From assembly GCA_017460665.1 (NCBI GenBank), contig JAFUAO010000079.1, positions 1 through 64,000 of the forward strand: a DNA stretch of 64,000 nucleotides, written 5' to 3'. This document shows positions 1 through 64,000 of this stretch, piece by piece (positions within the stretch are counted from its first letter, which is position 1; the number at the start of each line of letters is the position of its first letter). Made by a program: the position numbers and the translations under genes. Origin of the DNA: Ruminococcus sp. Its GTDB lineage: Bacteria; Bacillota; Clostridia; Oscillospirales; Ruminococcaceae. The notes beneath the pieces were generated by a model that was not told the DNA's origin, ran no database searches, and saw only the letters and a program-made list of their open reading frames with translations.

Positions 1-127
1 CTGTTGTGGTGCTGAATGTGTCGGTCAGCAATCCTGCGATATTATCGAACTGGGATTTGATTCCGTCCTTAAACAAGTTTTCGCACCAGGTTTCAAGACT
101 ATCTATTGCGTCGCTGATAATGCCCAT
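1..127 (-). CDS. VirB6/TrbL-like conjugal transfer protein, N-terminal part only
   Basis: Only the first 42 codons lie in the window; the gene runs off the left edge. The ATG at 127 follows a GGGCGGTGAT ribosome site. The visible residues (MGIISDAIDSLETW...) are amphipathic and precede any membrane segment. In conjugative elements of gut Firmicutes the gene after the small VirB2-like pilin is usually a polytopic VirB6/TrbL-like channel protein, and this position and N-terminus fit that. The identification rests on gene order and a short N-terminus, so it is tentative. Confidence 0.55.
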   Translation of the reverse strand, partial: MGIISDAIDSLETWCENLFKDGIKSQFDNIAGLLTDTFSTTT

Positions 128-250
128 AATCTATCACCGCCCTTTCGTTCTTGCGGCGAATCAGCAGGCTGCACCGAGAGCCGGCACAGCCCGCTGCCGC
201 AACGGAGTATGTATGTCAGAGAACAGTAACGGATTTGGTCTGCGATTATA

Positions 251-634
251 TTACACAGCGCCAGTCATCATATCTTCCAATACGGGCACGAGGATAATCG
301 CCAGCAGAATCAGACCAAGACCTGCCATTAACTGCTTCATACCCTGCGACTTTGCGCCAGGATTGTCATTACCATAACCCTCCAACAGATTGACGATACC
401 CCAGATACCGACACCGCCGCCGATGAGGATAATAACAGACTTGAGAACGGTGCAGGCGGTCGTGATGAACGTGGAAGAATCGACCTCGCCCGAGCCAGCG
501 GCGAATGCGGTAACGCCGCCGCAGGAGAGCATAAGTGCTGCGGTCACAAGCGAAATGATAGACTTCTTTGCGAACTTGCAGCCCTTTGAGAGCTTGTTCT
601 GCTTCTTCGCAGAAACGGTTGTAATGGTGTTCAT
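251..634 (-). CDS. VirB2/TrbC-like (Maff2-type) conjugal pilin subunit
   Basis: A 127-residue membrane protein. I chose the ATG at 634 because GGAGG stands 10 bases upstream; the longer reading frame has no ribosome site. Residues about 20-47 form a signal peptide-like stretch ending TAFAAG. Two hydrophobic helices follow (about 58-82 and 100-122) around a short polar loop with a GYGNDNPGAK-type motif. Such two-helix proteins sit between the coupling protein and the VirB6-like protein in Firmicutes conjugative elements and are thought to be the pilin-like VirB2/TrbC component. The gene lies 22 bases after the coupling protein gene in the same direction. The exact pilus role is inferred from order and topology. 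Confidence 0.7.
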   Translation of the reverse strand: MNTITTVSAKKQNKLSKGCKFAKKSIISLVTAALMLSCGGVTAFAAGSGEVDSSTFITTACTVLKSVIILIGGGVGIWGIVNLLEGYGNDNPGAKSQGMKQLMAGLGLILLAIILVPVLEDMMTGAV

Positions 635-656
635 TGTAGTTAGATACCTCCATAGA

Positions 657-2585
657 TTATGATTCTGCGCCCACGGTACATTGGATTTGCGTGAACTGCT
701 TGTCTTTCGGTAAACGGAGCTTCTTTGCCCGTACCTCTGCGAGATACTTTTCAATGTGGAACTCCATTTTAGGATTGTCGTCAAGCAGCAGCGGATAATG
801 CTTGTGGCGAGTAATGTCATACTTATCGGAGAAAAACGGGCGCACACCTCTGACTTGTAAAACACACTTGCCGCCGTCCATAATGGACAGCTCGTCTTGT
901 GACAATAATTCCTTTCCGAGCTTCTGATAGTTTAATCCGTAGCTTTCTGACTGACCTCTGTTCTCGGACGTATTGAAAGCGTCAATCGTTTCTTTTCCGA
1001 GCGATTCGGATATTTCTTTGAGGGTTGATTTTTCTTTACCGCCCAGGAATAAGGTCGTGTCACAGTTGCCCTCAATCGTGTCGGCGTTATCCTTGTATAT
1101 CGCCTTTAACTGCGATTTTGCTTGTAAAATGATACTTGCCGAAATCTCACGAGAGCGAATCGTGGCTATCAGTTTATCGAAATTAGGAATTTCGCCAATG
1201 TTCGCAAACTCGTCTAACAAGCAGCGAACGTGATATTTTAATTTGCCGCCAGGCGAATTATCAGCCTTTGTGCAGAGCAAATTAAAAAGCTGGGAGTACA
1301 TTATCGCAACAAGAAAATTGAATGTTGCGTCGGTATCGGAGATAATCACGAACAAAGCCGACAATTCATCACCGAGCTTATCAAGCCCTAATTCGTCATA
1401 GCTTGTGATTTCCAATACCTCGTCTATTGCAAACGGAGCTAAACGGGTCGAGCAGGAAATCAAAATGGATTTTGCTGTTTTTCCTGCCGCCAGCTTATAT
1501 GAACGGTACTGCTTGACGGCGAATGTGCCGAGCCGTATCTGTTCCTCCGTGGGCTTGTAATTATCTCGGATAGCTTGATATTCCTCCGATATTTCCATAT
1601 CATCGGGGAATGAATCATTTATCCAGCATTCGATAAAATCAAATTGCAGGTCTATGACATTCTTAAATTCTTCATCGTCCTCACGGCATTCTGAAAGGTT
1701 AATCATATCAATCAGCGTTTCAAAATTCCGTTCCTCGGGCGGTGAGAATGTGAATATCATAGCAATGTACGCTGTATATAATAGCCGTTCTGCTTTCTCC
1801 CAAAAGTCGCCGCCTTGTTGCGGATTGCCGCCGTTCGTGTTCTTGATGAGAACATCAACAAATTTCAAAATATCCTTTTCACGGTTGCGCTCGGAGATAT
1901 ATGCGAACGGGTTGTAATGCATTGATTTCGCAAAATCAATCGTGTTAAAAACCTTGATACGATACGGCTCGTAAATTGTCTTGCCGTTCTTTGATTTCAT
2001 TTGCGTGGGTCTGCCACGTTTCAGCATTTCGCCGCATTCGATTAACACCGTTCCTTTCGGGTCGGTCACGATGTACGACGAGTGCATTTGCATTAGATTT
2101 GGTTTGACGAAAAAGCGTGTTTTACCGCTGCCCGAACCGCCGATAACAAGAATGTTCTTGTTACGGGCAAATTTCGGCGCAGACGGTTTTCCCATTGTCA
2201 GCCCCTCGGTTTTCGTCAGAATGACATTGTTGTCGGGATTCGATAAGTCCATATAAGGCTCAATATCCCGTTCTGTACCCCAGGAAGCGGAGCCGTATTC
2301 TTGACCGTTCCGAAATTTCTTGCGGTTTTTGGCTTTAATCGTCATAACGATTTTCATTACCACCGCAAGCACGACCGCTGCAAGCAGGTCAATAGGGTGG
2401 AAGCTCGGCAGCGGATTTGCAAACGATACGCCAAGATTATTGAAAAATGGGGTCAGCTTTTCGGAAAGACCGTCGCCCTCTGCGATTCGGTACGCATAGG
2501 CAAGTTTGTCGCCAGCATACCCGAATATCAGAAACGGCAGATTGCTGATAATCAGCTTCTTGATTTTCTTGCTGTTTATCTGCAT
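657..2585 (-). CDS. VirD4/TraG-family type IV coupling protein (conjugation ATPase)
   Basis: A 642-residue inner-membrane ATPase that links the relaxase-DNA complex to the mating channel. Two N-terminal hydrophobic stretches (about 10-30 and 65-84) anchor it. A Walker A motif GGSGSGKT lies at about 149-156, and LLDEFANIG further on is the Walker B region typical of TraG/VirD4. Length and domain order match the family. Its ATG overlaps the TAA of the upstream pcfB-like gene by one base (TAATG), so the two are translationally coupled, as in other PcfB/PcfC pairs. No damage is seen. Confidence 0.95.
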   Translation of the reverse strand: MQINSKKIKKLIISNLPFLIFGYAGDKLAYAYRIAEGDGLSEKLTPFFNNLGVSFANPLPSFHPIDLLAAVVLAVVMKIVMTIKAKNRKKFRNGQEYGSASWGTERDIEPYMDLSNPDNNVILTKTEGLTMGKPSAPKFARNKNILVIGGSGSGKTRFFVKPNLMQMHSSYIVTDPKGTVLIECGEMLKRGRPTQMKSKNGKTIYEPYRIKVFNTIDFAKSMHYNPFAYISERNREKDILKFVDVLIKNTNGGNPQQGGDFWEKAERLLYTAYIAMIFTFSPPEERNFETLIDMINLSECREDDEEFKNVIDLQFDFIECWINDSFPDDMEISEEYQAIRDNYKPTEEQIRLGTFAVKQYRSYKLAAGKTAKSILISCSTRLAPFAIDEVLEITSYDELGLDKLGDELSALFVIISDTDATFNFLVAIMYSQLFNLLCTKADNSPGGKLKYHVRCLLDEFANIGEIPNFDKLIATIRSREISASIILQAKSQLKAIYKDNADTIEGNCDTTLFLGGKEKSTLKEISESLGKETIDAFNTSENRGQSESYGLNYQKLGKELLSQDELSIMDGGKCVLQVRGVRPFFSDKYDITRHKHYPLLLDDNPKMEFHIEKYLAEVRAKKLRLPKDKQFTQIQCTVGAES

Positions 2586-3067
2586 TAGTGCGCCACCTCA
2601 TTTGCACGAACACGCTCCTTGTGGTGTGCCTTTGGCTGCTGCGCTATTGTCTGCGCCTGCTGTTTGAGCTGTTCCCTTGTTATTTCGCCCCGCTTCGGTG
2701 CAGCGACCTCTGCCTGTTTGCGGCTTGCATATTCTGAAAATGCACGTTTGAAATCCTCGGTTTTCGCAGCGGCAAAGAAAACGTGGTAGGTGGGCGGCTG
2801 CGTACTGTTGTCACGCTTTAGCGCAAAATCCACATCATATTTCTTTGCCGTTTCCAGGAAATCACGGATATTGTTGTCCGTCACCTCAATGGATTCGATT
2901 TTGCCCTGCGATTGCTGTTCAAGCTGCCGCAGCGACATTCTGCCTTTCTTCACATCACCGCTTAAAAACTCCTGCATTGCCGCTTTCAGAATATCGCTCG
3001 TCAGATGTTCCGCCTTGATAGTGAGGTCAATGGTCTTGCGTGTACCCTGTTCAAAATCAGTTGCCAT
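2585..3067 (-). CDS. PcfB family (DUF3801) conjugal transfer protein
   Basis: About 160 residues, soluble and charged. PcfB-family proteins are encoded directly before the coupling ATPase and are thought to help it engage the relaxosome. The conserved part is residues about 1-115 (ILKAAMQEFL, YDVDFALKRD and YHVFFAA regions), followed by a Gln/Lys-rich tail. A GTG at 3073 is possible, but the ATG at 3067 sits 9 bases from GGGGG and is preferred. The family name rests on pattern recognition and on the immediate coupling-protein neighbour. Confidence 0.8.
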   Translation of the reverse strand: MATDFEQGTRKTIDLTIKAEHLTSDILKAAMQEFLSGDVKKGRMSLRQLEQQSQGKIESIEVTDNNIRDFLETAKKYDVDFALKRDNSTQPPTYHVFFAAAKTEDFKRAFSEYASRKQAEVAAPKRGEITREQLKQQAQTIAQQPKAHHKERVRANEVAH

Positions 3068-3081
3068 AAACACTTGCCCCC

Positions 3082-3357
3082 TTAATCGGGCGTTACGGTC
3101 ACAGGCACGATAAAGAGCGAGAACGCATTACTGGAAATCCACTTTTTGATTTCCTCCATAACCGTGAAAAGCTCCTCCTCGGTTTCGTAGATACCAAGCT
3201 GGATTTCCTCGTCATTGACGGTCAGAGCGTTAATAGCGTATGCTGTCACTTCCTCGCCGCTGACGGTGTTCTCCGCTTCGATTTCAACGGGCGTGATTCT
3301 GACGACACAGCCAAGATTCAGCACCTCGTCGGTCTGCGTGTAGATAAACTTGTTCAT
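3082..3357 (-). CDS. Small conserved conjugative-element protein, function unknown
   Basis: 91 residues, acidic, with no membrane segment or signal peptide. The ATG at 3357 follows AAGGAGGAATCAA; the longer frame upstream lacks a ribosome site. The sequence alternates beta-strand-like and acidic stretches (VVRITPVEIEAE, GIYETEEELFTVMEEIKKW). It is the fourth of the clustered transfer genes, 14 bases before the pcfB-like gene. I do not recognise a family with a known job; an accessory regulatory or structural role in transfer is possible from context alone. Confidence 0.65.
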   Translation of the reverse strand: MNKFIYTQTDEVLNLGCVVRITPVEIEAENTVSGEEVTAYAINALTVNDEEIQLGIYETEEELFTVMEEIKKWISSNAFSLFIVPVTVTPD

Positions 3358-3374
3358 TTGATTCCTCCTTGTCA

Positions 3375-3581
3375 TTACTTGCTTGTGAATGAATAGCCGA
3401 TTTTTGCAAGCTGTTTCTTCCAGTTTCCGAACAGCGCATTTTCGCTGCGCAGGGCGTTCGGGTCTGTATTCCGCATATTGATTGCAAAATCCCCGTCGAT
3501 TTCGGTGATGACCCACAGCTCGCCCTCAAGCGAGATAAGGTCGCCCACTTTCAGCTCGTCAACGGTTTTCGTGTCCGTCAT
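3375..3581 (-). CDS. Small beta-barrel-like protein of the conjugative element, function unknown
   Basis: 68 residues. The ATG at 3581 has GGAGGGAG 5 bases upstream and overlaps the TGA of the PP-loop gene (ATGA), so translation is coupled. The first 40 residues (VDELKVGDLISLEGELWVITEIDGDFAI) read like a small SH3/Tudor-like barrel of the kind found in many accessory nucleic-acid-binding proteins. That is a resemblance only. No function can be assigned. Confidence 0.6.
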   Translation of the reverse strand: MTDTKTVDELKVGDLISLEGELWVITEIDGDFAINMRNTDPNALRSENALFGNWKKQLAKIGYSFTSK

Positions 3582-4411
3582 AATGCTCCCTCCTTTCCGA
3601 GCCGTTCACGCAGCGCACGATAAAACTCACGGCTGCGGATAGACTTGCCGTTTTTCAGCCATTCCGCTTCCATATCGAAACGGATTTGCAGCTCCTTTAC
3701 GCTGTAATCTGCCCTGAATTTGCGCCACGTTATTTCGTCCCATATACCAAGCTGCTTCCATAGGTCGGGATAATCCCGATACAGCACACGCAGCTCATCA
3801 AGGGATTGCAGCGGACAGCACCAGCAGGACACACGCTTGAATTTTTCGTAGAGTCCCTCCCAGTTAAAGCCGCAATCATAGCAGTATTGCAGACAATCCG
3901 CTTCGGACATATTCCATTCGACAAGCGGGTGGATATGCTGCTCGTCCTGGTTGCGCTTGCGTTCCAAGCGATATTGCTCGTCGGCAGCTATCCCGACATA
4001 CTCGTAAATGTCATACTGTTCCCGATACGGACGCAGGAAGCGCTCTCTCGGCATATCTTTGAGCCGTGACGTACACCACCGCATTCGTGACCCTGCCCAG
4101 CCGTAGCCGTTCGGCTGCTCGCCGTATTTCTGTATCACGGGCGAATCTGCCTTGCGTTTTATGGGAATATCCTTGAAATAATACTCAAAGGGGTACTCGG
4201 GCTGTACGACAGTGATTTCCATTTGCAGCGTGTCCCGAACGTAACTGTTCAGCTTGTCTATGTGGCGATACATTGCAGGAAATTCCAGCCCAGTATCGCA
4301 GAAAAGAATCATACTGATAGGCACGTTACGCTCAATCATAGCCAGCAGCATTGCCGTACTGTCCTTGCCGCCCGAGAGCGATACCAGGTTAAACCTCGGC
4401 TTATTCATCAT
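3578..4411 (-). CDS. PP-loop (PAPS reductase-like) adenine nucleotide alpha-hydrolase family protein
   Basis: 277 residues. The PP-loop SGGKDST near the N-terminus binds ATP or an adenylated substrate. LFCDTGLEFP, a GWAGSRMRWCTSRLK region and a CWCCP cluster near the middle are typical of the phosphoadenosine phosphosulfate reductase/DndC-like superfamily, where the Cys residues may hold a metal centre. The ATG at 4411 is 7 bases after GGGAGG and lies inside the end of the replication gene (11-base overlap), so the two are coupled. Such genes recur in Firmicutes conjugative elements beside the replication initiator. The substrate is unknown. A true sulfate-assimilation role is unlikely in this context. 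Confidence 0.8.
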   Translation of the reverse strand: MMNKPRFNLVSLSGGKDSTAMLLAMIERNVPISMILFCDTGLEFPAMYRHIDKLNSYVRDTLQMEITVVQPEYPFEYYFKDIPIKRKADSPVIQKYGEQPNGYGWAGSRMRWCTSRLKDMPRERFLRPYREQYDIYEYVGIAADEQYRLERKRNQDEQHIHPLVEWNMSEADCLQYCYDCGFNWEGLYEKFKRVSCWCCPLQSLDELRVLYRDYPDLWKQLGIWDEITWRKFRADYSVKELQIRFDMEAEWLKNGKSIRSREFYRALRERLGKEGAL

Positions 4412-5378
4412 CGTCATACCTCCCGCTTGAAAACTCGGGGAAAGCGTGACGGAAATCTGCCGATTGATAGCTTGACAGCGTGGCAACGGAATTAAAGAGG
4501 GCAGTTATCAGATAAGCCTTGATGTTTCTGATTTTCGTGGTCGTCTTTTCAAGGCATTCAAAGACATAGCTGATATGTTCCTCGGTCAGTTTGAGGAATC
4601 GGCTCTTGACGACCTCCTGCGGCATTTCTTGATTGGCAACACGAATAGTAGGGGATTGAGAGCAAATGCACTCAACGATAAGCTCAACGATTTCGTCAAG
4701 CTCCTGGATATTGCCACGAGGTCTGTTGTGTGGCTGCTCGCATTCATAGGCTTCGGCAAACCAGGCGTATTCGATATTCTCTTTTACGACTTGTCGATAA
4801 GTATCAATCATATCAATCCTATCCTGCGCTTCTTGCTGCGATTGCTGCGGCTGAACGAGATTGGATTGATTGATTTTTCGCTCCGATGATATTTCTTTTT
4901 TGGTACTTGATGTTGTTGTTATTTTATATACACCTTGCTTTTCCAGCGCAGGATTGTCCAGAACTGGATTTTCCAGTTGTGGGCTTTCCAGCTCTGAATA
5001 ATCGCCCTCGATTGGAGAACTTTCAACAAGGTTTTCAACAGGCTTTTTCTTCGTAGAAGATTCTGCTCTGTATTCCTCGGGCAGCGGCTCATCGGAGATG
5101 ATATATTCCCAGTCGATTACTCTGCCGCTGCGTTCGTCGATAAGTTTGCGCCGCACAAGATAGCCGTTCCGTTCCAGCTCACGGATAGCAGTTGTAACCT
5201 TGCACTCACCGTCGGGCAGGATAGCGGCAAGCCCCTTGACCGAAAAATTCCAGCCGTCAGACATTGACAGCATTGTGAGAAGAAGCCCACGGGCAGCAAT
5301 CCCTAAATTCTCGTCCCGAATAAAGGCATTGTGTACCACGGTAAAATCGGATTTGATTTCTTTCTTGAAAATTGGCAT
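4401..5378 (-). CDS. Replication initiator-like protein of the element (winged helix plus DUF6017-like domain)
   Basis: 325 residues. Residues about 1-95 form a winged-helix replisome-organiser-like domain (GIAARGLLLTMLSM, CKVTTAIRELERNGYLVRR). A Ser/Thr/Glu-rich linker follows to about 185. The C-terminal domain (about 190-310) has the YRQVVKENIEYAWF, VVKSRFLKLTEEHISYV and KIRNIKAYLITALFN regions of DUF6017. Proteins of this build open the replication/transfer module of Firmicutes conjugative elements and are thought to start autonomous replication of the excised circle. The ATG at 5378 follows GAGGGGGTGACGGT. The gene is preceded by a short paralogue of its own N-terminus. Confidence 0.85.
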   Translation of the reverse strand: MPIFKKEIKSDFTVVHNAFIRDENLGIAARGLLLTMLSMSDGWNFSVKGLAAILPDGECKVTTAIRELERNGYLVRRKLIDERSGRVIDWEYIISDEPLPEEYRAESSTKKKPVENLVESSPIEGDYSELESPQLENPVLDNPALEKQGVYKITTTSSTKKEISSERKINQSNLVQPQQSQQEAQDRIDMIDTYRQVVKENIEYAWFAEAYECEQPHNRPRGNIQELDEIVELIVECICSQSPTIRVANQEMPQEVVKSRFLKLTEEHISYVFECLEKTTTKIRNIKAYLITALFNSVATLSSYQSADFRHAFPEFSSGRYDDDE

Positions 5379-5390
5379 ACCGTCACCCCC

Positions 5391-5645
5391 TCAAAGCTGC
5401 TGCATAGCAGGTATCAGCTTCTTGTTGACCGCATACACCGAATCTGTAATGCAAATCACATAGTCGAGATTGCAAAGCTCATCAAGGGCGGCTTTGATTT
5501 CTCGCAGCGAATCCGATTCAAAATTCATAGCGAGCTTTCCCAGGCTGCAATAGTCGCACTCGGGGACATTGAGCATTGTTGTCAGAACACCACGGGCAGA
5601 CAGGGATAGCCGAGAATCGTTTGGCACTAATATCTTGTCATTCAC
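5391..5645 (-). CDS. Short winged-helix protein, paralogue of the replication initiator N-terminus
   Basis: About 84 residues. GGAGG at 5655-5659 is 9 bases from a GTG at 5645 but only 3 bases from the GTG at 5651, so 5645 is the better start. The core (LSLSARGVLTTMLNVPECDYCSLGKLA) lines up with the replication initiator core (LGIAARGLLLTMLSMSDGWNFSVKGLA written in parts), and both continue into a helix for DNA contact. It therefore looks like a stand-alone copy of the initiator's DNA-binding head. It is the first gene after the attenuator-like leader and may repress or assist the initiator; that role is inference. Confidence 0.7.
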   Translation of the reverse strand: MNDKILVPNDSRLSLSARGVLTTMLNVPECDYCSLGKLAMNFESDSLREIKAALDELCNLDYVICITDSVYAVNKKLIPAMQQL

Positions 5646-5659
5646 TTGCACATACCTCC

Positions 5660-5708
5660 AAAAACAAAAAAGACGGGCGCTCCTCGGTTAAACCGAAGAA
5701 CGCCCGTC
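5660..5708 (-). terminator. Second leader terminator of the element operon
   Basis: On the minus strand a 17-bp stem (arms 5672-5689 and 5691-5708) is followed by TCTTTTTTGTTTTT. The U-tract runs straight into the GGAGG of the first gene, so it must be bypassed for expression. Confidence 0.85.
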
Positions 5709-5743
5709 CTTGCTTTGAGATATTCAGTTTTTGCAAATAGGCA

Positions 5744-5782
5744 CAAAAAAAGCGCCCCTCGATTTATTTACCGAGGAACGCT
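5744..5782 (-). terminator. First leader terminator of the element operon
   Basis: Minus-strand hairpin with an 11-bp stem including two G-U pairs (arms AGCGTTCCTCG and CGAGGGGCGCT) and a 10-base loop, followed by seven T. Its first stem base abuts the stop codon of the leader mini-ORF. It resembles the second terminator in sequence, as if duplicated. Confidence 0.85.
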
Positions 5783-5809
5783 TTACAGGATATTCTCTTT
5801 TGTAGCCAT
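5783..5809 (-). CDS. Candidate leader peptide MATKENIL of the element operon
   Basis: Eight codons, ATG at 5809 and TAA at 5783-5785, with a weak GGGA upstream. The stop codon touches the first base of terminator stem 1, the layout expected for ribosome-sensitive attenuation. The same frame is open further upstream without an ATG, so a longer leader from a non-ATG start is possible. Confidence 0.45.
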   Translation of the reverse strand: MATKENIL

Positions 5810-5905
5810 TGTCCCAATCTGTCTGCTTTTGTCGATTGTAAAATTTTCGTTAATCTCGCTTCCCTTATGAATGTTACAACTAGCTGATAATTCGATTTTT
5901 ACTTT

Positions 5906-5934
5906 ATTATATCACAATATTTCCTTGTTTTCAA
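5906..5934 (-). promoter_or_regulatory. Sigma-A promoter of the conjugative element operon
   Basis: Minus strand TTGAAA (5929-5934), 17-bp spacer, TATAAT (5906-5911), with a TGA extended -10. Transcription would start near 5899 and give a leader of about 250 bases. Between this promoter and 6128 the sequence is AT-rich with no gene; the element end probably lies in it, but no repeat that would mark an attachment site can be fixed. Confidence 0.85.
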
Positions 5935-6128
5935 CAAAATATGAGCGATATATTTTTTAATCAAAAAGTTGCCTTACATTGAAAACACACTGCTCACTTT
6001 AATACGAGTGAAATCGTTACAAATCGAAAAATTCAGAAATATATTCTATATGGATTGCCATCGGTACTTGCTAAGAATCAAAACTTATATTAAATATGCT
6101 GCGAATTGATTAACTTGTTTTGTATTAA

Positions 6129-6165
6129 AAAGCGGCTATAGATTCGAATCATAGCCGCCTTTTTC
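6129..6165 (-). terminator. Bidirectional terminator after the GH2 gene
   Basis: GCGGCTAT / ATAGCCGC arms with an inner GATTCGAATC palindrome; T-runs flank it on both strands. It lies about 130 bases past the GH2 stop. The inner GATTCGAATC recalls a tRNA T-arm, but there is no tRNA body. No gene is seen in 6166-6296. Confidence 0.8.
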
Positions 6166-6296
6166 CTATTCAGTTTGGTATTGTTTTATTTTTCCGTTAA
6201 GAGAAACACGCATTTCGCAGTCCCTTTTTAGTTCTGAGTTATTAGTGATCAGTATCAGCTGAAAGACATCGTGGGGGCGATAGCTGCTGCACTTTT

Positions 6297-10814
<4,518 letters not shown>

Positions 10815-12770
10815 TCACTTGCTCTGGATAAGGCTCGCCTCAGGCACGATGGAGATCTCCACCGCCTCCTTGTTGGTGGCGTAGCCCACATAAAGGTATC
10901 CCCCGTCCACAAGGCTCTTCGTGTAGTGGAAGCCCTTGCGCTTGGCCTTGCCCTCATAGATCAGCTCCGGGTCGCTCTGGCCGCTCCTGAGGAGATAGGC
11001 CGCCGTGAAGCTCTTTCCGTCAGCGGAGACTGTCACCGCCAAGGGGCTCCTCAGGCTGCTGTTCACCGGGCACCCTGCCATGAAAGCCGTCCCGTCAGAG
11101 AGGTTCCCGGCGCTCTGCTTAGTGCGTGCGTCCGGCATATCCGTAAGCTGGGCCTTGCTCCAGGTGGCGCCATCGTCGAAGCTGTAGGAGGCCAGCTTTT
11201 TGTAGCTGCTGCTCTGGTCACGGAAGATCATGACCAGCGTCCCGTCAGACTGGACGAAGCTGCTGGGCTCCAGCTCCAGGGACTGAGCGCCGTTGGGCGT
11301 TGCGGAGAAGCTGCCCTTCCTCCAGCCGGAAACACCGCTGGGGTCGTCTGTATAGATCGGGCAGACCGTCAGTCCGTCCTGGAAATGGGCGGCGTTGATG
11401 ATCCTTCCGGACTCCAAAATATGAGGATCCTGCTCGAAAACGCCCTTCATGACGCTGCCGTCGGCCATAGTCACCTGCTGAGGAGCGCTCCATGAGCTGC
11501 CGTCTGACGAGGTCATATAGTAGGCAAAGCCCCCACGGGGATCTGACAATTCGTCCGGCCAGTAGTTGATATATGCAACGAGCCGGTCCTCAGCGGCATA
11601 CCAGCCTCCCGAGGTGCAGTAGCCTGCGCCCATGTCCTTGGCCAGCACCGTGGCCTCGCTCCAGGTCCGGCCGCCGTCGCTGCTGACAGAGTACATCACA
11701 TGAGTGTCTGCGGAGTCCTCGTCCGTTGCAGAGCTCTGCCACTGGCAGTAGAGCTTGCCCTTATAGGCGGCAAGGCAGACGCCGTTGCAGTAATGGTCGC
11801 CGGAGCTCCCAGCCTTCCAGACCGTAACGGTCTCAAGGCCCTTGGGCTCGGAAAGGGAAAGTGTATCCGTATCGCTCTGGTCGAAGAGCTTGCTGTCCAC
11901 CGTGAAGCTGTAGCTCCTCTGATCAAAGGGAACTGTGGTCCTCACCGTAGTGGTCGTTGGCGGAGGAGCGGTGGTGACGGTGGTGGTGGTAACTGCCGGC
12001 GGATCGGCCAGATCGCTCTTCATGCGGATCAGGTCGAACACGTTCAGCCGCTCATCCTCGCAAAGATCTGCGGCCTGCCAGTTGCCGAGCTCTGTATCGG
12101 GGACAGCCAGCAGCCATTTCTGGAAAAGCACCAGATCGGCGATGTTGAACACGCCGTCCAGGTTCACATCTCCTGCGAGCCCGTCAGCCTTCACTGCCAT
12201 GACGATGTAGTTCATGACGCTCTGGGACTGTCCGTTCGCCCCGAGGGTCAGGCTCTGTCCGGCCCTAAGTGTGGTGGTGTAGAGCTCAAAGGTCACGTCG
12301 TTTGAGGTGCCTAGGACATAATCCTCCTTATGCCAGCCGTAGAGCCACTGAGGTATCGCAGAAACACGCCTGTCCAGCCCCACATAAAGGGTCATGTACC
12401 GTGCGGCCGTGACCCTCGCCTGAGCCTTGTCCGAGTTCTTTGCGTCGCAGGGCGTCAGCAGGAGCTCCGCACCCTTGAGTTCCTCCGGGAGCTCCCTCAC
12501 GGCACAGCGGTCCGTGGTCCTGTCGCCGAATACCGGGTCGCCCACCTCAAGAGAAGGGTCGATCCCCCAGCTCTCTGCGTAGTCTGTGTCAAGTATCTCA
12601 GCGCTGCTTATCAGCGTACCTGAGAGCTCTCCGGCGGCAGAAGCGGTGACAGCACTGAGGGGAGCGCTGATACCGGCCTCCGGAGAAAGATCCCTCTGCC
12701 CGGAGCCGATGACTGATGCGCCTAACACCATTGCCGCAGCTCCGGCAGAGATCATCCTTTTGATATCCAT
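10815..12770 (-). CDS. Secreted BNR/sialidase-fold protein with internal dockerin
   Basis: 651 residues; ATG at 12770 behind AAAGGAGAG. A signal peptide covers about 1-46. An N-terminal beta-sandwich (about 50-205; AARYMTLYVGLDRR, IPQWLYGW, MNYIVMAV) resembles modules joined to pectin and rhamnogalacturonan lyases. A dockerin sits in the middle (about 210-275; GDVNLDGVFNIADLV repeat 1), then a Thr/Pro linker and a beta-propeller with Asp-box motifs (SSDGGRTWS, SSDGSSWS, SFDDGATWS). This is the fold of sialidases and many other exo-acting glycosidases, so activity cannot be fixed; the classical FRIP sialidase motif is not visible. The enzyme would act outside the cell, docked to a scaffoldin. 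It has its own promoter and terminator. Confidence 0.8.
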   Translation of the reverse strand: MDIKRMISAGAAAMVLGASVIGSGQRDLSPEAGISAPLSAVTASAAGELSGTLISSAEILDTDYAESWGIDPSLEVGDPVFGDRTTDRCAVRELPEELKGAELLLTPCDAKNSDKAQARVTAARYMTLYVGLDRRVSAIPQWLYGWHKEDYVLGTSNDVTFELYTTTLRAGQSLTLGANGQSQSVMNYIVMAVKADGLAGDVNLDGVFNIADLVLFQKWLLAVPDTELGNWQAADLCEDERLNVFDLIRMKSDLADPPAVTTTTVTTAPPPTTTTVRTTVPFDQRSYSFTVDSKLFDQSDTDTLSLSEPKGLETVTVWKAGSSGDHYCNGVCLAAYKGKLYCQWQSSATDEDSADTHVMYSVSSDGGRTWSEATVLAKDMGAGYCTSGGWYAAEDRLVAYINYWPDELSDPRGGFAYYMTSSDGSSWSAPQQVTMADGSVMKGVFEQDPHILESGRIINAAHFQDGLTVCPIYTDDPSGVSGWRKGSFSATPNGAQSLELEPSSFVQSDGTLVMIFRDQSSSYKKLASYSFDDGATWSKAQLTDMPDARTKQSAGNLSDGTAFMAGCPVNSSLRSPLAVTVSADGKSFTAAYLLRSGQSDPELIYEGKAKRKGFHYTKSLVDGGYLYVGYATNKEAVEISIVPEASLIQSK

Positions 12771-12830
12771 GCCTGATCTCTCCTTTTTCAAGGCCGCCGG
12801 CGGATCCTTCACAGCAGCCCGTTTTTCTAC

Positions 12831-12859
12831 ATTGTACCACGATCTTGGTCCAAATGCAA
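12831..12859 (-). promoter_or_regulatory. Promoter of the BNR/dockerin gene
   Basis: Minus strand TTGCAT (12854-12859), 17 bp, TACAAT (12831-12836) with a TGG extended -10. Confidence 0.75.
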
Positions 12860-12891
12860 TAGAAAAAAGCCAAAAGCTGAAGGATCTTTCC

Positions 12892-12929
12892 GAAAAAATG
12901 CGCCCCTCCGCAAGGTGCAGAGAGGCGCA
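12892..12929 (-). terminator. Terminator of the CE1 esterase gene
   Basis: Minus strand stem TGCGCC-TCTC / GAGG-GGCGCA (12899-12929) followed by TTTTTT (12892-12898), just past the stop codon at 12942. Confidence 0.85.
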
Positions 12930-12941
12930 TCAGCAATAATA

Positions 12942-14642
12942 TCATGCTGCCTTGAAAATATATCTGAGGAAGTTGTACATATGGGGATCCACTGTGCGGT
13001 TGCCGTGGTCGCCGTCAGGTATGATCTGCCACAGGTGCTCGGCGCCGTTGCTCTCCAGAGCCTCGTGGTAGGTCTGAGGATAAGTGCCGACTGTGCCGTC
13101 GTTGGCGGCGGCTGAGATCAGGAGCATATAGGGCATCGTGGAGGGCTTGAACTCGCTGGGAGCCATTACTCCGACGTGCTCCATGAAATTGTCTCTTGTA
13201 GCGAAGATACCCGGTGCAGGGCAGGCTCCGCCAACGTAGCCGTAGACCTCAGAGCGTGTGACGCCTGTGTAGAGAGCCTCACGTCCGCCCATGGAGAAGC
13301 CGGTGATCGCAGTGTTCTCTCTGCCGGTCTTGACGGAGAAGTTCTCCTCCATCAGCGGCATGATGCACTCCTCGATGTCCTCACGGATCAGGTCGTACTT
13401 GTGAGCGGCGTCGGCTGTGAATCCCGGCGAGCCGCTGCCGGTGAACATTGCCGGGAACACAACGATCATCTTCTCGGCCTTGCCCTCAGCGATCAGGTTG
13501 CCCACCATGGTGGGGACTCCCATGCCGATCATAGAGGTCTCGTCGCCGAAGATGCCGTGGAGGACGTAGAGGACGGGGTACTTTTCGTTGGTGTTATAGC
13601 CGGCAGGCAGGAGGATCTTGACCTTCTTGTTGATGTTGCCGACTGTGGAGAAATACTCCTTATCCACGATCGTTCCGTAGTCAACGCCGGCCTGCTTCTG
13701 GGTGAAGCCGCCGGGAGCGCTGATCTGCATATCGTTTGCTATCTGCTGCATATAGTCACCTGAGATCACCTGTCCTGTAGCTGTTGTGGTAGTGGGAGCG
13801 GTCGTCACAGGCGGAGCTGTCGTCGTGCGGACCGTTCTCTCCGGGAAGGCCTTGAGCTGGCCGTGGAGGAACTTCGCCAGCAGGACCAGGTCGTTCATGG
13901 AGAAGTCTCCGTCGTCGTCGATGTCGGCCACGTCAAGGTCAACTGTTATACTGCCGCTGAACCTTCCGGCCATGGCCTCTCTTGCAAGGACCAGGTCGAA
14001 GACATCGACTTTTCCGCTGTAGTTGAAGTCGCCGAGGATAGCGTTTGCGGGCTTGGTGGAGCCTGCTCCGTCAACGACGCCCTTTCCGGTAGTTATGGCC
14101 GAGGGCGTACCGCTGGCCGCAGCCGTGAAGCTGTCGATGCAGAAGTCGGTCAGACTGTCGGGGGACTCAAGATACAGCGTCATGCTGTCTGCCCCGGCCG
14201 GGAGGGTATAGGTGGAGTTGAAAACGTCCGTCCACACGCCGCTCTGAACAGTGACCAGAGCGATCTCGCTGTAGCTCTCCTGAGCACCGCTTCCGTACTG
14301 GAGGGTCATCTTGATCTGGACCGGGTCACCGCTCTTTTGGAGGACCGCCGCACTGAAGCTGTAGGACTGGCCTGCTGTGAACGAAGCCGCCGGAAGGGAG
14401 ATAGAAGCGCCGTTCCAGTTATCCTGACGGCCTGTGACCTTTAGGGAGCCGCCGCCCTCGTAGTAGCTGTCGGTGTCCACTGACACAGAAGCGCTCCCCC
14501 TGCCCTGCCAGCCGTCGGTGGTGCTGTCAAAGCCGAAGCTGATGATGCTGTCTGCTGCATCGGCGCTGCCAAGAGCTCCAAAGGATACCGATGACACAGC
14601 AAGAGCCGCAGCGACTGCCAAGATCAGTGATCTTCTTTTCAT
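12942..14642 (-). CDS. Secreted CBM22-dockerin-CE1 esterase (feruloyl esterase type)
   Basis: 566 residues, ATG at 14642 after GAAGG. Order: signal peptide (about 1-29), CBM22 xylan-binding module (about 32-175), dockerin (about 195-265; GDFNYSGKVDVFDLV and DIDDDGDFSMNDLV repeats), Thr/Pro linker, then a CE1 alpha/beta-hydrolase (about 300-566). S450 in GFSMGG is the nucleophile, and a Asp in AANDG and His in DGDHGNR complete a plausible triad. CE1 enzymes of this build cut ferulate or acetate esters from xylan. The CBM22 closely resembles both CBM22 copies in the GH11 protein at 61-64 kb. The gene has its own promoter and shares an 18-bp upstream element with the GH2 gene, suggesting joint control. 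Confidence 0.92.
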   Translation of the reverse strand: MKRRSLILAVAAALAVSSVSFGALGSADAADSIISFGFDSTTDGWQGRGSASVSVDTDSYYEGGGSLKVTGRQDNWNGASISLPAASFTAGQSYSFSAAVLQKSGDPVQIKMTLQYGSGAQESYSEIALVTVQSGVWTDVFNSTYTLPAGADSMTLYLESPDSLTDFCIDSFTAAASGTPSAITTGKGVVDGAGSTKPANAILGDFNYSGKVDVFDLVLAREAMAGRFSGSITVDLDVADIDDDGDFSMNDLVLLAKFLHGQLKAFPERTVRTTTAPPVTTAPTTTTATGQVISGDYMQQIANDMQISAPGGFTQKQAGVDYGTIVDKEYFSTVGNINKKVKILLPAGYNTNEKYPVLYVLHGIFGDETSMIGMGVPTMVGNLIAEGKAEKMIVVFPAMFTGSGSPGFTADAAHKYDLIREDIEECIMPLMEENFSVKTGRENTAITGFSMGGREALYTGVTRSEVYGYVGGACPAPGIFATRDNFMEHVGVMAPSEFKPSTMPYMLLISAAANDGTVGTYPQTYHEALESNGAEHLWQIIPDGDHGNRTVDPHMYNFLRYIFKAA

Positions 14643-14721
14643 GGTGCTGTACCTTCTTTCTATGGAAATTTGTTGATCATTTAAGTATAGTGCTCTAAAG
14701 TTAAGTTCACACTTTATCTAA

Positions 14722-14750
14722 ATTATATTCACATTGCCGAAAGATAGCAA
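14722..14750 (-). promoter_or_regulatory. Promoter of the CE1 esterase gene
   Basis: Minus strand TTGCTA (14745-14750), 17 bp, TATAAT (14722-14727). A second -10-like TATACT lies nearer the gene without a good -35 box. Confidence 0.65.
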
Positions 14751-14774
14751 GTCGAAAATTGCGGCCAAAGGTGG

Positions 14775-14792
14775 ACATTTTGCAGTTTAGGT
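14775..14792. promoter_or_regulatory. Shared upstream element, copy 2 (CE1)
   Basis: Plus strand ACATTTTGCAGTTTAGGT; 16 of 18 bases equal the copy at 10731-10748. It lies 24 bases upstream of the -35 box. Confidence 0.5.
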
Positions 14793-14802
14793 CACATAAA
14801 TA

Positions 14803-14832
14803 CAGGGAGCTCCCTGAAAAGAGAGCTCCCTG
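14803..14832 (-). terminator. Probable terminator after the SPFH gene
   Basis: Inverted repeat CAGGGAGCTC / GAGCTCCCTG with a 10-base loop. The T-run after it on the minus strand is poor (TATTTATG), so termination may be weak. Confidence 0.55.
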
Positions 14833-14912
14833 ATCTCTGCATTCCCGGTGATACCGGCAAGTGCAGCTATTATTCCTTTGCTTCTGCGGAGCGGCCGCAT
14901 CTGCATCTGCGG

Positions 14913-15881
14913 TCACTGTGTGTCCTTCCCGACGATGCCCTTCAGACCTGCGGCAAGTCCTGCAATGCCCTGGATCTCGCTGGGGATGATGATCTTTGTG
15001 GCCTTTCCGTCTGCGGCCTTTGCGAAGGACTCCAGAGATTTGAGCTGGATGACACGCTCCGAGGGGTTGGCGTTGTTCAGCTTAACAAGGCTCTCTGCAA
15101 CGGCCTGCTGTACCATTTCGATAGCCTGAGCCTCACCGGTAGCCTCAAGGATCTTCTGCTCCTTGACGGCGTCCGCACGGAGGATCATGGCCTCCTTTTC
15201 GGCCTGGGCCTCAAGGATCTGAGCCTGCTTCTTAGCCTCTGCACGGAGGATCTGAGACTCCTTCTCACCTTCAGCCACAAGGATCTGAGACTTCTTCTCA
15301 CCCTCGGCCTGGAGGATCTTCTCACGGCGCTCACGCTCGGCCTTCATCTGCTTCTCCATTGCGTCCTGGATCTCAGGAGGAGGAAGGATGTTCTTGAGCT
15401 CGACTCTGTTCACCTTTATTCCCCAGCGGTCTGTAGCCTGGTCGAGGATAGCGGTGATCTTTGAGTTGATCACGTCTCTTGAGGTAAGCGTCGAGTCGAG
15501 GTCCATCTCACCGATGATGTTACGGAGAGTCGTAGCGGACAAGTTCTCGATAGCGGTAAGGGGGTGGTCAACGCCGTAGGTGTACTGCTTGGCGTTGGTG
15601 ATCTGATAGAAGACGACGGTATCGATCTTCATGGTAACGTTATCCTTAGTGATAACTGACTGGGGCTTGAAGTCAACGACCTTCTCCTTGAGTGAGATCT
15701 TTCCGGCGATGCGGTCGATGAACGGGTATAGAACGTGGATACCGGTCTCCCACTCAGAGTGGAAGGAGCCGAAGCGCTCCACAACGAAAACGTGTGCCTG
15801 AGGTACGATCTTGATACATCTGATGAAAACGATCAGAAGGAATATGAGTACCACGGCAATGATGATAGCAAGTTTGTCCAT
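14913..15881 (-). CDS. SPFH/stomatin-like membrane protein (QmcA type)
   Basis: 322 residues; the ATG at 15881 lies 8 bases after GGAGG, while the longer frame would need a TTG. One N-terminal membrane helix (about 4-22) is followed by a band-7/SPFH domain (about 25-185) and a long helical part with repeated E-K-QIL-AE units (about 185-250), likely a coiled coil. Such proteins assemble in membrane microdomains and help control membrane protein quality and fluidity. It follows an NfeD gene by 20 bases; NfeD and SPFH proteins are regular operon partners and bind one another. No defect is visible. Confidence 0.92.
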   Translation of the reverse strand: MDKLAIIIAVVLIFLLIVFIRCIKIVPQAHVFVVERFGSFHSEWETGIHVLYPFIDRIAGKISLKEKVVDFKPQSVITKDNVTMKIDTVVFYQITNAKQYTYGVDHPLTAIENLSATTLRNIIGEMDLDSTLTSRDVINSKITAILDQATDRWGIKVNRVELKNILPPPEIQDAMEKQMKAERERREKILQAEGEKKSQILVAEGEKESQILRAEAKKQAQILEAQAEKEAMILRADAVKEQKILEATGEAQAIEMVQQAVAESLVKLNNANPSERVIQLKSLESFAKAADGKATKIIIPSEIQGIAGLAAGLKGIVGKDTQ

Positions 15882-15901
15882 ATTTTTATCCTCCAATAAT
15901 G

Positions 15902-16342
15902 TTACCGGTCAGCTTTTTCACCGACCAAAAGTTTAGCGCCCTGAACCTCTTTAACGACGACGATGCTCCCCTTAGGGATAGGTGTGCCGTCGGCAGATAC
16001 CGCGCTCCAGTCAACGCCGTTGAGCGTGACACGTCCGGTGCCTGCGTCCTGATCGACGTCCTCGATCACAACGGCAGTCTTGCCGACGTCAAGGTCTGAA
16101 TTGGTCGAAACATAGCCCCTGTTTTGGCGTTTTTTCTTTATTACCGGCAGAGTTATCGCAAGGAAAACTGCTGAGGATATAAGGAATATCACCAGCTCCT
16201 GCAAGGTGCTCAGCTCAAAGAAGTACGCACATATCATCGTTATGAGAGCTCCTGCCGCCAGCCAGATCGAGACCAGCTGGACAGTTGCGATCTCCATGAT
16301 AACGAAGATAACGACCATTATCGCCCAGAACAAAACATCCAA
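15902..16342 (-). CDS. NfeD-family membrane protein
   Basis: About 146 residues. GGGGGG stands 7 bases from a TTG at 16342, so that TTG is preferred to the TTG at 16360, which overlaps the ribosome site. Hydrophobic helices occupy about 3-25, 28-42 and 45-65; the C-terminal OB-fold domain (about 78-144) has the GKTAVVIEDV and GRVTLNGVDWSA pattern of short NfeD proteins. It partners the SPFH protein encoded downstream. No protease domain is present, as is usual for this short form. Confidence 0.9.
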   Translation of the reverse strand: MDVLFWAIMVVIFVIMEIATVQLVSIWLAAGALITMICAYFFELSTLQELVIFLISSAVFLAITLPVIKKKRQNRGYVSTNSDLDVGKTAVVIEDVDQDAGTGRVTLNGVDWSAVSADGTPIPKGSIVVVKEVQGAKLLVGEKADR

Positions 16343-16388
16343 GGTAAGTCCCCCCTTCAAAAATATTTGTAGTAATCCCTACAAGCTT

Positions 16389-16417
16389 ATTCTATCATAT
16401 CCTGTAGAGATTTGCAA
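16389..16417 (-). promoter_or_regulatory. Promoter of the nfeD-SPFH operon
   Basis: Minus strand TTGCAA (16412-16417), 17 bp, TAGAAT (16389-16394). Confidence 0.75.
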
Positions 16418-16454
16418 TATCTCCAGTAAATTTTTCATCAATTTCTCATTTTGG

Positions 16455-16556
16455 GCGGAGGAGACCTTGCAGGGCTCTGCCCTGCACCCGCACATATTAT
16501 CATGTAAAGGCGAGAACGATAACTATGCACTATGCACTTCTAACTAATAACTAATT
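16455..16556. repeat. Intergenic repeat-like spacer
   Basis: Contains a GCAGGG-CTCT-CCCTGC stem (TGCAGGGCTCTGCCCTGCA) and then a run of near-repeats built on TATGCAC and CTAATAACTAAT. It looks like degenerate intergenic repeat DNA of the kind scattered in related genomes. No other copy occurs in this window, so the repeat status is an inference. Confidence 0.3.
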
Positions 16557-16568
16557 ACTCACAAGGCC

Positions 16569-16597
16569 TTGATTTTTTGTCCAAAAAATCGTATAAT
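16569..16597 (+). promoter_or_regulatory. Promoter of the sugar ABC importer/GH105 operon
   Basis: TTGATT (16569-16574), 17 bp, TATAAT (16592-16597). The first gene starts 36 bases downstream. Confidence 0.85.
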
Positions 16598-16632
16598 ATG
16601 TGTATATCATTATATCATAAGGAACTGAGAGT

Positions 16633-17937
16633 ATGAAAAAATTTTTATCTATACTTACAGTGCTGTGCTGTGTGCTGGCTCTCACTGCCTGTGCAGGCAG
16701 GAGATCCTCCGTCACCGAGCCCGACGGCTCCCTGGATCCCTGTACTCTGCGGTTTTCCTGGTGGGGCGGCGATGACCGCCATGAGGCTACTCTGGCTGCG
16801 ATAGACCTTTGGAGCTCTATCCACCCGGAGATCAAGATCGTTCCCGAGTACGGCGGCTGGGACGGCTGGACGGAAAAGGTCGCTGCTCAGATCAGCGGCG
16901 GTACTGCTCCCGACGTCATGCAGATCAATTACGACTGGCTGATCTCCTTCGCCGGAGAGGATACCTTCTACGATCTGGACAGGCTCAGCGACCGGCTGGA
17001 CATCTCCGGCTTCTCAGACGAGGTCCTCTCCTTCGGCAAGAGCGGAGACAGCCTCCTTGCAGTACCGGTGTCCCTCAGCGGAAGAGGCCTGTTCTACAAC
17101 TCACAGGTCTACAGCAGGCTGGGGGAGGAGTTCCCCTCCACCTGGTCTGAGCTGACGGCCCTCGGCGAGCCCTTCAGCAAAGCCGGGATCTACCCCTTGG
17201 ATCTGGACATACAGTCCGGCGGTACGGCCTGGTATCTGGCTGTGGTGAAGGTCCAGCAGGACACCGGCAGAGAGTTCATCTCAATGGACGGTCAGCTGGG
17301 CTTCACCGTGGAGGACATTACCTCTGCCCTGCGCTTCTACAAGGAGCTGGAGGACGCCCACGTCACCCGTACAGTCAAGACCCGCACTGACGAGGACGGA
17401 AGTGCCGCCCTTTATCAGTCGCCGGAGTTCATCGGCGGCAGCGTTGCCGGCGTCCTTGAGTGGGGAAGCTCCGTGGGCAAGTACGAGATGGTGCTCCCGG
17501 AGGGAGTTTTGCAGGCCGGTCCCTTCCTGACCGGCGACGACGGCAGCTCCGGCGGCTGGATGATCAAGCCCTCGCTGCTGTACTCTGTCTCAGGCAAGAC
17601 CGACCACCCCGACGAGGCCGCCGCCTTCATCAGCTTCCTCCTAAACGACGAGGCCTGCGCCGATGTCTTGGGGACGACCCGTGGCATACCTGCCTCTCGC
17701 TACGCCGAGGAGAGCCTTGAGAAAAACGGCAAGCTCACCGGGCTGGCTCAGGAGTGCGACGAGATGCTGGAGGAGCTCGACACCGTCACGATCAGCCCCT
17801 ACATGGAGCTGACCCGAATGAAGGAGTACTACAACACTGCTGTAGAGGCCGTTTCCTACGGCACAGCAGGCCCCGACGAGGCAGCACAGGAAATGTACGA
17901 TTCGATAACTGCTTATCTGGAGAAGATGAGAAAATGA
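16633..17937 (+). CDS. Sugar ABC transporter substrate-binding lipoprotein
   Basis: 434 residues. A lipoprotein signal with lipobox LTAC (Cys at about 20) tethers it outside the membrane. The mature part is a family 1 solute-binding protein: LRFSWWGGDDRHEATLAAI near the start, APDVMQINYDWL, and a C-terminal lobe with SSGGWMIKPS and FLLNDEACA. It would hand an oligosaccharide to the two permeases that follow, and its stop overlaps the first permease start (ATGA). The last operon gene is a GH105 unsaturated uronyl hydrolase, so pectin or rhamnogalacturonan fragments are the likely cargo. No ATPase gene is in the operon; a shared MsmK-type ATPase elsewhere is expected. Confidence 0.92.
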   Translation: MKKFLSILTVLCCVLALTACAGRRSSVTEPDGSLDPCTLRFSWWGGDDRHEATLAAIDLWSSIHPEIKIVPEYGGWDGWTEKVAAQISGGTAPDVMQINYDWLISFAGEDTFYDLDRLSDRLDISGFSDEVLSFGKSGDSLLAVPVSLSGRGLFYNSQVYSRLGEEFPSTWSELTALGEPFSKAGIYPLDLDIQSGGTAWYLAVVKVQQDTGREFISMDGQLGFTVEDITSALRFYKELEDAHVTRTVKTRTDEDGSAALYQSPEFIGGSVAGVLEWGSSVGKYEMVLPEGVLQAGPFLTGDDGSSGGWMIKPSLLYSVSGKTDHPDEAAAFISFLLNDEACADVLGTTRGIPASRYAEESLEKNGKLTGLAQECDEMLEELDTVTISPYMELTRMKEYYNTAVEAVSYGTAGPDEAAQEMYDSITAYLEKMRK

Positions 17938-18827
17938 AAAAACGCACCTACCACAACCCTGTTGGCGTAGGGAAATACATGGGACTGCTGCTGGTATCGC
18001 CCTTTCTGATAGGCTTCCTGCTGTTCACCCTGTACCCCTTCGTCAGCTCCTTCGTGCTGGGGATGACCGACTACGACCTGATCCATGAGCCGAAGTTCTC
18101 GGGGCTCTCCAACTACGGGGATATGCTGGGCAGCAAGGACTTTTTGCAGGCAATGGGCGTCACCCTGAGATACTGCCTGATCCTTGTTCCGCTGAAGCTG
18201 GCCGTGTCTATGGCAGTCGCTCTGCTGCTGGATATGGAGCTGAAGGCCATGGGCGTGTTCCGCACAGTATTCTACGTCCCCTCGATCCTTGGCGCAAATC
18301 TGGCCGTCGTGATCATGTGGCAGTTCCTGTTCACCAGCAGCGGTCTTGCGGACCAGCTCACCGGGCTCTTGGGCCTGGGGCATATGAGCTGGTACAGCGA
18401 CAGCCGCCACGCTATGGCTATGATCGTACTGCTGAGGCTCTGGGAATTCGGCTCGGCCATGGTGATCTTCCTGAGCGCTCTCCGGGACATACCAAAGGAG
18501 TACCACGACGCCGCCAAGGTAGACGGCTGCGGAAGCGTGAGAAGGTTCTTCGCCATAACGCTCCCCCTGATGAAGGACGTGGTGTTTTTGAACTTGATCT
18601 TGCAGACGATCGCTGCCTTGCAGGAGTTCAACGCCCCCTACATGATCACCGGAGGCGGCCCCATGAAGAGCACCACCACCGTGGGTATGCTGATCTACAA
18701 CGAGATGTTCCTCTACCACGATGCCGGCTATGCAAACGCTGTCTCGTGGAGCCTTTTCGTGGTGATCACTGCGGTCGTGCTGCTGCTTTTCCGGCTCACC
18801 GGCCGTCATAGGGAGGAGAGCATATGA
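17934..18827 (+). CDS. Sugar ABC transporter permease 1
   Basis: 297 residues, ATG at 17934 overlapping the previous stop by four bases. Six membrane helices are predictable, the first at about 14-40 (LLLVSPFLIGFLLFTLYPF). The EAA loop EYHDAAKVDGCGSVRRFFAITLP in two parts near 190-215 is the ATPase contact. It is of the UgpA/MalF-like type found with family 1 binding proteins and pairs with the next gene. Confidence 0.92.
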   Translation: MKKRTYHNPVGVGKYMGLLLVSPFLIGFLLFTLYPFVSSFVLGMTDYDLIHEPKFSGLSNYGDMLGSKDFLQAMGVTLRYCLILVPLKLAVSMAVALLLDMELKAMGVFRTVFYVPSILGANLAVVIMWQFLFTSSGLADQLTGLLGLGHMSWYSDSRHAMAMIVLLRLWEFGSAMVIFLSALRDIPKEYHDAAKVDGCGSVRRFFAITLPLMKDVVFLNLILQTIAALQEFNAPYMITGGGPMKSTTTVGMLIYNEMFLYHDAGYANAVSWSLFVVITAVVLLLFRLTGRHREESI

Positions 18828-19651
18828 AGAAGCTCCTCTGGTACGCCCTTCTGACCGCCGCCGCAGCGGTGATGCTCTATCCCCTGCTTTGGCTGATCGG
18901 CGCCTCCCTCAAATCCAACGACGAGATCTTCTCGTCGGCATGGTTCGTCCCGAAGCACCCGGACTTCTCGGTGTACATCGGCGCTTGGCGGACCGTTACC
19001 CCTTACACCATGGGGCATTACTTTTTCAACACCTTCCTCATCATTCTCCCGAAGACCGTTTTTGCAGAGGTCTCATCTGTGCTGGTGGCCTACGGCTTCG
19101 CACGGTTCGATTTCCCGCTAAAAAAACTATGCTTCGCCCTCCTTATGGGAACTATGTTCATGCCGGCGATCGTTACGGTCATGCCGATGTATCTCATGTG
19201 GAGCAGGCTGGGGCTCCTTGACACCTATATACCGCTGACCCTGCCGGCGCTATTTGCCGCCGAGGGCTCCTTCGTGTTCATGCTGATCCAGTTCATGAAG
19301 GGCGTCCCCAGGGAATTCGACGAGGCCGCTAAGATCGACGGCTGCGGAGCTCTCCGCACGCTGTTCTTCGTGATACTGCCCTGCATAAAGCCGGTGGCGG
19401 TCTCGATCGCAGTGTTCACCTTCCTTTGGACCATGAACGACTTCCTCACGCCCCTGATCATGATCAGCTCGGTGGAGAGGTATCCGCTGTCGCTGGCCCT
19501 GAGGCTCTCGGCTGACAGCACCGGCGACGGCTATGAGCAGAACAGAGTGCTGGCCATGTCGGTGATCGGACTTATCCCGTCCGTGGCAGTTTTTGGACTT
19601 GCACAGAAAAAATTCGTCAGCGGCATCACCGCAGGAGGACTATCCGGATGA
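18824..19651 (+). CDS. Sugar ABC transporter permease 2
   Basis: 275 residues, MalG/UgpE-like, start overlapping the previous stop (ATGA). Helices at about 7-27, 75-95, 105-130, 140-160, 185-210 and 240-260. The EAA motif EFDEAAKIDGCGALRTLF lies near 168-185. The stop overlaps the ATG of the GH105 gene, so all four genes are translationally linked. Confidence 0.92.
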   Translation: MKKLLWYALLTAAAAVMLYPLLWLIGASLKSNDEIFSSAWFVPKHPDFSVYIGAWRTVTPYTMGHYFFNTFLIILPKTVFAEVSSVLVAYGFARFDFPLKKLCFALLMGTMFMPAIVTVMPMYLMWSRLGLLDTYIPLTLPALFAAEGSFVFMLIQFMKGVPREFDEAAKIDGCGALRTLFFVILPCIKPVAVSIAVFTFLWTMNDFLTPLIMISSVERYPLSLALRLSADSTGDGYEQNRVLAMSVIGLIPSVAVFGLAQKKFVSGITAGGLSG

Positions 19652-20787
19652 CAATATCACAGCGGCTCAAGGCGGCCGCAAACGGCTATATAGAGGCTCT
19701 TATCCTGCCCTCGGACCCCCTCTGTCCGATGTGGAACAGGGAGAACTTCATCTTCAAAAAACAGGCTAAGTGGAACTACATCGACGGCTGTATGATAAGG
19801 GCGGCCCTCATGCTCTATGAGCTGGGCGGCGACCGGCGGCTCCTGGAGCACGCAAGGCGCTTCGTCTGCGCTTATGTGGAGGAGGACGGCACTATCCCCA
19901 CCATGCGCCGGGAGGACTATAACCTTGACAACATGAGCGGCGGCCGGAGCCTGATCGGTCTGTACCGGCTCACCGGCGAGGAGCGCTTCCGGCTGGCCTT
20001 CGAGGGACTGGCTAAGGCACTGAGCGCTCAGCCGAGACTTGGCTGCGGCAGCTTCTGGCACAAGGCGATCTACCCCTATCAGCTCTGGCTGGACGGGGCG
20101 TATATGGCTCTGCCCTTTTTGGCGGAGTACGGCCTTTTGACCGGGAAGGATGAGCTCCGAGGGGACGTCCTTTCGCAGCTGCAAAATATCCGTGACCTTA
20201 TGAGGGACCCGGCGACAGGGCTCTACTTTCACGGCTACGACGAGACAAGGTCCATGCTCTGGGCGGACCCGGAGAGCGGGCTCTCGGCGGAGTTCTGGCT
20301 CAGAGCAATGGGCTGGCTCTGCGCCGGGCTAGCAGACCTGTGTGAGCTCCTGCCGGAGGAGGAGCTGCCGGCGGAGATGCTCTCGGGGCTGCTGGAGGCC
20401 CTGTCGGAGCACATCACGGCCGAGGGTATGCTGATGCAGCTCCCGGCAAGAGAGGACCTGCCCGGGAACTACCCGGAGACCAGCGGCACGCTGCTCTTTG
20501 CCTACTCCGCAATGAAGGCTGCCCGGCTGGGGGCCGCAGATGAGCGCCTTGGCCAGATCGGAGCTCAGGCCCTCCTCACGGTGACGGAGCGGTATATCTC
20601 CCTTGATGAGGGCAGAGTGCCGGTGCTGCGGAACATCTGTCTCATGGGCGGTCTCGGCGGAGCTCAGGACCGTGACGGCTCGGCGGCATACTACCTCAGC
20701 GAAAAGATCGTGGAGAACGATGCCAAGGGCATTGCGCCCTTCCTAATGGCGTACTGCGAGCACGAGCGCAGAAAGACCGATAACTGA
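19648..20787 (+). CDS. GH105 unsaturated rhamnogalacturonyl/glucuronyl hydrolase, cytoplasmic
   Basis: 379 residues without signal peptide. An (alpha/alpha)6 barrel with the family motif WHKAIYPYQLWLDGAYM; D149 is the expected catalytic Asp that hydrates the double bond of a 4,5-unsaturated uronic acid. MSGGRSLIGLY and AMGWLCAGLADL are further family blocks, and length is normal. It would trim oligosaccharides that a polysaccharide lyase made outside and the linked importer brought in. A terminator follows immediately. Confidence 0.92.
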   Translation: MTISQRLKAAANGYIEALILPSDPLCPMWNRENFIFKKQAKWNYIDGCMIRAALMLYELGGDRRLLEHARRFVCAYVEEDGTIPTMRREDYNLDNMSGGRSLIGLYRLTGEERFRLAFEGLAKALSAQPRLGCGSFWHKAIYPYQLWLDGAYMALPFLAEYGLLTGKDELRGDVLSQLQNIRDLMRDPATGLYFHGYDETRSMLWADPESGLSAEFWLRAMGWLCAGLADLCELLPEEELPAEMLSGLLEALSEHITAEGMLMQLPAREDLPGNYPETSGTLLFAYSAMKAARLGAADERLGQIGAQALLTVTERYISLDEGRVPVLRNICLMGGLGGAQDRDGSAAYYLSEKIVENDAKGIAPFLMAYCEHERRKTDN

Positions 20788-20800
20788 GATCATCGCACAA

Positions 20801-20836
20801 AAAAGCCATAAAGAAGCTGTCTTCTTTATGGCTTTT
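20801..20836 (+). terminator. Bidirectional terminator between GH105 and GGDEF genes
   Basis: 16-bp arms AAAAGCCATAAAGAAG / CTTCTTTATGGCTTTT with loop CTGT; T-run on both strands. It serves the convergent operons. Confidence 0.92.
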
Positions 20837-20842
20837 GTTTTC

Positions 20843-22006
20843 TTATTTCCGCTCACGGCGCCGTGAGATCTTGTGCTCATACATACGCTCGTCGGCGTTC
20901 TTGATCATGCGGTCGATGTCGAAATAGTCCGACAGCATCTCGCTGTAGAAGCCGATGCTGGCCTCCACCTTATAGGGCTTCCCGGAGCTCTCATTGTACC
21001 GGGAAAGATAGTCCTCGAAGCGCTCCCTAAAGCCCTTGATATAGGACTTTCCAAGGCTCTCCGAGATCACCGCCACCGCCGAGAACTCGTCTCCGCCGAA
21101 CCTGGCGCAGATCTCGTCCTGGACCGAGCAGCTTATCAGCGCCCTTGCCACTGTGGTGATAGCGCTGTCGCCCTCCAAGTGGCCGAAGCTGTCGTTGATC
21201 TCCTTTAGGCCGTCAAGGTCGGCTGAGATCAGCACCACAAGGCACTCGCCGGACCGTTTTGCGGAGATCATCCGTGACAGCTCAGAGTAGAAGCCTCGCC
21301 TGTTCATCAGGCCCGTCATGTGGTCGTGGTCGGAGAGGTGCTTCAGCTCGCTGTTGACCTCCACCAGCTTCGTGTTGATCGACTTGATCTGGAGCCTGCC
21401 GTGGAAGTTCCCCATAGATGCGTCGATAGCGCTCATCAGGGTGTGGAATTTCTCGTACTCGTCGAAATCTATCTCAGGCTGGAACACGCAGTAGCCCATG
21501 ATCATGTCAAGGAAGTGTACCGAGCAGATCACGATCGGCTCCTCACGGACCGTCAGCAGCGAGATATCGGGGAAGAGCTGGCTGGTCGGGATCGTGCAGG
21601 GCTCCTTCTGGTCCCAGAAATACCTGTGATAAACGACGTCGATCCGGTCGGCGTAGGCGCTGCTGCCACGGCGTCCGGCGCCGAAGTCCGGCTCCTCGAA
21701 AACGTCACGGGTCAGGGCGAAAACGTTGGTATGGAAGGCGAACTTGTCGATCAGCACTGAGGGGAGCTCGCTGATGTCCGCCATTTTCGATACGGAGGAC
21801 TGTATGCTGCACATCAGGTCCTGACGGTTCTTCGACAGACGAAGGCGGTCCATGAGGCTGTTGAGGACGTCGTTGACATTGGTGGCGTGGACCGGCTCGC
21901 AGCCGCAGGACTGTGAACGGATCACGTCGAAGCCCACAGTCGCCTTCTCCGGGACGTCACCGCCATTCTCCAGGGTCTCGATGCTCTCCACAAGGAGCCT
22001 TCCCAT
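20843..22006 (-). CDS. GGDEF diguanylate cyclase, downstream half of an amber-split sensor protein
   Basis: 387 residues from the first ATG at 22006. It is in the same frame as the gene at 22019-22765, separated only by TAG at 22019-22021 and four more codons. An SCGC motif near the start, a GAF-like region (about 55-190), a short coiled coil (about 195-220) and a GGDEF domain (about 225-385) follow. ARFGGDEFSAV is an intact active site, so c-di-GMP synthesis is expected. If expressed alone it must re-initiate: an AGGA lies 10 bases before the ATG, overlapping the stop codon. Otherwise it is the C-terminal part of a single 640-codon protein and is silent or made by readthrough. Confidence 0.8.
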   Translation of the reverse strand: MGRLLVESIETLENGGDVPEKATVGFDVIRSQSCGCEPVHATNVNDVLNSLMDRLRLSKNRQDLMCSIQSSVSKMADISELPSVLIDKFAFHTNVFALTRDVFEEPDFGAGRRGSSAYADRIDVVYHRYFWDQKEPCTIPTSQLFPDISLLTVREEPIVICSVHFLDMIMGYCVFQPEIDFDEYEKFHTLMSAIDASMGNFHGRLQIKSINTKLVEVNSELKHLSDHDHMTGLMNRRGFYSELSRMISAKRSGECLVVLISADLDGLKEINDSFGHLEGDSAITTVARALISCSVQDEICARFGGDEFSAVAVISESLGKSYIKGFRERFEDYLSRYNESSGKPYKVEASIGFYSEMLSDYFDIDRMIKNADERMYEHKISRRRERK

Positions 22007-22018
22007 GCCGTCGTAGTC

Positions 22019-22765
22019 CTAGCGGCAGGTGGTCAGCTTCGGCAGGTGGTAGCCGGCCTGGACGATCCCGTCAAAGCCGGTGATCATGCACTCCTCCGGG
22101 ATCTTCACGCCTCGGCTCTGGAGGAAGGTGCTGGCAGTTATGGCCATGGAGTCGTTGGCGCAGATGATGGCGTCGGGGACCTTGATCTTGTCCACCTCGA
22201 ACCATTTGACCAGCAGGGCGCTGGTGGGGCCCTCCCAGAAATTCCCGTAGCCCACCATGCTCTCGTCGAAGGGGATATCGTTGTCGGAAAGGGCCTTCCT
22301 AAAGGCACTGACCCTCTCCTCGGAGTAGAGGCTGCCCTTCACGCCGGCGATCATTCTCAGGTCCCTTGCGCCGTGGTCACGAATGATGTGCTCGCAGAGC
22401 TGCTCGAAGGTGTTCATATAGTCGAAGGAGAAGCAGCGGCAGCCCTTCAGCTCCCTGTCTATGGAAAAAGCCGGGACGCCGTGGGCCTGACACCTTTCAG
22501 CGATCCCCTCCAGCAGCTCCTGGTCGAAGATGAAGGTGCTCATGATGATCACTGCGGAGAGGCTGTCATAGGGCAGGAGCCGGAACACCGCAGCTTCTCC
22601 GGCGTTATTGAGATTGCCCGGCTCGTAGAGGTCAGAGCATGAGTTGAATATCAGCAGTCTGTAGCCCTTTTCGCAGGCGTACTTATTCAATGACTTGACG
22701 AAGAAGAAACGGTTCTCGTCGTGCAGGGTAGAAAGACAGACGGCTATAAGTTTTTTCTCGGCCAT
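22019..22765 (-). CDS. LacI-type periplasmic-binding-fold sugar sensor, upstream half of an amber-split GGDEF protein
   Basis: 248 residues, ATG at 22765 behind AAAGGAGGAG. The protein begins directly with the sensor fold (IAVCLSTLHDENRFFF), with no helix-turn-helix. PDAIICANDSMAI, MITGFDG and a final LTTCR segment match LacI-family effector domains. In those proteins the last segment continues LTTVRQD; here the Q codon position is TAG and the following codons read DYDGMGRLLVESI in the same frame. A CAG-to-TAG change would explain the split. Intact homologues join this sensor to GGDEF. It stands convergent to the pectin importer operon, so a link between sugar sensing and c-di-GMP is plausible. 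Confidence 0.8.
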   Translation of the reverse strand: MAEKKLIAVCLSTLHDENRFFFVKSLNKYACEKGYRLLIFNSCSDLYEPGNLNNAGEAAVFRLLPYDSLSAVIIMSTFIFDQELLEGIAERCQAHGVPAFSIDRELKGCRCFSFDYMNTFEQLCEHIIRDHGARDLRMIAGVKGSLYSEERVSAFRKALSDNDIPFDESMVGYGNFWEGPTSALLVKWFEVDKIKVPDAIICANDSMAITASTFLQSRGVKIPEECMITGFDGIVQAGYHLPKLTTCR

Positions 22766-22797
22766 GAAAGCTCCTCCTTTCGCAGTTCCTTAATAAC

Positions 22798-22826
22798 AGT
22801 ATACCACACTATCCTCCGAAAATCAA
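22798..22826 (-). promoter_or_regulatory. Promoter of the sensor-GGDEF gene
   Basis: Minus strand TTGATT (22821-22826), 17 bp, TATACT (22798-22803), with a TGG extended -10. Confidence 0.8.
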
Positions 22827-22928
22827 GCATAAAAAACCGTTCCGGCCCACATTTCCGGTAAGTCTCCCTGCTTTTTCGGCGGGACAGAGGCTGAGGATAT
22901 ATTTGCAGAAATTTTGCACTCTCTGCGG

Positions 22929-22957
22929 TTGCAATTTCATTTTGAGTATGTTATAAT
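22929..22957 (+). promoter_or_regulatory. Promoter of the rlmB operon
   Basis: TTGCAA (22929-22934), 17 bp, TATAAT (22952-22957). The leader of about 75 bases includes a small CTCCC / GGGAG hairpin. Confidence 0.8.
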
Positions 22958-23039
22958 ATAAGTTGACCGCAATTATCCTCCCGCTTTTGGGAGAGATCAG
23001 GCTCTGCGGGCCAAACAGAACAAAAGGAGACCGGTTTTT

Positions 23040-23822
23040 TTGCCGGAAAAGAAAGATATGGAGAATAAAAATAACACCGGGACTGCCGATGAGAACATCA
23101 TCGTCGGCAGAAATCCCGTCATCGAGGCGCTCAAGTCTGACGCCCCGATCGATACGATATATATCTGCGGGAACGGCGGCAGCCTCGGGCTGATCCGCAA
23201 GCTGGCAAGAGAGAAAGACGTGGTCGTCAAGGACGCTCAGCAGAAAAAGCTGGACCAGCTCTCGGGAGGCGCCTCTCATCAGGGCGTCGCAGCTATAGGT
23301 GCCTGCGGCGAGTATGTCTCGCTGGAGGACATCTTAGAGGTCTCCGCAAAAAAGGGCACTGCGCCATTCATCATCATCTGCGATGAGATCGAGGACCCCC
23401 ATAACCTGGGTGCCATTATCCGTACCGCTGAGACCTCCGGCGCCGACGGGATCGTTATCCCCAAGCGCAGGAGCGCAAGCCTCAATGCGACGGTCTTCAA
23501 GACCTCTGCCGGGGCCGCAAGCTACGTCCCTGTGGCAAGAGTGCCTAACCTTGCTGCCGCTATCGACAAGCTCAAGGACAACGGCGTGTGGATCTTCGGG
23601 ACCGACGCCTCGGGCAGCGACTACTCCCAGACCGACTTCACAGGGGCCTGCGGACTGGTCATCGGCTCGGAGGGCTTCGGCATCAGCAGGCTCATCCAGA
23701 AAAAATGCGACCATATGGTGAAGCTGCCCATGCTCGGCAGGATAAATTCGCTCAATGCGTCTGTGGCAGCGGGCATCTTCATGTATGAAGTGCTCCGCCA
23801 GCGCAGAGCCGCCGGAAAGTAA
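23040..23822 (+). CDS. rlmB: 23S rRNA 2'-O-methyltransferase RlmB (TrmH/SpoU family)
   Basis: 260 residues from a TTG at 23040, which stands about 10 bases after AAAAGGAGA; an ATG at 23058 is a weaker alternative. An N-terminal substrate-binding domain (about 20-95; IIVGRNPVIEAL) precedes the knotted SPOUT domain with its three motifs: NLGAIIRTAE, LVIGSEGFGIS and LPMLGRINSLNASVA. RlmB methylates the ribose of a conserved guanosine in domain V of 23S rRNA. The gene is first in a run with the pseudo-ATPase-like membrane protein, 11 bases downstream. Confidence 0.92.
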   Translation: MPEKKDMENKNNTGTADENIIVGRNPVIEALKSDAPIDTIYICGNGGSLGLIRKLAREKDVVVKDAQQKKLDQLSGGASHQGVAAIGACGEYVSLEDILEVSAKKGTAPFIIICDEIEDPHNLGAIIRTAETSGADGIVIPKRRSASLNATVFKTSAGAASYVPVARVPNLAAAIDKLKDNGVWIFGTDASGSDYSQTDFTGACGLVIGSEGFGISRLIQKKCDHMVKLPMLGRINSLNASVAAGIFMYEVLRQRRAAGK

Positions 23823-23833
23823 GGAGGCTCATT

Positions 23834-26356
23834 ATGTCAGATCAGAAGCTCTCTCTGGAGGATATCCTGGATCAGTATACCCCGGAGGACGAGGAGGCGC
23901 CGGCTCCCCATGTGGGGAGGGTGGACGCCCAGAAGATAATCAACCAAACTATCGCAAAGACCGAGGCAGAGGCTGCTGCCGCTGCCCAGCAAAAGCCAGT
24001 TTCTCATGAGAAGAACGAGCTCTTCGACGGCGCAAAGCGCAGTCAGGAGCCGGCCAACGAGTTCAAGCCGGCGGACCTCTCCAAAAAGACCGTGGCCTTC
24101 GTAAGCTCAGACGGCCTCAGCGAGATACGCTCGGCTCCCGTGAAGAAGCCGGCGGTGGAGGCTCCTGCTCCGGTACAGGGGGAGGCTCCCAAGATCCGGA
24201 GGATGACTGAGTCCACCCGTGCCCGTGAAGCGGAGAAGATGAAGACCGCAAAGCGCAGCAAGCGCAAGCGCTCCTCCTATACCTATCGGAAGGAGACCCC
24301 AGACGGCGAGTTCATCTACGATCCGCCCCAGGTCCAGAAGAAAAAGCGCAGCCGCAGACAGATCATCGACGAGGCCGAGAACCCGGAGAACAGACTGTTC
24401 ACCACGGATATAGTCCCCTCGCCTGCTGCACTGGAGGCCGCAAGGCCCGTGGAGCCGGCCCCGAGAGCTGAAAAGACCAGCATCGACCTGACCCAGCGCC
24501 CCGAGGTGGACGCCAGCGATCTGGACGTGCATATCACTCAGGAAACAGAGGAGTACGTTAAGGCCAGCACTCACAAAAAGCGCACTAAGCGCATCGTGGA
24601 TTTCAACTACTACGGCGACGTAGAGGACGTGGGAAGGGATATTTTCGAGCTGAAAGGCATCATCTCCACAAGAGTCGCCACCCTTGCTCTGGCCTCGTTC
24701 CTGAGCCTTTATATGACCATTTGCAGCCAGTTTGAGCTGCCTATCATCGAGATACTCAGCATAAAGAGCATCACCACCTACCTGCTGGCTCATCTGGTGC
24801 TGGGAGCGATCTCGCTGCTGATCTCTGCACCGGTGATCAGCAAGGGCGTCAAGAACCTGTTCCTGCTGAAGGCGGACAGCGACTCCATGACCGCCATGAC
24901 AGCCATAGTCTGCATAATCTCACTGGTCACGGCATTTTTCCGGAAGGACATGGCTCTGGCTCAGACCATACATATCTATATGCCGGTGGGGATCCTGGCG
25001 CTGTTCATAAACGCTGCGGGCAAGGACCTGATCATCAGGCGTGCCGCAAGGAATTTCCGCTTCGTCTCAAAGGAGTTCGACCGTCACGGCGTGGTCTACG
25101 TCCGGGACGAGGAGCGTGCAGAGCGCCTCACAAGGGGAACTCTCGGCGACTTCCCGATCCTTGCGAAAATGCGCCGCACCGACTTTCTGACCGACTTCCT
25201 CAGGTACACCTACTCCTCGGACATCACCGACGCCTTCTGCAAGAGGGCGGCTCCGGCCTGCCTGATCTTCTCGGCGCTGGTGTCCGTTTTCCTGACCCTG
25301 TTCCGAATGGGAACTTTGGCGTCAGTCGATTCCGCCGCCTTCGGCTTCTCCATATTCAGCATGATGATCTGCGCTTCGAGCTGTATCTCCATGCCATTCG
25401 TGGTGAACATACCCCTTGAGCAGGTCTCACGGAAGGCTCTAAAGAACAAGGGCATTATGCTTGGGTATCAGAGCGTTGACGACCTTTACGACTGCAACTG
25501 CGTGCTGGTGGACGCCGACACCCTCTTCCCCGAAAGGACCGTGAAGCTGGGCGGTATCAAGGTGTTCTCCAACACAAAGATCGATGAGGCCCTGCTGGAA
25601 GCTGCCAGCCTTGCGACTCACGCCGGGAGCATCATGCGCCAGCTCTTCGCCGACGTCACCGCCGGCAAGGAGGATATACTCTACCCGATCGAGAATTTCT
25701 CCATCGAGGAGGGCATGGGGCTCTGCGGCTGGACCAACAACAAGCGTATCCTGCTGGGAAGCCGTGAGCTGATGACCAGCCACAACATCGAGGGCATCCC
25801 CTCAAAGGCAAACGAGGCGGAGTTCACCGCCGGCGGCCAGAAGGCGCTGTACCTCTCTGTTTCGGGAAATCTGGCGGCTATGTTCATCGTGGATATAGCT
25901 GCCGACCGGTACGTCAAGCGCTGGGCAAAGCGCCTGTGCAAGAGCAAGGTCTTCCTCATCGTCAAGAGCATCGACCCCTGCGTCACAGCAAAGCTGATCT
26001 CGTCGCTCTTCGGTGTGCCGGAGGGCATGGTGAGGGTCCTCCCTCAGAAGCTCCACGAGGACTTCGACTACGAGACCAGAAAGGCCACCCGCCTGAGCGC
26101 TTCCATGGCCTGCACCGGACGCTTCTCGTCCCTGGCCCAGCTCATTCTTGGCACGAAGATCGTCCATTCCTCCGCAGTTGTGGGCCTGATCCTGCAAACT
26201 GCCTCGATCCTTCTGGGTCTGGGGCTGTGTATGCTGCTGATACTGTCGAAGGCCTTTGAGTTCGACTACTTCTATATGTCCGCCTTCGCAATGATCATCT
26301 ACAACGCAGCGTGGGCGATCCTGACATACATCGGCGTGAGCATAAAGAAACTGTAA
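23834..26356 (+). CDS. Degenerate P-type ATPase-like membrane protein with long disordered N-terminus
   Basis: 840 residues, ATG at 23834 after AAGGAGG. Residues 1-255 are charged and low complexity. Membrane helices follow at about 278-297, 314-334, 352-370, 380-396, 472-491 and 500-522, then a soluble part, then two more at about 781-805 and 812-836. This is P-type ATPase topology. The stretch SMPFVVNIPLEQ, KNKGIML, DCNCVLVDADTLFPE matches the segment before and at the DKTGT site, but DKTG has become DADT (560-563). FSIEEGMGLCGWTNNKRILLG in two parts resembles the nucleotide domain, and the hinge TGD motif is missing. Pumping by phosphorylation is therefore unlikely; a structural or sensing role is inferred. 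Confidence 0.7.
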   Translation: MSDQKLSLEDILDQYTPEDEEAPAPHVGRVDAQKIINQTIAKTEAEAAAAAQQKPVSHEKNELFDGAKRSQEPANEFKPADLSKKTVAFVSSDGLSEIRSAPVKKPAVEAPAPVQGEAPKIRRMTESTRAREAEKMKTAKRSKRKRSSYTYRKETPDGEFIYDPPQVQKKKRSRRQIIDEAENPENRLFTTDIVPSPAALEAARPVEPAPRAEKTSIDLTQRPEVDASDLDVHITQETEEYVKASTHKKRTKRIVDFNYYGDVEDVGRDIFELKGIISTRVATLALASFLSLYMTICSQFELPIIEILSIKSITTYLLAHLVLGAISLLISAPVISKGVKNLFLLKADSDSMTAMTAIVCIISLVTAFFRKDMALAQTIHIYMPVGILALFINAAGKDLIIRRAARNFRFVSKEFDRHGVVYVRDEERAERLTRGTLGDFPILAKMRRTDFLTDFLRYTYSSDITDAFCKRAAPACLIFSALVSVFLTLFRMGTLASVDSAAFGFSIFSMMICASSCISMPFVVNIPLEQVSRKALKNKGIMLGYQSVDDLYDCNCVLVDADTLFPERTVKLGGIKVFSNTKIDEALLEAASLATHAGSIMRQLFADVTAGKEDILYPIENFSIEEGMGLCGWTNNKRILLGSRELMTSHNIEGIPSKANEAEFTAGGQKALYLSVSGNLAAMFIVDIAADRYVKRWAKRLCKSKVFLIVKSIDPCVTAKLISSLFGVPEGMVRVLPQKLHEDFDYETRKATRLSASMACTGRFSSLAQLILGTKIVHSSAVVGLILQTASILLGLGLCMLLILSKAFEFDYFYMSAFAMIIYNAAWAILTYIGVSIKKL

Positions 26357-26363
26357 ACCGAAG

Positions 26364-26402
26364 GACCTGCGTCGGAGAGCTCCGGTGCAGGTCGCCTTTT
26401 TT
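26364..26402 (+). terminator. Terminator between the ATPase-like gene and the LCP gene
   Basis: GACCTGC / GCAGGTC arms with inner CGGAG / CTCCG, then CCTTTTTT. It overlaps the start of the LCP leader. Confidence 0.85.
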
Positions 26403-26416
26403 GAAAGGAGAGCAAA

Positions 26417-27886
26417 ATGTCTGACAGAAATAAAAACAGACACGGCAGCAAAAAGCCGGCGAACACAGACAACGAAAGCACAATGTACATACCCTCCGGC
26501 CAGCCCGGGCAGCAGCAGAGATATACCGCTCCGCCGCCTCAGCCCAGACAGCCTCAACAGGGCGGACAGTATTACGGCCAGCAGCCCCAACAGGGCGGCC
26601 AGTATTACGGTCAGCAGCCCCAACAGGGCGGCCAGTATTACGGCCAGCAGCCTCAGCAGGGCGGTCAGTATTACGGCCAGCAACCTCAGCGGGGCGGACA
26701 GTACTACGGTCAGCAGCCCCAGCAGGGCGGTCAGTACTACGGTCAGCCCGGACAGCAGCGGCAGGGCTACACGGCTCCTCCGCCTCAGCAGCCCTACTAC
26801 TCCGACCCGAACCGCCGCCAGCAGGCTCCCCAGCAAAGGCCTCCCCAGCAGAGGCCTGTCCAGCAGCGCCCCGCCCAGCCAAGACCTCAGCGGCCTGCTC
26901 AGGAGGCTCCCCGAAAGAAAAAGAAGAAGCACAAGAGCATCGTCGGCAAGGTCATCAGGCGTGTGATCCTCTCCCTGCTGACGCTGCTGATACTCCTCTT
27001 CGGGATCTATTCCTGCGTTTCGATCGGAGTCATCAAGAAGATGAACTACGTCCCCGACAGCGGCCGTGACCGCACCGCCGGAGCCCTCAGCGCACCCTAT
27101 GTCAGGAGCGTTCTCCTGATCGGCACCGACGGCCGGAGCCTCACCGAGCAGGGGCGGTCAGACACCATGATCCTGCTCTCGCTCAACAGCCGCACCAATG
27201 AGCTGTCTATGACCTCGTTCATGCGTGACTGCTATGTGGAGATCCCCGGCTACGGCATGGACAAGCTCAATGCCGCCTATTCCTACGGGGGAGCTACCCT
27301 CCTCATGGACACGATCGAACGGAATTTCAACGTCCAGATCGACGACTACGTTTCCATAAACTTCCTGTCCTTCGCCTCGATCGTTGACTCGGTGGGAGGC
27401 ATCGACGTGAACGTTTCCGATGCGGAGGCCGGCGAGATCAACACGATCCTCCAGGCCGAGGTCAATGAGATCATGGGCGACGCCGTGGACGACGACCTGC
27501 TGTCCTCCGGCGGAAAGCTCCACCTAAACGGCAAGCAGGCCCTCTCCTACGCCCGTATCCGCTACATCGGCAACGCCGACTTTGAGCGGACCCAGCGCCA
27601 GCGTGAGGTCATAGAGAAGGTGCTGGACAAGATCAAGACCCTAAAGCCCAGTATCCTCTCCAACATCACTAAGAACGTCATGCCTCAGGTCACCACGAAT
27701 ATGGACTCGATCCAGCTCTATGTGCTGTCTCTGCGGCTGCCCTTTGCGGCAAGGTACGACAGGGTGCAGCTCCAGATCCCGGCCGAGGGGACCTATTACG
27801 GCGAGAGCACCAGCGCCGGCGACGCTCTTATCCTGGACTTCGGTCAAAACTACGACATCATAAATGAGAAGGTCTTCGGACAGTAA
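26417..27886 (+). CDS. LytR-CpsA-Psr (LCP) family cell-wall ligase with Gln/Gly/Tyr repeat tail
   Basis: 489 residues, ATG at 26417 after AAAGGAGAG. The cytoplasmic N-terminus (1-175) is disordered and holds six 11-residue repeats of type PQQGGQYYGQQ, then Pro/Gln/Arg-rich sequence. One membrane helix covers about 178-200, and the LCP domain about 225-485. VLLIGTDGRS, RSDTMILLSLN, SFMRDCYVEIPGYG and YARIRYIGNADFERTQRQ are the family blocks whose Arg and Asp residues bind the polyprenyl pyrophosphate substrate. LCP enzymes attach secondary wall polymers to peptidoglycan outside the membrane. The repeat-rich inner tail is unusual and may bind a partner. Confidence 0.92.
   Translation: MSDRNKNRHGSKKPANTDNESTMYIPSGQPGQQQRYTAPPPQPRQPQQGGQYYGQQPQQGGQYYGQQPQQGGQYYGQQPQQGGQYYGQQPQRGGQYYGQQPQQGGQYYGQPGQQRQGYTAPPPQQPYYSDPNRRQQAPQQRPPQQRPVQQRPAQPRPQRPAQEAPRKKKKKHKSIVGKVIRRVILSLLTLLILLFGIYSCVSIGVIKKMNYVPDSGRDRTAGALSAPYVRSVLLIGTDGRSLTEQGRSDTMILLSLNSRTNELSMTSFMRDCYVEIPGYGMDKLNAAYSYGGATLLMDTIERNFNVQIDDYVSINFLSFASIVDSVGGIDVNVSDAEAGEINTILQAEVNEIMGDAVDDDLLSSGGKLHLNGKQALSYARIRYIGNADFERTQRQREVIEKVLDKIKTLKPSILSNITKNVMPQVTTNMDSIQLYVLSLRLPFAARYDRVQLQIPAEGTYYGESTSAGDALILDFGQNYDIINEKVFGQ
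26552..26749 (+). repeat. Six tandem 33-bp units inside the LCP gene
   Basis: Six in-frame copies of 33 bp encode PQQGGQYYGQQ with few substitutions (one PQR). Because 33 is a multiple of three, gain or loss of copies keeps the frame. Confidence 0.9.
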
Positions 27887-27911
27887 ATTAGGTCTTCGCA
27901 GAAATTTTTAT

Positions 27912-27940
27912 TTGAAAGCAGCGGAGTTTTCCGCTATGAT
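27912..27940 (+). promoter_or_regulatory. Promoter of the rtcB leader and operon
   Basis: TTGAAA (27912-27917), 17 bp, TATGAT (27935-27940). Confidence 0.75.
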
Positions 27941-27971
27941 ATAGCTATACTACGAAAGGACGGTGAGCACC

Positions 27972-28052
27972 ATGACCAAAAGCCATTATCTGCACGAAAA
28001 CACAAAACTCAACACTATGAAAACGCATGGAGTTCGCCTGCATAGAGCTTAG
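27972..28052 (+). CDS. Candidate leader peptide upstream of rtcB
   Basis: 26 codons (starts MTKSHYLH, ends VRLHRA), ATG at 27972 preceded by AAAGGACGGTGAG, TAG at 28050-28052. It lies between the promoter and a strong terminator and is rich in His, Thr, Lys and Arg. The layout fits an attenuation leader, but a tiny functional protein is also possible. Confidence 0.5.
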   Translation: MTKSHYLHENTKLNTMKTHGVRLHRA

Positions 28053-28077
28053 TACAGCCGTACCATAACGCTTTTTG

Positions 28078-28105
28078 CGCCTCTGCCCGTGCAGAGGCGT
28101 TTTTT
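28078..28105 (+). terminator. Intrinsic terminator in the rtcB leader
   Basis: Perfect 9-bp stem CGCCTCTGC / GCAGAGGCG, loop CCGT, then TTTTTT. It ends 24 bases before the rtcB ATG and 25 bases after the leader-peptide stop, so readthrough must be controlled for rtcB to be made. Confidence 0.85.
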
Positions 28106-28128
28106 GCAGGCCCTCCGGAAAGGAAGCT

Positions 28129-29334
28129 ATGTTTACTATCGAAGGAAATGCCAATACCGCAAAGGTATTCACCGACGCTGCGGAGGAGACCGCCTGCCGC
28201 CAGATCCGGGAGCTCTGTGATCAGAGCTGGACTGCGGGCTCTAAGATCCGCATCATGCCCGACGTCCACGCAGGCGCCGGCTGCACTATCGGCACCACTA
28301 TGACTATCACCGACAAGGCCGTGCCCAACTTGGTCGGGGTCGATATCGGATGTGGCCTCGAGGTGGCTGTGCTCAAGGAGACCCACATCGAGGTCCAGAA
28401 GCTGGATAAGCTGATCTACAGCAATATCCCCTCAGGCTTCGACGTAAGGGAAACTCCCCACCGCTTCGCTCAAGAGTTCGACCTGACGGAGCTTAGCTGC
28501 TATGACAAGATCAACACTCGCCGGGCCCTCCATAGCATAGGCACCCTTGGCGGCGGAAACCACTTCATCGAGGCCGACAAGGGCAGCTACGGCTCAGTGT
28601 ACATCGTGATCCACTCCGGATCTCGTCATCTGGGGCTGGAGGTGGCTCACTGGTACCAGGAGGAGGCCTTCCGGCGGCTCAACGGCTGCTCAAAGCCCGA
28701 CCTTGACGCCGTTATCGCTCAGATGAAGGCTCAGGGCAGGGAAAAGGAGATCCAGTCCGAGCTCACACGGCTGAAGACCGAGATCCGCACCGCCGTTCCC
28801 AGGCAGCTCGCCTACTGCGAGGGAGAGCTCTTCGACCAGTATATCCACGACATGAAGCTGGTCCAGCACTTCGCCATGCTCAACCGCAAGGCCATGATGG
28901 ACGAGATCATCAGGGGTATGCACCTCCACGTCAAGGAGCAGTTCACCACGATCCACAACTACATCGACACCGACGAGATGATCCTGAGAAAGGGCGCTGT
29001 TTCCGCAAAGAAGGGCGAGAAGCTGATCATCCCCATAAACATGAGGGACGGGAGCCTGATTTGTATCGGCAGAGGCGACCCCGACTGGAACTTCTCCGCT
29101 CCCCACGGCGCCGGAAGACTGATGTCCCGGAGCCAGGCCCGGAGCACCTTCACCGTGTCGGAATTCAAGAAGCAGATGGACGGGATCTATACCACCTCAG
29201 TAAACTCCGGAACTATCGACGAGTGCCCCATGGCCTACAAGCCGATCGAGGACATCGTTGACAATATAGGCGATACGGTGGAGATCACGGAGGTGATCAA
29301 GCCCATTTACAATTTCAAGGCAGGTGATCAGTGA
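28129..29334 (+). CDS. rtcB: RtcB-type 3'-phosphate RNA ligase
   Basis: 401 residues; the ATG at 28129 is chosen because AAGGAAG precedes it and the longer frame would run through the leader terminator. RtcB joins RNA ends carrying 2',3'-cyclic or 3'-phosphate to 5'-OH using Mn and GTP. Metal and active-site blocks are present: MPDVHAGAGCTIGTT, GVDIGCGLEV, GGGNHFIE, IHSGSRHLG and the PHGAGRLMSRSQA region with the His that is guanylylated. The short form (about 400 residues) is common in bacteria. No archease, RtcA or RtcR gene is nearby, so control probably comes from the leader. A GNAT gene and a small basic protein gene follow in the operon. Confidence 0.93.
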   Translation: MFTIEGNANTAKVFTDAAEETACRQIRELCDQSWTAGSKIRIMPDVHAGAGCTIGTTMTITDKAVPNLVGVDIGCGLEVAVLKETHIEVQKLDKLIYSNIPSGFDVRETPHRFAQEFDLTELSCYDKINTRRALHSIGTLGGGNHFIEADKGSYGSVYIVIHSGSRHLGLEVAHWYQEEAFRRLNGCSKPDLDAVIAQMKAQGREKEIQSELTRLKTEIRTAVPRQLAYCEGELFDQYIHDMKLVQHFAMLNRKAMMDEIIRGMHLHVKEQFTTIHNYIDTDEMILRKGAVSAKKGEKLIIPINMRDGSLICIGRGDPDWNFSAPHGAGRLMSRSQARSTFTVSEFKKQMDGIYTTSVNSGTIDECPMAYKPIEDIVDNIGDTVEITEVIKPIYNFKAGDQ

Positions 29335-29807
29335 TGACCGTTCAGATCCTTGTACCCGGCTCGGAGCTTTGGGAGCGGACCATAGCCTTTGCTGAGGGCT
29401 GCTCCTGGCGGGCAGGAAGAGAGCTCTCCCGGCAGATGAGGGAGGGCAGCTTCCGGGGCTGGGAGAGGGTCTTCGCCGCCGTTTCCAACGGGGAGCCTGT
29501 GGGCTTCTGCACCCTTACAGAGAAGGACTGCTGCCCTGCGGAGCTCCCGTGGTCCCCTTTCATCGGCTTCGTTTTCGTAGACGAGGCCTTCCGTGGAAGG
29601 CGGATCTCTCAGGCCCTGATAAACGCTGCCTCCGCCTATGCCGGGAGCCTCGGCTCCTGTCAGGTCTTTGCGGTCAGCGGCGAGGAGGGCCTTTATGAAA
29701 AGCTCGGTCTCACGAGACTGACCATGATCCAGACCATTTACGGCGAGACAGAGCAGCTCTTCGTCATGAATATCGGAGGTAACAATGGAGAAATTCGTTC
29801 CCTTTGA
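29334..29807 (+). CDS. GNAT family N-acetyltransferase
   Basis: 157 residues, ATG at 29334 overlapping the rtcB stop (TGATG). The core has the GNAT pattern: GEPVGFCTL strand, FIGFVFVDEAFRGRRISQALINAA (motif A with the acetyl-CoA loop RGRRIS) and YEKLGL near the end. The acceptor is unknown. Tight coupling to rtcB suggests a role with RNA repair, such as acting on RNA, on tRNA-derived compounds or on a repair protein, but this is inference. Confidence 0.85.
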   Translation: MTVQILVPGSELWERTIAFAEGCSWRAGRELSRQMREGSFRGWERVFAAVSNGEPVGFCTLTEKDCCPAELPWSPFIGFVFVDEAFRGRRISQALINAASAYAGSLGSCQVFAVSGEEGLYEKLGLTRLTMIQTIYGETEQLFVMNIGGNNGEIRSL

Positions 29808-29952
29808 GAAGCTCAGCAAAAAAGCGCAGCGGAAGATCAACTCCGCAAGGCGCCGGGACTGGAACGGCCTTGACCCCACGACCCGTGTGGTCCCCGAGGA
29901 AAAGAAGGTCTACAAGCGCAAGCCCAAGCACCCTGTGAGCTTCGATGAATAA
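29785..29952 (+). CDS. Very small basic protein of the rtcB operon, function unknown
   Basis: 55 residues, ATG at 29785 with GGAGGTAACA directly upstream, overlapping the end of the GNAT gene by 23 bases in another frame. The sequence (MEKFVPFEKLSKKAQRKIN... RRDWNGLDP... KVYKRKPKHPVSFDE) is strongly basic, with Lys/Arg clusters that suit RNA binding. It ends just before the operon terminator. The strong ribosome site and clean ending make it a likely real gene despite its size. Confidence 0.7.
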   Translation: MEKFVPFEKLSKKAQRKINSARRRDWNGLDPTTRVVPEEKKVYKRKPKHPVSFDE

Positions 29953-29955
29953 AGC

Positions 29956-29993
29956 AAAAGCTCCTAAGAAAGACAGCTTTCTTAGGAGCTTTT
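29956..29993 (+). terminator. Bidirectional terminator after the rtcB operon and the giant surface protein gene
   Basis: Arms AAAGCTCCTAAGAAAG / CTTTCTTAGGAGCTTT with loop ACAG; T-run on the plus strand and on the minus strand. It closes both convergent units. Confidence 0.92.
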
Positions 29994-30014
29994 GTTGTAT
30001 TGCCAGTCAGCAGA

Positions 30015-33000
30015 TCAGTTATTTTCACGCTTCTTCTTGATGATCAGGAAGATAGCTCCGCCTGCCGCCAGCAGTGTTCCGCCGATCGAGCCAAAGAACA
30101 GCAGCTTGTTATTGTAATAACGGACCAGAAGATCACGTGTGACATAAAATCCGGTTATTTCAACATCGTTCATGTTCCCGGCTGCATCGGTACAAACTAT
30201 CTTTGCTGCATGGGACCGGTTCGACTCATCTGTAAGCTCGAAGGTGAACTCTGAATTCTCAGAAAGGATCCTTTCGACTTCAGCGCTGTTCCAGCTCTTA
30301 TAGACCTGATCGCTTCCGTCTAAGTAGACCTCGATATGATCCAGCTTCAGATTATCATCTGCTGTAAACGTTACTGTTTTCTTCTCCTGAGCGTAGGTCT
30401 CGCCGTTTTCAAGATCGACAACTACGATCGTCGGGAGAGTATCGTCTACTCCGAAGCTGATGTCACTGTTCTTTGTATCAAGGGTATTTTCAGCTATATT
30501 ATCCGCCGCATCCTTAGAGTGTACGGTTATCCTGTATACTCCGTTATCCTTGAATACTGAGCTGTTTATGTCATATGTGTACCTGTACCACTCACCGTTC
30601 CCGCCTGTTGATGTGATCTTGTAATCCTCGTTCTCCTTGAGCACGATCGCAGCGTTGTTCTTGAACACCGTGATCTTGATCTCAGCAAGAGAATTCGGAT
30701 TGATCTCCGAGAACTTAACGTTCTGCGGCTTCGTTATGTACTTTCCGAGTATGCTCTGAACAGCGCTCAGATCATAGGTCGAGCCGTATCTGTTCACTGA
30801 GAACGATAGGCTCTTTGCAGTTGTACGGCCGGCCTTATCAGTAACTGAGGTGCTCATAGTATAGATATCGTCCAGATCCTTTCCGTTCTCAGATCTTGGG
30901 AAATCCTCCATCGTAAGGATCCTTCCTATGAACGTGCCGCCGTCTGAATACTGATCTTCAAAGCGTCCGTTCCATGTTACGGTCTCTCCAGACTTTGCCT
31001 TGATCTTGAATGAGATCGTATTACCGGTCGCCTTTACATCAGTTACCTCGGTATTAGAGCCGGAAAGCATTATCTCAACATCATTGGGAGAATAGTTTAT
31101 ATCGCTGTAGGAAACTACAGGTACGACCTCGCCGGAATACGCTCCGCTCTTTGCCGAGCCGTTGACCTCGAGCTTCAGCGAGGGATCTGCCGTGTCTATA
31201 GTGAATGAGCCGGCTGAGGCTGAGTTGCTGTAGCTGACAGCACTGTTCCTGTTTCCTGCAAGATCGGAAGCCGTTACACTGAAGGTATAATCACCGTCAG
31301 CAGAAAATCCAGCCTTTGCTGTATATGTTCCGTTGCCGCCTTCCCACTTAGTTACCTCAGGGGCCTTGACGGGCTGACCGTCAAGCATACCCGTAATGGA
31401 GACCTTTGCGCTGTTTGCATTGAAATTCGTATCTCTGACTGTTATAGTTGCTGTACGCTGCTTCTGGAAATACGAATCATTGTATACATCGTTATTATCA
31501 AAGGATACGCTTATCGAAGGAGCGCTTGCATCAACAGTGAACGTGGATACAGATCTTTCCGTACCGCTGTTGCCAGCCATATCTGTTACGGATATCGACA
31601 TCGAATAAACGCCGTCACCGTTTATCGGAAGCGAGGCGATATGCGTAGCGTCATCGCCGTTGCCGGACCCGCTGGTGGAAGCCCATTCAAGTCCTGCTCT
31701 TGAGCTCACACCGTTGCGGGTAACGTACAGCTCAACATCTCCGGGATCGAAATTCCTTTCGGTGATCACGATAACTGCTGTTCTGCCACGATAATATCCA
31801 TCACTTGCATCGGAAGCCTTATTATCATCAAAGGATATATCCACAGTGGGAGCGGTCTTGTCTATTTGCAGGGAGATATACTCCATAGAGGTATTACCGG
31901 CATTATCATAGGCAGTGACCTCAAGGATGACATCGTTGCTGTTATTCAGATCACTGCTGATAACGACCTCGCCCTCCCATGTTTTGAGAAGCTCTGACTG
32001 AGACGGACTGCTGTTGGAAAATTCATAGACATTATCGCTTTGAGTTTCATTGCCCATGTTGAGCACACGGTAACTGATGCTCCTCAGGCCGGAATATGTC
32101 CCTCCGACTAATGGGTCGTCCACAAGGATGCGGACTGTCACATCACTATTGTAGATACCGCTCGCTGCCTGCTGAGGAGTCAGAGTGATCTCAGGCGCAA
32201 AGAGCTCCTCACGAGGCTCGATGTTATCTGCGATCATGCCATTGGTACTGATGTATGAGGTGTTCCCAGCCATATCTGCGATCTTAAGATAGACCACTGT
32301 TTGCGTATTCGGAAGGATCTCAACATTTGAGAAGGAAGAAGTTGAGCTCAGCGCACCGCCGTTCACAGTGTTCCTCCAGTCAGTCACAGAGGCGAGTTCT
32401 CTTTCTGTCAGCGCATCTACCGACGAACTCATGTGATACGACAGCTCTGCTATGGGAGAGGTCTTATCTGTTCCCTCTCCGGATATACTGAAGCCGCTGT
32501 TCGACCAAAAGCCAAAGTCGATACTTGACAGGAGCCTGCTCCACTCCTCAGAGCGTCCCTCATAAGAGGCTGAACGTACTGTTCCTATCGGCGCTGAGGT
32601 GTCCACAGTAAATCTTTCAGGTGCAACAGAACCGTTATAGTTCACGGCAGTATTTTTGTTGTCTGCTTCATCAGTATATTCGATTTTAAATGTATAGTTC
32701 GCATCAGACTGATAGCTGATAGTCATGACATGGATCTGCTCATCAGGGAGCGCACCCTCCGGGGAACGGTCCTCCCATTCACCTACGGTGTGACCGCTGA
32801 CTTCATTTCCCTGAGCATCGACTGCTGTTATAGTAATGCCATCAGTTGCTTTCCTGCTGTTGAAATGGCTGCTTCTTTCCTTGATAGAGATCTCAGCCGT
32901 TCTCGGCTTATTGAAATAGCCGTTTCCGTTGTTGTCGCTGTTGTTATCATAGACTACGCTTATGGAGGGCGGAGTAATATCGATATCAAGATCTACATAC

Positions 33001-36000
33001 TCTGTCGAGGTATTTCCGGCCCTATCGGCTGCGGTCAGAGTGACCCTAACATTGCTGCTGTTATGCTCCTCTGCCTTAACAAGAACGTTCACAGTGTGTG
33101 TCCTTATTATGTCATCAAAGCTGTCATTTCCGTCCTCTGCGAGCACTATTATCTCCGGATCAGTCTCGACACCGTCACTTTCGATCTTGTACTCGATCCT
33201 TGCGAGCCCGGCCGATACCGCATCGTTCTCATTATCGATCACATCGAACCTGACCGTGACATCAGAGTTATAGATACCTATGTTCTGGCCGTCCCCCAAT
33301 GACCTGACAGCGATCGGCTTATCAGGAGAAGGAACGATCACGGGAGGAACGATATCTATTATGTGACCGTCAGAGCAAATATAGCAATAGTTCCCTGCAC
33401 GGTCAGTGATCCTAGCATAGACAACATATTCCTTAGGATCAGAAAGCGTGATCTCTCCGGAATACCTCGCCCACTTGTCCTCACTGAGCCGATCAAGATC
33501 ATCACTGCCCAACTGAGCAGGGTCGCTGGTGATAAAGCAGCTTATATCGCAGGCATTGCTTTCAGACTTGCTGATATTATCATCACAGGCTATCGACACT
33601 TTGTATCTATCCTGCTCGTTTGTGAACCATCTGAACAGCACGTTCCCAAGATCCTGCCATGTATTGGAGTCGATAGAGATCGTTCCGGTCGGAGCTGTAT
33701 GGTCGACCACAAATTCAAGGATCTGATCATTTGTAGTCAGGGTGCCGTCGCCGACACCGTTCCCGAAGTTGTTGGTATAGCTATAGGCAGTATCGACCTT
33801 ATAGAAGCCCTCCTTGTTGAAATCGATCTGAGCCGTGTAGGTCTTTTTGCCGTCAGCGATCTGCTCCTCCCAAGGAGAGATCGTTATGTAGTCAGGATCC
33901 TCAGCGAACTCATGATCGCCCTCGATGCTCGGCTTATACCCTATCCTGAGCGCCTTCGCCGCTGCATCGCCGTCAAACTCCACATTCTTGCGGTCATCCA
34001 TCGAAATAGTGATAGTAGCCTGTCTGCTGGTATAATGATCGTTGTTTACGGACTTATCATCACTGAATTCCAGGATCCCGCCCATCTTCAGCTTGTTTAT
34101 GCTGAATGTCTCGCTTTCGACAACAGTCTCATTTCCGGCGTTATCCTTGACATGGACCCTGATGAACATATTATCCGACCGTGTCGTAGTGCCGAGATCT
34201 TCAACTGTGAATATGTAATGATCCTGGTACTGATCCTGGGTATCAGTCGTCTCCCTTTCGCCGGGGAAGGTCTCGATCCGGTCCGTTGTCCACTTGCCGT
34301 TTTTATAATAAGCTCCGCTCGCATCGACACTTCCGTAGACCGATGTATTCAGCAGATCTCCTCTTCCTAATAATACAGTATCATCTTTTTTGCTGTTCCT
34401 GAATAACACTTCATAGTATATCAGGCTCAGACCGGAATAAAAGCCGTTGTCGTCCTTGTCATCGCTCACCTTTAGAGCAAACGATACATTAGAATTAAAG
34501 AAATTTCCTTTTTCAGGCTTATCAAGCATCACAAGACTTACGGGTGAGGGAGCTTTATCCTCCGTGATGATACCGCAGGTACTGAGGTAAATGTGCTCAC
34601 CGGCTTTATTGAGAAGTCTTGCATAAACTACGACTGTTTCATTTACATCTACCTTGATGCTGTTGTCAGCCGACTCGACAAAATATGTTTCATCCTTTGA
34701 CTCATATTTTTCGTCAAGTTCCTTGTAAGTAAGCATTTTCGCATCTTCTTCTGACGTTATGACATCCTTATAGAACATGATGCTCTGAACATTGAAGCCC
34801 TGGCTCGGTACAGCATAAACTGTGATCGATGAATCGCCGAACAGCCCAAAGGTGAGCGTACTGAGTATCTCGCTCCAATTTTTGTCCTTGCACACCAGCT
34901 CAGAGCGGTCATTGTTGTCTATGAGCAGTATGGTAAAGCTATACTTATAGTCATTCTGGCTCTGACCTTCGCCGGGCAGCTTAGCTGCGCTTATACCGGC
35001 ACTGTTGACATAATCCATAGACCACTCATAAGTGCCGGATAGCGAGAAGGTAACGATCGCCTTTAAGATACCGTTTTCCTCATCGCTCTCCCAGGTCACC
35101 ATCTTTTCAACATCTTCAGCGCTGAGTTCGTTGCCTCCGTATTTTATCGTGAAGGCACTGGGATCTTTATTGAAGGTGTAGGGGCTGTCGCTGATGGAGA
35201 TGATCGCCTGTCTCTCGGAACTGTAGTAACCCTCTACCGCCTCAGGGAGCCTTTCACCTGTCACCTCCACTGAAGTGATCACAGGTGCATTGGTATTGAC
35301 GATAAAGTTCGTAGATGCCTCAGAAGGCTGGTCAGCGGTATCAGTTATCCTGACCATGAGAGTCACCAGCGCCGGATCATGAGAACTGCAATCAACAGTG
35401 AACTTGTGCTTAGCCAGCTCGTCCCTGTCACTGATCGTGACCGATCCGATCTCCGGATCATCCCCAATGATCCAGTATTTCAGCTCCTTGACTGAAAGCT
35501 GGTCAGGGAGCTCTATATCCCATGTTACTGAGATGTTATTTTTGCCGAAAGCATTATTCCCATCGACATAAGGCTCTGCTGCCAAGGTGATACTATGGCT
35601 TCCATTGAGCGTAACAGTGATCGGGTCATTCGTAAGATCAACAGTATGGACCACATTCTTTTCATACTCTGATTCGTCGAATATGACCTCTATATAGCCT
35701 ATCTGAGTCCCGCTGCTGATAGCTGCCGTTCCGTCCCCTGTACCTGCACTAAGCAAGCCGCCGGCTGTATTCAGGATATTTACAGTACACTCATCAGAGG
35801 GATAGGAGAAGACCAGTGATGAATTCCCCTTGATGAAATAATCGTTCCCTGTTTGAGAAATGATACCTTCGCCCGTAATAGAGATATCCTCAAAGGTAAT
35901 GTCTGTGATCGGCTCAAACTCAGCACTTATCTCAATATCCTCTCGGATCTTGCTTATGCTGAAAGCTCCGCTGCTGTAATTCCCTATCGTATAGCCCTCA

Positions 36001-36920
36001 TACTCTACACGTTCATCAGGAGAAACTGCAAGACCGTTCACCCAGATCTGGCTTATATAATGACCATCATCAGGGGTCACTGAGACTTTTGCGTCCTTAT
36101 CATGATCAACGGTGGTCTCACTTAGCTCGATAAGACCGTTGGAAGTCTCTGACACATTGAGCTCATATGTCTTGACGGCAAACGTGATGCTTATGCTATG
36201 GTCTGTATCCTTGGAGATATCGCTGATGGTGACCATGCCGTCATCTGATGTATCACTGCTGTCCAAAGCGAGCTCCTCATCATCGATGACTACGCTCTTT
36301 ACATAACAGCCTTCATAAGGCTTGGCATTAAGGACCAGCTCCTCTTCACAGGATATGCTGATCTCACCTTGGACAGTTTCGTTAGGATCGTCGCTCTTGT
36401 ACACAGTGCCTTTTTCAGGATCGTAGGTAACTGTCACGTTATAAACAGTTGTAAAAACGATGCTGATCGTTCCCTCATCCTCATGGGTATCAGGGATAGT
36501 GTACTCACAGGTATAAAAGCCGTTCTTCTGTTCTGTAAGCTCGATCGGCTCTCCGTCTATTTCAAAGGACTCGATGATCGTATGATCAGAATTCGGCCTT
36601 GCATACACAGTAAACGTGCTCCCTGGGGCTCCGCTGTATTCAGTTTTCGAATCGTTCCTTGAATTTATCGAGATCTTTCCGTCACCTGAAGACTGGACCT
36701 TGTATGTAACGTCCTCGACCTTGTCCTCGGTCACACCGCCCGCCGGCTCGTCACTGATCTCATCGTCCGTTGGCTGATCCTCATTCTTTTGAGCCGCTTC
36801 ATCCGTGATCATCGGAGCATCCAGTTCCTCCGCCACCGCAAGAAACGGCACACAGCTCATTGACACGAATGCAGCCAGTAGGACTGCGATCATACGGTCA
36901 AATATCCTTTTTGCTTTCAT
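30015..36920 (-). CDS. Giant surface protein with many Ig-like repeats and a C-terminal membrane anchor
   Basis: About 2301 residues. The ATG at 36920 is 8 bases after AAAGGAG; two earlier in-frame ATGs overlap the ribosome site. A signal peptide (about 1-32) and an acidic region (to about 70) are followed by beta-rich modules, first of the YKVQSSGDGKISI / VTVTYDPEKGTV type. At least a dozen Ig-like repeats then recur with D-x-TAP or D-x-TPP joints, DNN and ITDRAGN / VTDMAGN / AYDNAGN ends. A helix plus basic tail (FGSIGGTLLAAGGAIFLIIKKK) anchors it. No sortase motif or enzyme motif is seen. It is the last gene of the kinase/Tad-like operon and is probably its surface output, perhaps an adhesin. 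Confidence 0.88.
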   Translation of the reverse strand: MKAKRIFDRMIAVLLAAFVSMSCVPFLAVAEELDAPMITDEAAQKNEDQPTDDEISDEPAGGVTEDKVEDVTYKVQSSGDGKISINSRNDSKTEYSGAPGSTFTVYARPNSDHTIIESFEIDGEPIELTEQKNGFYTCEYTIPDTHEDEGTISIVFTTVYNVTVTYDPEKGTVYKSDDPNETVQGEISISCEEELVLNAKPYEGCYVKSVVIDDEELALDSSDTSDDGMVTISDISKDTDHSISITFAVKTYELNVSETSNGLIELSETTVDHDKDAKVSVTPDDGHYISQIWVNGLAVSPDERVEYEGYTIGNYSSGAFSISKIREDIEISAEFEPITDITFEDISITGEGIISQTGNDYFIKGNSSLVFSYPSDECTVNILNTAGGLLSAGTGDGTAAISSGTQIGYIEVIFDESEYEKNVVHTVDLTNDPITVTLNGSHSITLAAEPYVDGNNAFGKNNISVTWDIELPDQLSVKELKYWIIGDDPEIGSVTISDRDELAKHKFTVDCSSHDPALVTLMVRITDTADQPSEASTNFIVNTNAPVITSVEVTGERLPEAVEGYYSSERQAIISISDSPYTFNKDPSAFTIKYGGNELSAEDVEKMVTWESDEENGILKAIVTFSLSGTYEWSMDYVNSAGISAAKLPGEGQSQNDYKYSFTILLIDNNDRSELVCKDKNWSEILSTLTFGLFGDSSITVYAVPSQGFNVQSIMFYKDVITSEEDAKMLTYKELDEKYESKDETYFVESADNSIKVDVNETVVVYARLLNKAGEHIYLSTCGIITEDKAPSPVSLVMLDKPEKGNFFNSNVSFALKVSDDKDDNGFYSGLSLIYYEVLFRNSKKDDTVLLGRGDLLNTSVYGSVDASGAYYKNGKWTTDRIETFPGERETTDTQDQYQDHYIFTVEDLGTTTRSDNMFIRVHVKDNAGNETVVESETFSINKLKMGGILEFSDDKSVNNDHYTSRQATITISMDDRKNVEFDGDAAAKALRIGYKPSIEGDHEFAEDPDYITISPWEEQIADGKKTYTAQIDFNKEGFYKVDTAYSYTNNFGNGVGDGTLTTNDQILEFVVDHTAPTGTISIDSNTWQDLGNVLFRWFTNEQDRYKVSIACDDNISKSESNACDISCFITSDPAQLGSDDLDRLSEDKWARYSGEITLSDPKEYVVYARITDRAGNYCYICSDGHIIDIVPPVIVPSPDKPIAVRSLGDGQNIGIYNSDVTVRFDVIDNENDAVSAGLARIEYKIESDGVETDPEIIVLAEDGNDSFDDIIRTHTVNVLVKAEEHNSSNVRVTLTAADRAGNTSTEYVDLDIDITPPSISVVYDNNSDNNGNGYFNKPRTAEISIKERSSHFNSRKATDGITITAVDAQGNEVSGHTVGEWEDRSPEGALPDEQIHVMTISYQSDANYTFKIEYTDEADNKNTAVNYNGSVAPERFTVDTSAPIGTVRSASYEGRSEEWSRLLSSIDFGFWSNSGFSISGEGTDKTSPIAELSYHMSSSVDALTERELASVTDWRNTVNGGALSSTSSFSNVEILPNTQTVVYLKIADMAGNTSYISTNGMIADNIEPREELFAPEITLTPQQAASGIYNSDVTVRILVDDPLVGGTYSGLRSISYRVLNMGNETQSDNVYEFSNSSPSQSELLKTWEGEVVISSDLNNSNDVILEVTAYDNAGNTSMEYISLQIDKTAPTVDISFDDNKASDASDGYYRGRTAVIVITERNFDPGDVELYVTRNGVSSRAGLEWASTSGSGNGDDATHIASLPINGDGVYSMSISVTDMAGNSGTERSVSTFTVDASAPSISVSFDNNDVYNDSYFQKQRTATITVRDTNFNANSAKVSITGMLDGQPVKAPEVTKWEGGNGTYTAKAGFSADGDYTFSVTASDLAGNRNSAVSYSNSASAGSFTIDTADPSLKLEVNGSAKSGAYSGEVVPVVSYSDINYSPNDVEIMLSGSNTEVTDVKATGNTISFKIKAKSGETVTWNGRFEDQYSDGGTFIGRILTMEDFPRSENGKDLDDIYTMSTSVTDKAGRTTAKSLSFSVNRYGSTYDLSAVQSILGKYITKPQNVKFSEINPNSLAEIKITVFKNNAAIVLKENEDYKITSTGGNGEWYRYTYDINSSVFKDNGVYRITVHSKDAADNIAENTLDTKNSDISFGVDDTLPTIVVVDLENGETYAQEKKTVTFTADDNLKLDHIEVYLDGSDQVYKSWNSAEVERILSENSEFTFELTDESNRSHAAKIVCTDAAGNMNDVEITGFYVTRDLLVRYYNNKLLFFGSIGGTLLAAGGAIFLIIKKKRENN

Positions 36921-37386
36921 TCCCATCTCTCCTTTTCCCATATTTATTTATAAAACGGAAATTCCTTCCGTTAAAAAAGCAATGCAGCTGGACTGTCAGG
37001 AGCAATAACGCAACAGATGTGATAACTATCAGAGCAGAGTTCGTACCGCTCAGATATGCCGCAAGCACCGATGCCCCGGATATGATCATCATCACATCAC
37101 AGACTATCGCACATCTGTTTTGAAAAAAAGCAAATGCTCCCACTGCTCCTTGATCAGCCGGAAGTGACCTTTTCTGGAGCCAGCGTCTGCGTTTCTTGTC
37201 TGCATACCAAAAGAAGATCTGTGAAAGGATCAGGCAGCCCCAGAAAACTGCACCGATCAAATTTGACGATCTTCGTTTTTCCTGAAGGTCGATGATCCTC
37301 CCGATCCCCATGATCGGGAGCAGGTCAAGTGCTCCCAATACCGCTAGGGATACTGATATCCAAAATGCCCTTTTGATCCTTTTCAT
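36898..37386 (-). CDS. Small polytopic membrane protein, function unknown
   Basis: 162 residues with four hydrophobic helices (about 7-28, 40-60, 90-110, 115-140) and basic loops. Its ATG overlaps the previous stop (ATGA), and its end overlaps the start of the giant surface protein gene by 23 bases. The dense coupling argues for a role in making, exporting or stabilising that protein. I recognise no family. Confidence 0.75.
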   Translation of the reverse strand: MKRIKRAFWISVSLAVLGALDLLPIMGIGRIIDLQEKRRSSNLIGAVFWGCLILSQIFFWYADKKRRRWLQKRSLPADQGAVGAFAFFQNRCAIVCDVMMIISGASVLAAYLSGTNSALIVITSVALLLLTVQLHCFFNGRNFRFINKYGKRRDGNESKKDI

Positions 37387-37847
37387 TCGATTATCTCCAT
37401 ACTGCTGGTAAAGCCGAATTCTCTCACGACTGCAAATTTCTTGAACGGATCTGTTACAGGGAGCATCTCCTGAGAGCTCCTATGGCTCTCTGCGGCATAC
37501 CTTGCCTTTTCGGCTATCTTATCTTGCTTGTCAGCAAGCTCTGCTGTTTTGAGCTTATCGGTCTCTTTGGCGGCACCATGGATGCCCGATGTTTCCTTTA
37601 GGTCGCCAGAGTCAGTCATGATACTGCTCATCCTGCTCCTTCGCTTACCGGCCTTCAGAGCACCGGAATGGCTCTTGGAGGAGCTGAAGTCATAGCCTTT
37701 GATCTCCTGATCCGCCGCAATACCTGTCAATTCTTTGAACAGACGTGGGATCTTGAATACGATGAACAGCACGACCGACAGGATAAAAAGCACAGCAGAC
37801 GTTATAAAAAACACCCACGAAAGAGTATTCAATGCCCCTATACTCAT
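37383..37847 (-). CDS. Single-pass membrane protein with long charged cytoplasmic tail
   Basis: 154 residues: one N-terminal helix (about 8-33), then a hydrophilic Ser/Lys/Glu-rich tail. Start and stop overlap the neighbours by four bases on both sides. The Ser/Thr-rich tail next to a Ser/Thr kinase gene makes it a candidate phosphorylation target; that is inference. No known domain is visible. Confidence 0.75.
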   Translation of the reverse strand: MSIGALNTLSWVFFITSAVLFILSVVLFIVFKIPRLFKELTGIAADQEIKGYDFSSSKSHSGALKAGKRRSRMSSIMTDSGDLKETSGIHGAAKETDKLKTAELADKQDKIAEKARYAAESHRSSQEMLPVTDPFKKFAVVREFGFTSSMEIIE

Positions 37848-39550
37848 CCCTGTCCCTCCTTACCGGTACTGTATGCCATCTCGATCGCAGCCATAGTATC
37901 AGAAAGCTGAGACTGTGTCGAGGTCTTTTTCACTGTTCTGACATCATCTGTATCATCAGGCACGTCTATGCTGTCAAGAGCGTTCCCTACTCGATCATAA
38001 AGCTCTGTAAGCTCCTCCTTGGTGACACCGTCCACCTTGAACTTCGTTGGATACTGATGCAGGGCATTTCTTGCCAGCTCTATGAGCTCGAGCCTTACTA
38101 TCTCGCTCTCGTTCTCATTTTCGGCAACATTGTCCATGAGCTGTACCAAATTACGGTATAGCCTATTGTACATACCCTTATCGCTCGCCTCTGCGACCTT
38201 GACTGTGATGTCCCGATAGAACTCTCCAACGTAAGAATACACCTGAGCGATACCGAGCTCTTCGTATCCGGGATCTGCGTTCTCCTTGACGATCTCGAAC
38301 CATTTTACTGAGCTTTTTGCTCTTGTGATCTGATCCGGTGAATCGTAATGATACCAAAAGAGCTTTCCAAGCTCAAAGCAGATCTCTATATAGTTCTCCG
38401 GCTTTTTTTCAAGGTCACTGCGGTGATTTATCAGCAGCTTCTCTATTTCAGCAGCTTCATCAGCTGTAAATACGTCGTTGTCATAATAGCTTTTGTAAAG
38501 GCTGATCAGTCCGAGATAGGCCTCCTTTTCACCGCCCTTGTCAGGGATAGAGATGCTCTCGGCATATAGTTCCCGCTTTTCATTATAGTCAGATGACTGT
38601 TCAGCCTGCTCTATCATAAGCTGATAGTTGTCAGTAGCCTTTGCTATCGCCTTGTTCCTTGTAACTAAACCAGATATACCGCAGGCCAGCGCCAAAAGAG
38701 CTGCAGTTCCGAACAAAGCCACCTTTGTTATCGACTTCTTGGTATACTCATCGTCCAATACATCGATATGCTCAAGATCATACATCAGCTCCGCACATGA
38801 CTGATACCTGAGATCGGCTTCGTCCTGTGTACACTTGACTATGATCTTGTCAAGTCCTCTTGAAAATGAGGGATCCACCTTCCTGATCGACCTGTTGGCA
38901 ATGACAGTAGTTCTCGGATCTATATTCGTCAAAAGAGAGTACAGCGTCATCCCAAGAGCGTAAATATCTGTCCTCTCATCAGTGCGTCCTCTTCCGCCGT
39001 ATTGCTCCGGCGCAGCAAAGCCTGCGGTTCCCAGGCCTGTCGTAGACTCAAGAGCGATGTCATATTTTTTTGCTGTTCCAAAATCAATGATAGTGATATC
39101 TCCGTCAGGTCTCAGCATGATATTAGAGGGCTTCATATCACGGTAGATTATGGGAGGATCCTGAGCATGAAGATAACCCATCACATCGCATAGCTGCTTG
39201 GCCCATTCCTTGACATATTCCTCTGGCTGAGCCCCCTTCTCCTTCAGGATAACATCCATAGAACGGCCTTCGATATAATCCATGACTATGATAAAGCTGT
39301 CTTTATCCTCGATAACGTCAACAATGCTTGGCAGCTTAGGATGCTTAACGGATTTTAGCGTATCGATCTCGGTTATAAGGCTCTGTCGGACCATATTGTA
39401 ATCGTTTCGTCCGTCTCTTCTGACCTCCTTGATAGCCCAGGTCTTGTTAGCCTTTTCATTGATAGCGAGATACACAACGCTCATCCCGCCTCGCCCGATC
39501 TCACTGAGTATCCTATATTTATCGTCTACGAGATCACCTTGAGCAAGCAT
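37844..39550 (-). CDS. Hanks-type Ser/Thr protein kinase with membrane helix and TPR-like outer part
   Basis: 568 residues, ATG at 39550 after AGGAGG. The kinase domain (about 12-265) has IGRGGMSVVYLA, the ATP-binding Lys in WAIKEV, IYRDMKPSNIML (catalytic loop with Tyr for His), IDFGTAKKYD and GTAGFAAPEQYGG. One membrane helix follows at about 282-300. The rest (about 315-540) is helical and TPR-like instead of PASTA, so it does not sense muropeptides the PrkC way. It lies 12 bases after a PP2C gene, with an FHA gene before that: a full kinase-phosphatase-reader set in one operon. Confidence 0.93.
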   Translation of the reverse strand: MLAQGDLVDDKYRILSEIGRGGMSVVYLAINEKANKTWAIKEVRRDGRNDYNMVRQSLITEIDTLKSVKHPKLPSIVDVIEDKDSFIIVMDYIEGRSMDVILKEKGAQPEEYVKEWAKQLCDVMGYLHAQDPPIIYRDMKPSNIMLRPDGDITIIDFGTAKKYDIALESTTGLGTAGFAAPEQYGGRGRTDERTDIYALGMTLYSLLTNIDPRTTVIANRSIRKVDPSFSRGLDKIIVKCTQDEADLRYQSCAELMYDLEHIDVLDDEYTKKSITKVALFGTAALLALACGISGLVTRNKAIAKATDNYQLMIEQAEQSSDYNEKRELYAESISIPDKGGEKEAYLGLISLYKSYYDNDVFTADEAAEIEKLLINHRSDLEKKPENYIEICFELGKLFWYHYDSPDQITRAKSSVKWFEIVKENADPGYEELGIAQVYSYVGEFYRDITVKVAEASDKGMYNRLYRNLVQLMDNVAENENESEIVRLELIELARNALHQYPTKFKVDGVTKEELTELYDRVGNALDSIDVPDDTDDVRTVKKTSTQSQLSDTMAAIEMAYSTGKEGQG

Positions 39551-39562
39551 ATTATCCTCCTA

Positions 39563-40330
39563 TCAATAAGTTCTTATGGATATTACTGTGATATTGTCCT
39601 TTTCTTTCCTGCTTTTATTTAGCTCCACGAGCTCGTCCATATTATCCTTCATCTGGTTCTCATTCGTCATTACGTCCGGTCTGAGATACTGCATCATCTC
39701 TTCGTTGCTTATCTCATGCCTGAAGCCGTCGCTGCAAAGCATATACACCGTATCCTTGGTCAAAGTGCCAGTGAAATGATCCGGCATGACTACTCCGGAG
39801 ACTCCGATACACTGGAGCAGCACGCTCCTGCGTGGATCTGTTTTCGCCTGCTCCTCAGTGAGCTTTCCCAGCTCTACCTCCTGAGCGACCACCGTCTGAT
39901 CCTTAGTCAGCACCTTCACCTGATCGTGTATACTGTATACCCTTGAGTCGCCAACGTTCACTATGAACCATCTTGTCTCAGTGAGCATTATGGCCGTTAG
40001 CGTTGTGCCAAGGCTGATATTGTGGAGCTCGCCGTATTTTTTTATCTTATCATTGCACTTCTGTACCAACCGGCCCCATTCGGACTTGATGACCTGATCT
40101 GAAATACCGGTCTCACACAATATAGGGAGCCTATTGATCATCCACTTATTGAATGCATCAACGACGGTCGCACTTGCAATCTCACCGCTGGAATAACCGC
40201 CCATCCCATCGCACAGCACAGCAACAAGTATCGTGCCGAGCTTCGTATCAAGGATCTTTACTCCAAAGCTATCCTGATTTACGTCCTTGACAAGGCCGAC
40301 ATCAGTTGCTGCGGAAACAAGGTAATTCAT
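39563..40330 (-). CDS. PP2C-family Ser/Thr protein phosphatase
   Basis: 255 residues, ATG at 40330 after GGTGAG; the upstream frame extension lacks a ribosome site. Metal-binding motifs DVNQDSFG, LCDGMGG, GTTLTAIM, VGDSRVY and CSDGF are all present, so it should be active. It would reverse the partner kinase encoded 12 bases downstream. Cytoplasmic, no membrane segment. Confidence 0.93.
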   Translation of the reverse strand: MNYLVSAATDVGLVKDVNQDSFGVKILDTKLGTILVAVLCDGMGGYSSGEIASATVVDAFNKWMINRLPILCETGISDQVIKSEWGRLVQKCNDKIKKYGELHNISLGTTLTAIMLTETRWFIVNVGDSRVYSIHDQVKVLTKDQTVVAQEVELGKLTEEQAKTDPRRSVLLQCIGVSGVVMPDHFTGTLTKDTVYMLCSDGFRHEISNEEMMQYLRPDVMTNENQMKDNMDELVELNKSRKEKDNITVISIRTY

Positions 40331-40346
40331 CTGGCTCACCTTCCAT

Positions 40347-41762
40347 TCATGAAACGACTGACCTGAATTCAAATTCCTCGTCAGCAAACATGATACTGTC
40401 ACCGCTGAATATCTGCCTCTCCGTATCCGGCGAAAGCATCTCACCGTTGACATAGGTATGATTTCTTGACCTCATATCGATCAAATAGTACACGTCTTCA
40501 CGCTTGATCACACGAGCGTGTCTGCGGCCAACAGCAGTATTGTCAGTGATGCAGTAATCCACCTCGGACGCTTCTCGGCCTATCTGGAAAACAGGCTTAG
40601 TGATCTCGATATTCTTACGATCCTTCTTTCTGATAAGGTAGGCTCTTTCTGTCGGCGTCTTTTTTAGAACTGTCGTTTCCTCCGAACGCCCTGCCAGTGC
40701 AGTCGTCTCTGGGATCTCACTAGCGTTATCTTTGAGAGATGTTGTTTCGATATAGCTATCCTTCTGGACAGTATCCTTAGGATCTTCCTGACTGGAAACG
40801 CTCCTGTTGACCATCCCTCCGTTCAGCACTGTGGTCCCGCCGTATTCAAAATCCTTTTGCTCCGGCCTAACAGGAGCAGGTCTCTGCTCCTGCGGCAGAG
40901 GCGCCTCATGGGGCTCTGCTGCTCCGGGGAGCCCTTTTTTCAGCCCGGCAAGCCCTGCAGAATAGCCTCGGCCAGGCTTTTCCTTTGGCTTTTTTGTCTT
41001 TTCCTTCTTTTTTCCTCCTGAGAATAGCTTACCAAGAAGGCTCTTCTCCTCCTCTTCCTCCACCATGACTGGTATAACAGGAGGCGTATACGTTTTTTCA
41101 CCTGATACGGTTATCTCTGAAGGCTCCTCGACTCTCTTCCTGGCTTGCTCTTCCGGCTCAGGGGCGGACCTTTTATCGCTGTGCCTCTCCTGAGTTTTGC
41201 TCCCTGCCGATGCCATTTCCATGGCTGAGATCATATTCCTCAGAGAAAAACCGTTCTCGCTCTTAACAACATTATATACACCGTTGAAATAGCTCGTCTC
41301 ATTCACGTTCCAGTCAACATAGCTCGCATCGACTACGGCCTTAAAAAACTCATACAGCTTTCCTCCGCAGTGGTGATCGACTATGGGAACGCAGATAAAA
41401 GAGACTGAGTTATCGACCTCGTTTATGAAAACACTGTTTATGTCAAGGATCACCTGATCTGCACTTATCATGAACTCATCGAAATTCTCGATGGTCTCGA
41501 TAAGATTGATCAGCATCGCTTTGAATGCTTCCTGTGTGACTCTTTTACTGAGATACTCCCTGATCGTGATACGTCCTGTTACATCGAAGAGGATCTTTGT
41601 ATAGACCCCGTTCATCGCCTCGAACCTTATGGGGGCAAGCCCGACGTTCCTGCTTTGATTGCTGTTGATCATAAGCAGACTTACCTTGTCGATAGTGCTT
41701 ACAGGACTGTTCATATCCATTACAGCATATACATTGCTTCCTTTTTGAACTCTCGTCAACAT
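40347..41762 (-). CDS. FHA-domain phosphothreonine reader with N-terminal DUF6382-like domain
   Basis: 471 residues. The N-terminal domain (about 1-190; RFEAMNGVYTKILFDVTG, YLSKRVTQEAFKAML) is the DUF6382 type that recurs before FHA in Firmicutes. A charged linker (about 195-375) includes Lys-rich and Pro-rich parts and several TTVL / TTSL / TTAL Thr motifs that look like kinase targets. The C-terminal FHA domain (about 390-470) has FQIGREASEVDYCI, VGRRHARVI and RSRNHTYVNG, with the Arg and Ser/His positions that hold phosphothreonine. It would read marks set by the operon kinase and recruit partners. Confidence 0.9.
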   Translation of the reverse strand: MLTRVQKGSNVYAVMDMNSPVSTIDKVSLLMINSNQSRNVGLAPIRFEAMNGVYTKILFDVTGRITIREYLSKRVTQEAFKAMLINLIETIENFDEFMISADQVILDINSVFINEVDNSVSFICVPIVDHHCGGKLYEFFKAVVDASYVDWNVNETSYFNGVYNVVKSENGFSLRNMISAMEMASAGSKTQERHSDKRSAPEPEEQARKRVEEPSEITVSGEKTYTPPVIPVMVEEEEEKSLLGKLFSGGKKKEKTKKPKEKPGRGYSAGLAGLKKGLPGAAEPHEAPLPQEQRPAPVRPEQKDFEYGGTTVLNGGMVNRSVSSQEDPKDTVQKDSYIETTSLKDNASEIPETTALAGRSEETTVLKKTPTERAYLIRKKDRKNIEITKPVFQIGREASEVDYCITDNTAVGRRHARVIKREDVYYLIDMRSRNHTYVNGEMLSPDTERQIFSGDSIMFADEEFEFRSVVS

Positions 41763-41773
41763 AGTTTCATCAC

Positions 41774-43084
41774 CTAATCAAATAATTCTAATACGATAAA
41801 CTGCTTTATGCCGTCCATTTTGACAAGCGCATATCCGTTCTTGTAAAATGATCCCATCTCATCCATTTCAGGCTTGATCAATACATTTTCTTCCTGATCG
41901 ATACAACCCCATTTACCGTCTATCCTGACAGGAGCATATCCCAATGAGAAGGAGCCTGCATCGTCATATGAGGGCTGGATCACAAGCTCACCTGCCTTTG
42001 AAACGAAACCCCAACCGCTGCCGCTCTTTACTGCTGCCGGCTCTTCCGAAGCAAAAAGACGAACTTCATCATAGTCGTCTGACAGCTTTTTGCCACTCAG
42101 ATCATATAAGGCATACTTTCCGTTTTTCTTTGCCCAGAATACACCGTATACCGAGCAGGCGCCGCAGTCATCGATCAGTATCTCATCGAACTCAAGATCC
42201 GTCACATTCTTGAAGCTCTCGTTTATTACTGTCCATTTGCCGTTTTGCTTGACCGGAGCGATTCCATTGTAGAAGCACCCGGCATATTCATACTCGAAAT
42301 GCTTCTCGCCCATATCCTTATCCAAGTATCCGTACTTGCCGTCTATCAAAGCAGGAGCAAGCTCCGAGCTGAAAGGCCCTAAATAGTCTGCCTTGTGGTC
42401 AGGTACCCTTTTTCGGTGCAGATCCTTATCCATGTAGTAGTATTCACCATTCGAGCAAACAGGGATCAGGTCGTTCATCAGCGGTCCTATGTCCTCATAT
42501 TCACACTGATACACCAGCTTGTTATTAGTATTCAACAAGCCGAACTTTCCCTCGACTGATACTCTTGCATAGCCGGTATCACTTCCGGGAGCGTATATCC
42601 ATGACGTGAAATCGTCATATCTCAGCGACTCGGTGCCATATCTCCCAAGCAGCGCATAGAGGGTCTTTTCTACCTCCTCATCACTGCCTCCGGCGTCCTG
42701 AAAATCCTTCAAGATGTCATACGCTTTATCGAATTCCAGCTTATCCAAGTATTGCTCAGCGATCGCCAGATAAGGCTCAGGCTGTGAAGGATCGATCTTT
42801 ATCGCCTGCTCACATGACTTGATATAAGAGGCAGGCTCGTTGAGTTCCTTATAAAGCTGTGCTATGTGCATCGAAAGATCATGATCCGGAACGATGTCGT
42901 TTGCCGCCTCATATTCCTTAACAGCATCTATGTAGATGCCCTTTTCCTCATACTCCTCCGCCAGTTTGATATGCCTGTCATGGTCAGCATGGATATGGCC
43001 GTTATACTCAAGCACGCTTTTCCATGATAACACCAGCATCAGCAAAAATACGCCAAGTATAAGGACAGGTATGATCTTGTTCAT
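41774..43084 (-). CDS. Membrane-anchored TPR and WG-repeat protein
   Basis: 436 residues, ATG at 43084 after AAAGGAG. One N-terminal helix (about 3-20) anchors it; TPR-like helices cover about 35-135. The rest is a run of WG-type beta repeats (GKFGLLNTNNKLVY, GKYGYLDKDMGEK, GKWTVINESFKNV, GKYALYDLSGKKL, GWGFVSKAGELVI, GKWGCIDQEENVL). WG repeats form propeller-like binding surfaces of unknown target. Orientation suggests an extracytoplasmic scaffold in the Tad-like operon. Confidence 0.85.
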   Translation of the reverse strand: MNKIIPVLILGVFLLMLVLSWKSVLEYNGHIHADHDRHIKLAEEYEEKGIYIDAVKEYEAANDIVPDHDLSMHIAQLYKELNEPASYIKSCEQAIKIDPSQPEPYLAIAEQYLDKLEFDKAYDILKDFQDAGGSDEEVEKTLYALLGRYGTESLRYDDFTSWIYAPGSDTGYARVSVEGKFGLLNTNNKLVYQCEYEDIGPLMNDLIPVCSNGEYYYMDKDLHRKRVPDHKADYLGPFSSELAPALIDGKYGYLDKDMGEKHFEYEYAGCFYNGIAPVKQNGKWTVINESFKNVTDLEFDEILIDDCGACSVYGVFWAKKNGKYALYDLSGKKLSDDYDEVRLFASEEPAAVKSGSGWGFVSKAGELVIQPSYDDAGSFSLGYAPVRIDGKWGCIDQEENVLIKPEMDEMGSFYKNGYALVKMDGIKQFIVLELFD

Positions 43085-43097
43085 TTGATCTGCTCCT

Positions 43098-43766
43098 TTA
43101 TAAAAAGAAATAATACACACTTATCCCGCCGAGAACGAACGGCGCCATGGGCAGCGTCGATCTCAGCTTCGCCTTGCCAGAGACAAGAAGTATCACGCTG
43201 TACACAGCTGCTAAAAACAGCGAGTACATCAGCACCTGAAGGATCCCGCTCAAGCCAATGAAAAGACCTGTCACTGCATAAAGCTTCAGGTCGCCCATCC
43301 CGACTCCTCCCCGTGAGATCAGCATCCCGGTCAGGATCACAGCACCTCCGACAACTGCGCCGGTCAAAGAGAAGACGAGCATTTCAACGCCTCCCCTCCC
43401 GTTAATAAGAGCTTCGATCGCTATCCCAGCAAAGCGAATAGCTATCAGAACGATCAGCAGAAGATTCGGGATCTTCTTGACTAAATGATCGATCGAGGCT
43501 ATAATAAATACGATATCCCAGAGAAGCAGGAGCTGTATCATGTAGATGTATGTTACTGTCCCGCTCTTGAAACGGAGCAAGCAGCAGGCTGCTACGATAA
43601 AAGCGCACAATGTCAGAGGAAGGATCCTTTTTTGTCTGCTGAGTATTTGCATGATAGCTTGCTTTTCTCTTCCGAGATAGCTCCACCTATAGCAGATCAT
43701 CGACACTGCAAGGATCGCAGAAACCATAATAAAAGCTGCGTATTCACTTACTGCCCTCAACTTCAC
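43098..43766 (-). CDS. A24 prepilin peptidase (TadV/CpaA-like)
   Basis: 222 residues, polytopic, GTG start at 43766 after AAAGGACTG, overlapping the previous gene end by 23 bases. The two catalytic aspartates of the family are visible in ASIDHLVKKIPN and GVGMGDLKLY (GxGD motif). Such peptidases cut the leader of type IV or Tad prepilins at the inner membrane face. With a TadE-like gene just upstream, it supports a pilus or pseudopilus history for the operon. Confidence 0.88.
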   Translation of the reverse strand: MKLRAVSEYAAFIMVSAILAVSMICYRWSYLGREKQAIMQILSRQKRILPLTLCAFIVAACCLLRFKSGTVTYIYMIQLLLLWDIVFIIASIDHLVKKIPNLLLIVLIAIRFAGIAIEALINGRGGVEMLVFSLTGAVVGGAVILTGMLISRGGVGMGDLKLYAVTGLFIGLSGILQVLMYSLFLAAVYSVILLVSGKAKLRSTLPMAPFVLGGISVYYFFL

Positions 43767-44583
43767 CAGTCCTTTGCGGCAATTTGATCTTTGAGATCTC
43801 TAATGTAGTATCTCCGTCAGGCCTTATCCAAGCAGCCGTTACTGCGACCTGCCTGAAGGTCATTTTGTGCTTTATCATACCAAAGGTCAGTTTTTCAGTA
43901 TCCAGCTCATACTCCACCACGAGCTTTATCGATCTGCCGTCAAACAGGAGCTGTGAGTGCTGGAAGCTGACTGAATCAGGGTCAACGCCCATTTTTTCGT
44001 AAAACTCGTCCACATCTCCTGATGTCATGTACTTAGGCATGAGCGCCTGGCAGACCAGAGGAGCCGCCAGCGCTGAAAATCCTCGGTTTATCATGGTCCT
44101 GCCAAACACCTGTATGACTGCCTTTAGCTGATCTGCGGCATTATTATCCTTTGAAAGATCCTTGATATACTTAGATACCTGACTGATCTCTCCTTTGATC
44201 TTCTCAGTATCGACCTCATTCTTGAGGTCCTTGATCGTGTCCAGAGAAAGGCCGTCATCGAAATCGATATTTTTGGACACATCCTTTGCGCCATTAGAAA
44301 GCGAGACAAGATTCCCGACAGTTGTGTTAAAGCCCTCGAGCTTCTTATCGACTCCTGACGGATCCTTTCCGGAAAGTATATCCGTGATCCCGGCCTTATC
44401 CAGCAAATAGAAATATCCCGAGATCTCCTTAGCTGTCTGGTCAAGAGCATACTGCATACTTGCCTGCACTCTTATGATCAGCGACATGAACATTATCGCC
44501 AGGATCGACAGCATAAAAAACGTCAAGCCGATCACCGCATCTATCGCAAATGCTCCATGCTCGCTTTTTTTCATATGCTTCAC
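43744..44583 (-). CDS. TadE-like pseudopilin with large extracytoplasmic domain
   Basis: 279 residues. A GTG at 44583 is about 7 bases from GCAGGTG; an ATG at 44574 is the alternative. A short basic N-terminus with E-x-G (KKSEHGAF) and one hydrophobic helix (about 15-37) followed by a helical segment (ASMQYALDQTAKEISGYFYLL) is the TadE/TadG build. The rest is outside and lacks a known domain. It lies 19 bases after the TadZ chimera gene. Confidence 0.75.
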   Translation of the reverse strand: MKHMKKSEHGAFAIDAVIGLTFFMLSILAIMFMSLIIRVQASMQYALDQTAKEISGYFYLLDKAGITDILSGKDPSGVDKKLEGFNTTVGNLVSLSNGAKDVSKNIDFDDGLSLDTIKDLKNEVDTEKIKGEISQVSKYIKDLSKDNNAADQLKAVIQVFGRTMINRGFSALAAPLVCQALMPKYMTSGDVDEFYEKMGVDPDSVSFQHSQLLFDGRSIKLVVEYELDTEKLTFGMIKHKMTFRQVAVTAAWIRPDGDTTLEISKIKLPQRTGEVEGSK

Positions 44584-44602
44584 TCAATTCACCTGCTTTC
44601 GG

Positions 44603-46666
44603 TCAATATCCGTTCATACCGCTGTAATTGATCTTGACTGAGTTGGACCCGAGCGAAGACAGATCGAGCCCAATATCAGCTGTTCCTGCTGCATCGTCCA
44701 CATTGTCCTCAACTATCCATGGGAACAAGGTCGTCATTCTGATAGTTGCATTCACTGAAACGAGAGTATTCGCCTCGACCATCTGGAACGATGCATTGCT
44801 GCTGCCATGGCTATCGGGCGCTGCCGCAACATTCGCTTGGATGAGCACTGCTGCACGCTGGAGCATCTTCGTTTCATTGAACATCAGCTGCATCAGTACG
44901 AAGATCTTGCAGTATTCCTTATAATTGAGCGTAAAACCGCCGGATGATGCGGAAGTATCGAAGGACTGATCCATCTTAGATGAGAGCTTATCATCGATCA
45001 CATCAGTGACCTTGCCTGTGATCTTTTCAGCAGCTTCGTCTGTTTTTTCATGGATATAGCTCTTGATCTCAGAGGCGCTTTTATCAGTAGCATTCCTTAT
45101 ATCCGTCATGATCTCGTCCTTGATCTTACCAAGCTCTTTAGTTATATCTTCCCTGAACGAATGGATAGGCTCAGTAAGGATACCTTTTTCTCCGGCAAGG
45201 AGATCATTAAGGCTGGGAACGTTAGCCGTATCACCTGCAAGTATCTCATTGAAATAATCCATTAACTTTGTTTTTAGATCCTCCTTGAGCTCTTTAGCTT
45301 TTGTATTATAAAACTTAAGCGCAAGATCCTTGATCGTCCCATCTTCCATAGCATTGATATTTGCACCGATCGTATTGAACGCCTCTTCCAAGCCCTTCTC
45401 AACGATCTTATCGATATCGCCGTTCCCGCTGCTCACGAGAGTCATTATCGGTGTCAGCTTGTTGGTAAGCGGAGAGATGAATATGCTCTCTATAGATGTC
45501 TGTACAGCATCGACCTGATCTTCGATATAATCTGTCACATATCCCTCAAGATCACCTGCTGCATCGCTTATCGTCTTTTCTGCCTTAGAGTCAGTACGAT
45601 ACCTCGCCAAACGGGCGATGAGCTCCATATCTTTCAGGGAGCTCTGCTCATTCTCTGAGCCGTAATATTGATTTAATATCAAGTATTTCTCCGGCATTTT
45701 GTCCTCAGCTTCTCTTGAAATGATCTCAAAATATCTCTTTAGCTTGGACAGCTTCACATCTGCGATGTCAGATCCGGAGGACACCACCGTGACCTTATCA
45801 GACAGAAGTATGATCTTTTTCATATTATCATTGACTATGAAATCGGTATCGATTATGACCGACCCATAGTCGAATTTTTCCCTAAGGGCCTTGAAAAGAG
45901 TTTCGATCCCATTTGGAGCGAGAGATGTATACTCCATGATATTATTGAAACCCTTTATGTAGAAGACCTTGCTGCCGTGCTGTTTCGTGTCCTGACTTAT
46001 AGAATCACGGATCATCTGATAAAGGGCACTGTCGGAATACTTTGTTTTCAGCAATGCAGCGATCTCAGTTATCCCTTTTTTGTTATCACTTGAGAAAAAC
46101 GCCTGATCCGACGTTCTCTGCTCAAGGTTTATATATAATGTAGGGCTGGTGTTTGAAAGAGCTATCGCACAGGCAGCAGCCATAGTGGAGCTTCCTGCTC
46201 CTCCGTTTGCCGGGATAAAGGTAATGATCTCAGTTTTTTTCCTCTCATCCGGAGTATTCTCACTGCGCTTTATCGTTCTTTTTTTCTTCTTCTCATAAAG
46301 CTCACATATCTTTGAGTATATCTCTGATACCCCTCTGTACTTGAACAGAGTCTCCTTATCGTCTATGATCTCATTGGTCTCAGAGACATAAGCAAAGACT
46401 GCACTTCCGATTTTTGAACTGATCTCATCAAAGCTGATATCATCGAACGTCCCGTCGAACAATACAACATCGTATTTCTCCTTTTGCAGGGATGCCGACG
46501 CATCCTCATAGTTATCAAAAACCGTGATCTGAACATCCGGATGTTTCTTATTGAGATAGTATTTAAATCTCTGTGAATGATCCGTGTTCTTATAAACACT
46601 ATATCGATAGCGACCCTCCCATCTTCCATCTTTTCTTCTGTAAATGTTTTCTCCTTTTTTTGCCAT
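44603..46666 (-). CDS. Chimeric protein: integrase-like N-terminus, TadZ ATPase, DUF5702-like pilus protein C-terminus
   Basis: 687 residues, ATG at 46666 after AAGGAGAGCG. Residues 1-20 (MAKKGENIYRRKDGRWEGRY) read like the start of a tyrosine integrase. Residues 21-120 form a CpaE/TadZ receiver-like domain (HSQRFKYYLNKKHPDVQITV), then a ParA-like ATPase (about 146-345) with deviant Walker A NGGAGSST and IIDTDF. After the TadZ block KYLILNQYYGS and RLARYRTDSK (about 355) the character changes: a long amphipathic helical region leads to a C-terminus (about 575-655; NYKEYCKIFVLMQLM, RAAVLIQANV, TLFPW) typical of DUF5702 surface proteins of Tad loci. TadA, TadB, TadC and pilin genes that normally lie between are missing, so a deletion fusion is likely. 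Confidence 0.7.
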   Translation of the reverse strand: MAKKGENIYRRKDGRWEGRYRYSVYKNTDHSQRFKYYLNKKHPDVQITVFDNYEDASASLQKEKYDVVLFDGTFDDISFDEISSKIGSAVFAYVSETNEIIDDKETLFKYRGVSEIYSKICELYEKKKKRTIKRSENTPDERKKTEIITFIPANGGAGSSTMAAACAIALSNTSPTLYINLEQRTSDQAFFSSDNKKGITEIAALLKTKYSDSALYQMIRDSISQDTKQHGSKVFYIKGFNNIMEYTSLAPNGIETLFKALREKFDYGSVIIDTDFIVNDNMKKIILLSDKVTVVSSGSDIADVKLSKLKRYFEIISREAEDKMPEKYLILNQYYGSENEQSSLKDMELIARLARYRTDSKAEKTISDAAGDLEGYVTDYIEDQVDAVQTSIESIFISPLTNKLTPIMTLVSSGNGDIDKIVEKGLEEAFNTIGANINAMEDGTIKDLALKFYNTKAKELKEDLKTKLMDYFNEILAGDTANVPSLNDLLAGEKGILTEPIHSFREDITKELGKIKDEIMTDIRNATDKSASEIKSYIHEKTDEAAEKITGKVTDVIDDKLSSKMDQSFDTSASSGGFTLNYKEYCKIFVLMQLMFNETKMLQRAAVLIQANVAAAPDSHGSSNASFQMVEANTLVSVNATIRMTTLFPWIVEDNVDDAAGTADIGLDLSSLGSNSVKINYSGMNGY

Positions 46667-46815
46667 AGTTCGCTCTCCTTGTTAATTTGTATAATTGACC
46701 AGATAATTGACGGTTTGTAAATGTCATCAATCGTCATAATCAACAATTTTCGTGGCATTTGAATAGATAAATTGCTAATTTTTCATTCAAATTTCAAGAT
46801 TTGTGTTCTCCTCGA

Positions 46816-46844
46816 TTGACTTTTTGACTAAAATATGATAAAAT
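46816..46844 (+). promoter_or_regulatory. Plus-strand promoter in the tadZ-glgA intergenic region
   Basis: TTGACT (46816-46821), 17 bp, TAAAAT (46839-46844). It points away from the TadZ chimera gene toward a terminator 65 bases further on. Confidence 0.6.
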
Positions 46845-46850
46845 TTCTTT

Positions 46851-46939
46851 GGAAATGTAATTAGTTTTGCTTTATTACTTCCTATTCGTAAATGATAGAT
46901 CTTTGCGAAAGGCATATCGGATGACCGATATGCCTTTTT
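46851..46939 (+). ncRNA. Candidate small RNA of about 90 bases
   Basis: Bounded by the promoter above and a strong terminator hairpin (AGGCATATCGG / CCGATATGCCT, 46910-46935, then TTTT). No reading frame of note lies inside. It could also be the relic leader of a lost gene. Confidence 0.4.
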
Positions 46940-46950
46940 ATGGCAAAAAG

Positions 46951-46981
46951 AAAAAGTCCATGCACTAAAGCATGGACTTTT
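46951..46981 (-). terminator. Bidirectional terminator after glgA
   Basis: GTCCATGC / GCATGGAC arms with A-run before and T-run after, 31 bases past the glgA stop. Confidence 0.9.
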
Positions 46982-47011
46982 CTTAATGGTCGTATTTCTT
47001 AGGAGCTCATT

Positions 47012-48445
47012 TTATCTGTCGTTATCTGCGATCAGCTCGGCGAAGGTCTCGATGTAGGTCTCTGCCGAAGCGGACCAGCTATGATCGAAGCCCATAGCAC
47101 GCCGTGTCAGGTCCTTCCAGACCGGCTCGTCGTAGTAGTCACGCTTTGCCCTCCAGACAGCGTCCAGCATATCGCCGGCGTTGTAGGTCTTGAAGGTGAA
47201 GCCGTTGCCGTTCTCGCCGCCGTTGTCACGGACGGAGTCACGAAGGCCGCCTGTCTCACGGACGATAGGCGCAGTCCCGTACCTCATGGCGATCATCTGG
47301 GCAAGGCCGCAGGGCTCGCTCTGAGAGGGCATGAGGAACATATCTGCTCCGGCGTAGATCTTATGGGAGAGCTCCGGCACGAAGCCCGTAGTTACCGAGA
47401 CTCTGTCCGGGAAGCGGTAAGCCATCTCCCGAAAGAAGTCCTCATACATCTTCTCGCCGGCGCCCAGAACAGCGAACTTCACGCCGCTGTGGACGATCTC
47501 CTCGAAAACGCAGCGGATAAGGTCGATGCCCTTGTGCTTCACGAATCGGCTGACGATACCGATAAGGGGCTCGTCAGGGCTCCCGCCGGTAAGTCCCAGC
47601 TCCTCCATAAGAGCGGTCTTGCACTTGGCTTTGCCGGAAAGATCTGAGGCGCTGAAGTGTCCGGCGATGAATGGATCCTTCTCCGGGTCGTAGAGGTCAG
47701 TGTCGATACCGTTCATGATGCCCTTCAGCTTGTACTGCTTGGTCACCAAGATCCGGTCAAGGCCGTGGGCGTACCACGGGTCAAGGATCTCCCAGGCATA
47801 GCTCGGAGAAACGGTGATGATCTTGTCAGCGGTCTCGACAGCGCCCTTGAGCATATTGATATACCCGTCGTATTCAAGGAGGTTGGCGTTATACTGGGGG
47901 ATGCCCATTACCTCGTCAAGTATCTCACGGCCGTACTTGCCCTGATACTCGATATTATGTATGGTGAACACGGTGCGGAGCTTATCGTAGCCCTGCTGAT
48001 ACTTGTAATAGATGTTGTAATAAACAGGGATCAGGGCGGTCTGCCAGTCGTTGCAGCTTATTATATCGGGCTGAAAGTCGATATACCGGAGCATTTCCAG
48101 AACGGCCCTATCGAAGAAGACGAACCTTTCGCAGTCGTCGTAGAAGCCGTACATACCGTCCCTGTTGAAATAGTACTCATTATCGATGAAGAAGTAGGTC
48201 ATGCCCTCTGACTCTGTCTTGAAAATACCGCAGTACTGCTTGCGCCACGAAACATCGACGGTGAGGTTGGTGACGAACTCCATATCCTCTCTCAGAGAGG
48301 GAGCTATGTCCTTGTACAGCGGTATGACGATAGCGCAGCTATGGCCCTTGGCGCTGATCGCCTTAGGCAGTGAGCCCACCACGTCTGCAAGGCCGCCTGA
48401 GGCTGCAAAGGGCACAGCCTCGCTGGCAGCAAATAGTATTTTCAT
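47012..48445 (-). CDS. glgA: Glycogen (starch) synthase, ADP-glucose dependent
   Basis: 477 residues. The ATG at 48445 is preferred over the GTG at 48451 by spacing from GGCGGTGG. A GT5 enzyme that extends alpha-1,4-glucan from ADP-glucose. The N-terminal KILFAASEAVPFAASGGLADVVGSLP holds the KxGGL-like substrate loop (here SGGL). YAGADMFLMPSQSEPCGLAQMIAMRYG in the second Rossmann domain contains the conserved catalytic Glu. It is the last gene of the glycogen operon, 17 bases after glgD. Confidence 0.95.
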   Translation of the reverse strand: MKILFAASEAVPFAASGGLADVVGSLPKAISAKGHSCAIVIPLYKDIAPSLREDMEFVTNLTVDVSWRKQYCGIFKTESEGMTYFFIDNEYYFNRDGMYGFYDDCERFVFFDRAVLEMLRYIDFQPDIISCNDWQTALIPVYYNIYYKYQQGYDKLRTVFTIHNIEYQGKYGREILDEVMGIPQYNANLLEYDGYINMLKGAVETADKIITVSPSYAWEILDPWYAHGLDRILVTKQYKLKGIMNGIDTDLYDPEKDPFIAGHFSASDLSGKAKCKTALMEELGLTGGSPDEPLIGIVSRFVKHKGIDLIRCVFEEIVHSGVKFAVLGAGEKMYEDFFREMAYRFPDRVSVTTGFVPELSHKIYAGADMFLMPSQSEPCGLAQMIAMRYGTAPIVRETGGLRDSVRDNGGENGNGFTFKTYNAGDMLDAVWRAKRDYYDEPVWKDLTRRAMGFDHSWSASAETYIETFAELIADNDR

Positions 48446-48462
48446 AGGCACGCCACCGCCTG

Positions 48463-49584
48463 TCAGATACGGCCGTTCTTGCCGATATAGAGCGGATAGG
48501 TCTCAGAGCCTGTGAGCACCTTCTCGTCGCTGATCTCAACGTTCTTGTCGGTGATGATCGAAGAGATACTGCAATTATTGCCGATCTTAGTGCCCTGAAG
48601 GATAACTGAATCCTTCACGACGGTGCCCTTTCCGACCTTGACGCCGCGGAAGAGTATGCTGTTCTCAACAGTACCCTCGATTATGCAGCCGTCTGCGATC
48701 AGTGAGTTCTTGATCTTGGACTCAAGGCCGTACTTAGCCGGGCCGTTGTCGCCCACCTTAGTGAACACGGGCATATTCTTCTTGAAGAGCTGATCCCTCT
48801 TCTCGGAATCCAGCAGGATCTTATTGGCCTGATAGTAGTTCTGGATACTGTCTATCCTCATGAAGATATCGTTGTGCTCATAGCCCATGATCTTGTACTC
48901 GTCCTTCTTGCCCTGTAAGATCTCACGGGTGAAGCTGTACTGATTGCGGCTGGAGGCGTCGAAAACGATCTTCTTGAGGAAGTCCTTGCTGACGATCATC
49001 ATCTCCAGCCACTGAGCGCACTCGCCGGAGAACTGAGGATCCACCAGCACACCGTTTAGGCGCTCGTCTGAGTCGAACTCCAAGATCGTGGAGCAGCTGC
49101 TCTTCTCGCTGTCGTAGAAGCTCCTGCTGTAGATCAGGGTGATGTCGGCCTCGGTAGCCTTGTGCTGCTTGAGCACGGGGTTGAAGTCGATGGTCGTTAC
49201 CACGTCGCAGTTGGCAAGGATAACGTACTTCGCAGAGGAGTGCTCAACGAAGCTCCAGATATTGCTCAGTGCGTCCAATCTGCCCTTGTAGATACCGCCG
49301 GTCTGGCTGTAGGGAGGCAGCAGGTGAAGGCCGCCCTTCTTACGGGCAAGGTCCCACTCACGGCCGGATCCTAAGTGGTCCAGCAGGGATCCGTAGTTGG
49401 ACTTAGTGATGACGCCCACCTCGGCCACGCTGGAATTTACCATATTTGAAAGAGGGAAATCGATCAGCCTATAGCGTCCGCCGAAGGGTATCGATCCCAT
49501 GGTCCTCTGCTTAGTCAGCTCGCTGACATAAGAATCGTGCATACTTGCAAAGATCAGTCCTAAAACATTATAATTGACACTCAT
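48463..49584 (-). CDS. glgD: GlgD-type glucose-1-phosphate adenylyltransferase subunit
   Basis: 373 residues, ATG at 49584 after GCGGAGG. A nucleotidyltransferase fold plus left-handed beta-helix, related to GlgC ([20 protein letters not shown]), but the N-terminal GGxGxRL pyrophosphorylase loop is replaced by LIFASMHDSYVSEL. GlgD proteins of Firmicutes are therefore regulatory or non-catalytic partners of GlgC in a mixed tetramer. It lies 14 bases after glgC. Confidence 0.93.
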   Translation of the reverse strand: MSVNYNVLGLIFASMHDSYVSELTKQRTMGSIPFGGRYRLIDFPLSNMVNSSVAEVGVITKSNYGSLLDHLGSGREWDLARKKGGLHLLPPYSQTGGIYKGRLDALSNIWSFVEHSSAKYVILANCDVVTTIDFNPVLKQHKATEADITLIYSRSFYDSEKSSCSTILEFDSDERLNGVLVDPQFSGECAQWLEMMIVSKDFLKKIVFDASSRNQYSFTREILQGKKDEYKIMGYEHNDIFMRIDSIQNYYQANKILLDSEKRDQLFKKNMPVFTKVGDNGPAKYGLESKIKNSLIADGCIIEGTVENSILFRGVKVGKGTVVKDSVILQGTKIGNNCSISSIITDKNVEISDEKVLTGSETYPLYIGKNGRI

Positions 49585-49598
49585 TGTACTACCTCCGC

Positions 49599-50825
49599 TC
49601 AGATATTTTCGCCGATGATCTGCTTGGGATCCACGGACTTGTTCTCAGAAACGGTGACATTGTGGCCCACTACTGCGATTCCCCAGTCGTCACGGTTCTC
49701 CACCTGCTCGGGGCTCTTTCCGATGTGAGCGCCGCTCTCGATCATGCAGTCGCTGCCGACGATAGCGTACTCAACGACAGCGCCGGACTTGATCACCGTG
49801 CCGGGCATAACTATGCTGTAGTTGACCGTAGCGCCCTCCTCGATCGTGACGCCTGAGAAGAGGATAGAGAAATCCACTGTACCGTTGACCTTGCTGCCCT
49901 CTGAGATCATAGAGTTCTCGATGCAGGCGTTGTCGCCGATGTACTGCGGGGGCATATAGTCGTTCCTGGAGTAGATCTTCCAGCTCGGGTCGTAAAGGTC
50001 AAGGGGAACGCTGGGGCTGAGCAGGTCCATATTGGCCTCCCAAAGGGAGTCAAGAGTACCTACGTCCTTCCAGTAGCCCTCGAACTCATAGGCGAACAGG
50101 CGCTGCTTATCTCTCAGCATGGAGGTGATGATGTCCTTGCCGAAGTCCTTGGACCACTTCTCGCCACGGTCACGCTTAGCGTTGGCGTCCTCCTCGTTCT
50201 CGATGAGGTACTTCTTCAGCTTATCCCAACTGAAAACATAGATGCCCATAGAGGCAAGTGTGGACTTAGGCTCAGCAGGCTTCTCCACGAAGTCTATCAC
50301 CTGGTTCTGGTCGTCACAGATCATGATACCGAAGCGTGAGGCCTCAGCCTTGGGAACGTCGATGACTGAGATAGTGCAGTCTGCGTTGTTCTCGATGTGG
50401 AAATCCACCATCTTTGAGTAATCCATCTTATAGATGTGGTCGCCGCCCAAAACGACAACATACTCAGGGTCATAGCGCTCGATGAAGCGGATGTTCTGAT
50501 ATATGGCATTGGCAGTGCCCTCATACCATGAGGCGCCGGTCTGGGTCTCATAGGGAGGGAGCACATGGACTCCTCCGTTCAGCTTATCCAGATCCCAGGG
50601 CTGGCCGCTCCCGATGTACTCGTTGAGCACCAGGGGCTGATACTGAGTGAGCACGCCAACTGTGTCGATACCGGAGTTAGTGCAGTTCGACAGAGGGAAG
50701 TCGATAAGGCGGTACTTTCCGCCGTAGGGAACTGCCGGCTTTGCCACGTTCTTAGTCAGAGCATAAAGTCTGCTTCCCTGACCTCCTGCAAGGAGCATGG
50801 CTACGGTCTTTTTCTTAGTATACAT
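49599..50825 (-). CDS. glgC: Glucose-1-phosphate adenylyltransferase, catalytic subunit
   Basis: 408 residues, ATG at 50825 after GGAGG. Makes ADP-glucose from ATP and glucose-1-phosphate. The catalytic loop [23 protein letters not shown], the Asp in [11 protein letters not shown] and FVEKP are present; the C-terminal beta-helix has the hexapeptide pattern. Order glgB-glgC-glgD-glgA gives the full synthesis set. Confidence 0.95.
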
Positions 50826-50874
50826 AGTATTCCTCCTGAAAAATATGTTGTTTGAGAGAGTTTTATATCATCCG

Positions 50875-52842
50875 TCAGGAAGACTTTTTCCTTGACGGAG
50901 CCTTGGTCTTTTTAGCGGGAGTCTCCCCTGCTGCCTTGGGCGCCCTCTTCTTCACGGGAGCGAATTTGAGGTAGAGCACTGACAGCGGCGGAAGGGTCAT
51001 AGCGATGCTGTTGTCGAAGCCGTGCATAGGCACAGGGTCCGACTTATAGGCCTTCTCGCCGAGGCCTGCTCCTCCGAACTCAGGTGAGTCGGTATCGAAC
51101 ACCACCTTGTACTTGCCCTTTTCCGGGACGCCGATACGGTAGTCTCTGCGCTCGACGGGCACGAAGTTGCAGACAGCGATGATCTCCTCATGGGCGTCGT
51201 TGATCCTGCGGAAGGAGATGACGCTCTGCTTATAGTCGTCGTTAGAGATCCATGCGAAGCCCTCCCATGAGTCGTCGTTCTGCCAAAGAGGAGAGTTCTC
51301 CAGATAGAACTTGTTGAGCTTCTCGGAGAATTTCAGCATATTCCTATGAGAGTCGAACTCCATAAGGCCCCAATCCAGCTGTGACTTATAGTCCCACTCC
51401 TTCATCTGGGCGAACTCCTGTCCCATGAACAGCAGCTTCTTGCCGGGGTGGGCCATCATATACGCCAGGAACGCACGGTATGAGGCGAATTTCTGGTCGT
51501 ACTCGCCGGGCATCTTATTGATCATGGAGCACTTCCCGTGGACCACCTCATCGTGAGAGATCGGCAGGATATAGTTCTCCGAGAATGCGTAGAAGAAGGA
51601 GAATGTCAGCTTGTCGTGATTGAACGCACGGTAGATCGGGTCAAGTGACATATAGCTGAGCATATCGTTCATCCAGCCCATGTTCCACTTGAAATTGAAG
51701 CCCAGTCCGCCTATATCCGTAGGCTTTGTGACCAGCGGCCATGCTGTTGACTCCTCAGCGATCATCAGGGCGTCGGGGTGCTTTGAGAAAACGGCCTCAT
51801 TGAGGTGCTTGAGGAATTGTACTGCCTCAAGGTTCTCGTTGCCGCCGTAGATATTGGCGACCCACTCGCCGTCCCTGCGGTCGTAGTCCAGATAGAGCAT
51901 AGAAGCCACGGCGTCCACTCTCAGGCCGTCAACGTGGAACTCATCGAACCAGTAGTTCGCACTTGAGATAAGGAAGGAGCAGACCTCGGCCTTGCCATAG
52001 TCGAAGACCCTCGTGCCCCAAGCCTTGTGCTCACGCTTGCGCTCGTCGGTATACTCATAGCAGCAGGTGCCGTCGAACTCATAAAGTCCGGGGGCGTCCT
52101 TGGGGAAATGAGCCGGCACCCAGTCGAGGATGACGCCTATCCCTGCCTTATGGAACATCTCCACCATGGTCCGGAAGTCGTCCGGAGTGCCATATCGGGA
52201 GGTGGGGGCGAAATAGCCGGTCACCTGATAGCCCCATGAGCCGTCGAAGGGGTACTCGGTAAGGGGCATGAACTCCACATGGGTGTATGACATCTTCTTT
52301 AGATAAGGTATGATCTCCTTAGCGAAGGTGATATAATCGAGGAATACCTCCTCGCCGTAATTCTTCCATGAGCTAAGGTGGACCTCATAGATATTGACGG
52401 GGCTCTTATAGACCACGTTCTTGTGCTTCTCGGCGGCCCAGGTCTTGTCGTCCCACTCAAAGCTGCTCTCAAAGATCTTTGAGGCAGTACCCGGGCGGGT
52501 CTCATAATGAGCAGCATAAGGGTCAGATTTCAGCAAGATCCTGCCGTCCCTTGTTTCGATGCTGAACTTATAAGCGTCGAACTGGGCAAGACCGGAGATA
52601 TTGGCCTCCCAGACACCGTCTGCGATGAGCTCCATAGTATTCTTCGAGCGGTCCCATTGGTTGAAATCCCCCACCACGGAAACGCTGACTGCATTAGGAG
52701 CCCAAACTCTGAAAGTGAAGACCTTGCCACGGCCCCTCTTCTTTGAATGAACGCCGAAGAATTTATAGGCCTCGTAATTTTTCCCCTGATAAAAAAGATA
52801 CAGCGGGAAGTCGTTGGAATTGTTATTATTTTTAACAGACAT
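50875..52842 (-). CDS. glgB: 1,4-alpha-glucan branching enzyme (GH13) with Lys-rich tail
   Basis: 655 residues, ATG at 52842 after AAAGGAGG. An N-terminal CBM48 module (about 25-125; FRVWAPNAVSVSVVGDFNQWD) precedes the GH13 barrel. VDGLRVDAVASMLYLDY holds the nucleophile Asp, MIAEEST the acid/base Glu, and ISHDEVVHGK the third acidic residue. It makes alpha-1,6 branches. The last 30 residues are a Lys/Ala/Pro tail that other branching enzymes lack; its role is unknown. It is first in the operon. Confidence 0.95.
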   Translation of the reverse strand: MSVKNNNNSNDFPLYLFYQGKNYEAYKFFGVHSKKRGRGKVFTFRVWAPNAVSVSVVGDFNQWDRSKNTMELIADGVWEANISGLAQFDAYKFSIETRDGRILLKSDPYAAHYETRPGTASKIFESSFEWDDKTWAAEKHKNVVYKSPVNIYEVHLSSWKNYGEEVFLDYITFAKEIIPYLKKMSYTHVEFMPLTEYPFDGSWGYQVTGYFAPTSRYGTPDDFRTMVEMFHKAGIGVILDWVPAHFPKDAPGLYEFDGTCCYEYTDERKREHKAWGTRVFDYGKAEVCSFLISSANYWFDEFHVDGLRVDAVASMLYLDYDRRDGEWVANIYGGNENLEAVQFLKHLNEAVFSKHPDALMIAEESTAWPLVTKPTDIGGLGFNFKWNMGWMNDMLSYMSLDPIYRAFNHDKLTFSFFYAFSENYILPISHDEVVHGKCSMINKMPGEYDQKFASYRAFLAYMMAHPGKKLLFMGQEFAQMKEWDYKSQLDWGLMEFDSHRNMLKFSEKLNKFYLENSPLWQNDDSWEGFAWISNDDYKQSVISFRRINDAHEEIIAVCNFVPVERRDYRIGVPEKGKYKVVFDTDSPEFGGAGLGEKAYKSDPVPMHGFDNSIAMTLPPLSVLYLKFAPVKKRAPKAAGETPAKKTKAPSRKKSS

Positions 52843-52866
52843 AATTCAGCCTCCTTTGCTATTTTC

Positions 52867-52895
52867 ATTTTATCAGGATCAGCGAAATTATTCAA
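52867..52895 (-). promoter_or_regulatory. Promoter of the glycogen operon
   Basis: Minus strand TTGAAT (52890-52895), 17 bp, TAAAAT (52867-52872). The leader is only about 18 bases. Confidence 0.75.
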
Positions 52896-52946
52896 GCATT
52901 TTCATTATTTATAAAAAAATTTCAGACGTTACGCTAATTTTTACCT

Positions 52947-52996
52947 GTCTCTTTAGTGCAATTTGACAGATAATAGACTGTCTATCACAAAGAGAC
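52947..52996. other. Structured intergenic stem-loop between spoIIE and glgB
   Basis: GTCTCTTT and AAAGAGAC arms plus a GTG/CAC extension close a 50-base structure with an inner AGAC / GTCT hairpin. It follows the spoIIE stop, but the T-run is poor. It may act as terminator or RNA stabiliser. Confidence 0.45.
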
Positions 52997-53014
52997 TTTG
53001 TCTAAAATAACACA

Positions 53015-55258
53015 TCAGCGGCTGTTTTTTGAGATCCTGATCCCTATCACCGTAACGTCGTCCGGTCGGAAGGTAGGTGCGAACACCGGCGCCTTTCCGC
53101 AGATCTGGTCCACGATCGTTTTCAGGTCTCCGCCCTTCAGGAGGAGCTCCTTGATGAACAGGTACTCCCCCTCTGAGATCCCGTCGGAGAACATGATCAC
53201 CGTGTCCCCCGGCGAGACTTGGAAGGTGTTGGTGCTGACCTCGGACTGCTGACAGATCCCGATCGGGAAGGTGGGGGCAGAGACCTTCAAAACGCTCCCC
53301 CCGTGAAGGATCAGAGTTGGCGCAGCTCCCGATTTTACGGTCTCTAAGAGGCCACGGTCCAGGTCGAAGCGTGATGCGTCAAGGGTCGCAAAGGCCTCCT
53401 CACGGGACTTGGTCAGCATGACGGAATTGATCAGCCGCACGGCGCTGAGGCAGTCGGCTCCCCCGGTCATCAGGCGCCGGAAGAGCTTCACCACCAGCCG
53501 GCTCTCCAGAGCAGCCTCCCGGCCGGTACCCATGCCGTCAGAGAGCACCACCGTGGCCGTGCCGGTGCCGTCGTTGAAGGAAAGGCAGGTGTCGCCGTTC
53601 TCTTTGGAGCCGCTGGCGCAGGAGGAGGCTCCGTAGACCTCCACCGCCAGCCTCGGAGGCTCGAAGAGCCGGATCCTGATCTGGCGGCCGGAGCTGACAG
53701 GCTCGGTACACTCAAGATGTGTCCCCAGCTCGTCGGCGGCAAGGTCGCAGACCCTGAGGGCTTGTCCGGGAGGATCCTTGGGCGAAAAATAGAGCTCGAT
53801 CAGCAGCCTCCCCGACGGCGCATACCCGGCGATCACCTCCTCGGGTGCGATCCCCCGGCGGCGGAGCCTCTCCCCTACGGCCTTGCTCAGGGCGCCGGAG
53901 TACCTGAGCTGGGCGGTCCGGCCGGAGCTGCGGACGATCTCCTCGGTCAGGCGGAGCTGCTCGAAGAGGAGCCGGCGGCTGTCGGCGCTGCGTAGCTCCA
54001 TGACCCGGTCGGCCATCTCCTCCCGGCGGAATTTCCGGAAGGAGCCCACAAGGTCCTCCTTCCGCAGACAGCCCGAGAGCTCGTAGGGGAAGGGCTCACG
54101 GGAGGTCTCGCCCATGGCTGCGAGTCGTGCGAAGCCCTTGGCGGTGGGCTCCTTTTCGGTGTGCCAGCAGACCATCTTCCGGTAGCAAAGGTCGCAGACG
54201 TCATGGCAGACCTTCGCCGAAATATCGGGCTTTTCCTCGCTCACATCTAGGAGCTCGCCCAGCTTTTCGGCCTCCTTGCGGACCGCCCCGATCGAGTCCG
54301 AGAGGAAGTTCATCCGGGCGCTCATTATATCCGGCATGGCGTGGAGGGCCTCGCTGCCGGCGGCGATCCACTTGTCCGAGTAGAAGGGCGCTGCCAGCAC
54401 GAATACCGCCGAGGCGATGAAGATGTCCAGCAGCCCATAGACGCTCTCCTCGGTGAAGCCGGAGAGGATCATCAGCAGGAAGTTCATCACGAGGAAGGCT
54501 CCGGCGGCAGTTGCTGCCCGGAACCGCCCCATATAGCCTGTCAGCAGGCCGGCTGCCGGCAGGAGCGCTATCAGGGCGCCCTTGTCCGGCGAGGCGAGAA
54601 AGGCTCCGCAGACCGTGAGGGCTCCGCAGAGGACGCCTCCCAGCTGGCTGTAAAAATAGGCCGCAGTCAGGGTAATTATTGCTCCGAGGATCATGCCGAT
54701 ATTTATATAATGTATGTCCACTGTGCAGAGAGAGGCAGTGTAGACCGTCAGCACAGCCGCTCCTGCGCAGCCGCCCTTCCCTGTCAGGTCCAAGACCCGG
54801 CACTGTCTGATGCTCCCAAGGACCGTACCGAGAGCCAGCGTGGTCCCGCCGGCCAGCGCTCCGTAAAAGGCGTAGAACAGCAGTCTTTCGCCCATATTAC
54901 CCATGACGGCGGAGACTGCCGCTCCCGACAGCAGCACCGACACAGCCGTGACCGCCGCAGAGCTTTTGGGAGCCTCGGCCTTCTCCGTCACCAGCTTGGC
55001 GATCACGATCAGTGCCATCGCCGCCAGCTTCACCATGGCCTTGCCCACTGCTCCGGTCATGATGCACCGGAGGAGAGCTCCTGCCAGGACGGCAGCGCTG
55101 TTGGGGAGAGAAAGCGCTCCGGAAAGGGATATATCGCCGAATGAGGCCGCTCCTGCAAGGCTCGTCCCTGAGAGCAGCCAGCCTCCTCCGAGAGAAAATG
55201 CGAAGGCCAGCACAGAGGCCGCCGGGCTCTCCGGGGAGAGAGATCTGAGTTTTGCCAT
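53015..55258 (-). CDS. spoIIE: Stage II sporulation protein E (PP2C phosphatase)
   Basis: About 747 residues; the ATG at 55258 is 6 bases from AGGTG, with earlier in-frame GTG and ATG too close to it. About ten membrane helices fill residues 10-310. A cytoplasmic middle region has a Cys-rich patch (CHDVCDLCYRKMVCW). The C-terminal PP2C-type phosphatase (about 540-747) carries LSDGMGTGREA and MFSDGISEG metal ligands. SpoIIE dephosphorylates SpoIIAA to release sigma-F in the forespore, so it implies at least a sporulation ancestry. The length is slightly short of the Bacillus protein. Confidence 0.93.
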   Translation of the reverse strand: MAKLRSLSPESPAASVLAFAFSLGGGWLLSGTSLAGAASFGDISLSGALSLPNSAAVLAGALLRCIMTGAVGKAMVKLAAMALIVIAKLVTEKAEAPKSSAAVTAVSVLLSGAAVSAVMGNMGERLLFYAFYGALAGGTTLALGTVLGSIRQCRVLDLTGKGGCAGAAVLTVYTASLCTVDIHYINIGMILGAIITLTAAYFYSQLGGVLCGALTVCGAFLASPDKGALIALLPAAGLLTGYMGRFRAATAAGAFLVMNFLLMILSGFTEESVYGLLDIFIASAVFVLAAPFYSDKWIAAGSEALHAMPDIMSARMNFLSDSIGAVRKEAEKLGELLDVSEEKPDISAKVCHDVCDLCYRKMVCWHTEKEPTAKGFARLAAMGETSREPFPYELSGCLRKEDLVGSFRKFRREEMADRVMELRSADSRRLLFEQLRLTEEIVRSSGRTAQLRYSGALSKAVGERLRRRGIAPEEVIAGYAPSGRLLIELYFSPKDPPGQALRVCDLAADELGTHLECTEPVSSGRQIRIRLFEPPRLAVEVYGASSCASGSKENGDTCLSFNDGTGTATVVLSDGMGTGREAALESRLVVKLFRRLMTGGADCLSAVRLINSVMLTKSREEAFATLDASRFDLDRGLLETVKSGAAPTLILHGGSVLKVSAPTFPIGICQQSEVSTNTFQVSPGDTVIMFSDGISEGEYLFIKELLLKGGDLKTIVDQICGKAPVFAPTFRPDDVTVIGIRISKNSR

Positions 55259-55388
55259 ATTCATCACCTGCTAAAAAAGTCATCATTCCCATGATACCAC
55301 AGCTCCCCTGCGTAATATGTCGGAATGGGTACATAACTATTTTTATATGGCAATAAAGTTTCAAAACTCTCCGGGAGTGGGCGCTTTT

Positions 55389-55421
55389 GTTCTAAAGAAC
55401 GGAAAATAAGTTCATCTGAAC
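55389..55421. promoter_or_regulatory. Pair of GTTC/GAAC palindromes, candidate operators
   Basis: GTTCT-AA-AGAAC (55389-55400) and GTTCA-TC-TGAAC (55410-55421); centres are 21 bp apart, two helical turns. They lie between the divergent spoIIE and flotillin genes. Apart from these and the flotillin promoter nothing is seen in 55259-55596. Confidence 0.4.
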
Positions 55422-55512
55422 CTATTTTGCGGTTGTCTGAAGTTCACCTCCTCCATATCCCCGGATATTTGACCTCATGATAAAAACGTATGGGGCGATT
55501 TTCCGCAATATA

Positions 55513-55541
55513 TTGACTTTTTTCGGAATATGCTGTATAAT
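55513..55541 (+). promoter_or_regulatory. Promoter of the flotillin gene
   Basis: TTGACT (55513-55518), 17 bp, TATAAT (55536-55541). Confidence 0.85.
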
Positions 55542-55596
55542 GGTCTCATACGGTACCGCATACCGAAAAAATGTAAATGATATGGAGGATACGATC

Positions 55597-57111
55597 ATGG
55601 AAATGAACATCACAACGATCATTATCATCGCAGTAGTTGCCGTGTTACTGATCATCATCCTGGCTATGGGCTATATAAAGGCTCCGCCGGATACCGCTTA
55701 CATCATCTCAGGTCTGAGACGAAAGATCATCATCGGAAAGGCCAGCGTAAGGATCCCATTCTTCGAGCGTGTGGATAAGCTGAAGCTCCAGCTCATCGCC
55801 GTAGACGTAAAGACCTCCAGCGCTGTTCCTACCGCAGACTACATCAATATCAACGTTGACGCCAACGTTAACGTCAAGGTCTCCAGCGACCCCGTACTGA
55901 TCAAGCTGGGCGCAGAGAACTTCCTCAATAAGGACACCGTCTACATCGCTAAGGTGGCCAGAGAGGTGCTGGAAGGCAATATGCGTGAGATCGTGGGCCA
56001 GATGACCCTCGTTTCTATGGTGAACGACCGTAAGGCTTTCGCTGAGAAGGTGCAGGAGAATGCGGCTCCCGACCTGAACAGGATGGGCCTTGAGATAGTT
56101 TCGTTCAACGTCCAGAACTTCACCGATGACCAGAACCTCATCGAGAACCTGGGTATCGACAACGTTACTACTATCCAGAAGAAGGCCGCTATCGCAAGGG
56201 CCGAGTCCGAAAAGGAGATCGAGATCGCCAAGGCTCAGGCTATGAAGGAGGCCAACGACGCAAGAGTAGTTGCCGAGACCGAGGTAGCTCAGAAGAACAA
56301 CCAGCTCGCTATCCGTCAGGCCGAGCTCAAAAAAGAGGCCGACACCCAGCTCGCTATCGCCGACGCTGCTTACGAGATCCAGAAGGAAGAGCAGCGTAAG
56401 ACCATCGAGATCTCTAAGGCCAACGCCAACATCGCTGCTTCCGAGAAGGACGTTGAGCTGAAGGCTAGAGAGGCCGAGGTAACTGAGAAGTCCCTGGAGG
56501 CTCAGGTAAAGAAAAAGGCCGAGGCTGAGAAGTACGCTGCTCAGCAGGATGCCGACGCTAAGCTGTATCAGCTCAAAAAAGAGGCCGAGGCCGACCGCTT
56601 CCAGCGTGAGCAGGAGGCTGAGGCTCAGAAGGCCGAGGCAGAGGCCCAGAAGTTCGCCCGTATGCAGGAGGCCGAGGGTATCGCTGCCGTTGGTCAGGCC
56701 GAAGCCGACGCAATCCGTGCTAAGGGACTTGCTGAGGCCGAGGGTATCAACGCTAAGGCCGAGGCTATGAAGAAGTACGGCGAGGCTGCCGTTCTGGAGA
56801 TGTACTTCAAGGCTCTCCCCGAGGTAGTAAAGAACGCCGCTGCTCCCCTGTCCAGCGTTGACAAGATCACCATGTACGGTGAGGGCAATTCCAGCAAGCT
56901 GGTAGGCGACATCATCAACTCTACAACTAAGATCACCGACGGTCTCACCGAGGCCACCGGCGTTGACATCAGAGCTCTTCTGGCAGGCTTCCTTGGAGGA
57001 AAGATCGCTGACGTGAGCGGAGCACCTGCTGCTCCGGCTGCTCCCGTTCCTCCTCCGCCTCCGGCATTCTACTATCCGCCCGAGGCCCCCACTGACGGCA
57101 CAGAAGAGTAA
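55597..57111 (+). CDS. Flotillin-like SPFH protein (FloT/YuaG type)
   Basis: 504 residues; the ATG at 55597 is 8 bases after GGAGG. One N-terminal helix (about 4-26) is followed by an SPFH domain (about 30-200; YIISGLRRKIIIGKASVRIPFFERVDKL in parts) and a long Ala/Glu/Lys-rich coiled coil (about 200-410) that drives oligomerisation. The C-terminus is Pro-rich (VPPPPPAFYYPPEAP). Flotillins organise lipid microdomains and help assemble signalling and secretion complexes. A SdpI-like gene follows 24 bases later; no NfeD gene accompanies this copy. Confidence 0.93.
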   Translation: MEMNITTIIIIAVVAVLLIIILAMGYIKAPPDTAYIISGLRRKIIIGKASVRIPFFERVDKLKLQLIAVDVKTSSAVPTADYININVDANVNVKVSSDPVLIKLGAENFLNKDTVYIAKVAREVLEGNMREIVGQMTLVSMVNDRKAFAEKVQENAAPDLNRMGLEIVSFNVQNFTDDQNLIENLGIDNVTTIQKKAAIARAESEKEIEIAKAQAMKEANDARVVAETEVAQKNNQLAIRQAELKKEADTQLAIADAAYEIQKEEQRKTIEISKANANIAASEKDVELKAREAEVTEKSLEAQVKKKAEAEKYAAQQDADAKLYQLKKEAEADRFQREQEAEAQKAEAEAQKFARMQEAEGIAAVGQAEADAIRAKGLAEAEGINAKAEAMKKYGEAAVLEMYFKALPEVVKNAAAPLSSVDKITMYGEGNSSKLVGDIINSTTKITDGLTEATGVDIRALLAGFLGGKIADVSGAPAAPAAPVPPPPPAFYYPPEAPTDGTEE

Positions 57112-57135
57112 GCCGCTCCGCTGGGAGGGATAAGT

Positions 57136-57498
57136 ATGGCTGTCGTTATCATAGTCAGCATCATCACAGCCTCCGCTCTTGCTTTGGGCGGAGCCGGGAT
57201 GCTCAAATGCGCTGACAACACCGAGGACCGCTCCGTCGGCTTTCGGACAGGGCGAGCACTGGCAGGACAGGATCAGTGGAGCTTCGCCAACAGACGCTGC
57301 GGGATCCGCTGGCTCATCGAAGGGATATTTTTCCTTGGGGCCAGCCTCGTATGGGTCCTAGCTGTCATGCCGAACGTTAGCGGCACTGTAGGCGGATCGG
57401 TACAGCTCATGCTGCTGATCTTAGAGATCGGCTGCGGAGCGTGGTCCGCTGTGACAACTGAGTTAAAGCTGAAAGACGGATCCAGCGATCCAAGCTGA
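57136..57498 (+). CDS. SdpI-like small membrane protein
   Basis: 120 residues, ATG at 57136 after GGGAGGG. Three hydrophobic helices (about 3-22, 58-77, 87-106). The block SVGFRTGRALAGQDQWSFANRRCG resembles the SdpI/YhfL motif, RT...S...W..AN..G. SdpI itself gives immunity to a killing peptide, but most family members are of unknown function. It ends at a strong terminator. Confidence 0.65.
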   Translation: MAVVIIVSIITASALALGGAGMLKCADNTEDRSVGFRTGRALAGQDQWSFANRRCGIRWLIEGIFFLGASLVWVLAVMPNVSGTVGGSVQLMLLILEIGCGAWSAVTTELKLKDGSSDPS

Positions 57499-57505
57499 AC
57501 GATCA

Positions 57506-57535
57506 AGGCCCGAGGTATGCCCTCGGGCCTTTTTT
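57506..57535 (+). terminator. Terminator after the flotillin operon
   Basis: Perfect 10-bp stem AGGCCCGAGG / CCTCGGGCCT, 5-base loop, T6. Confidence 0.95.
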
Positions 57536-57555
57536 CAAAAAAATTTCCGGAAAAA

Positions 57556-57583
57556 TTGACCAAACTCATTTCTGTATCGTGTT
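57556..57583 (+). promoter_or_regulatory. Possible ECF-type autoregulated promoter
   Basis: TTGACC (57556-57561) and CGTGTT (57578-57583), about 16 bp apart. The CGT at -10 fits ECF promoters, but no second copy exists in the window to compare. Confidence 0.35.
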
Positions 57584-57606
57584 ATAAGTGAAAGGAGTTG
57601 ATGATA

Positions 57607-58143
57607 ATGGATACAGCCGAATATACCGGAGAGAACGGCCTGATCATACAGCAGGTCACAGGCTCCGGTGCGCGCGCCGGCTCAGTCAGGGACGCTGTGG
57701 AGTCCTACGGTGATATGCTCTTCCGGCTATGCCTCATCATGCTCAGGAACTATGCTGACGCTGAGGACGCCGTGCAGGAGTCTTTCATCAAGTATATGCA
57801 GAAGGCACCCATATTCACTGACCAGGAACACGAGAAAGCGTGGCTGCTGAAGGTCGCCTCAAATAAATGCAGAGACATCATCCGTTACCGCTCACGGCAC
57901 TTTACTGAGCCGGAGGAGGTGCTGGGTAATATCCCTGCCATGGACCGTGAGAGCAGCCATATACTTGAAGCGCTCATGGAGCTGCCGGAAAAATTCCGAC
58001 TCGTCCTGACCCTCCACTACGTCGAGGAGTACAAGGTGGATCAGATCGCAGGAATGATCGGGAAGTCGCCCTCCGCCGTGAAGATGCGGCTGGCAAAGGG
58101 CAGGAAGCTCCTTGAGGAGAAATACAGAAAGGAGTATTTGTAA
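57607..58143 (+). CDS. ECF-type RNA polymerase sigma factor
   Basis: 178 residues; the ATG at 57607 is 9 bases from AAAGGAG, better spaced than the ATG at 57601. Region 2 (about 30-95; YGDMLFRLCLIMLRNYADAEDAVQESFIKYM in parts) and region 4 (about 120-170; LPEKFRLVLTLHYVEEYKVDQIAGMI, SPSAVKMRLAKGRKLL) are both clear. It overlaps the next gene by one base (TAATG). Together they form a sigma/anti-sigma unit. Confidence 0.93.
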   Translation: MDTAEYTGENGLIIQQVTGSGARAGSVRDAVESYGDMLFRLCLIMLRNYADAEDAVQESFIKYMQKAPIFTDQEHEKAWLLKVASNKCRDIIRYRSRHFTEPEEVLGNIPAMDRESSHILEALMELPEKFRLVLTLHYVEEYKVDQIAGMIGKSPSAVKMRLAKGRKLLEEKYRKEYL

Positions 58144-59975
58144 TGGACGAAAGAAAATTGAAAGCCGCCGCCGAGAAGATCACTATGCCCGATCAGCTCA
58201 AGGACAGGATCCTTGACCAGTGCGAGAACAGCTCCGGCGAGAAAAACGGCGAATATATCGAAGTCAGCGGTGTCGAGCGTGTGGAGCGCCGCCCCGTAAG
58301 ACGTGCCATAGCTGCGGCGGCTGCATTCGCAGTCTGCGCCGGAGGCATCGGACTTTCCGCACACCTTATCAGCAGGAACGGCGCTCCGGCGGACGAGATC
58401 AGCGAGAGCTCAGAGGAGATAGAGCCCACCGAGACCGTTACCACACCGGAGGCCTCCCACAAGAAGTGGGACTTCGTGAACAACAGGTATGAGATCACCT
58501 ACACCGAGAAGGACACCGTACTGGAGCCCTCGGACCAGATCACGGCCTTCCTGAACTGCTTCGACTGGGGCGAGGAGAAGGACAGCGACATCTATTCCGG
58601 CTACTATACTGCTTTCCAGCAGGTCGCTCATATCGAGCTCCGTGACGAGGAAAGGGAGCCGGTCTATTTCAACATCTCCCACACCGTCGCTACTCCCCCG
58701 GAAAGCGGCGAGTCAGGCATCGTTCTGGTGACCAGCCGTGAGTACGAGGACAAGGACTGGTCCGACGGCTACTACGCTATCGACCTCGATGAGCTGGCAG
58801 TCTTCCTTGACGATGAGATGCAGCGCCAGGAATTCGGCATGAAGAACCTTTGGCACGATCTGGCCGGGGCCTATTTCACCGTTTACGGCGGCGGGATGTC
58901 CGTCGAGGCCGACAAAATGGAGCTTGCAAGGATCGGCGAGGCTATTGACGCTCTGGAGTTCGCTCCCCTGAACGAGATCCCTCAGGAGGCGGAAGAGGAG
59001 TCCGGTGAGGCATGGCATTTTATGCTCGATCCAAGCGAGCTTGTGATCTTCCCCAGTGGAACTGCTATCTATCACAAAAACGAACGAAACACTGACAACA
59101 GCCTTACAAACATATACAATACCTACTACAAGGTGAACTTCGATGAGATCAACGCTGTTCTTCCGCCATTCACAGAGACAAATGACCAGCGTGAGGCCCT
59201 CATGCCCGATCTAGTGGGTATGACCGAAGGACTGGCCGAGGAGCAGCTCAGACAAATGGGCTTGAGCTTCGAGAAGGCCTATGTGGAGACTGACCAGTAT
59301 CAGCCGGGCTATGTGGCCGAAACAAAGCCTACGCCCGGGGAGCCTGTTACTGACGGCGACACGGTGATGATCTACATCGCTATGTCGAACGGCTCTGCGA
59401 CTGTGGACAACTACCTTGGCATGACTGAGGACGACGCCGTGACCGAGGCAAATTACAGCGGACTCAAGGTCGATGTTGAGTATGCTAACGGCTACAGCGT
59501 GCAGGGAACAGTCATCGGTCAGTCAAAAGCTGCGGGCGTGATCATAGGGACCGGCAGCGAGATAACTCTCACCGTTTCCACCGGAGAGCCGCCCTTGGAG
59601 GGCTATCCTCCCTTCGGTACTCTCTGCAAAATGGGCTGCTTCATCAACGGCAGCGAGTTCTCAGATGGCGACAAGACACTGTGCTTAGTTTCCGATATCC
59701 TCTCCAGATATGACTGGAGCAATGAGGAGACCGACACAGGGCTGTTCAAGGAGGCCGCCACCAACTACGTTGTCGATGCCCTTGTGAACGACGCTCACAG
59801 GATCGTCTACATCTACGCTGACGGAACAGTTGAATGGATCGAGACTCAGGATCTGGCCGCAAATGACCTGAAGGTCTACCGCTACAGGGACATCGACGGC
59901 GAGGTCGACGACCTTCTCTTCCAGCTCCATCAGGCGCTGGACGACCTGATGCCCTACGCTCAGTATGGAGAATAA
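58143..59975 (+). CDS. Membrane anti-sigma factor with two PASTA domains
   Basis: 610 residues, start coupled to the sigma gene (TAATG). A short cytoplasmic N-terminus (about 1-58; KAAAEKITMPDQLKDRIL) is the likely sigma-binding part, then one membrane helix (about 60-80). Outside there are an unknown domain (about 105-340), two PASTA modules (about 358-428, MPDLVGMTEGLAEEQLRQMG, and about 430-495, YLGMTEDDAVTEANYSG), and another unknown domain to the end. PASTA modules bind peptidoglycan pieces or beta-lactams in kinases and penicillin-binding proteins. The protein could thus free its sigma factor on cell-wall stress. This pairing is uncommon and the role is inferred. Confidence 0.82.
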   Translation: MDERKLKAAAEKITMPDQLKDRILDQCENSSGEKNGEYIEVSGVERVERRPVRRAIAAAAAFAVCAGGIGLSAHLISRNGAPADEISESSEEIEPTETVTTPEASHKKWDFVNNRYEITYTEKDTVLEPSDQITAFLNCFDWGEEKDSDIYSGYYTAFQQVAHIELRDEEREPVYFNISHTVATPPESGESGIVLVTSREYEDKDWSDGYYAIDLDELAVFLDDEMQRQEFGMKNLWHDLAGAYFTVYGGGMSVEADKMELARIGEAIDALEFAPLNEIPQEAEEESGEAWHFMLDPSELVIFPSGTAIYHKNERNTDNSLTNIYNTYYKVNFDEINAVLPPFTETNDQREALMPDLVGMTEGLAEEQLRQMGLSFEKAYVETDQYQPGYVAETKPTPGEPVTDGDTVMIYIAMSNGSATVDNYLGMTEDDAVTEANYSGLKVDVEYANGYSVQGTVIGQSKAAGVIIGTGSEITLTVSTGEPPLEGYPPFGTLCKMGCFINGSEFSDGDKTLCLVSDILSRYDWSNEETDTGLFKEAATNYVVDALVNDAHRIVYIYADGTVEWIETQDLAANDLKVYRYRDIDGEVDDLLFQLHQALDDLMPYAQYGE

Positions 59976-59990
59976 AAGCACGAATACTAA

Positions 59991-60020
59991 AAGCCCGGGA
60001 ATTTCCCGGGCTTGTTTTTT
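59991..60020 (+). terminator. Bidirectional terminator between anti-sigma and AraC genes
   Basis: Palindrome AGCCCGGGAAATTTCCCGGGCT, then TTGTTTTTT on the plus strand; A-run on the other side serves the minus-strand gene. Confidence 0.9.
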
Positions 60021-60882
60021 AGTTATTGCGGACCTCGTAGAGCTTCTTGAACTCCGAGGGCGTGCAGTGCTTGATCTCCTTGAAAATGCGGTTGAAGGTG
60101 GTAAGGCTCTTGAAGCCGGAGCGCATGGCCACCTCGGTTATGGGTATATCCGGATCCAGCAGGAGCTGCTCCGCCGCCTTGGTGCGCCTTGCGTTTATGT
60201 ACTGCAAGTAGGACATGGAGTTGTACTGCTTGAAGATCCGTGAGAAGTGATACTTGCTGTAGCCGGCGACCCCAGCGAGCTGGTCCAGCGTCAGGTCGTA
60301 CATATAGTTTGTGTCGATGTATTTCAGCACCATGCCGAATTTCTCGCTGTACTCGTCGATCTTGCCGTCGTCTACCTCCTTGGAGATGATGCTGAGCTGG
60401 TACTCCCTAACGGCCATGAGCAGGTTGATCAGGGCGGTGTAGATCTTCACGTCCGCCAGCTCAGAATGGGAATTGTACAGGGCGAAGATGTCCAGCATAG
60501 TCTTCTTGGCAAGTATGTGGAGCTCCCTGTCGGTGTCGGGAGTGATCATCAGCGGCGCAGAAAGGGCACGCATGACAGGCTCAAGGGCCGCAACATCGCC
60601 CAAAACTGAATTATCGCACTGGAAGATGATCCTTCTGCCGGGTATCTCCTGAGGCATACTGTGGAGCTCACCTGAGGGAATGATCAGGACGTCGTTCTCC
60701 TCGATCCGATAGTCGGTATCGCCCACGGTTATCAGGTAGTGGTTCTTTAGCGGCATGATGATCTCAACTGCGTCATGCCAGTGTATAGGATAGGCCTCGT
60801 TCTCGTGGTTGTCGTAAAGCAGCACGGAGCGGTGGCTCTCATACTCGACGGTCTCGAAATCGCCGGAAAGGTGCTTGATCAT
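60019..60882 (-). CDS. AraC-family transcriptional regulator
   Basis: 287 residues; the ATG at 60882 is 4 bases after AAAGGGGGGAG. The N-terminal cupin (about 15-90; YPIHWHDAVEIIMPLK, NDVLIIPSGELH) would bind a sugar ligand. The C-terminal double helix-turn-helix (about 185-283; LDQLAGVAGYSKYHFSRIFKQY, ITEVAMRSGFKSLTTFNRIFK in parts) binds DNA. It sits between a PASTA anti-sigma unit and a xylanase gene transcribed toward it, so control of the xylanase or of the other dockerin genes is a fair guess. An inverted repeat lies just upstream of its promoter. Confidence 0.93.
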   Translation of the reverse strand: MIKHLSGDFETVEYESHRSVLLYDNHENEAYPIHWHDAVEIIMPLKNHYLITVGDTDYRIEENDVLIIPSGELHSMPQEIPGRRIIFQCDNSVLGDVAALEPVMRALSAPLMITPDTDRELHILAKKTMLDIFALYNSHSELADVKIYTALINLLMAVREYQLSIISKEVDDGKIDEYSEKFGMVLKYIDTNYMYDLTLDQLAGVAGYSKYHFSRIFKQYNSMSYLQYINARRTKAAEQLLLDPDIPITEVAMRSGFKSLTTFNRIFKEIKHCTPSEFKKLYEVRNN

Positions 60883-60940
60883 GATCTCCCCCCTTTGCAT
60901 GAAAATATGAAAATGCTACATAGATCAGTCATATATAAAT

Positions 60941-60969
60941 ATTATAGTATATTTATCATTCATTGTAAA
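60941..60969 (-). promoter_or_regulatory. Promoter of the AraC gene
   Basis: Minus strand TTTACA (60964-60969), 17 bp, TATAAT (60941-60946). Confidence 0.75.
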
Positions 60970-60981
60970 GTGGATCACCAA

Positions 60982-61006
60982 AACTTTGTTGATACCTAAC
61001 AAAGTT
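60982..61006. promoter_or_regulatory. Inverted repeat upstream of the AraC promoter
   Basis: AACTTTGTT-GATACCT-AACAAAGTT, perfect 9-bp arms with 7-bp spacer, 12 bases upstream of the -35 box. A candidate regulator site, possibly autoregulatory. Confidence 0.55.
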
Positions 61007-61089
61007 CCCCTGATATTTTTTGGCAATTCTCCCATTAGATCATTTTCATTTAACTGCATAAAGAGTTCACAGGAACTCCCGCACAAATG

Positions 61090-61118
61090 AAAAAACACCC
61101 GCATAGCGGGTGCTTTTT
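61090..61118 (-). terminator. Terminator after the GH11/CE4 gene
   Basis: CACCCGC-ATA-GCGGGTG with T-runs on both strands, 52 bases past the stop codon. Confidence 0.88.
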
Positions 61119-61163
61119 CTGGGAAATTAGGGGATAATTAGAATGTGTGGTTGGCTAGTTCAA

Positions 61164-63995
61164 TTACTGGCATCTTGTGTAGACCTGACCGCCGTTGAGA
61201 GGCTTGCCGTTTACGGCGAACATCTCGGAGACAGTTACGATCTGCCAGCCCTGCTGCTTCAGGTAAGGAGCAAGATACTCGATAGCTGTTGCAGTTGAGT
61301 CATATGTTTCATGGCAAAGAACGATAGCGTTCTTCAGTGAACCGTCGTTCATTGCGGTAGTGATCTTGTTGATGATCTGCTGTGATGAAGCACCGTTCCA
61401 GTCGCCGGTATCTACAGCGCAGGAGATGAGCGGAACATCACTGAGAGCCTGCTGGACCGTTGCATTGTAGTCAAGGTTAGGAAGTCTCATGAGCTTAGAA
61501 GGATCTGTTCCGATGATGCCCTTGAGCAGATCGTTGCAGGCCTGCCACTCATACTTGATCTGATCAGGTGAGAGCGTTGAGAGCCTGGGGTGAGTCTTGG
61601 AGTGGTTAGCGATCTCCATGCCCTTGCTGAATGCATACTTGATCTCGGCCTCATCGCTTGCACCGCTGGTCCAGTCTGCAACGTAGAAGAACGTTGAGTG
61701 GAAGCCGGCGTCTGCGATAGCGTTGATTATCCTCATAGAGTAGTCTGTAGGAGCGCTTCCAACAGCACCGTCATCGAAGCTGATAGCTACCATGGGCTTG
61801 CTGGGATCGATCCAGGAGATGTCAACGTCGCTGCTGGTATTTACCTTGCCAACGTTCTCGCTGACTGTACCCTTGCCTGTTGTTACTGTGGACTTTGTGC
61901 CCTCGCTTGCAATGAGAACGTCGTCCAGATAGAAGTCTGTCAGTGAAGAGGAAGTCTCAACGTACAGCAGGGGCTTTGTAGCGCCTGCGGGGATAGTGTA
62001 GGCTGTGTTCTCCAGCTTTGTCCAGGTCTTGCTGGAAACTGTCTCTGTAGCGATGTTGGAATACTTATCCTCGCCGTCTACAGTGTACTGGAGGGTGAGC
62101 ATCATCTCAACGTCAGAGCCGCTGCCCTGCATAACTGCTGCGGAGATGCTGTAGGTCTCGCCGGCTGTTACAAGGCTGCTAAGGTCGTATGCGATGCCCT
62201 GCCATGTGTCGCTCCTTCCGGCTACCTTGATAGACTGGCTGGATGAATAATAGCTTTCCTTATCTGCGGAAACTGAAGCACCGCCTCTGGACTCCCAGCC
62301 GTCAAGACCGCTGTCGAAAGAAGATGACAGGAGAGTTGCGGCTACTACAGGAGCCTTAGTTGTGACAGTTGGCTCAGTTTTTTTTTCAGTAGCTGTCGTT
62401 GTGGGGGTGAAGATAACTCCGCCCTCAGGAAGTGAATCGATGAGCTTAGCGTCGTACTTCTGGATAGAGAGTGCGTCTGTACCGCTGATGCCTTCCTTAC
62501 CGTCAACGTCGGCCTGGATCTTTCCAAGATCAGTCAGCTTGTACTTAGCAGGAAGTGCAACGTACTGAAGGATAGCAACTGCGTCATTGAGAGTTACCTG
62601 TCCGTCGCAGTTAGCATCGCCCCAGAGGTACTTTGTGGGTGTGTCTGTGGGGCCCTGTGTGGGAGCCTTTGTAGGAGCATCTGTAGGATCCTCGGATCCG
62701 CCGCCTGTAACTACCTTGCCGGGAGTACCGTCAACTGCGATAGTAACGCTGTCTAGCCAGATGTCTGTCAGGCTGTCAGGAGACTCGATGTAAAGGAGCA
62801 GATCGCTGGAGCCTGAGGGAATCGTGAAGGATGTATTCGTCAGAGCTGACCACTCGCCGCTCTTTGCGTCAACGTCAGCGATCTTTGTGTAAGTTGCGCT
62901 GTCTCCGCTGCCCTGCTGGAGGGTGAGCTGGAGAGTAACGTTGCTGCCGCTCTTCTGGAGAGCTGCTGCATCGAAGCTGTATGTGTAGCCGGGAACGAAT
63001 GCGTCAGAGTCAAGAGTGATAGCGGCGCCGTGCCAGTTATCGCCTCTGTCTGTGATCTTCAGTGACTGGCTGCCTGTGTAGGAGGTAGAGCTGTCAGTAG
63101 CGATCGCTGCGTCGCCTCTGCCTGTCCAGCTATCCTTGCCTGTCTCGAAGTCGCATACCAGGTAATTTCCGTTTGCATCGGGATCTGTGGGCTCCTTGGG
63201 GGGATCTGTAGGTCCGGGCTCACCGTCGAAGGTGATGACGTTCTTCTTAACGTTTGCCTGACCGTCGCTCTCCCAGCCTTCAACGTTGAAAGCAACTTCG
63301 TAGAAGCCGCCCATGTCCATGCCGAGGCTCTCCCAAGTCTCAAAGTGCTTGTAGATGCTTATGAGGCCCTTGCTTCTTTTATCCCGACGAACGCTGAAAT
63401 ACTGTGTGAAGGGCTTATTTCCTTCGATAGTATAGGAGTCTCTTGGGCAGGTGAAGATATCATATACGCTTCCGTCGATAGTTGCTGTACCCTTGGAGGT
63501 ACCACCAGAATTGCTGGCAGAAGGTACCCAGTTGACCCAGTCCTCAATGATATAGTACTCAACGAGAGGGTTCTGTGTCCAGCCGTAGATACAGAGACGG
63601 GAGTTACCGGCTGAGCCTGCTGACCATTCGCAGTCGAAATCGCAGGTGAAGTTGCCGTAATCCTGCCAGTGCTTGGAGTTGTTCTGACCGTAGAACAGGC
63701 CACGGCGGGCAAGGAAGTTGCCCTTTGAATTGCTGGGGCCGCACTTCCAGCTCGTGGAGAAGGCACCGCCAGAGCCCATAGTCATAGTCGATGTGTTGGG
63801 AGTATCTGCTGCCCAGATCTCATAGTGGTAACCGTCGCAGGTACCAGTGTACTGGCCTGCGCCGCTAAGAGTAAGAGTCTCTCCGACAGAAGCGTCTGCG
63901 TTCGCATCCAGCTGTGCCGCTGCAAAGGGCATAGACGTCAGACACAAGAAACCAGCAACGATACTGCTAAAAGCCTTTTTGAAAGAAGTTTTCAT
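61164..63995 (-). CDS. Secreted GH11 xylanase - CBM22 - dockerin - CBM22 - CE4 deacetylase
   Basis: 943 residues; ATG at 63995, with the ribosome site cut off by the window edge. Order: signal peptide (1 to about 28), GH11 xylanase (about 45-255; E146 in LVEYYII is the nucleophile, E239 in FNVEGW the acid/base), PT-rich linker, CBM22 (about 280-425), dockerin (about 456-520; GDANCDGQVTLNDAV repeat 1), linker, second CBM22 (about 555-695), CE4 (about 730-930). CE4 motifs are intact: SFDDG (D741/D742), NHSKTH (H798/H802), RLPN, VDTGDW and LCHE. It would cut the xylan backbone and remove acetyl groups while docked to the cellulosome. This is the build of Ruminococcus bifunctional xylanases. Confidence 0.95.
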   Translation of the reverse strand: MKTSFKKAFSSIVAGFLCLTSMPFAAAQLDANADASVGETLTLSGAGQYTGTCDGYHYEIWAADTPNTSTMTMGSGGAFSTSWKCGPSNSKGNFLARRGLFYGQNNSKHWQDYGNFTCDFDCEWSAGSAGNSRLCIYGWTQNPLVEYYIIEDWVNWVPSASNSGGTSKGTATIDGSVYDIFTCPRDSYTIEGNKPFTQYFSVRRDKRSKGLISIYKHFETWESLGMDMGGFYEVAFNVEGWESDGQANVKKNVITFDGEPGPTDPPKEPTDPDANGNYLVCDFETGKDSWTGRGDAAIATDSSTSYTGSQSLKITDRGDNWHGAAITLDSDAFVPGYTYSFDAAALQKSGSNVTLQLTLQQGSGDSATYTKIADVDAKSGEWSALTNTSFTIPSGSSDLLLYIESPDSLTDIWLDSVTIAVDGTPGKVVTGGGSEDPTDAPTKAPTQGPTDTPTKYLWGDANCDGQVTLNDAVAILQYVALPAKYKLTDLGKIQADVDGKEGISGTDALSIQKYDAKLIDSLPEGGVIFTPTTTATEKKTEPTVTTKAPVVAATLLSSSFDSGLDGWESRGGASVSADKESYYSSSQSIKVAGRSDTWQGIAYDLSSLVTAGETYSISAAVMQGSGSDVEMMLTLQYTVDGEDKYSNIATETVSSKTWTKLENTAYTIPAGATKPLLYVETSSSLTDFYLDDVLIASEGTKSTVTTGKGTVSENVGKVNTSSDVDISWIDPSKPMVAISFDDGAVGSAPTDYSMRIINAIADAGFHSTFFYVADWTSGASDEAEIKYAFSKGMEIANHSKTHPRLSTLSPDQIKYEWQACNDLLKGIIGTDPSKLMRLPNLDYNATVQQALSDVPLISCAVDTGDWNGASSQQIINKITTAMNDGSLKNAIVLCHETYDSTATAIEYLAPYLKQQGWQIVTVSEMFAVNGKPLNGGQVYTRCQ

Positions 63996-64000
63996 GCTGA

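Follow-up and report, generated by a model that had tools for sequence, protein, structure and literature searches.

The type VII secretion subtypes T7SSe and T7SSd belong to Bacillota and Actinomycetota, and T7SSe was described in 2024 (PMC11217815). In the sections of that account on which we draw, its components include TseJ, in which DUF6382 is combined with an FHA domain, the PPM phosphatase TseF, the kinase TseD, TseH/TseK with a single TM and a short unstructured cytosolic part, and TseI. TseI corresponds to TsdI, a large protein that combines a signal peptide, Ig-like domains and a C-terminal TM and for which an envelope-spanning or conduit role has been proposed. According to the same sections, T7SSg/h have Tad loci as neighbours and T7SSf includes a TadZ-like protein, TsfV, but such a module is not reported there inside a Tad operon. 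FHA domains are tied to a Tad machine in the Kil Tad-like killing apparatus of Myxococcus, with a suggested signalling role (PMC8460266, the main text of which does not contain the word "kinase"), and class III CpaF also carries an FHA domain (PMC12019362, in the part considered). An envelope machine governed by a kinase and an FHA reader is known from the threonine-phosphorylation switch of T6SS, as cited in parts of PMC11217815 and PMC8460266. In OdhI/GarA, an ETT-type phosphothreonine site lies beside the FHA domain of the same protein, which is a metabolic regulator and serves no envelope machine (PMC8546545, in part). A Tad locus is shown in PMC13011404, the part considered containing nothing on an FHA/PP2C/kinase/Ig module, and nothing was found on DUF5702 in the open-access library searched.

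The window analyzed here is a stretch of 64,000 nucleotides from Ruminococcus sp. (contig JAFUAO010000079.1, positions 1 to 64,000). Its ORF listing contains ten ORFs in one orientation on the minus strand at 30015..46666 (Table 1). In transcription order they are spaced by +19, -23, -23, +11, -107, +12, -4, -4, and -44 bases, and the overlap of 107 bases between the FHA and PP2C genes would be smaller if the PP2C start were an internal Met. A preliminary description had listed ten same-strand genes, overlapping or no more than 19 bases apart, and one terminator, and the ORF coordinates and the strong 18-pair terminator-like stem agree with it. Also confirmed were the kinase, PP2C, FHA reader, prepilin peptidase and WG repeats listed there, Pfam support being found for Peptidase_A24, WG repeats, DUF6382 plus FHA, PP2C, Pkinase and Ig-like domains, as were the two small membrane proteins, for which a hydropathy scan gave one and four TM, respectively. 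The window contains no ambiguous bases (N) and no Rfam match at gathering thresholds.

Table 1. Features of the ten-ORF operon and its terminator, in transcription order; identities to L121 refer to the corresponding genes of an intact relative.
Feature	Position	Strand	Support
687-aa ORF, first 21 codons, tyrosine integrase-like start	46604..46666	-	76-86% identity, 21-23 positions
TadZ (receiver + MinD-like ATPase), C-terminal end missing	45596..46603	-	PF21194 E=3e-6
C-terminal part of TadG-like DUF5702 protein and ~200 aa before it	44603..45595	-	PF18960, alignments
TadE/F-like minor pilin	43744..44583	-	28% identity, E=3e-18 to same-place gene in L121
Prepilin peptidase (Peptidase_A24)	43098..43766	-	PF01478 E=7e-9; 32% to L121
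WG-repeat protein with N-terminal TM	41774..43120	-	PF14903 E=8e-47; 26% to L121
DUF6382 + FHA protein (TseJ-like)	40347..41762	-	PF19909 E=2e-13, PF00498 E=1e-14
PP2C/PPM phosphatase (TseF-like)	39563..40453	-	PF13672; 59% to L121
Membrane Ser/Thr kinase, C-terminal part after TM (TseD-like)	37844..39550	-	PF00069 E=3e-47
Single-TM protein (154 aa), tail ending FTSSMEIIE (TseH/TseK-like)	37383..37847	-	TM 12-30; 28% to L121
Four-TM small protein (162 aa)	36898..37386	-	hydropathy scan; 29% to L121
Giant Ig-like envelope protein (TseI-like)	30015..36941	-	PF12245/PF19077; 33% over 2300 aligned positions to L121
Terminator-like stem-loop	29955..29994	-	18 pairs; directly 3' of last gene

The downstream part of the operon corresponds to TseJ/F/D/H/I of T7SSe by architecture, not by sequence comparison. 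The DUF6382 plus FHA protein, the PPM phosphatase and the membrane kinase are recognized by Pfam and the TM scan, and the single-TM protein and the giant Ig protein, with its hydrophobic N-terminus and C-terminal TM, by architecture. The preliminary description had suggested that the system could be undescribed; for the phospho/Ig set this does not apply, since such parts are listed as T7SSe components in the sections of PMC11217815 cited above. The differences are that the window genome has no detectable TseC, an FtsK-type ATPase with FHA, and that the module is placed in a Tad operon; neither WXG100 nor a ubiquitin-like TseB was found by Pfam among the ten genes. With the Tad (Flp) pilus the operon shares TadZ, the prepilin peptidase, and the TadE-like and DUF5702/TadG-like parts, but it lacks motor and platform (no TadB or TadC was found), has no recognizable Flp pilin among its genes and adds the kinase, PP2C, FHA and Ig genes. 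It differs from Kil and CpaF in that FHA domains are carried there by the ATPase and by proteins whose function is unknown, and from T6SS in that no T6SS part was identified among its genes, only the FHA domain matching TagH, far under the cut-off.

Several of the proteins can be described further. The TadE-like assignment stands by position and by similarity to the gene of the relative, while Pfam alone is weak (PF07811, E=0.032, below cut-off). The WG-repeat protein has its TM at 13-31 and TPR matches under the cut-off. The kinase has one TM at 277-295 in the hydropathy scan and is 54-57% identical to its counterparts in L121 and G072; no sequence relatives of its C-terminal part were found in the PDB. 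Matches of the kinase in PADLOC were taken to reflect the shared kinase fold, and a role in a defence system was dismissed. The tail of the single-TM protein is alike in L036 and L121, and the four-TM protein has relatives in L045 and L079. The giant protein has one TM near each end in the hydropathy scan, the C-terminal helix being followed by a basic tail, and no LPXTG motif was seen by eye. Therefore, "membrane-anchored" describes it better than "wall protein", the label it had first received.

The relative CANQCL010000015.1 (L121 in gene and protein comparisons, G141 for the Tad genes, and also given as L121/L133) contains 16 genes in the same order on one strand, with gaps of up to 134 bases: tadZ-tadA-tadB-tadC-flp-tadE-DUF5702-TadE-like-prepilin peptidase-WG-FHA-PP2C-kinase-two small membrane proteins-giant Ig protein. 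Its TadZ, TadA, Flp, TadE and DUF5702 were confirmed by Pfam, and TadB and TadC are both present. The window shares this order over the whole span between the DUF5702 tail and the Ig gene, and chance is thus of no concern for the operon layout. The claim that a single operon contains the kinase, PP2C, FHA and Tad genes together with that of the giant Ig protein is borne out by this independent genome, which was the only one among the genomes examined with the complete 16-gene arrangement.

The first ORF, which had been counted as one ordinary gene, joins an integrase-like start of about 21 aa, TadZ without its C-terminal end, and a TadG-like DUF5702 tail. The start is similar to six ORF starts in genomes of the same genus; L006, the only one of these ORFs that was tested, has a Phage_integrase match (E=2.5e-31), and the first 30 aa of the window ORF alone gave no meaningful Pfam match. 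In the window's own genome, 17 integrase matches were found, one being the window fragment itself (73% over 26 aa) and the other 16 having 25-43% identity, none clearly fitting as the body that continues the fragment. Two of the matches, C40:549 and C85:109, are located near contig starts. The TadZ part, which includes the receiver domain, can be aligned with residues 9-331 of the 354 in the G141 TadZ and covers residues 30-337 of 373 of PDB 3fkq (E=6e-19), against residues 20-371 for the intact G141 protein. The DUF5702 tail covers positions 207-274 of 276 of the PF18960 model (E=0.0021, under the family cut-off), versus 88-274 in G141 (E=2.3e-25); it lacks the conserved middle region, and the about 200 aa ahead of it had no good match in alignments to relatives. 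The hydropathy scan of the 687 aa revealed no TM, and the N-terminal hydrophobic segment of DUF5702 is absent.

The presence of tadA, tadB, tadC and flp in the intact relative, together with the scar in the first ORF, points to a loss of the motor genes. The "missing motor" thus appears to be lost sequence, by deletion or by assembly error, and the internal stretch lacking from the contig comprises the tadZ end, tadA, tadB, tadC, flp, tadE and most of the DUF5702 gene. The interpretation of the missing motor as the sign of an undescribed motorless display system is therefore not supported by the window, and a wholly new system of this kind, as far as it was read from the window, was rejected on the basis of the intact relative. 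In our view, the ten genes are probably the remnant of a 16-gene operon in which a Tad pilus is combined with a downstream regulatory and envelope module of the T7SSe type, with the phospho-switch working as outlined below.

How the scar arose is a separate matter, for which an assembly chimera is an alternative to a true deletion alone. It is a substantial possibility that the organism has the whole Tad operon and that the contig wrongly joins tadZ to DUF5702 and the integrase start to tadZ, or merges strains. The assembly consists of 104 contigs, is 92.9% complete and probably derived from a metagenome, three unrelated gene pieces form one ORF without a stop, and the joined protein without a TM would leave the DUF5702 tail on the wrong side of the membrane. 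However, the window contains no N, a second copy of the junction DNA was not found beyond matches of <=39 bases, and no integrase clearly continues the fragment, though two matches are near contig starts. Moreover, TadA, present in G141, G072 and G042, has no match at E<=1e-30 in the window's own assembly, and the only strong PF00437 matches there are two adjacent frames on C79, which we take to be type IV pilus ATPases, with three further matches of 18-25 bits. PF00482 (T2SSF) likewise gave a single frame, on C79, but this model is a weak detector, the TadB of G042 reaching 23 bits, below the cut-off.

The distribution of the module in the genus bears on whether it could function without a motor. 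Among 125 genomes, 35 had a match to the C-terminal half of the kinase. Judged by contig positions, with wider neighbourhoods fetched for most of the 35, a TseC-like ATPase (counted at >=400 bits, a level reached in 22 of the 32 genomes with a match at E<=1e-40) is encoded within ~11 kb in ten of them and on another contig in five, Tad genes occur in two, and 18 have neither. In the relatives with TseC nearby, WXG100 genes were present wherever inspected. Apart from the window's own genome, G072 and G042, no TadA match was found in the remaining 32 of the 35. Co-occurrence of the Ig and kinase genes with pilus genes was thus seen once for the full set, in L121, and not for most of the genus. 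In a tree of 31 kinases of 520-600 aa (L037, 950 aa, and the 386-aa piece of L091 were left out), the kinases of the window, G072 and L121 form one clade with support of 100/100; the group labels were assigned by us, L038 being labelled T7 although its TseC is on another contig. An Ig gene accompanies these Tad-linked kinases in the window and L121, but not in G072, where the Tad-linked operon stops at the single-TM gene. In G042, the kinase match is in a locus apart from the Tad genes, and its Tad locus holds a different kinase.

Against this background, it could be that the Tad part has decayed in the species of the window and that the intact downstream genes form a motor-free, phospho-controlled surface display, a reading that we regard as doubtful. 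The reading frames of the peptidase gene and of those that follow it, the Ig gene included, are open and have recognized domains, and 14 of the 18 genomes with neither a TseC-like ATPase nor TadA are >=90% complete and <=5% contaminated. On the other hand, five of the 18 hold a weaker FtsK-type match of 146-149 bits. In the two that were inspected, G064 and G060, this match lies at a distance of ~40 kb, within a separate cluster that also includes WXG100-like, FtsK and kinase genes (Pfam check on G064 only), and a motor in trans is thus possible. In addition, the scar in the window may be an artefact. The neighbourhoods without TseC or Tad are in other species, and a version of the idea of motor-free display therefore survives there.

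It is improbable that the 687-aa ORF encodes a genuine, functional fusion, a TadZ with a newly acquired tail that would position those envelope parts that are left. Both junctions are in frame (a chance of about 1 in 9 if random), the 687 codons contain no stop, and TadZ is nearly whole, but in G042, G072 and G141 a gene of its own encodes each of TadZ and DUF5702, a search of 40 relatives matched the protein by its integrase-like start alone (in five genomes), and the DUF5702 part is incomplete as described. It is highly improbable that the module serves a type VII system encoded elsewhere in the window genome, since, despite the shared kinds of parts and the proximity of TseC in some relatives, no TseC-like match at E<=1e-40 was found there, and PF01580 yielded just an 857-aa FtsK-like frame and a 27-bit match in a 543-aa frame.

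We return to the remnant of a Tad-linked operon and to how its switch might be read. Threonine motifs such as ETTVL and TVVV recur in the FHA proteins and in most single-TM tails, and they resemble the ETTS phosphosite of the small protein OdhI/GarA. The motif T-[TVIAMSLF]-[VIL]-[VIL] was present in 28/32 single-TM tails (shuffled mean 2.3, max 6) and in 28/33 FHA proteins (mean 9.2, max 20; 500 shuffles each), counted in tails from which 45 residues at the start and 22 at the end had been removed, and in FHA proteins from residue 151, FHA domain included. The patterns were chosen after viewing the sequences, which are related, so that the shuffles overstate independence. The kinases are likewise enriched (33 vs mean 13.3, max 22, 100 shuffles), while the PP2C count is within the shuffled range (18 vs mean 12.7, max 23), the Ig proteins show no enrichment (51 vs 77), and neither does a serine version of the motif (2/32 single-TM tails, 11/33 FHA proteins). 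The window's own single-TM tail is one of the four without the strict motif, and with a wider pattern the tails of the window, L045 and L079 still lack it. The window FHA protein has two motifs by the strict and four by the wider pattern, its linker carrying TTVL, ETTSL, ETTAL and ETTVL. A profile built from the FHA proteins of the window and L121 matches FHA chains including OdhI/GarA. By eye, the window FHA domain has Gly where most relatives show the Ser of S-x-x-H, presumably a site relevant to phosphothreonine binding, which could be weaker in this protein.

In the mechanism that we consider most likely for the intact operon, the membrane kinase would sense an envelope signal via its outer domain. 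Its substrates would be the threonines of ETTVL/TVVV-type motifs, both in the FHA protein and, for most relatives, in the tail of the single-TM protein. By analogy with OdhI/GarA and T6SS, the FHA domain would bind the phosphothreonines and thereby switch the assembly or activity of the neighbouring machine, and PP2C, judging from its family, would reset the switch. The Ig protein may span or decorate the wall as a docking tower, an adhesin or a conduit.

These results are a warning that the apparently motorless operon of the window genome is a Tad locus that was either damaged or wrongly assembled. Beyond that, because the module can accompany a TseC-type ATPase, Tad or neither, we infer a portable phospho-Ig module that serves different envelope machines. 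More speculatively, a module known so far from one T7SS subtype may have been passed between machines, the window species having lost the Tad motor and kept the module as a motor-free, kinase-controlled display, with ETTVL-type threonines as the common plug read by FHA domains. The module ties Tad pili and type VII secretion, two unrelated machines of Ruminococcus-like bacteria, to one kind of phospho-switch, with one giant surface protein family common to the Tad- and T7SS-linked versions, and a concrete phosphosite motif can be offered for how this switch may be read.

The ten ORFs of the operon were confirmed; they lie on one strand, overlap or are separated by at most 19 bases, and are followed by a strong terminator-like stem. 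Pfam and a hydropathy scan backed the main identities of the pilus-like parts and of the kinase-PP2C-FHA set with its giant Ig protein. The preliminary description had proposed a phospho-controlled surface display system without the usual motor, and the window does not support this reading, because a relative with the same gene order has tadA, tadB, tadC and flp. The locus is a damaged or misassembled Tad operon with a phospho/Ig module of the T7SSe type. Its G+C content is 0.40-0.48 by segment versus 0.53 for the window as a whole, and given this lower value the operon could be acquired DNA.

With the kinase as query, the one contig scan, covering 84,980 species per the tool description, yielded two loci, L120 of Ruminococcus sp. 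UBA3280, judged from length and content to be the same contig as G072:C87, and L121 of an uncultured Clostridia bacterium (CANQCL010000015.1). L121 and its extension L133 contain, in this order, tadZ, tadA, tadB, tadC, flp, tadE, DUF5702, a TadE-like gene, a prepilin peptidase, WG, FHA, PP2C, the kinase, two small membrane-protein genes and the Ig gene, all on one strand with gaps of up to 134 bases. The window has the same order from the DUF5702 tail through the Ig gene, and therefore it lacks the stretch that in L121 holds the motor, the platform, the pilin and one minor pilin. Identities between the window and L121 are 59% for PP2C, 54% for the kinase, 33% for the Ig protein and 24-32% for the others. 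Searches of the window's own genome found no TadA match. The strong PF00437 matches of that genome and all matches to PF00482, which detects TadB/C weakly, are located on contig C79, and these genes probably represent a separate type IV pilus.

The first ORF is chimeric. Its residues 1 to about 21 align with the starts of six integrase-like ORFs from other genomes of the genus, and the only one tested (L006) is a Phage_integrase (Pfam). Residues ~22-357 are TadZ (PF21194). They align with residues 30-337 of the 373 of PDB 3fkq, while the intact TadZ of G141, the genome of L121, spans 20-371; thus, the TadZ of the window lacks its end. The last part resembles the DUF5702 end (model 207-274 of 276, E=0.0021, below the curated cut-off), versus 88-274 with E=2.3e-25 for the full G141 protein, and the ~200 residues in between aligned with nothing confidently. 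The gap in the Tad operon could be a true deletion or an assembly error. The window sequence is free of N, no second copy of the junction DNA was found, and the assembly, with the window on contig G000:C61, has 104 contigs and is 92.9% complete. A real fusion protein, the two joins of which are in frame, is argued against by the loss of the TM and by the absence of such a fusion from all three Tad loci compared (G042, G072, G141); the hydropathy scan found no TM in the first ORF, and intact DUF5702 proteins, as judged by eye, start with a hydrophobic segment.

The module of this damaged or misassembled Tad operon has counterparts of the same kinds among the accessory parts of T7SSe. A T7SS study lists a DUF6382-FHA protein (TseJ), a PPM phosphatase (TseF), a kinase (TseD), the single-TM proteins TseH and TseK, and a giant TseI that resembles the Ig-rich TsdI; it also reports that Tad genes adjoin T7SSg and T7SSh and that T7SSf has a TadZ-like part (PMC11217815). 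This was the sole open-access paper found for DUF6382 and for T7SSe. FHA domains have been tied to Tad machines in the Kil apparatus (PMC8460266) and in class III CpaF (PMC12019362). No description of the module within a Tad operon was found for Tad with FHA, kinase and phosphatase in one open-access library, covered mostly at title level.

Co-occurrence of the Ig and kinase genes with pilus genes in other genomes, which the preliminary description had set as a test, was seen in part: L121 holds the whole set, but only two of 35 kinase-positive genomes, the window's own and G072, are Tad-linked. Among 125 genus genomes, the C-terminal kinase half matched in those 35 (E<=0.001, window's own counted), a TseC-like ATPase in 32 (E<=1e-40; at least 400 bits in 22) and TadA in three, one match being a fragment. 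Crossing these lists, with TseC counted at the 400-bit cut, placed TseC on the same contig in ten kinase-positive genomes, at most about 11 kb from the kinase, and on another contig in five. The other 18 had neither TseC nor Tad; 14 of them have a completeness of 90% or more and a contamination no higher than 5%. Five of the 18 hold a weaker FtsK-type match. In both of those inspected (L148 and L149), this match is part of another cluster, which has FtsK and kinase genes and also WXG100-like ones that score slightly below the Pfam cut-off (Pfam on L148 only). Therefore, a module found "alone" is alone in its neighbourhood only. The cluster of L148 and L149 could represent an additional subtype of T7SS. 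The ATPase that follows the module in L110 has FHA and FtsK domains and precedes two WXG100 genes. In G042, a TseC-linked module exists alongside a Tad locus located elsewhere, which has FHA and PP2C genes of its own and a different kinase. Of the 31 loci compared besides the window, which are not 31 different genomes and include two without a kinase and several truncated by the limits of the analysed stretch, 25 have an Ig-type giant gene behind one or two small genes that follow the kinase.

Coordinates of the operon and of features observed in related loci
Feature	Location	Observation
Ten-gene operon	window 30015..46666 (-)	
First ORF	window 44603..46666 (-)	687 aa
Single-TM protein	window 37383-37847	FTSSxEIIE-like C-terminal tail, common to Tad-linked loci (also L036, L121)
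Probable pilus frames	L047 (G000:C79:8000-27999)	two neighbouring T2SSE frames of 563 and 378 aa, 412-aa T2SSF frame
Kinase closing the G042 Tad locus	L037:14668-17520 (G042:C30)	950 aa, different from the usual kinase; FTSSxEIIE-like stretch of L037 near the PP2C end instead
Protein between single-TM and Ig genes	L041:15643-16581	~310-330 aa, with low-complexity stalk and hydrophobic ends in L041; same place in many of the loci compared, four-TM type there in window and L121
Type-VII-like cluster with WXG100-like proteins	L148:3731-13858 (G064:C3)	FtsK-type ATPase split (1083 and about 580 aa); 623-aa ORF (Pkinase), then small and giant proteins
Same cluster	L149:2877-13076 (G060:C40)	as L148, 623-aa ORF

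The pattern T-[TVIAMSLF]-[VIL]-[VIL], chosen after inspection of the sequences, is present in 28 of 32 single-TM tails, compared with a mean of 2.3 and a maximum of 6 over 500 shuffles. Among 33 FHA proteins, scanned from residue 151 onwards, 28 contain it (shuffles: mean 9.2, maximum 20). A serine version was not enriched in either set. Control counts were 18 vs 12.7 (maximum 23) for PP2C, 51 vs 77 for Ig, and 33 vs 13.3 (maximum 22) for the kinases, which are thus motif-enriched too. With a wider pattern, the FHA linker of the window contains ETTSL, ETTAL, ETTVL and one further TTVL; the single-TM protein of the window has no motif even with that pattern. By eye, the window FHA has Gly at the position normally occupied by the Ser of S-x-x-H, which calls for caution. 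A profile of the window and L121 FHA proteins matches OdhI/GarA chains, for which ETTS is a known kinase site adjoining the FHA domain (PMC8546545). The threonines of these motifs would become phosphorylated, the FHA domain would read them, PP2C would reverse the modification, and the phosphorylation state would switch the neighbouring machine.

The three Tad-linked kinases form one clade (support 100/100), and therefore the kinase module may have acquired its link to Tad a single time. Of wider interest is the idea of a portable phospho-Ig module that occurs with Tad pili, with T7SS and in neighbourhoods that have neither of them.
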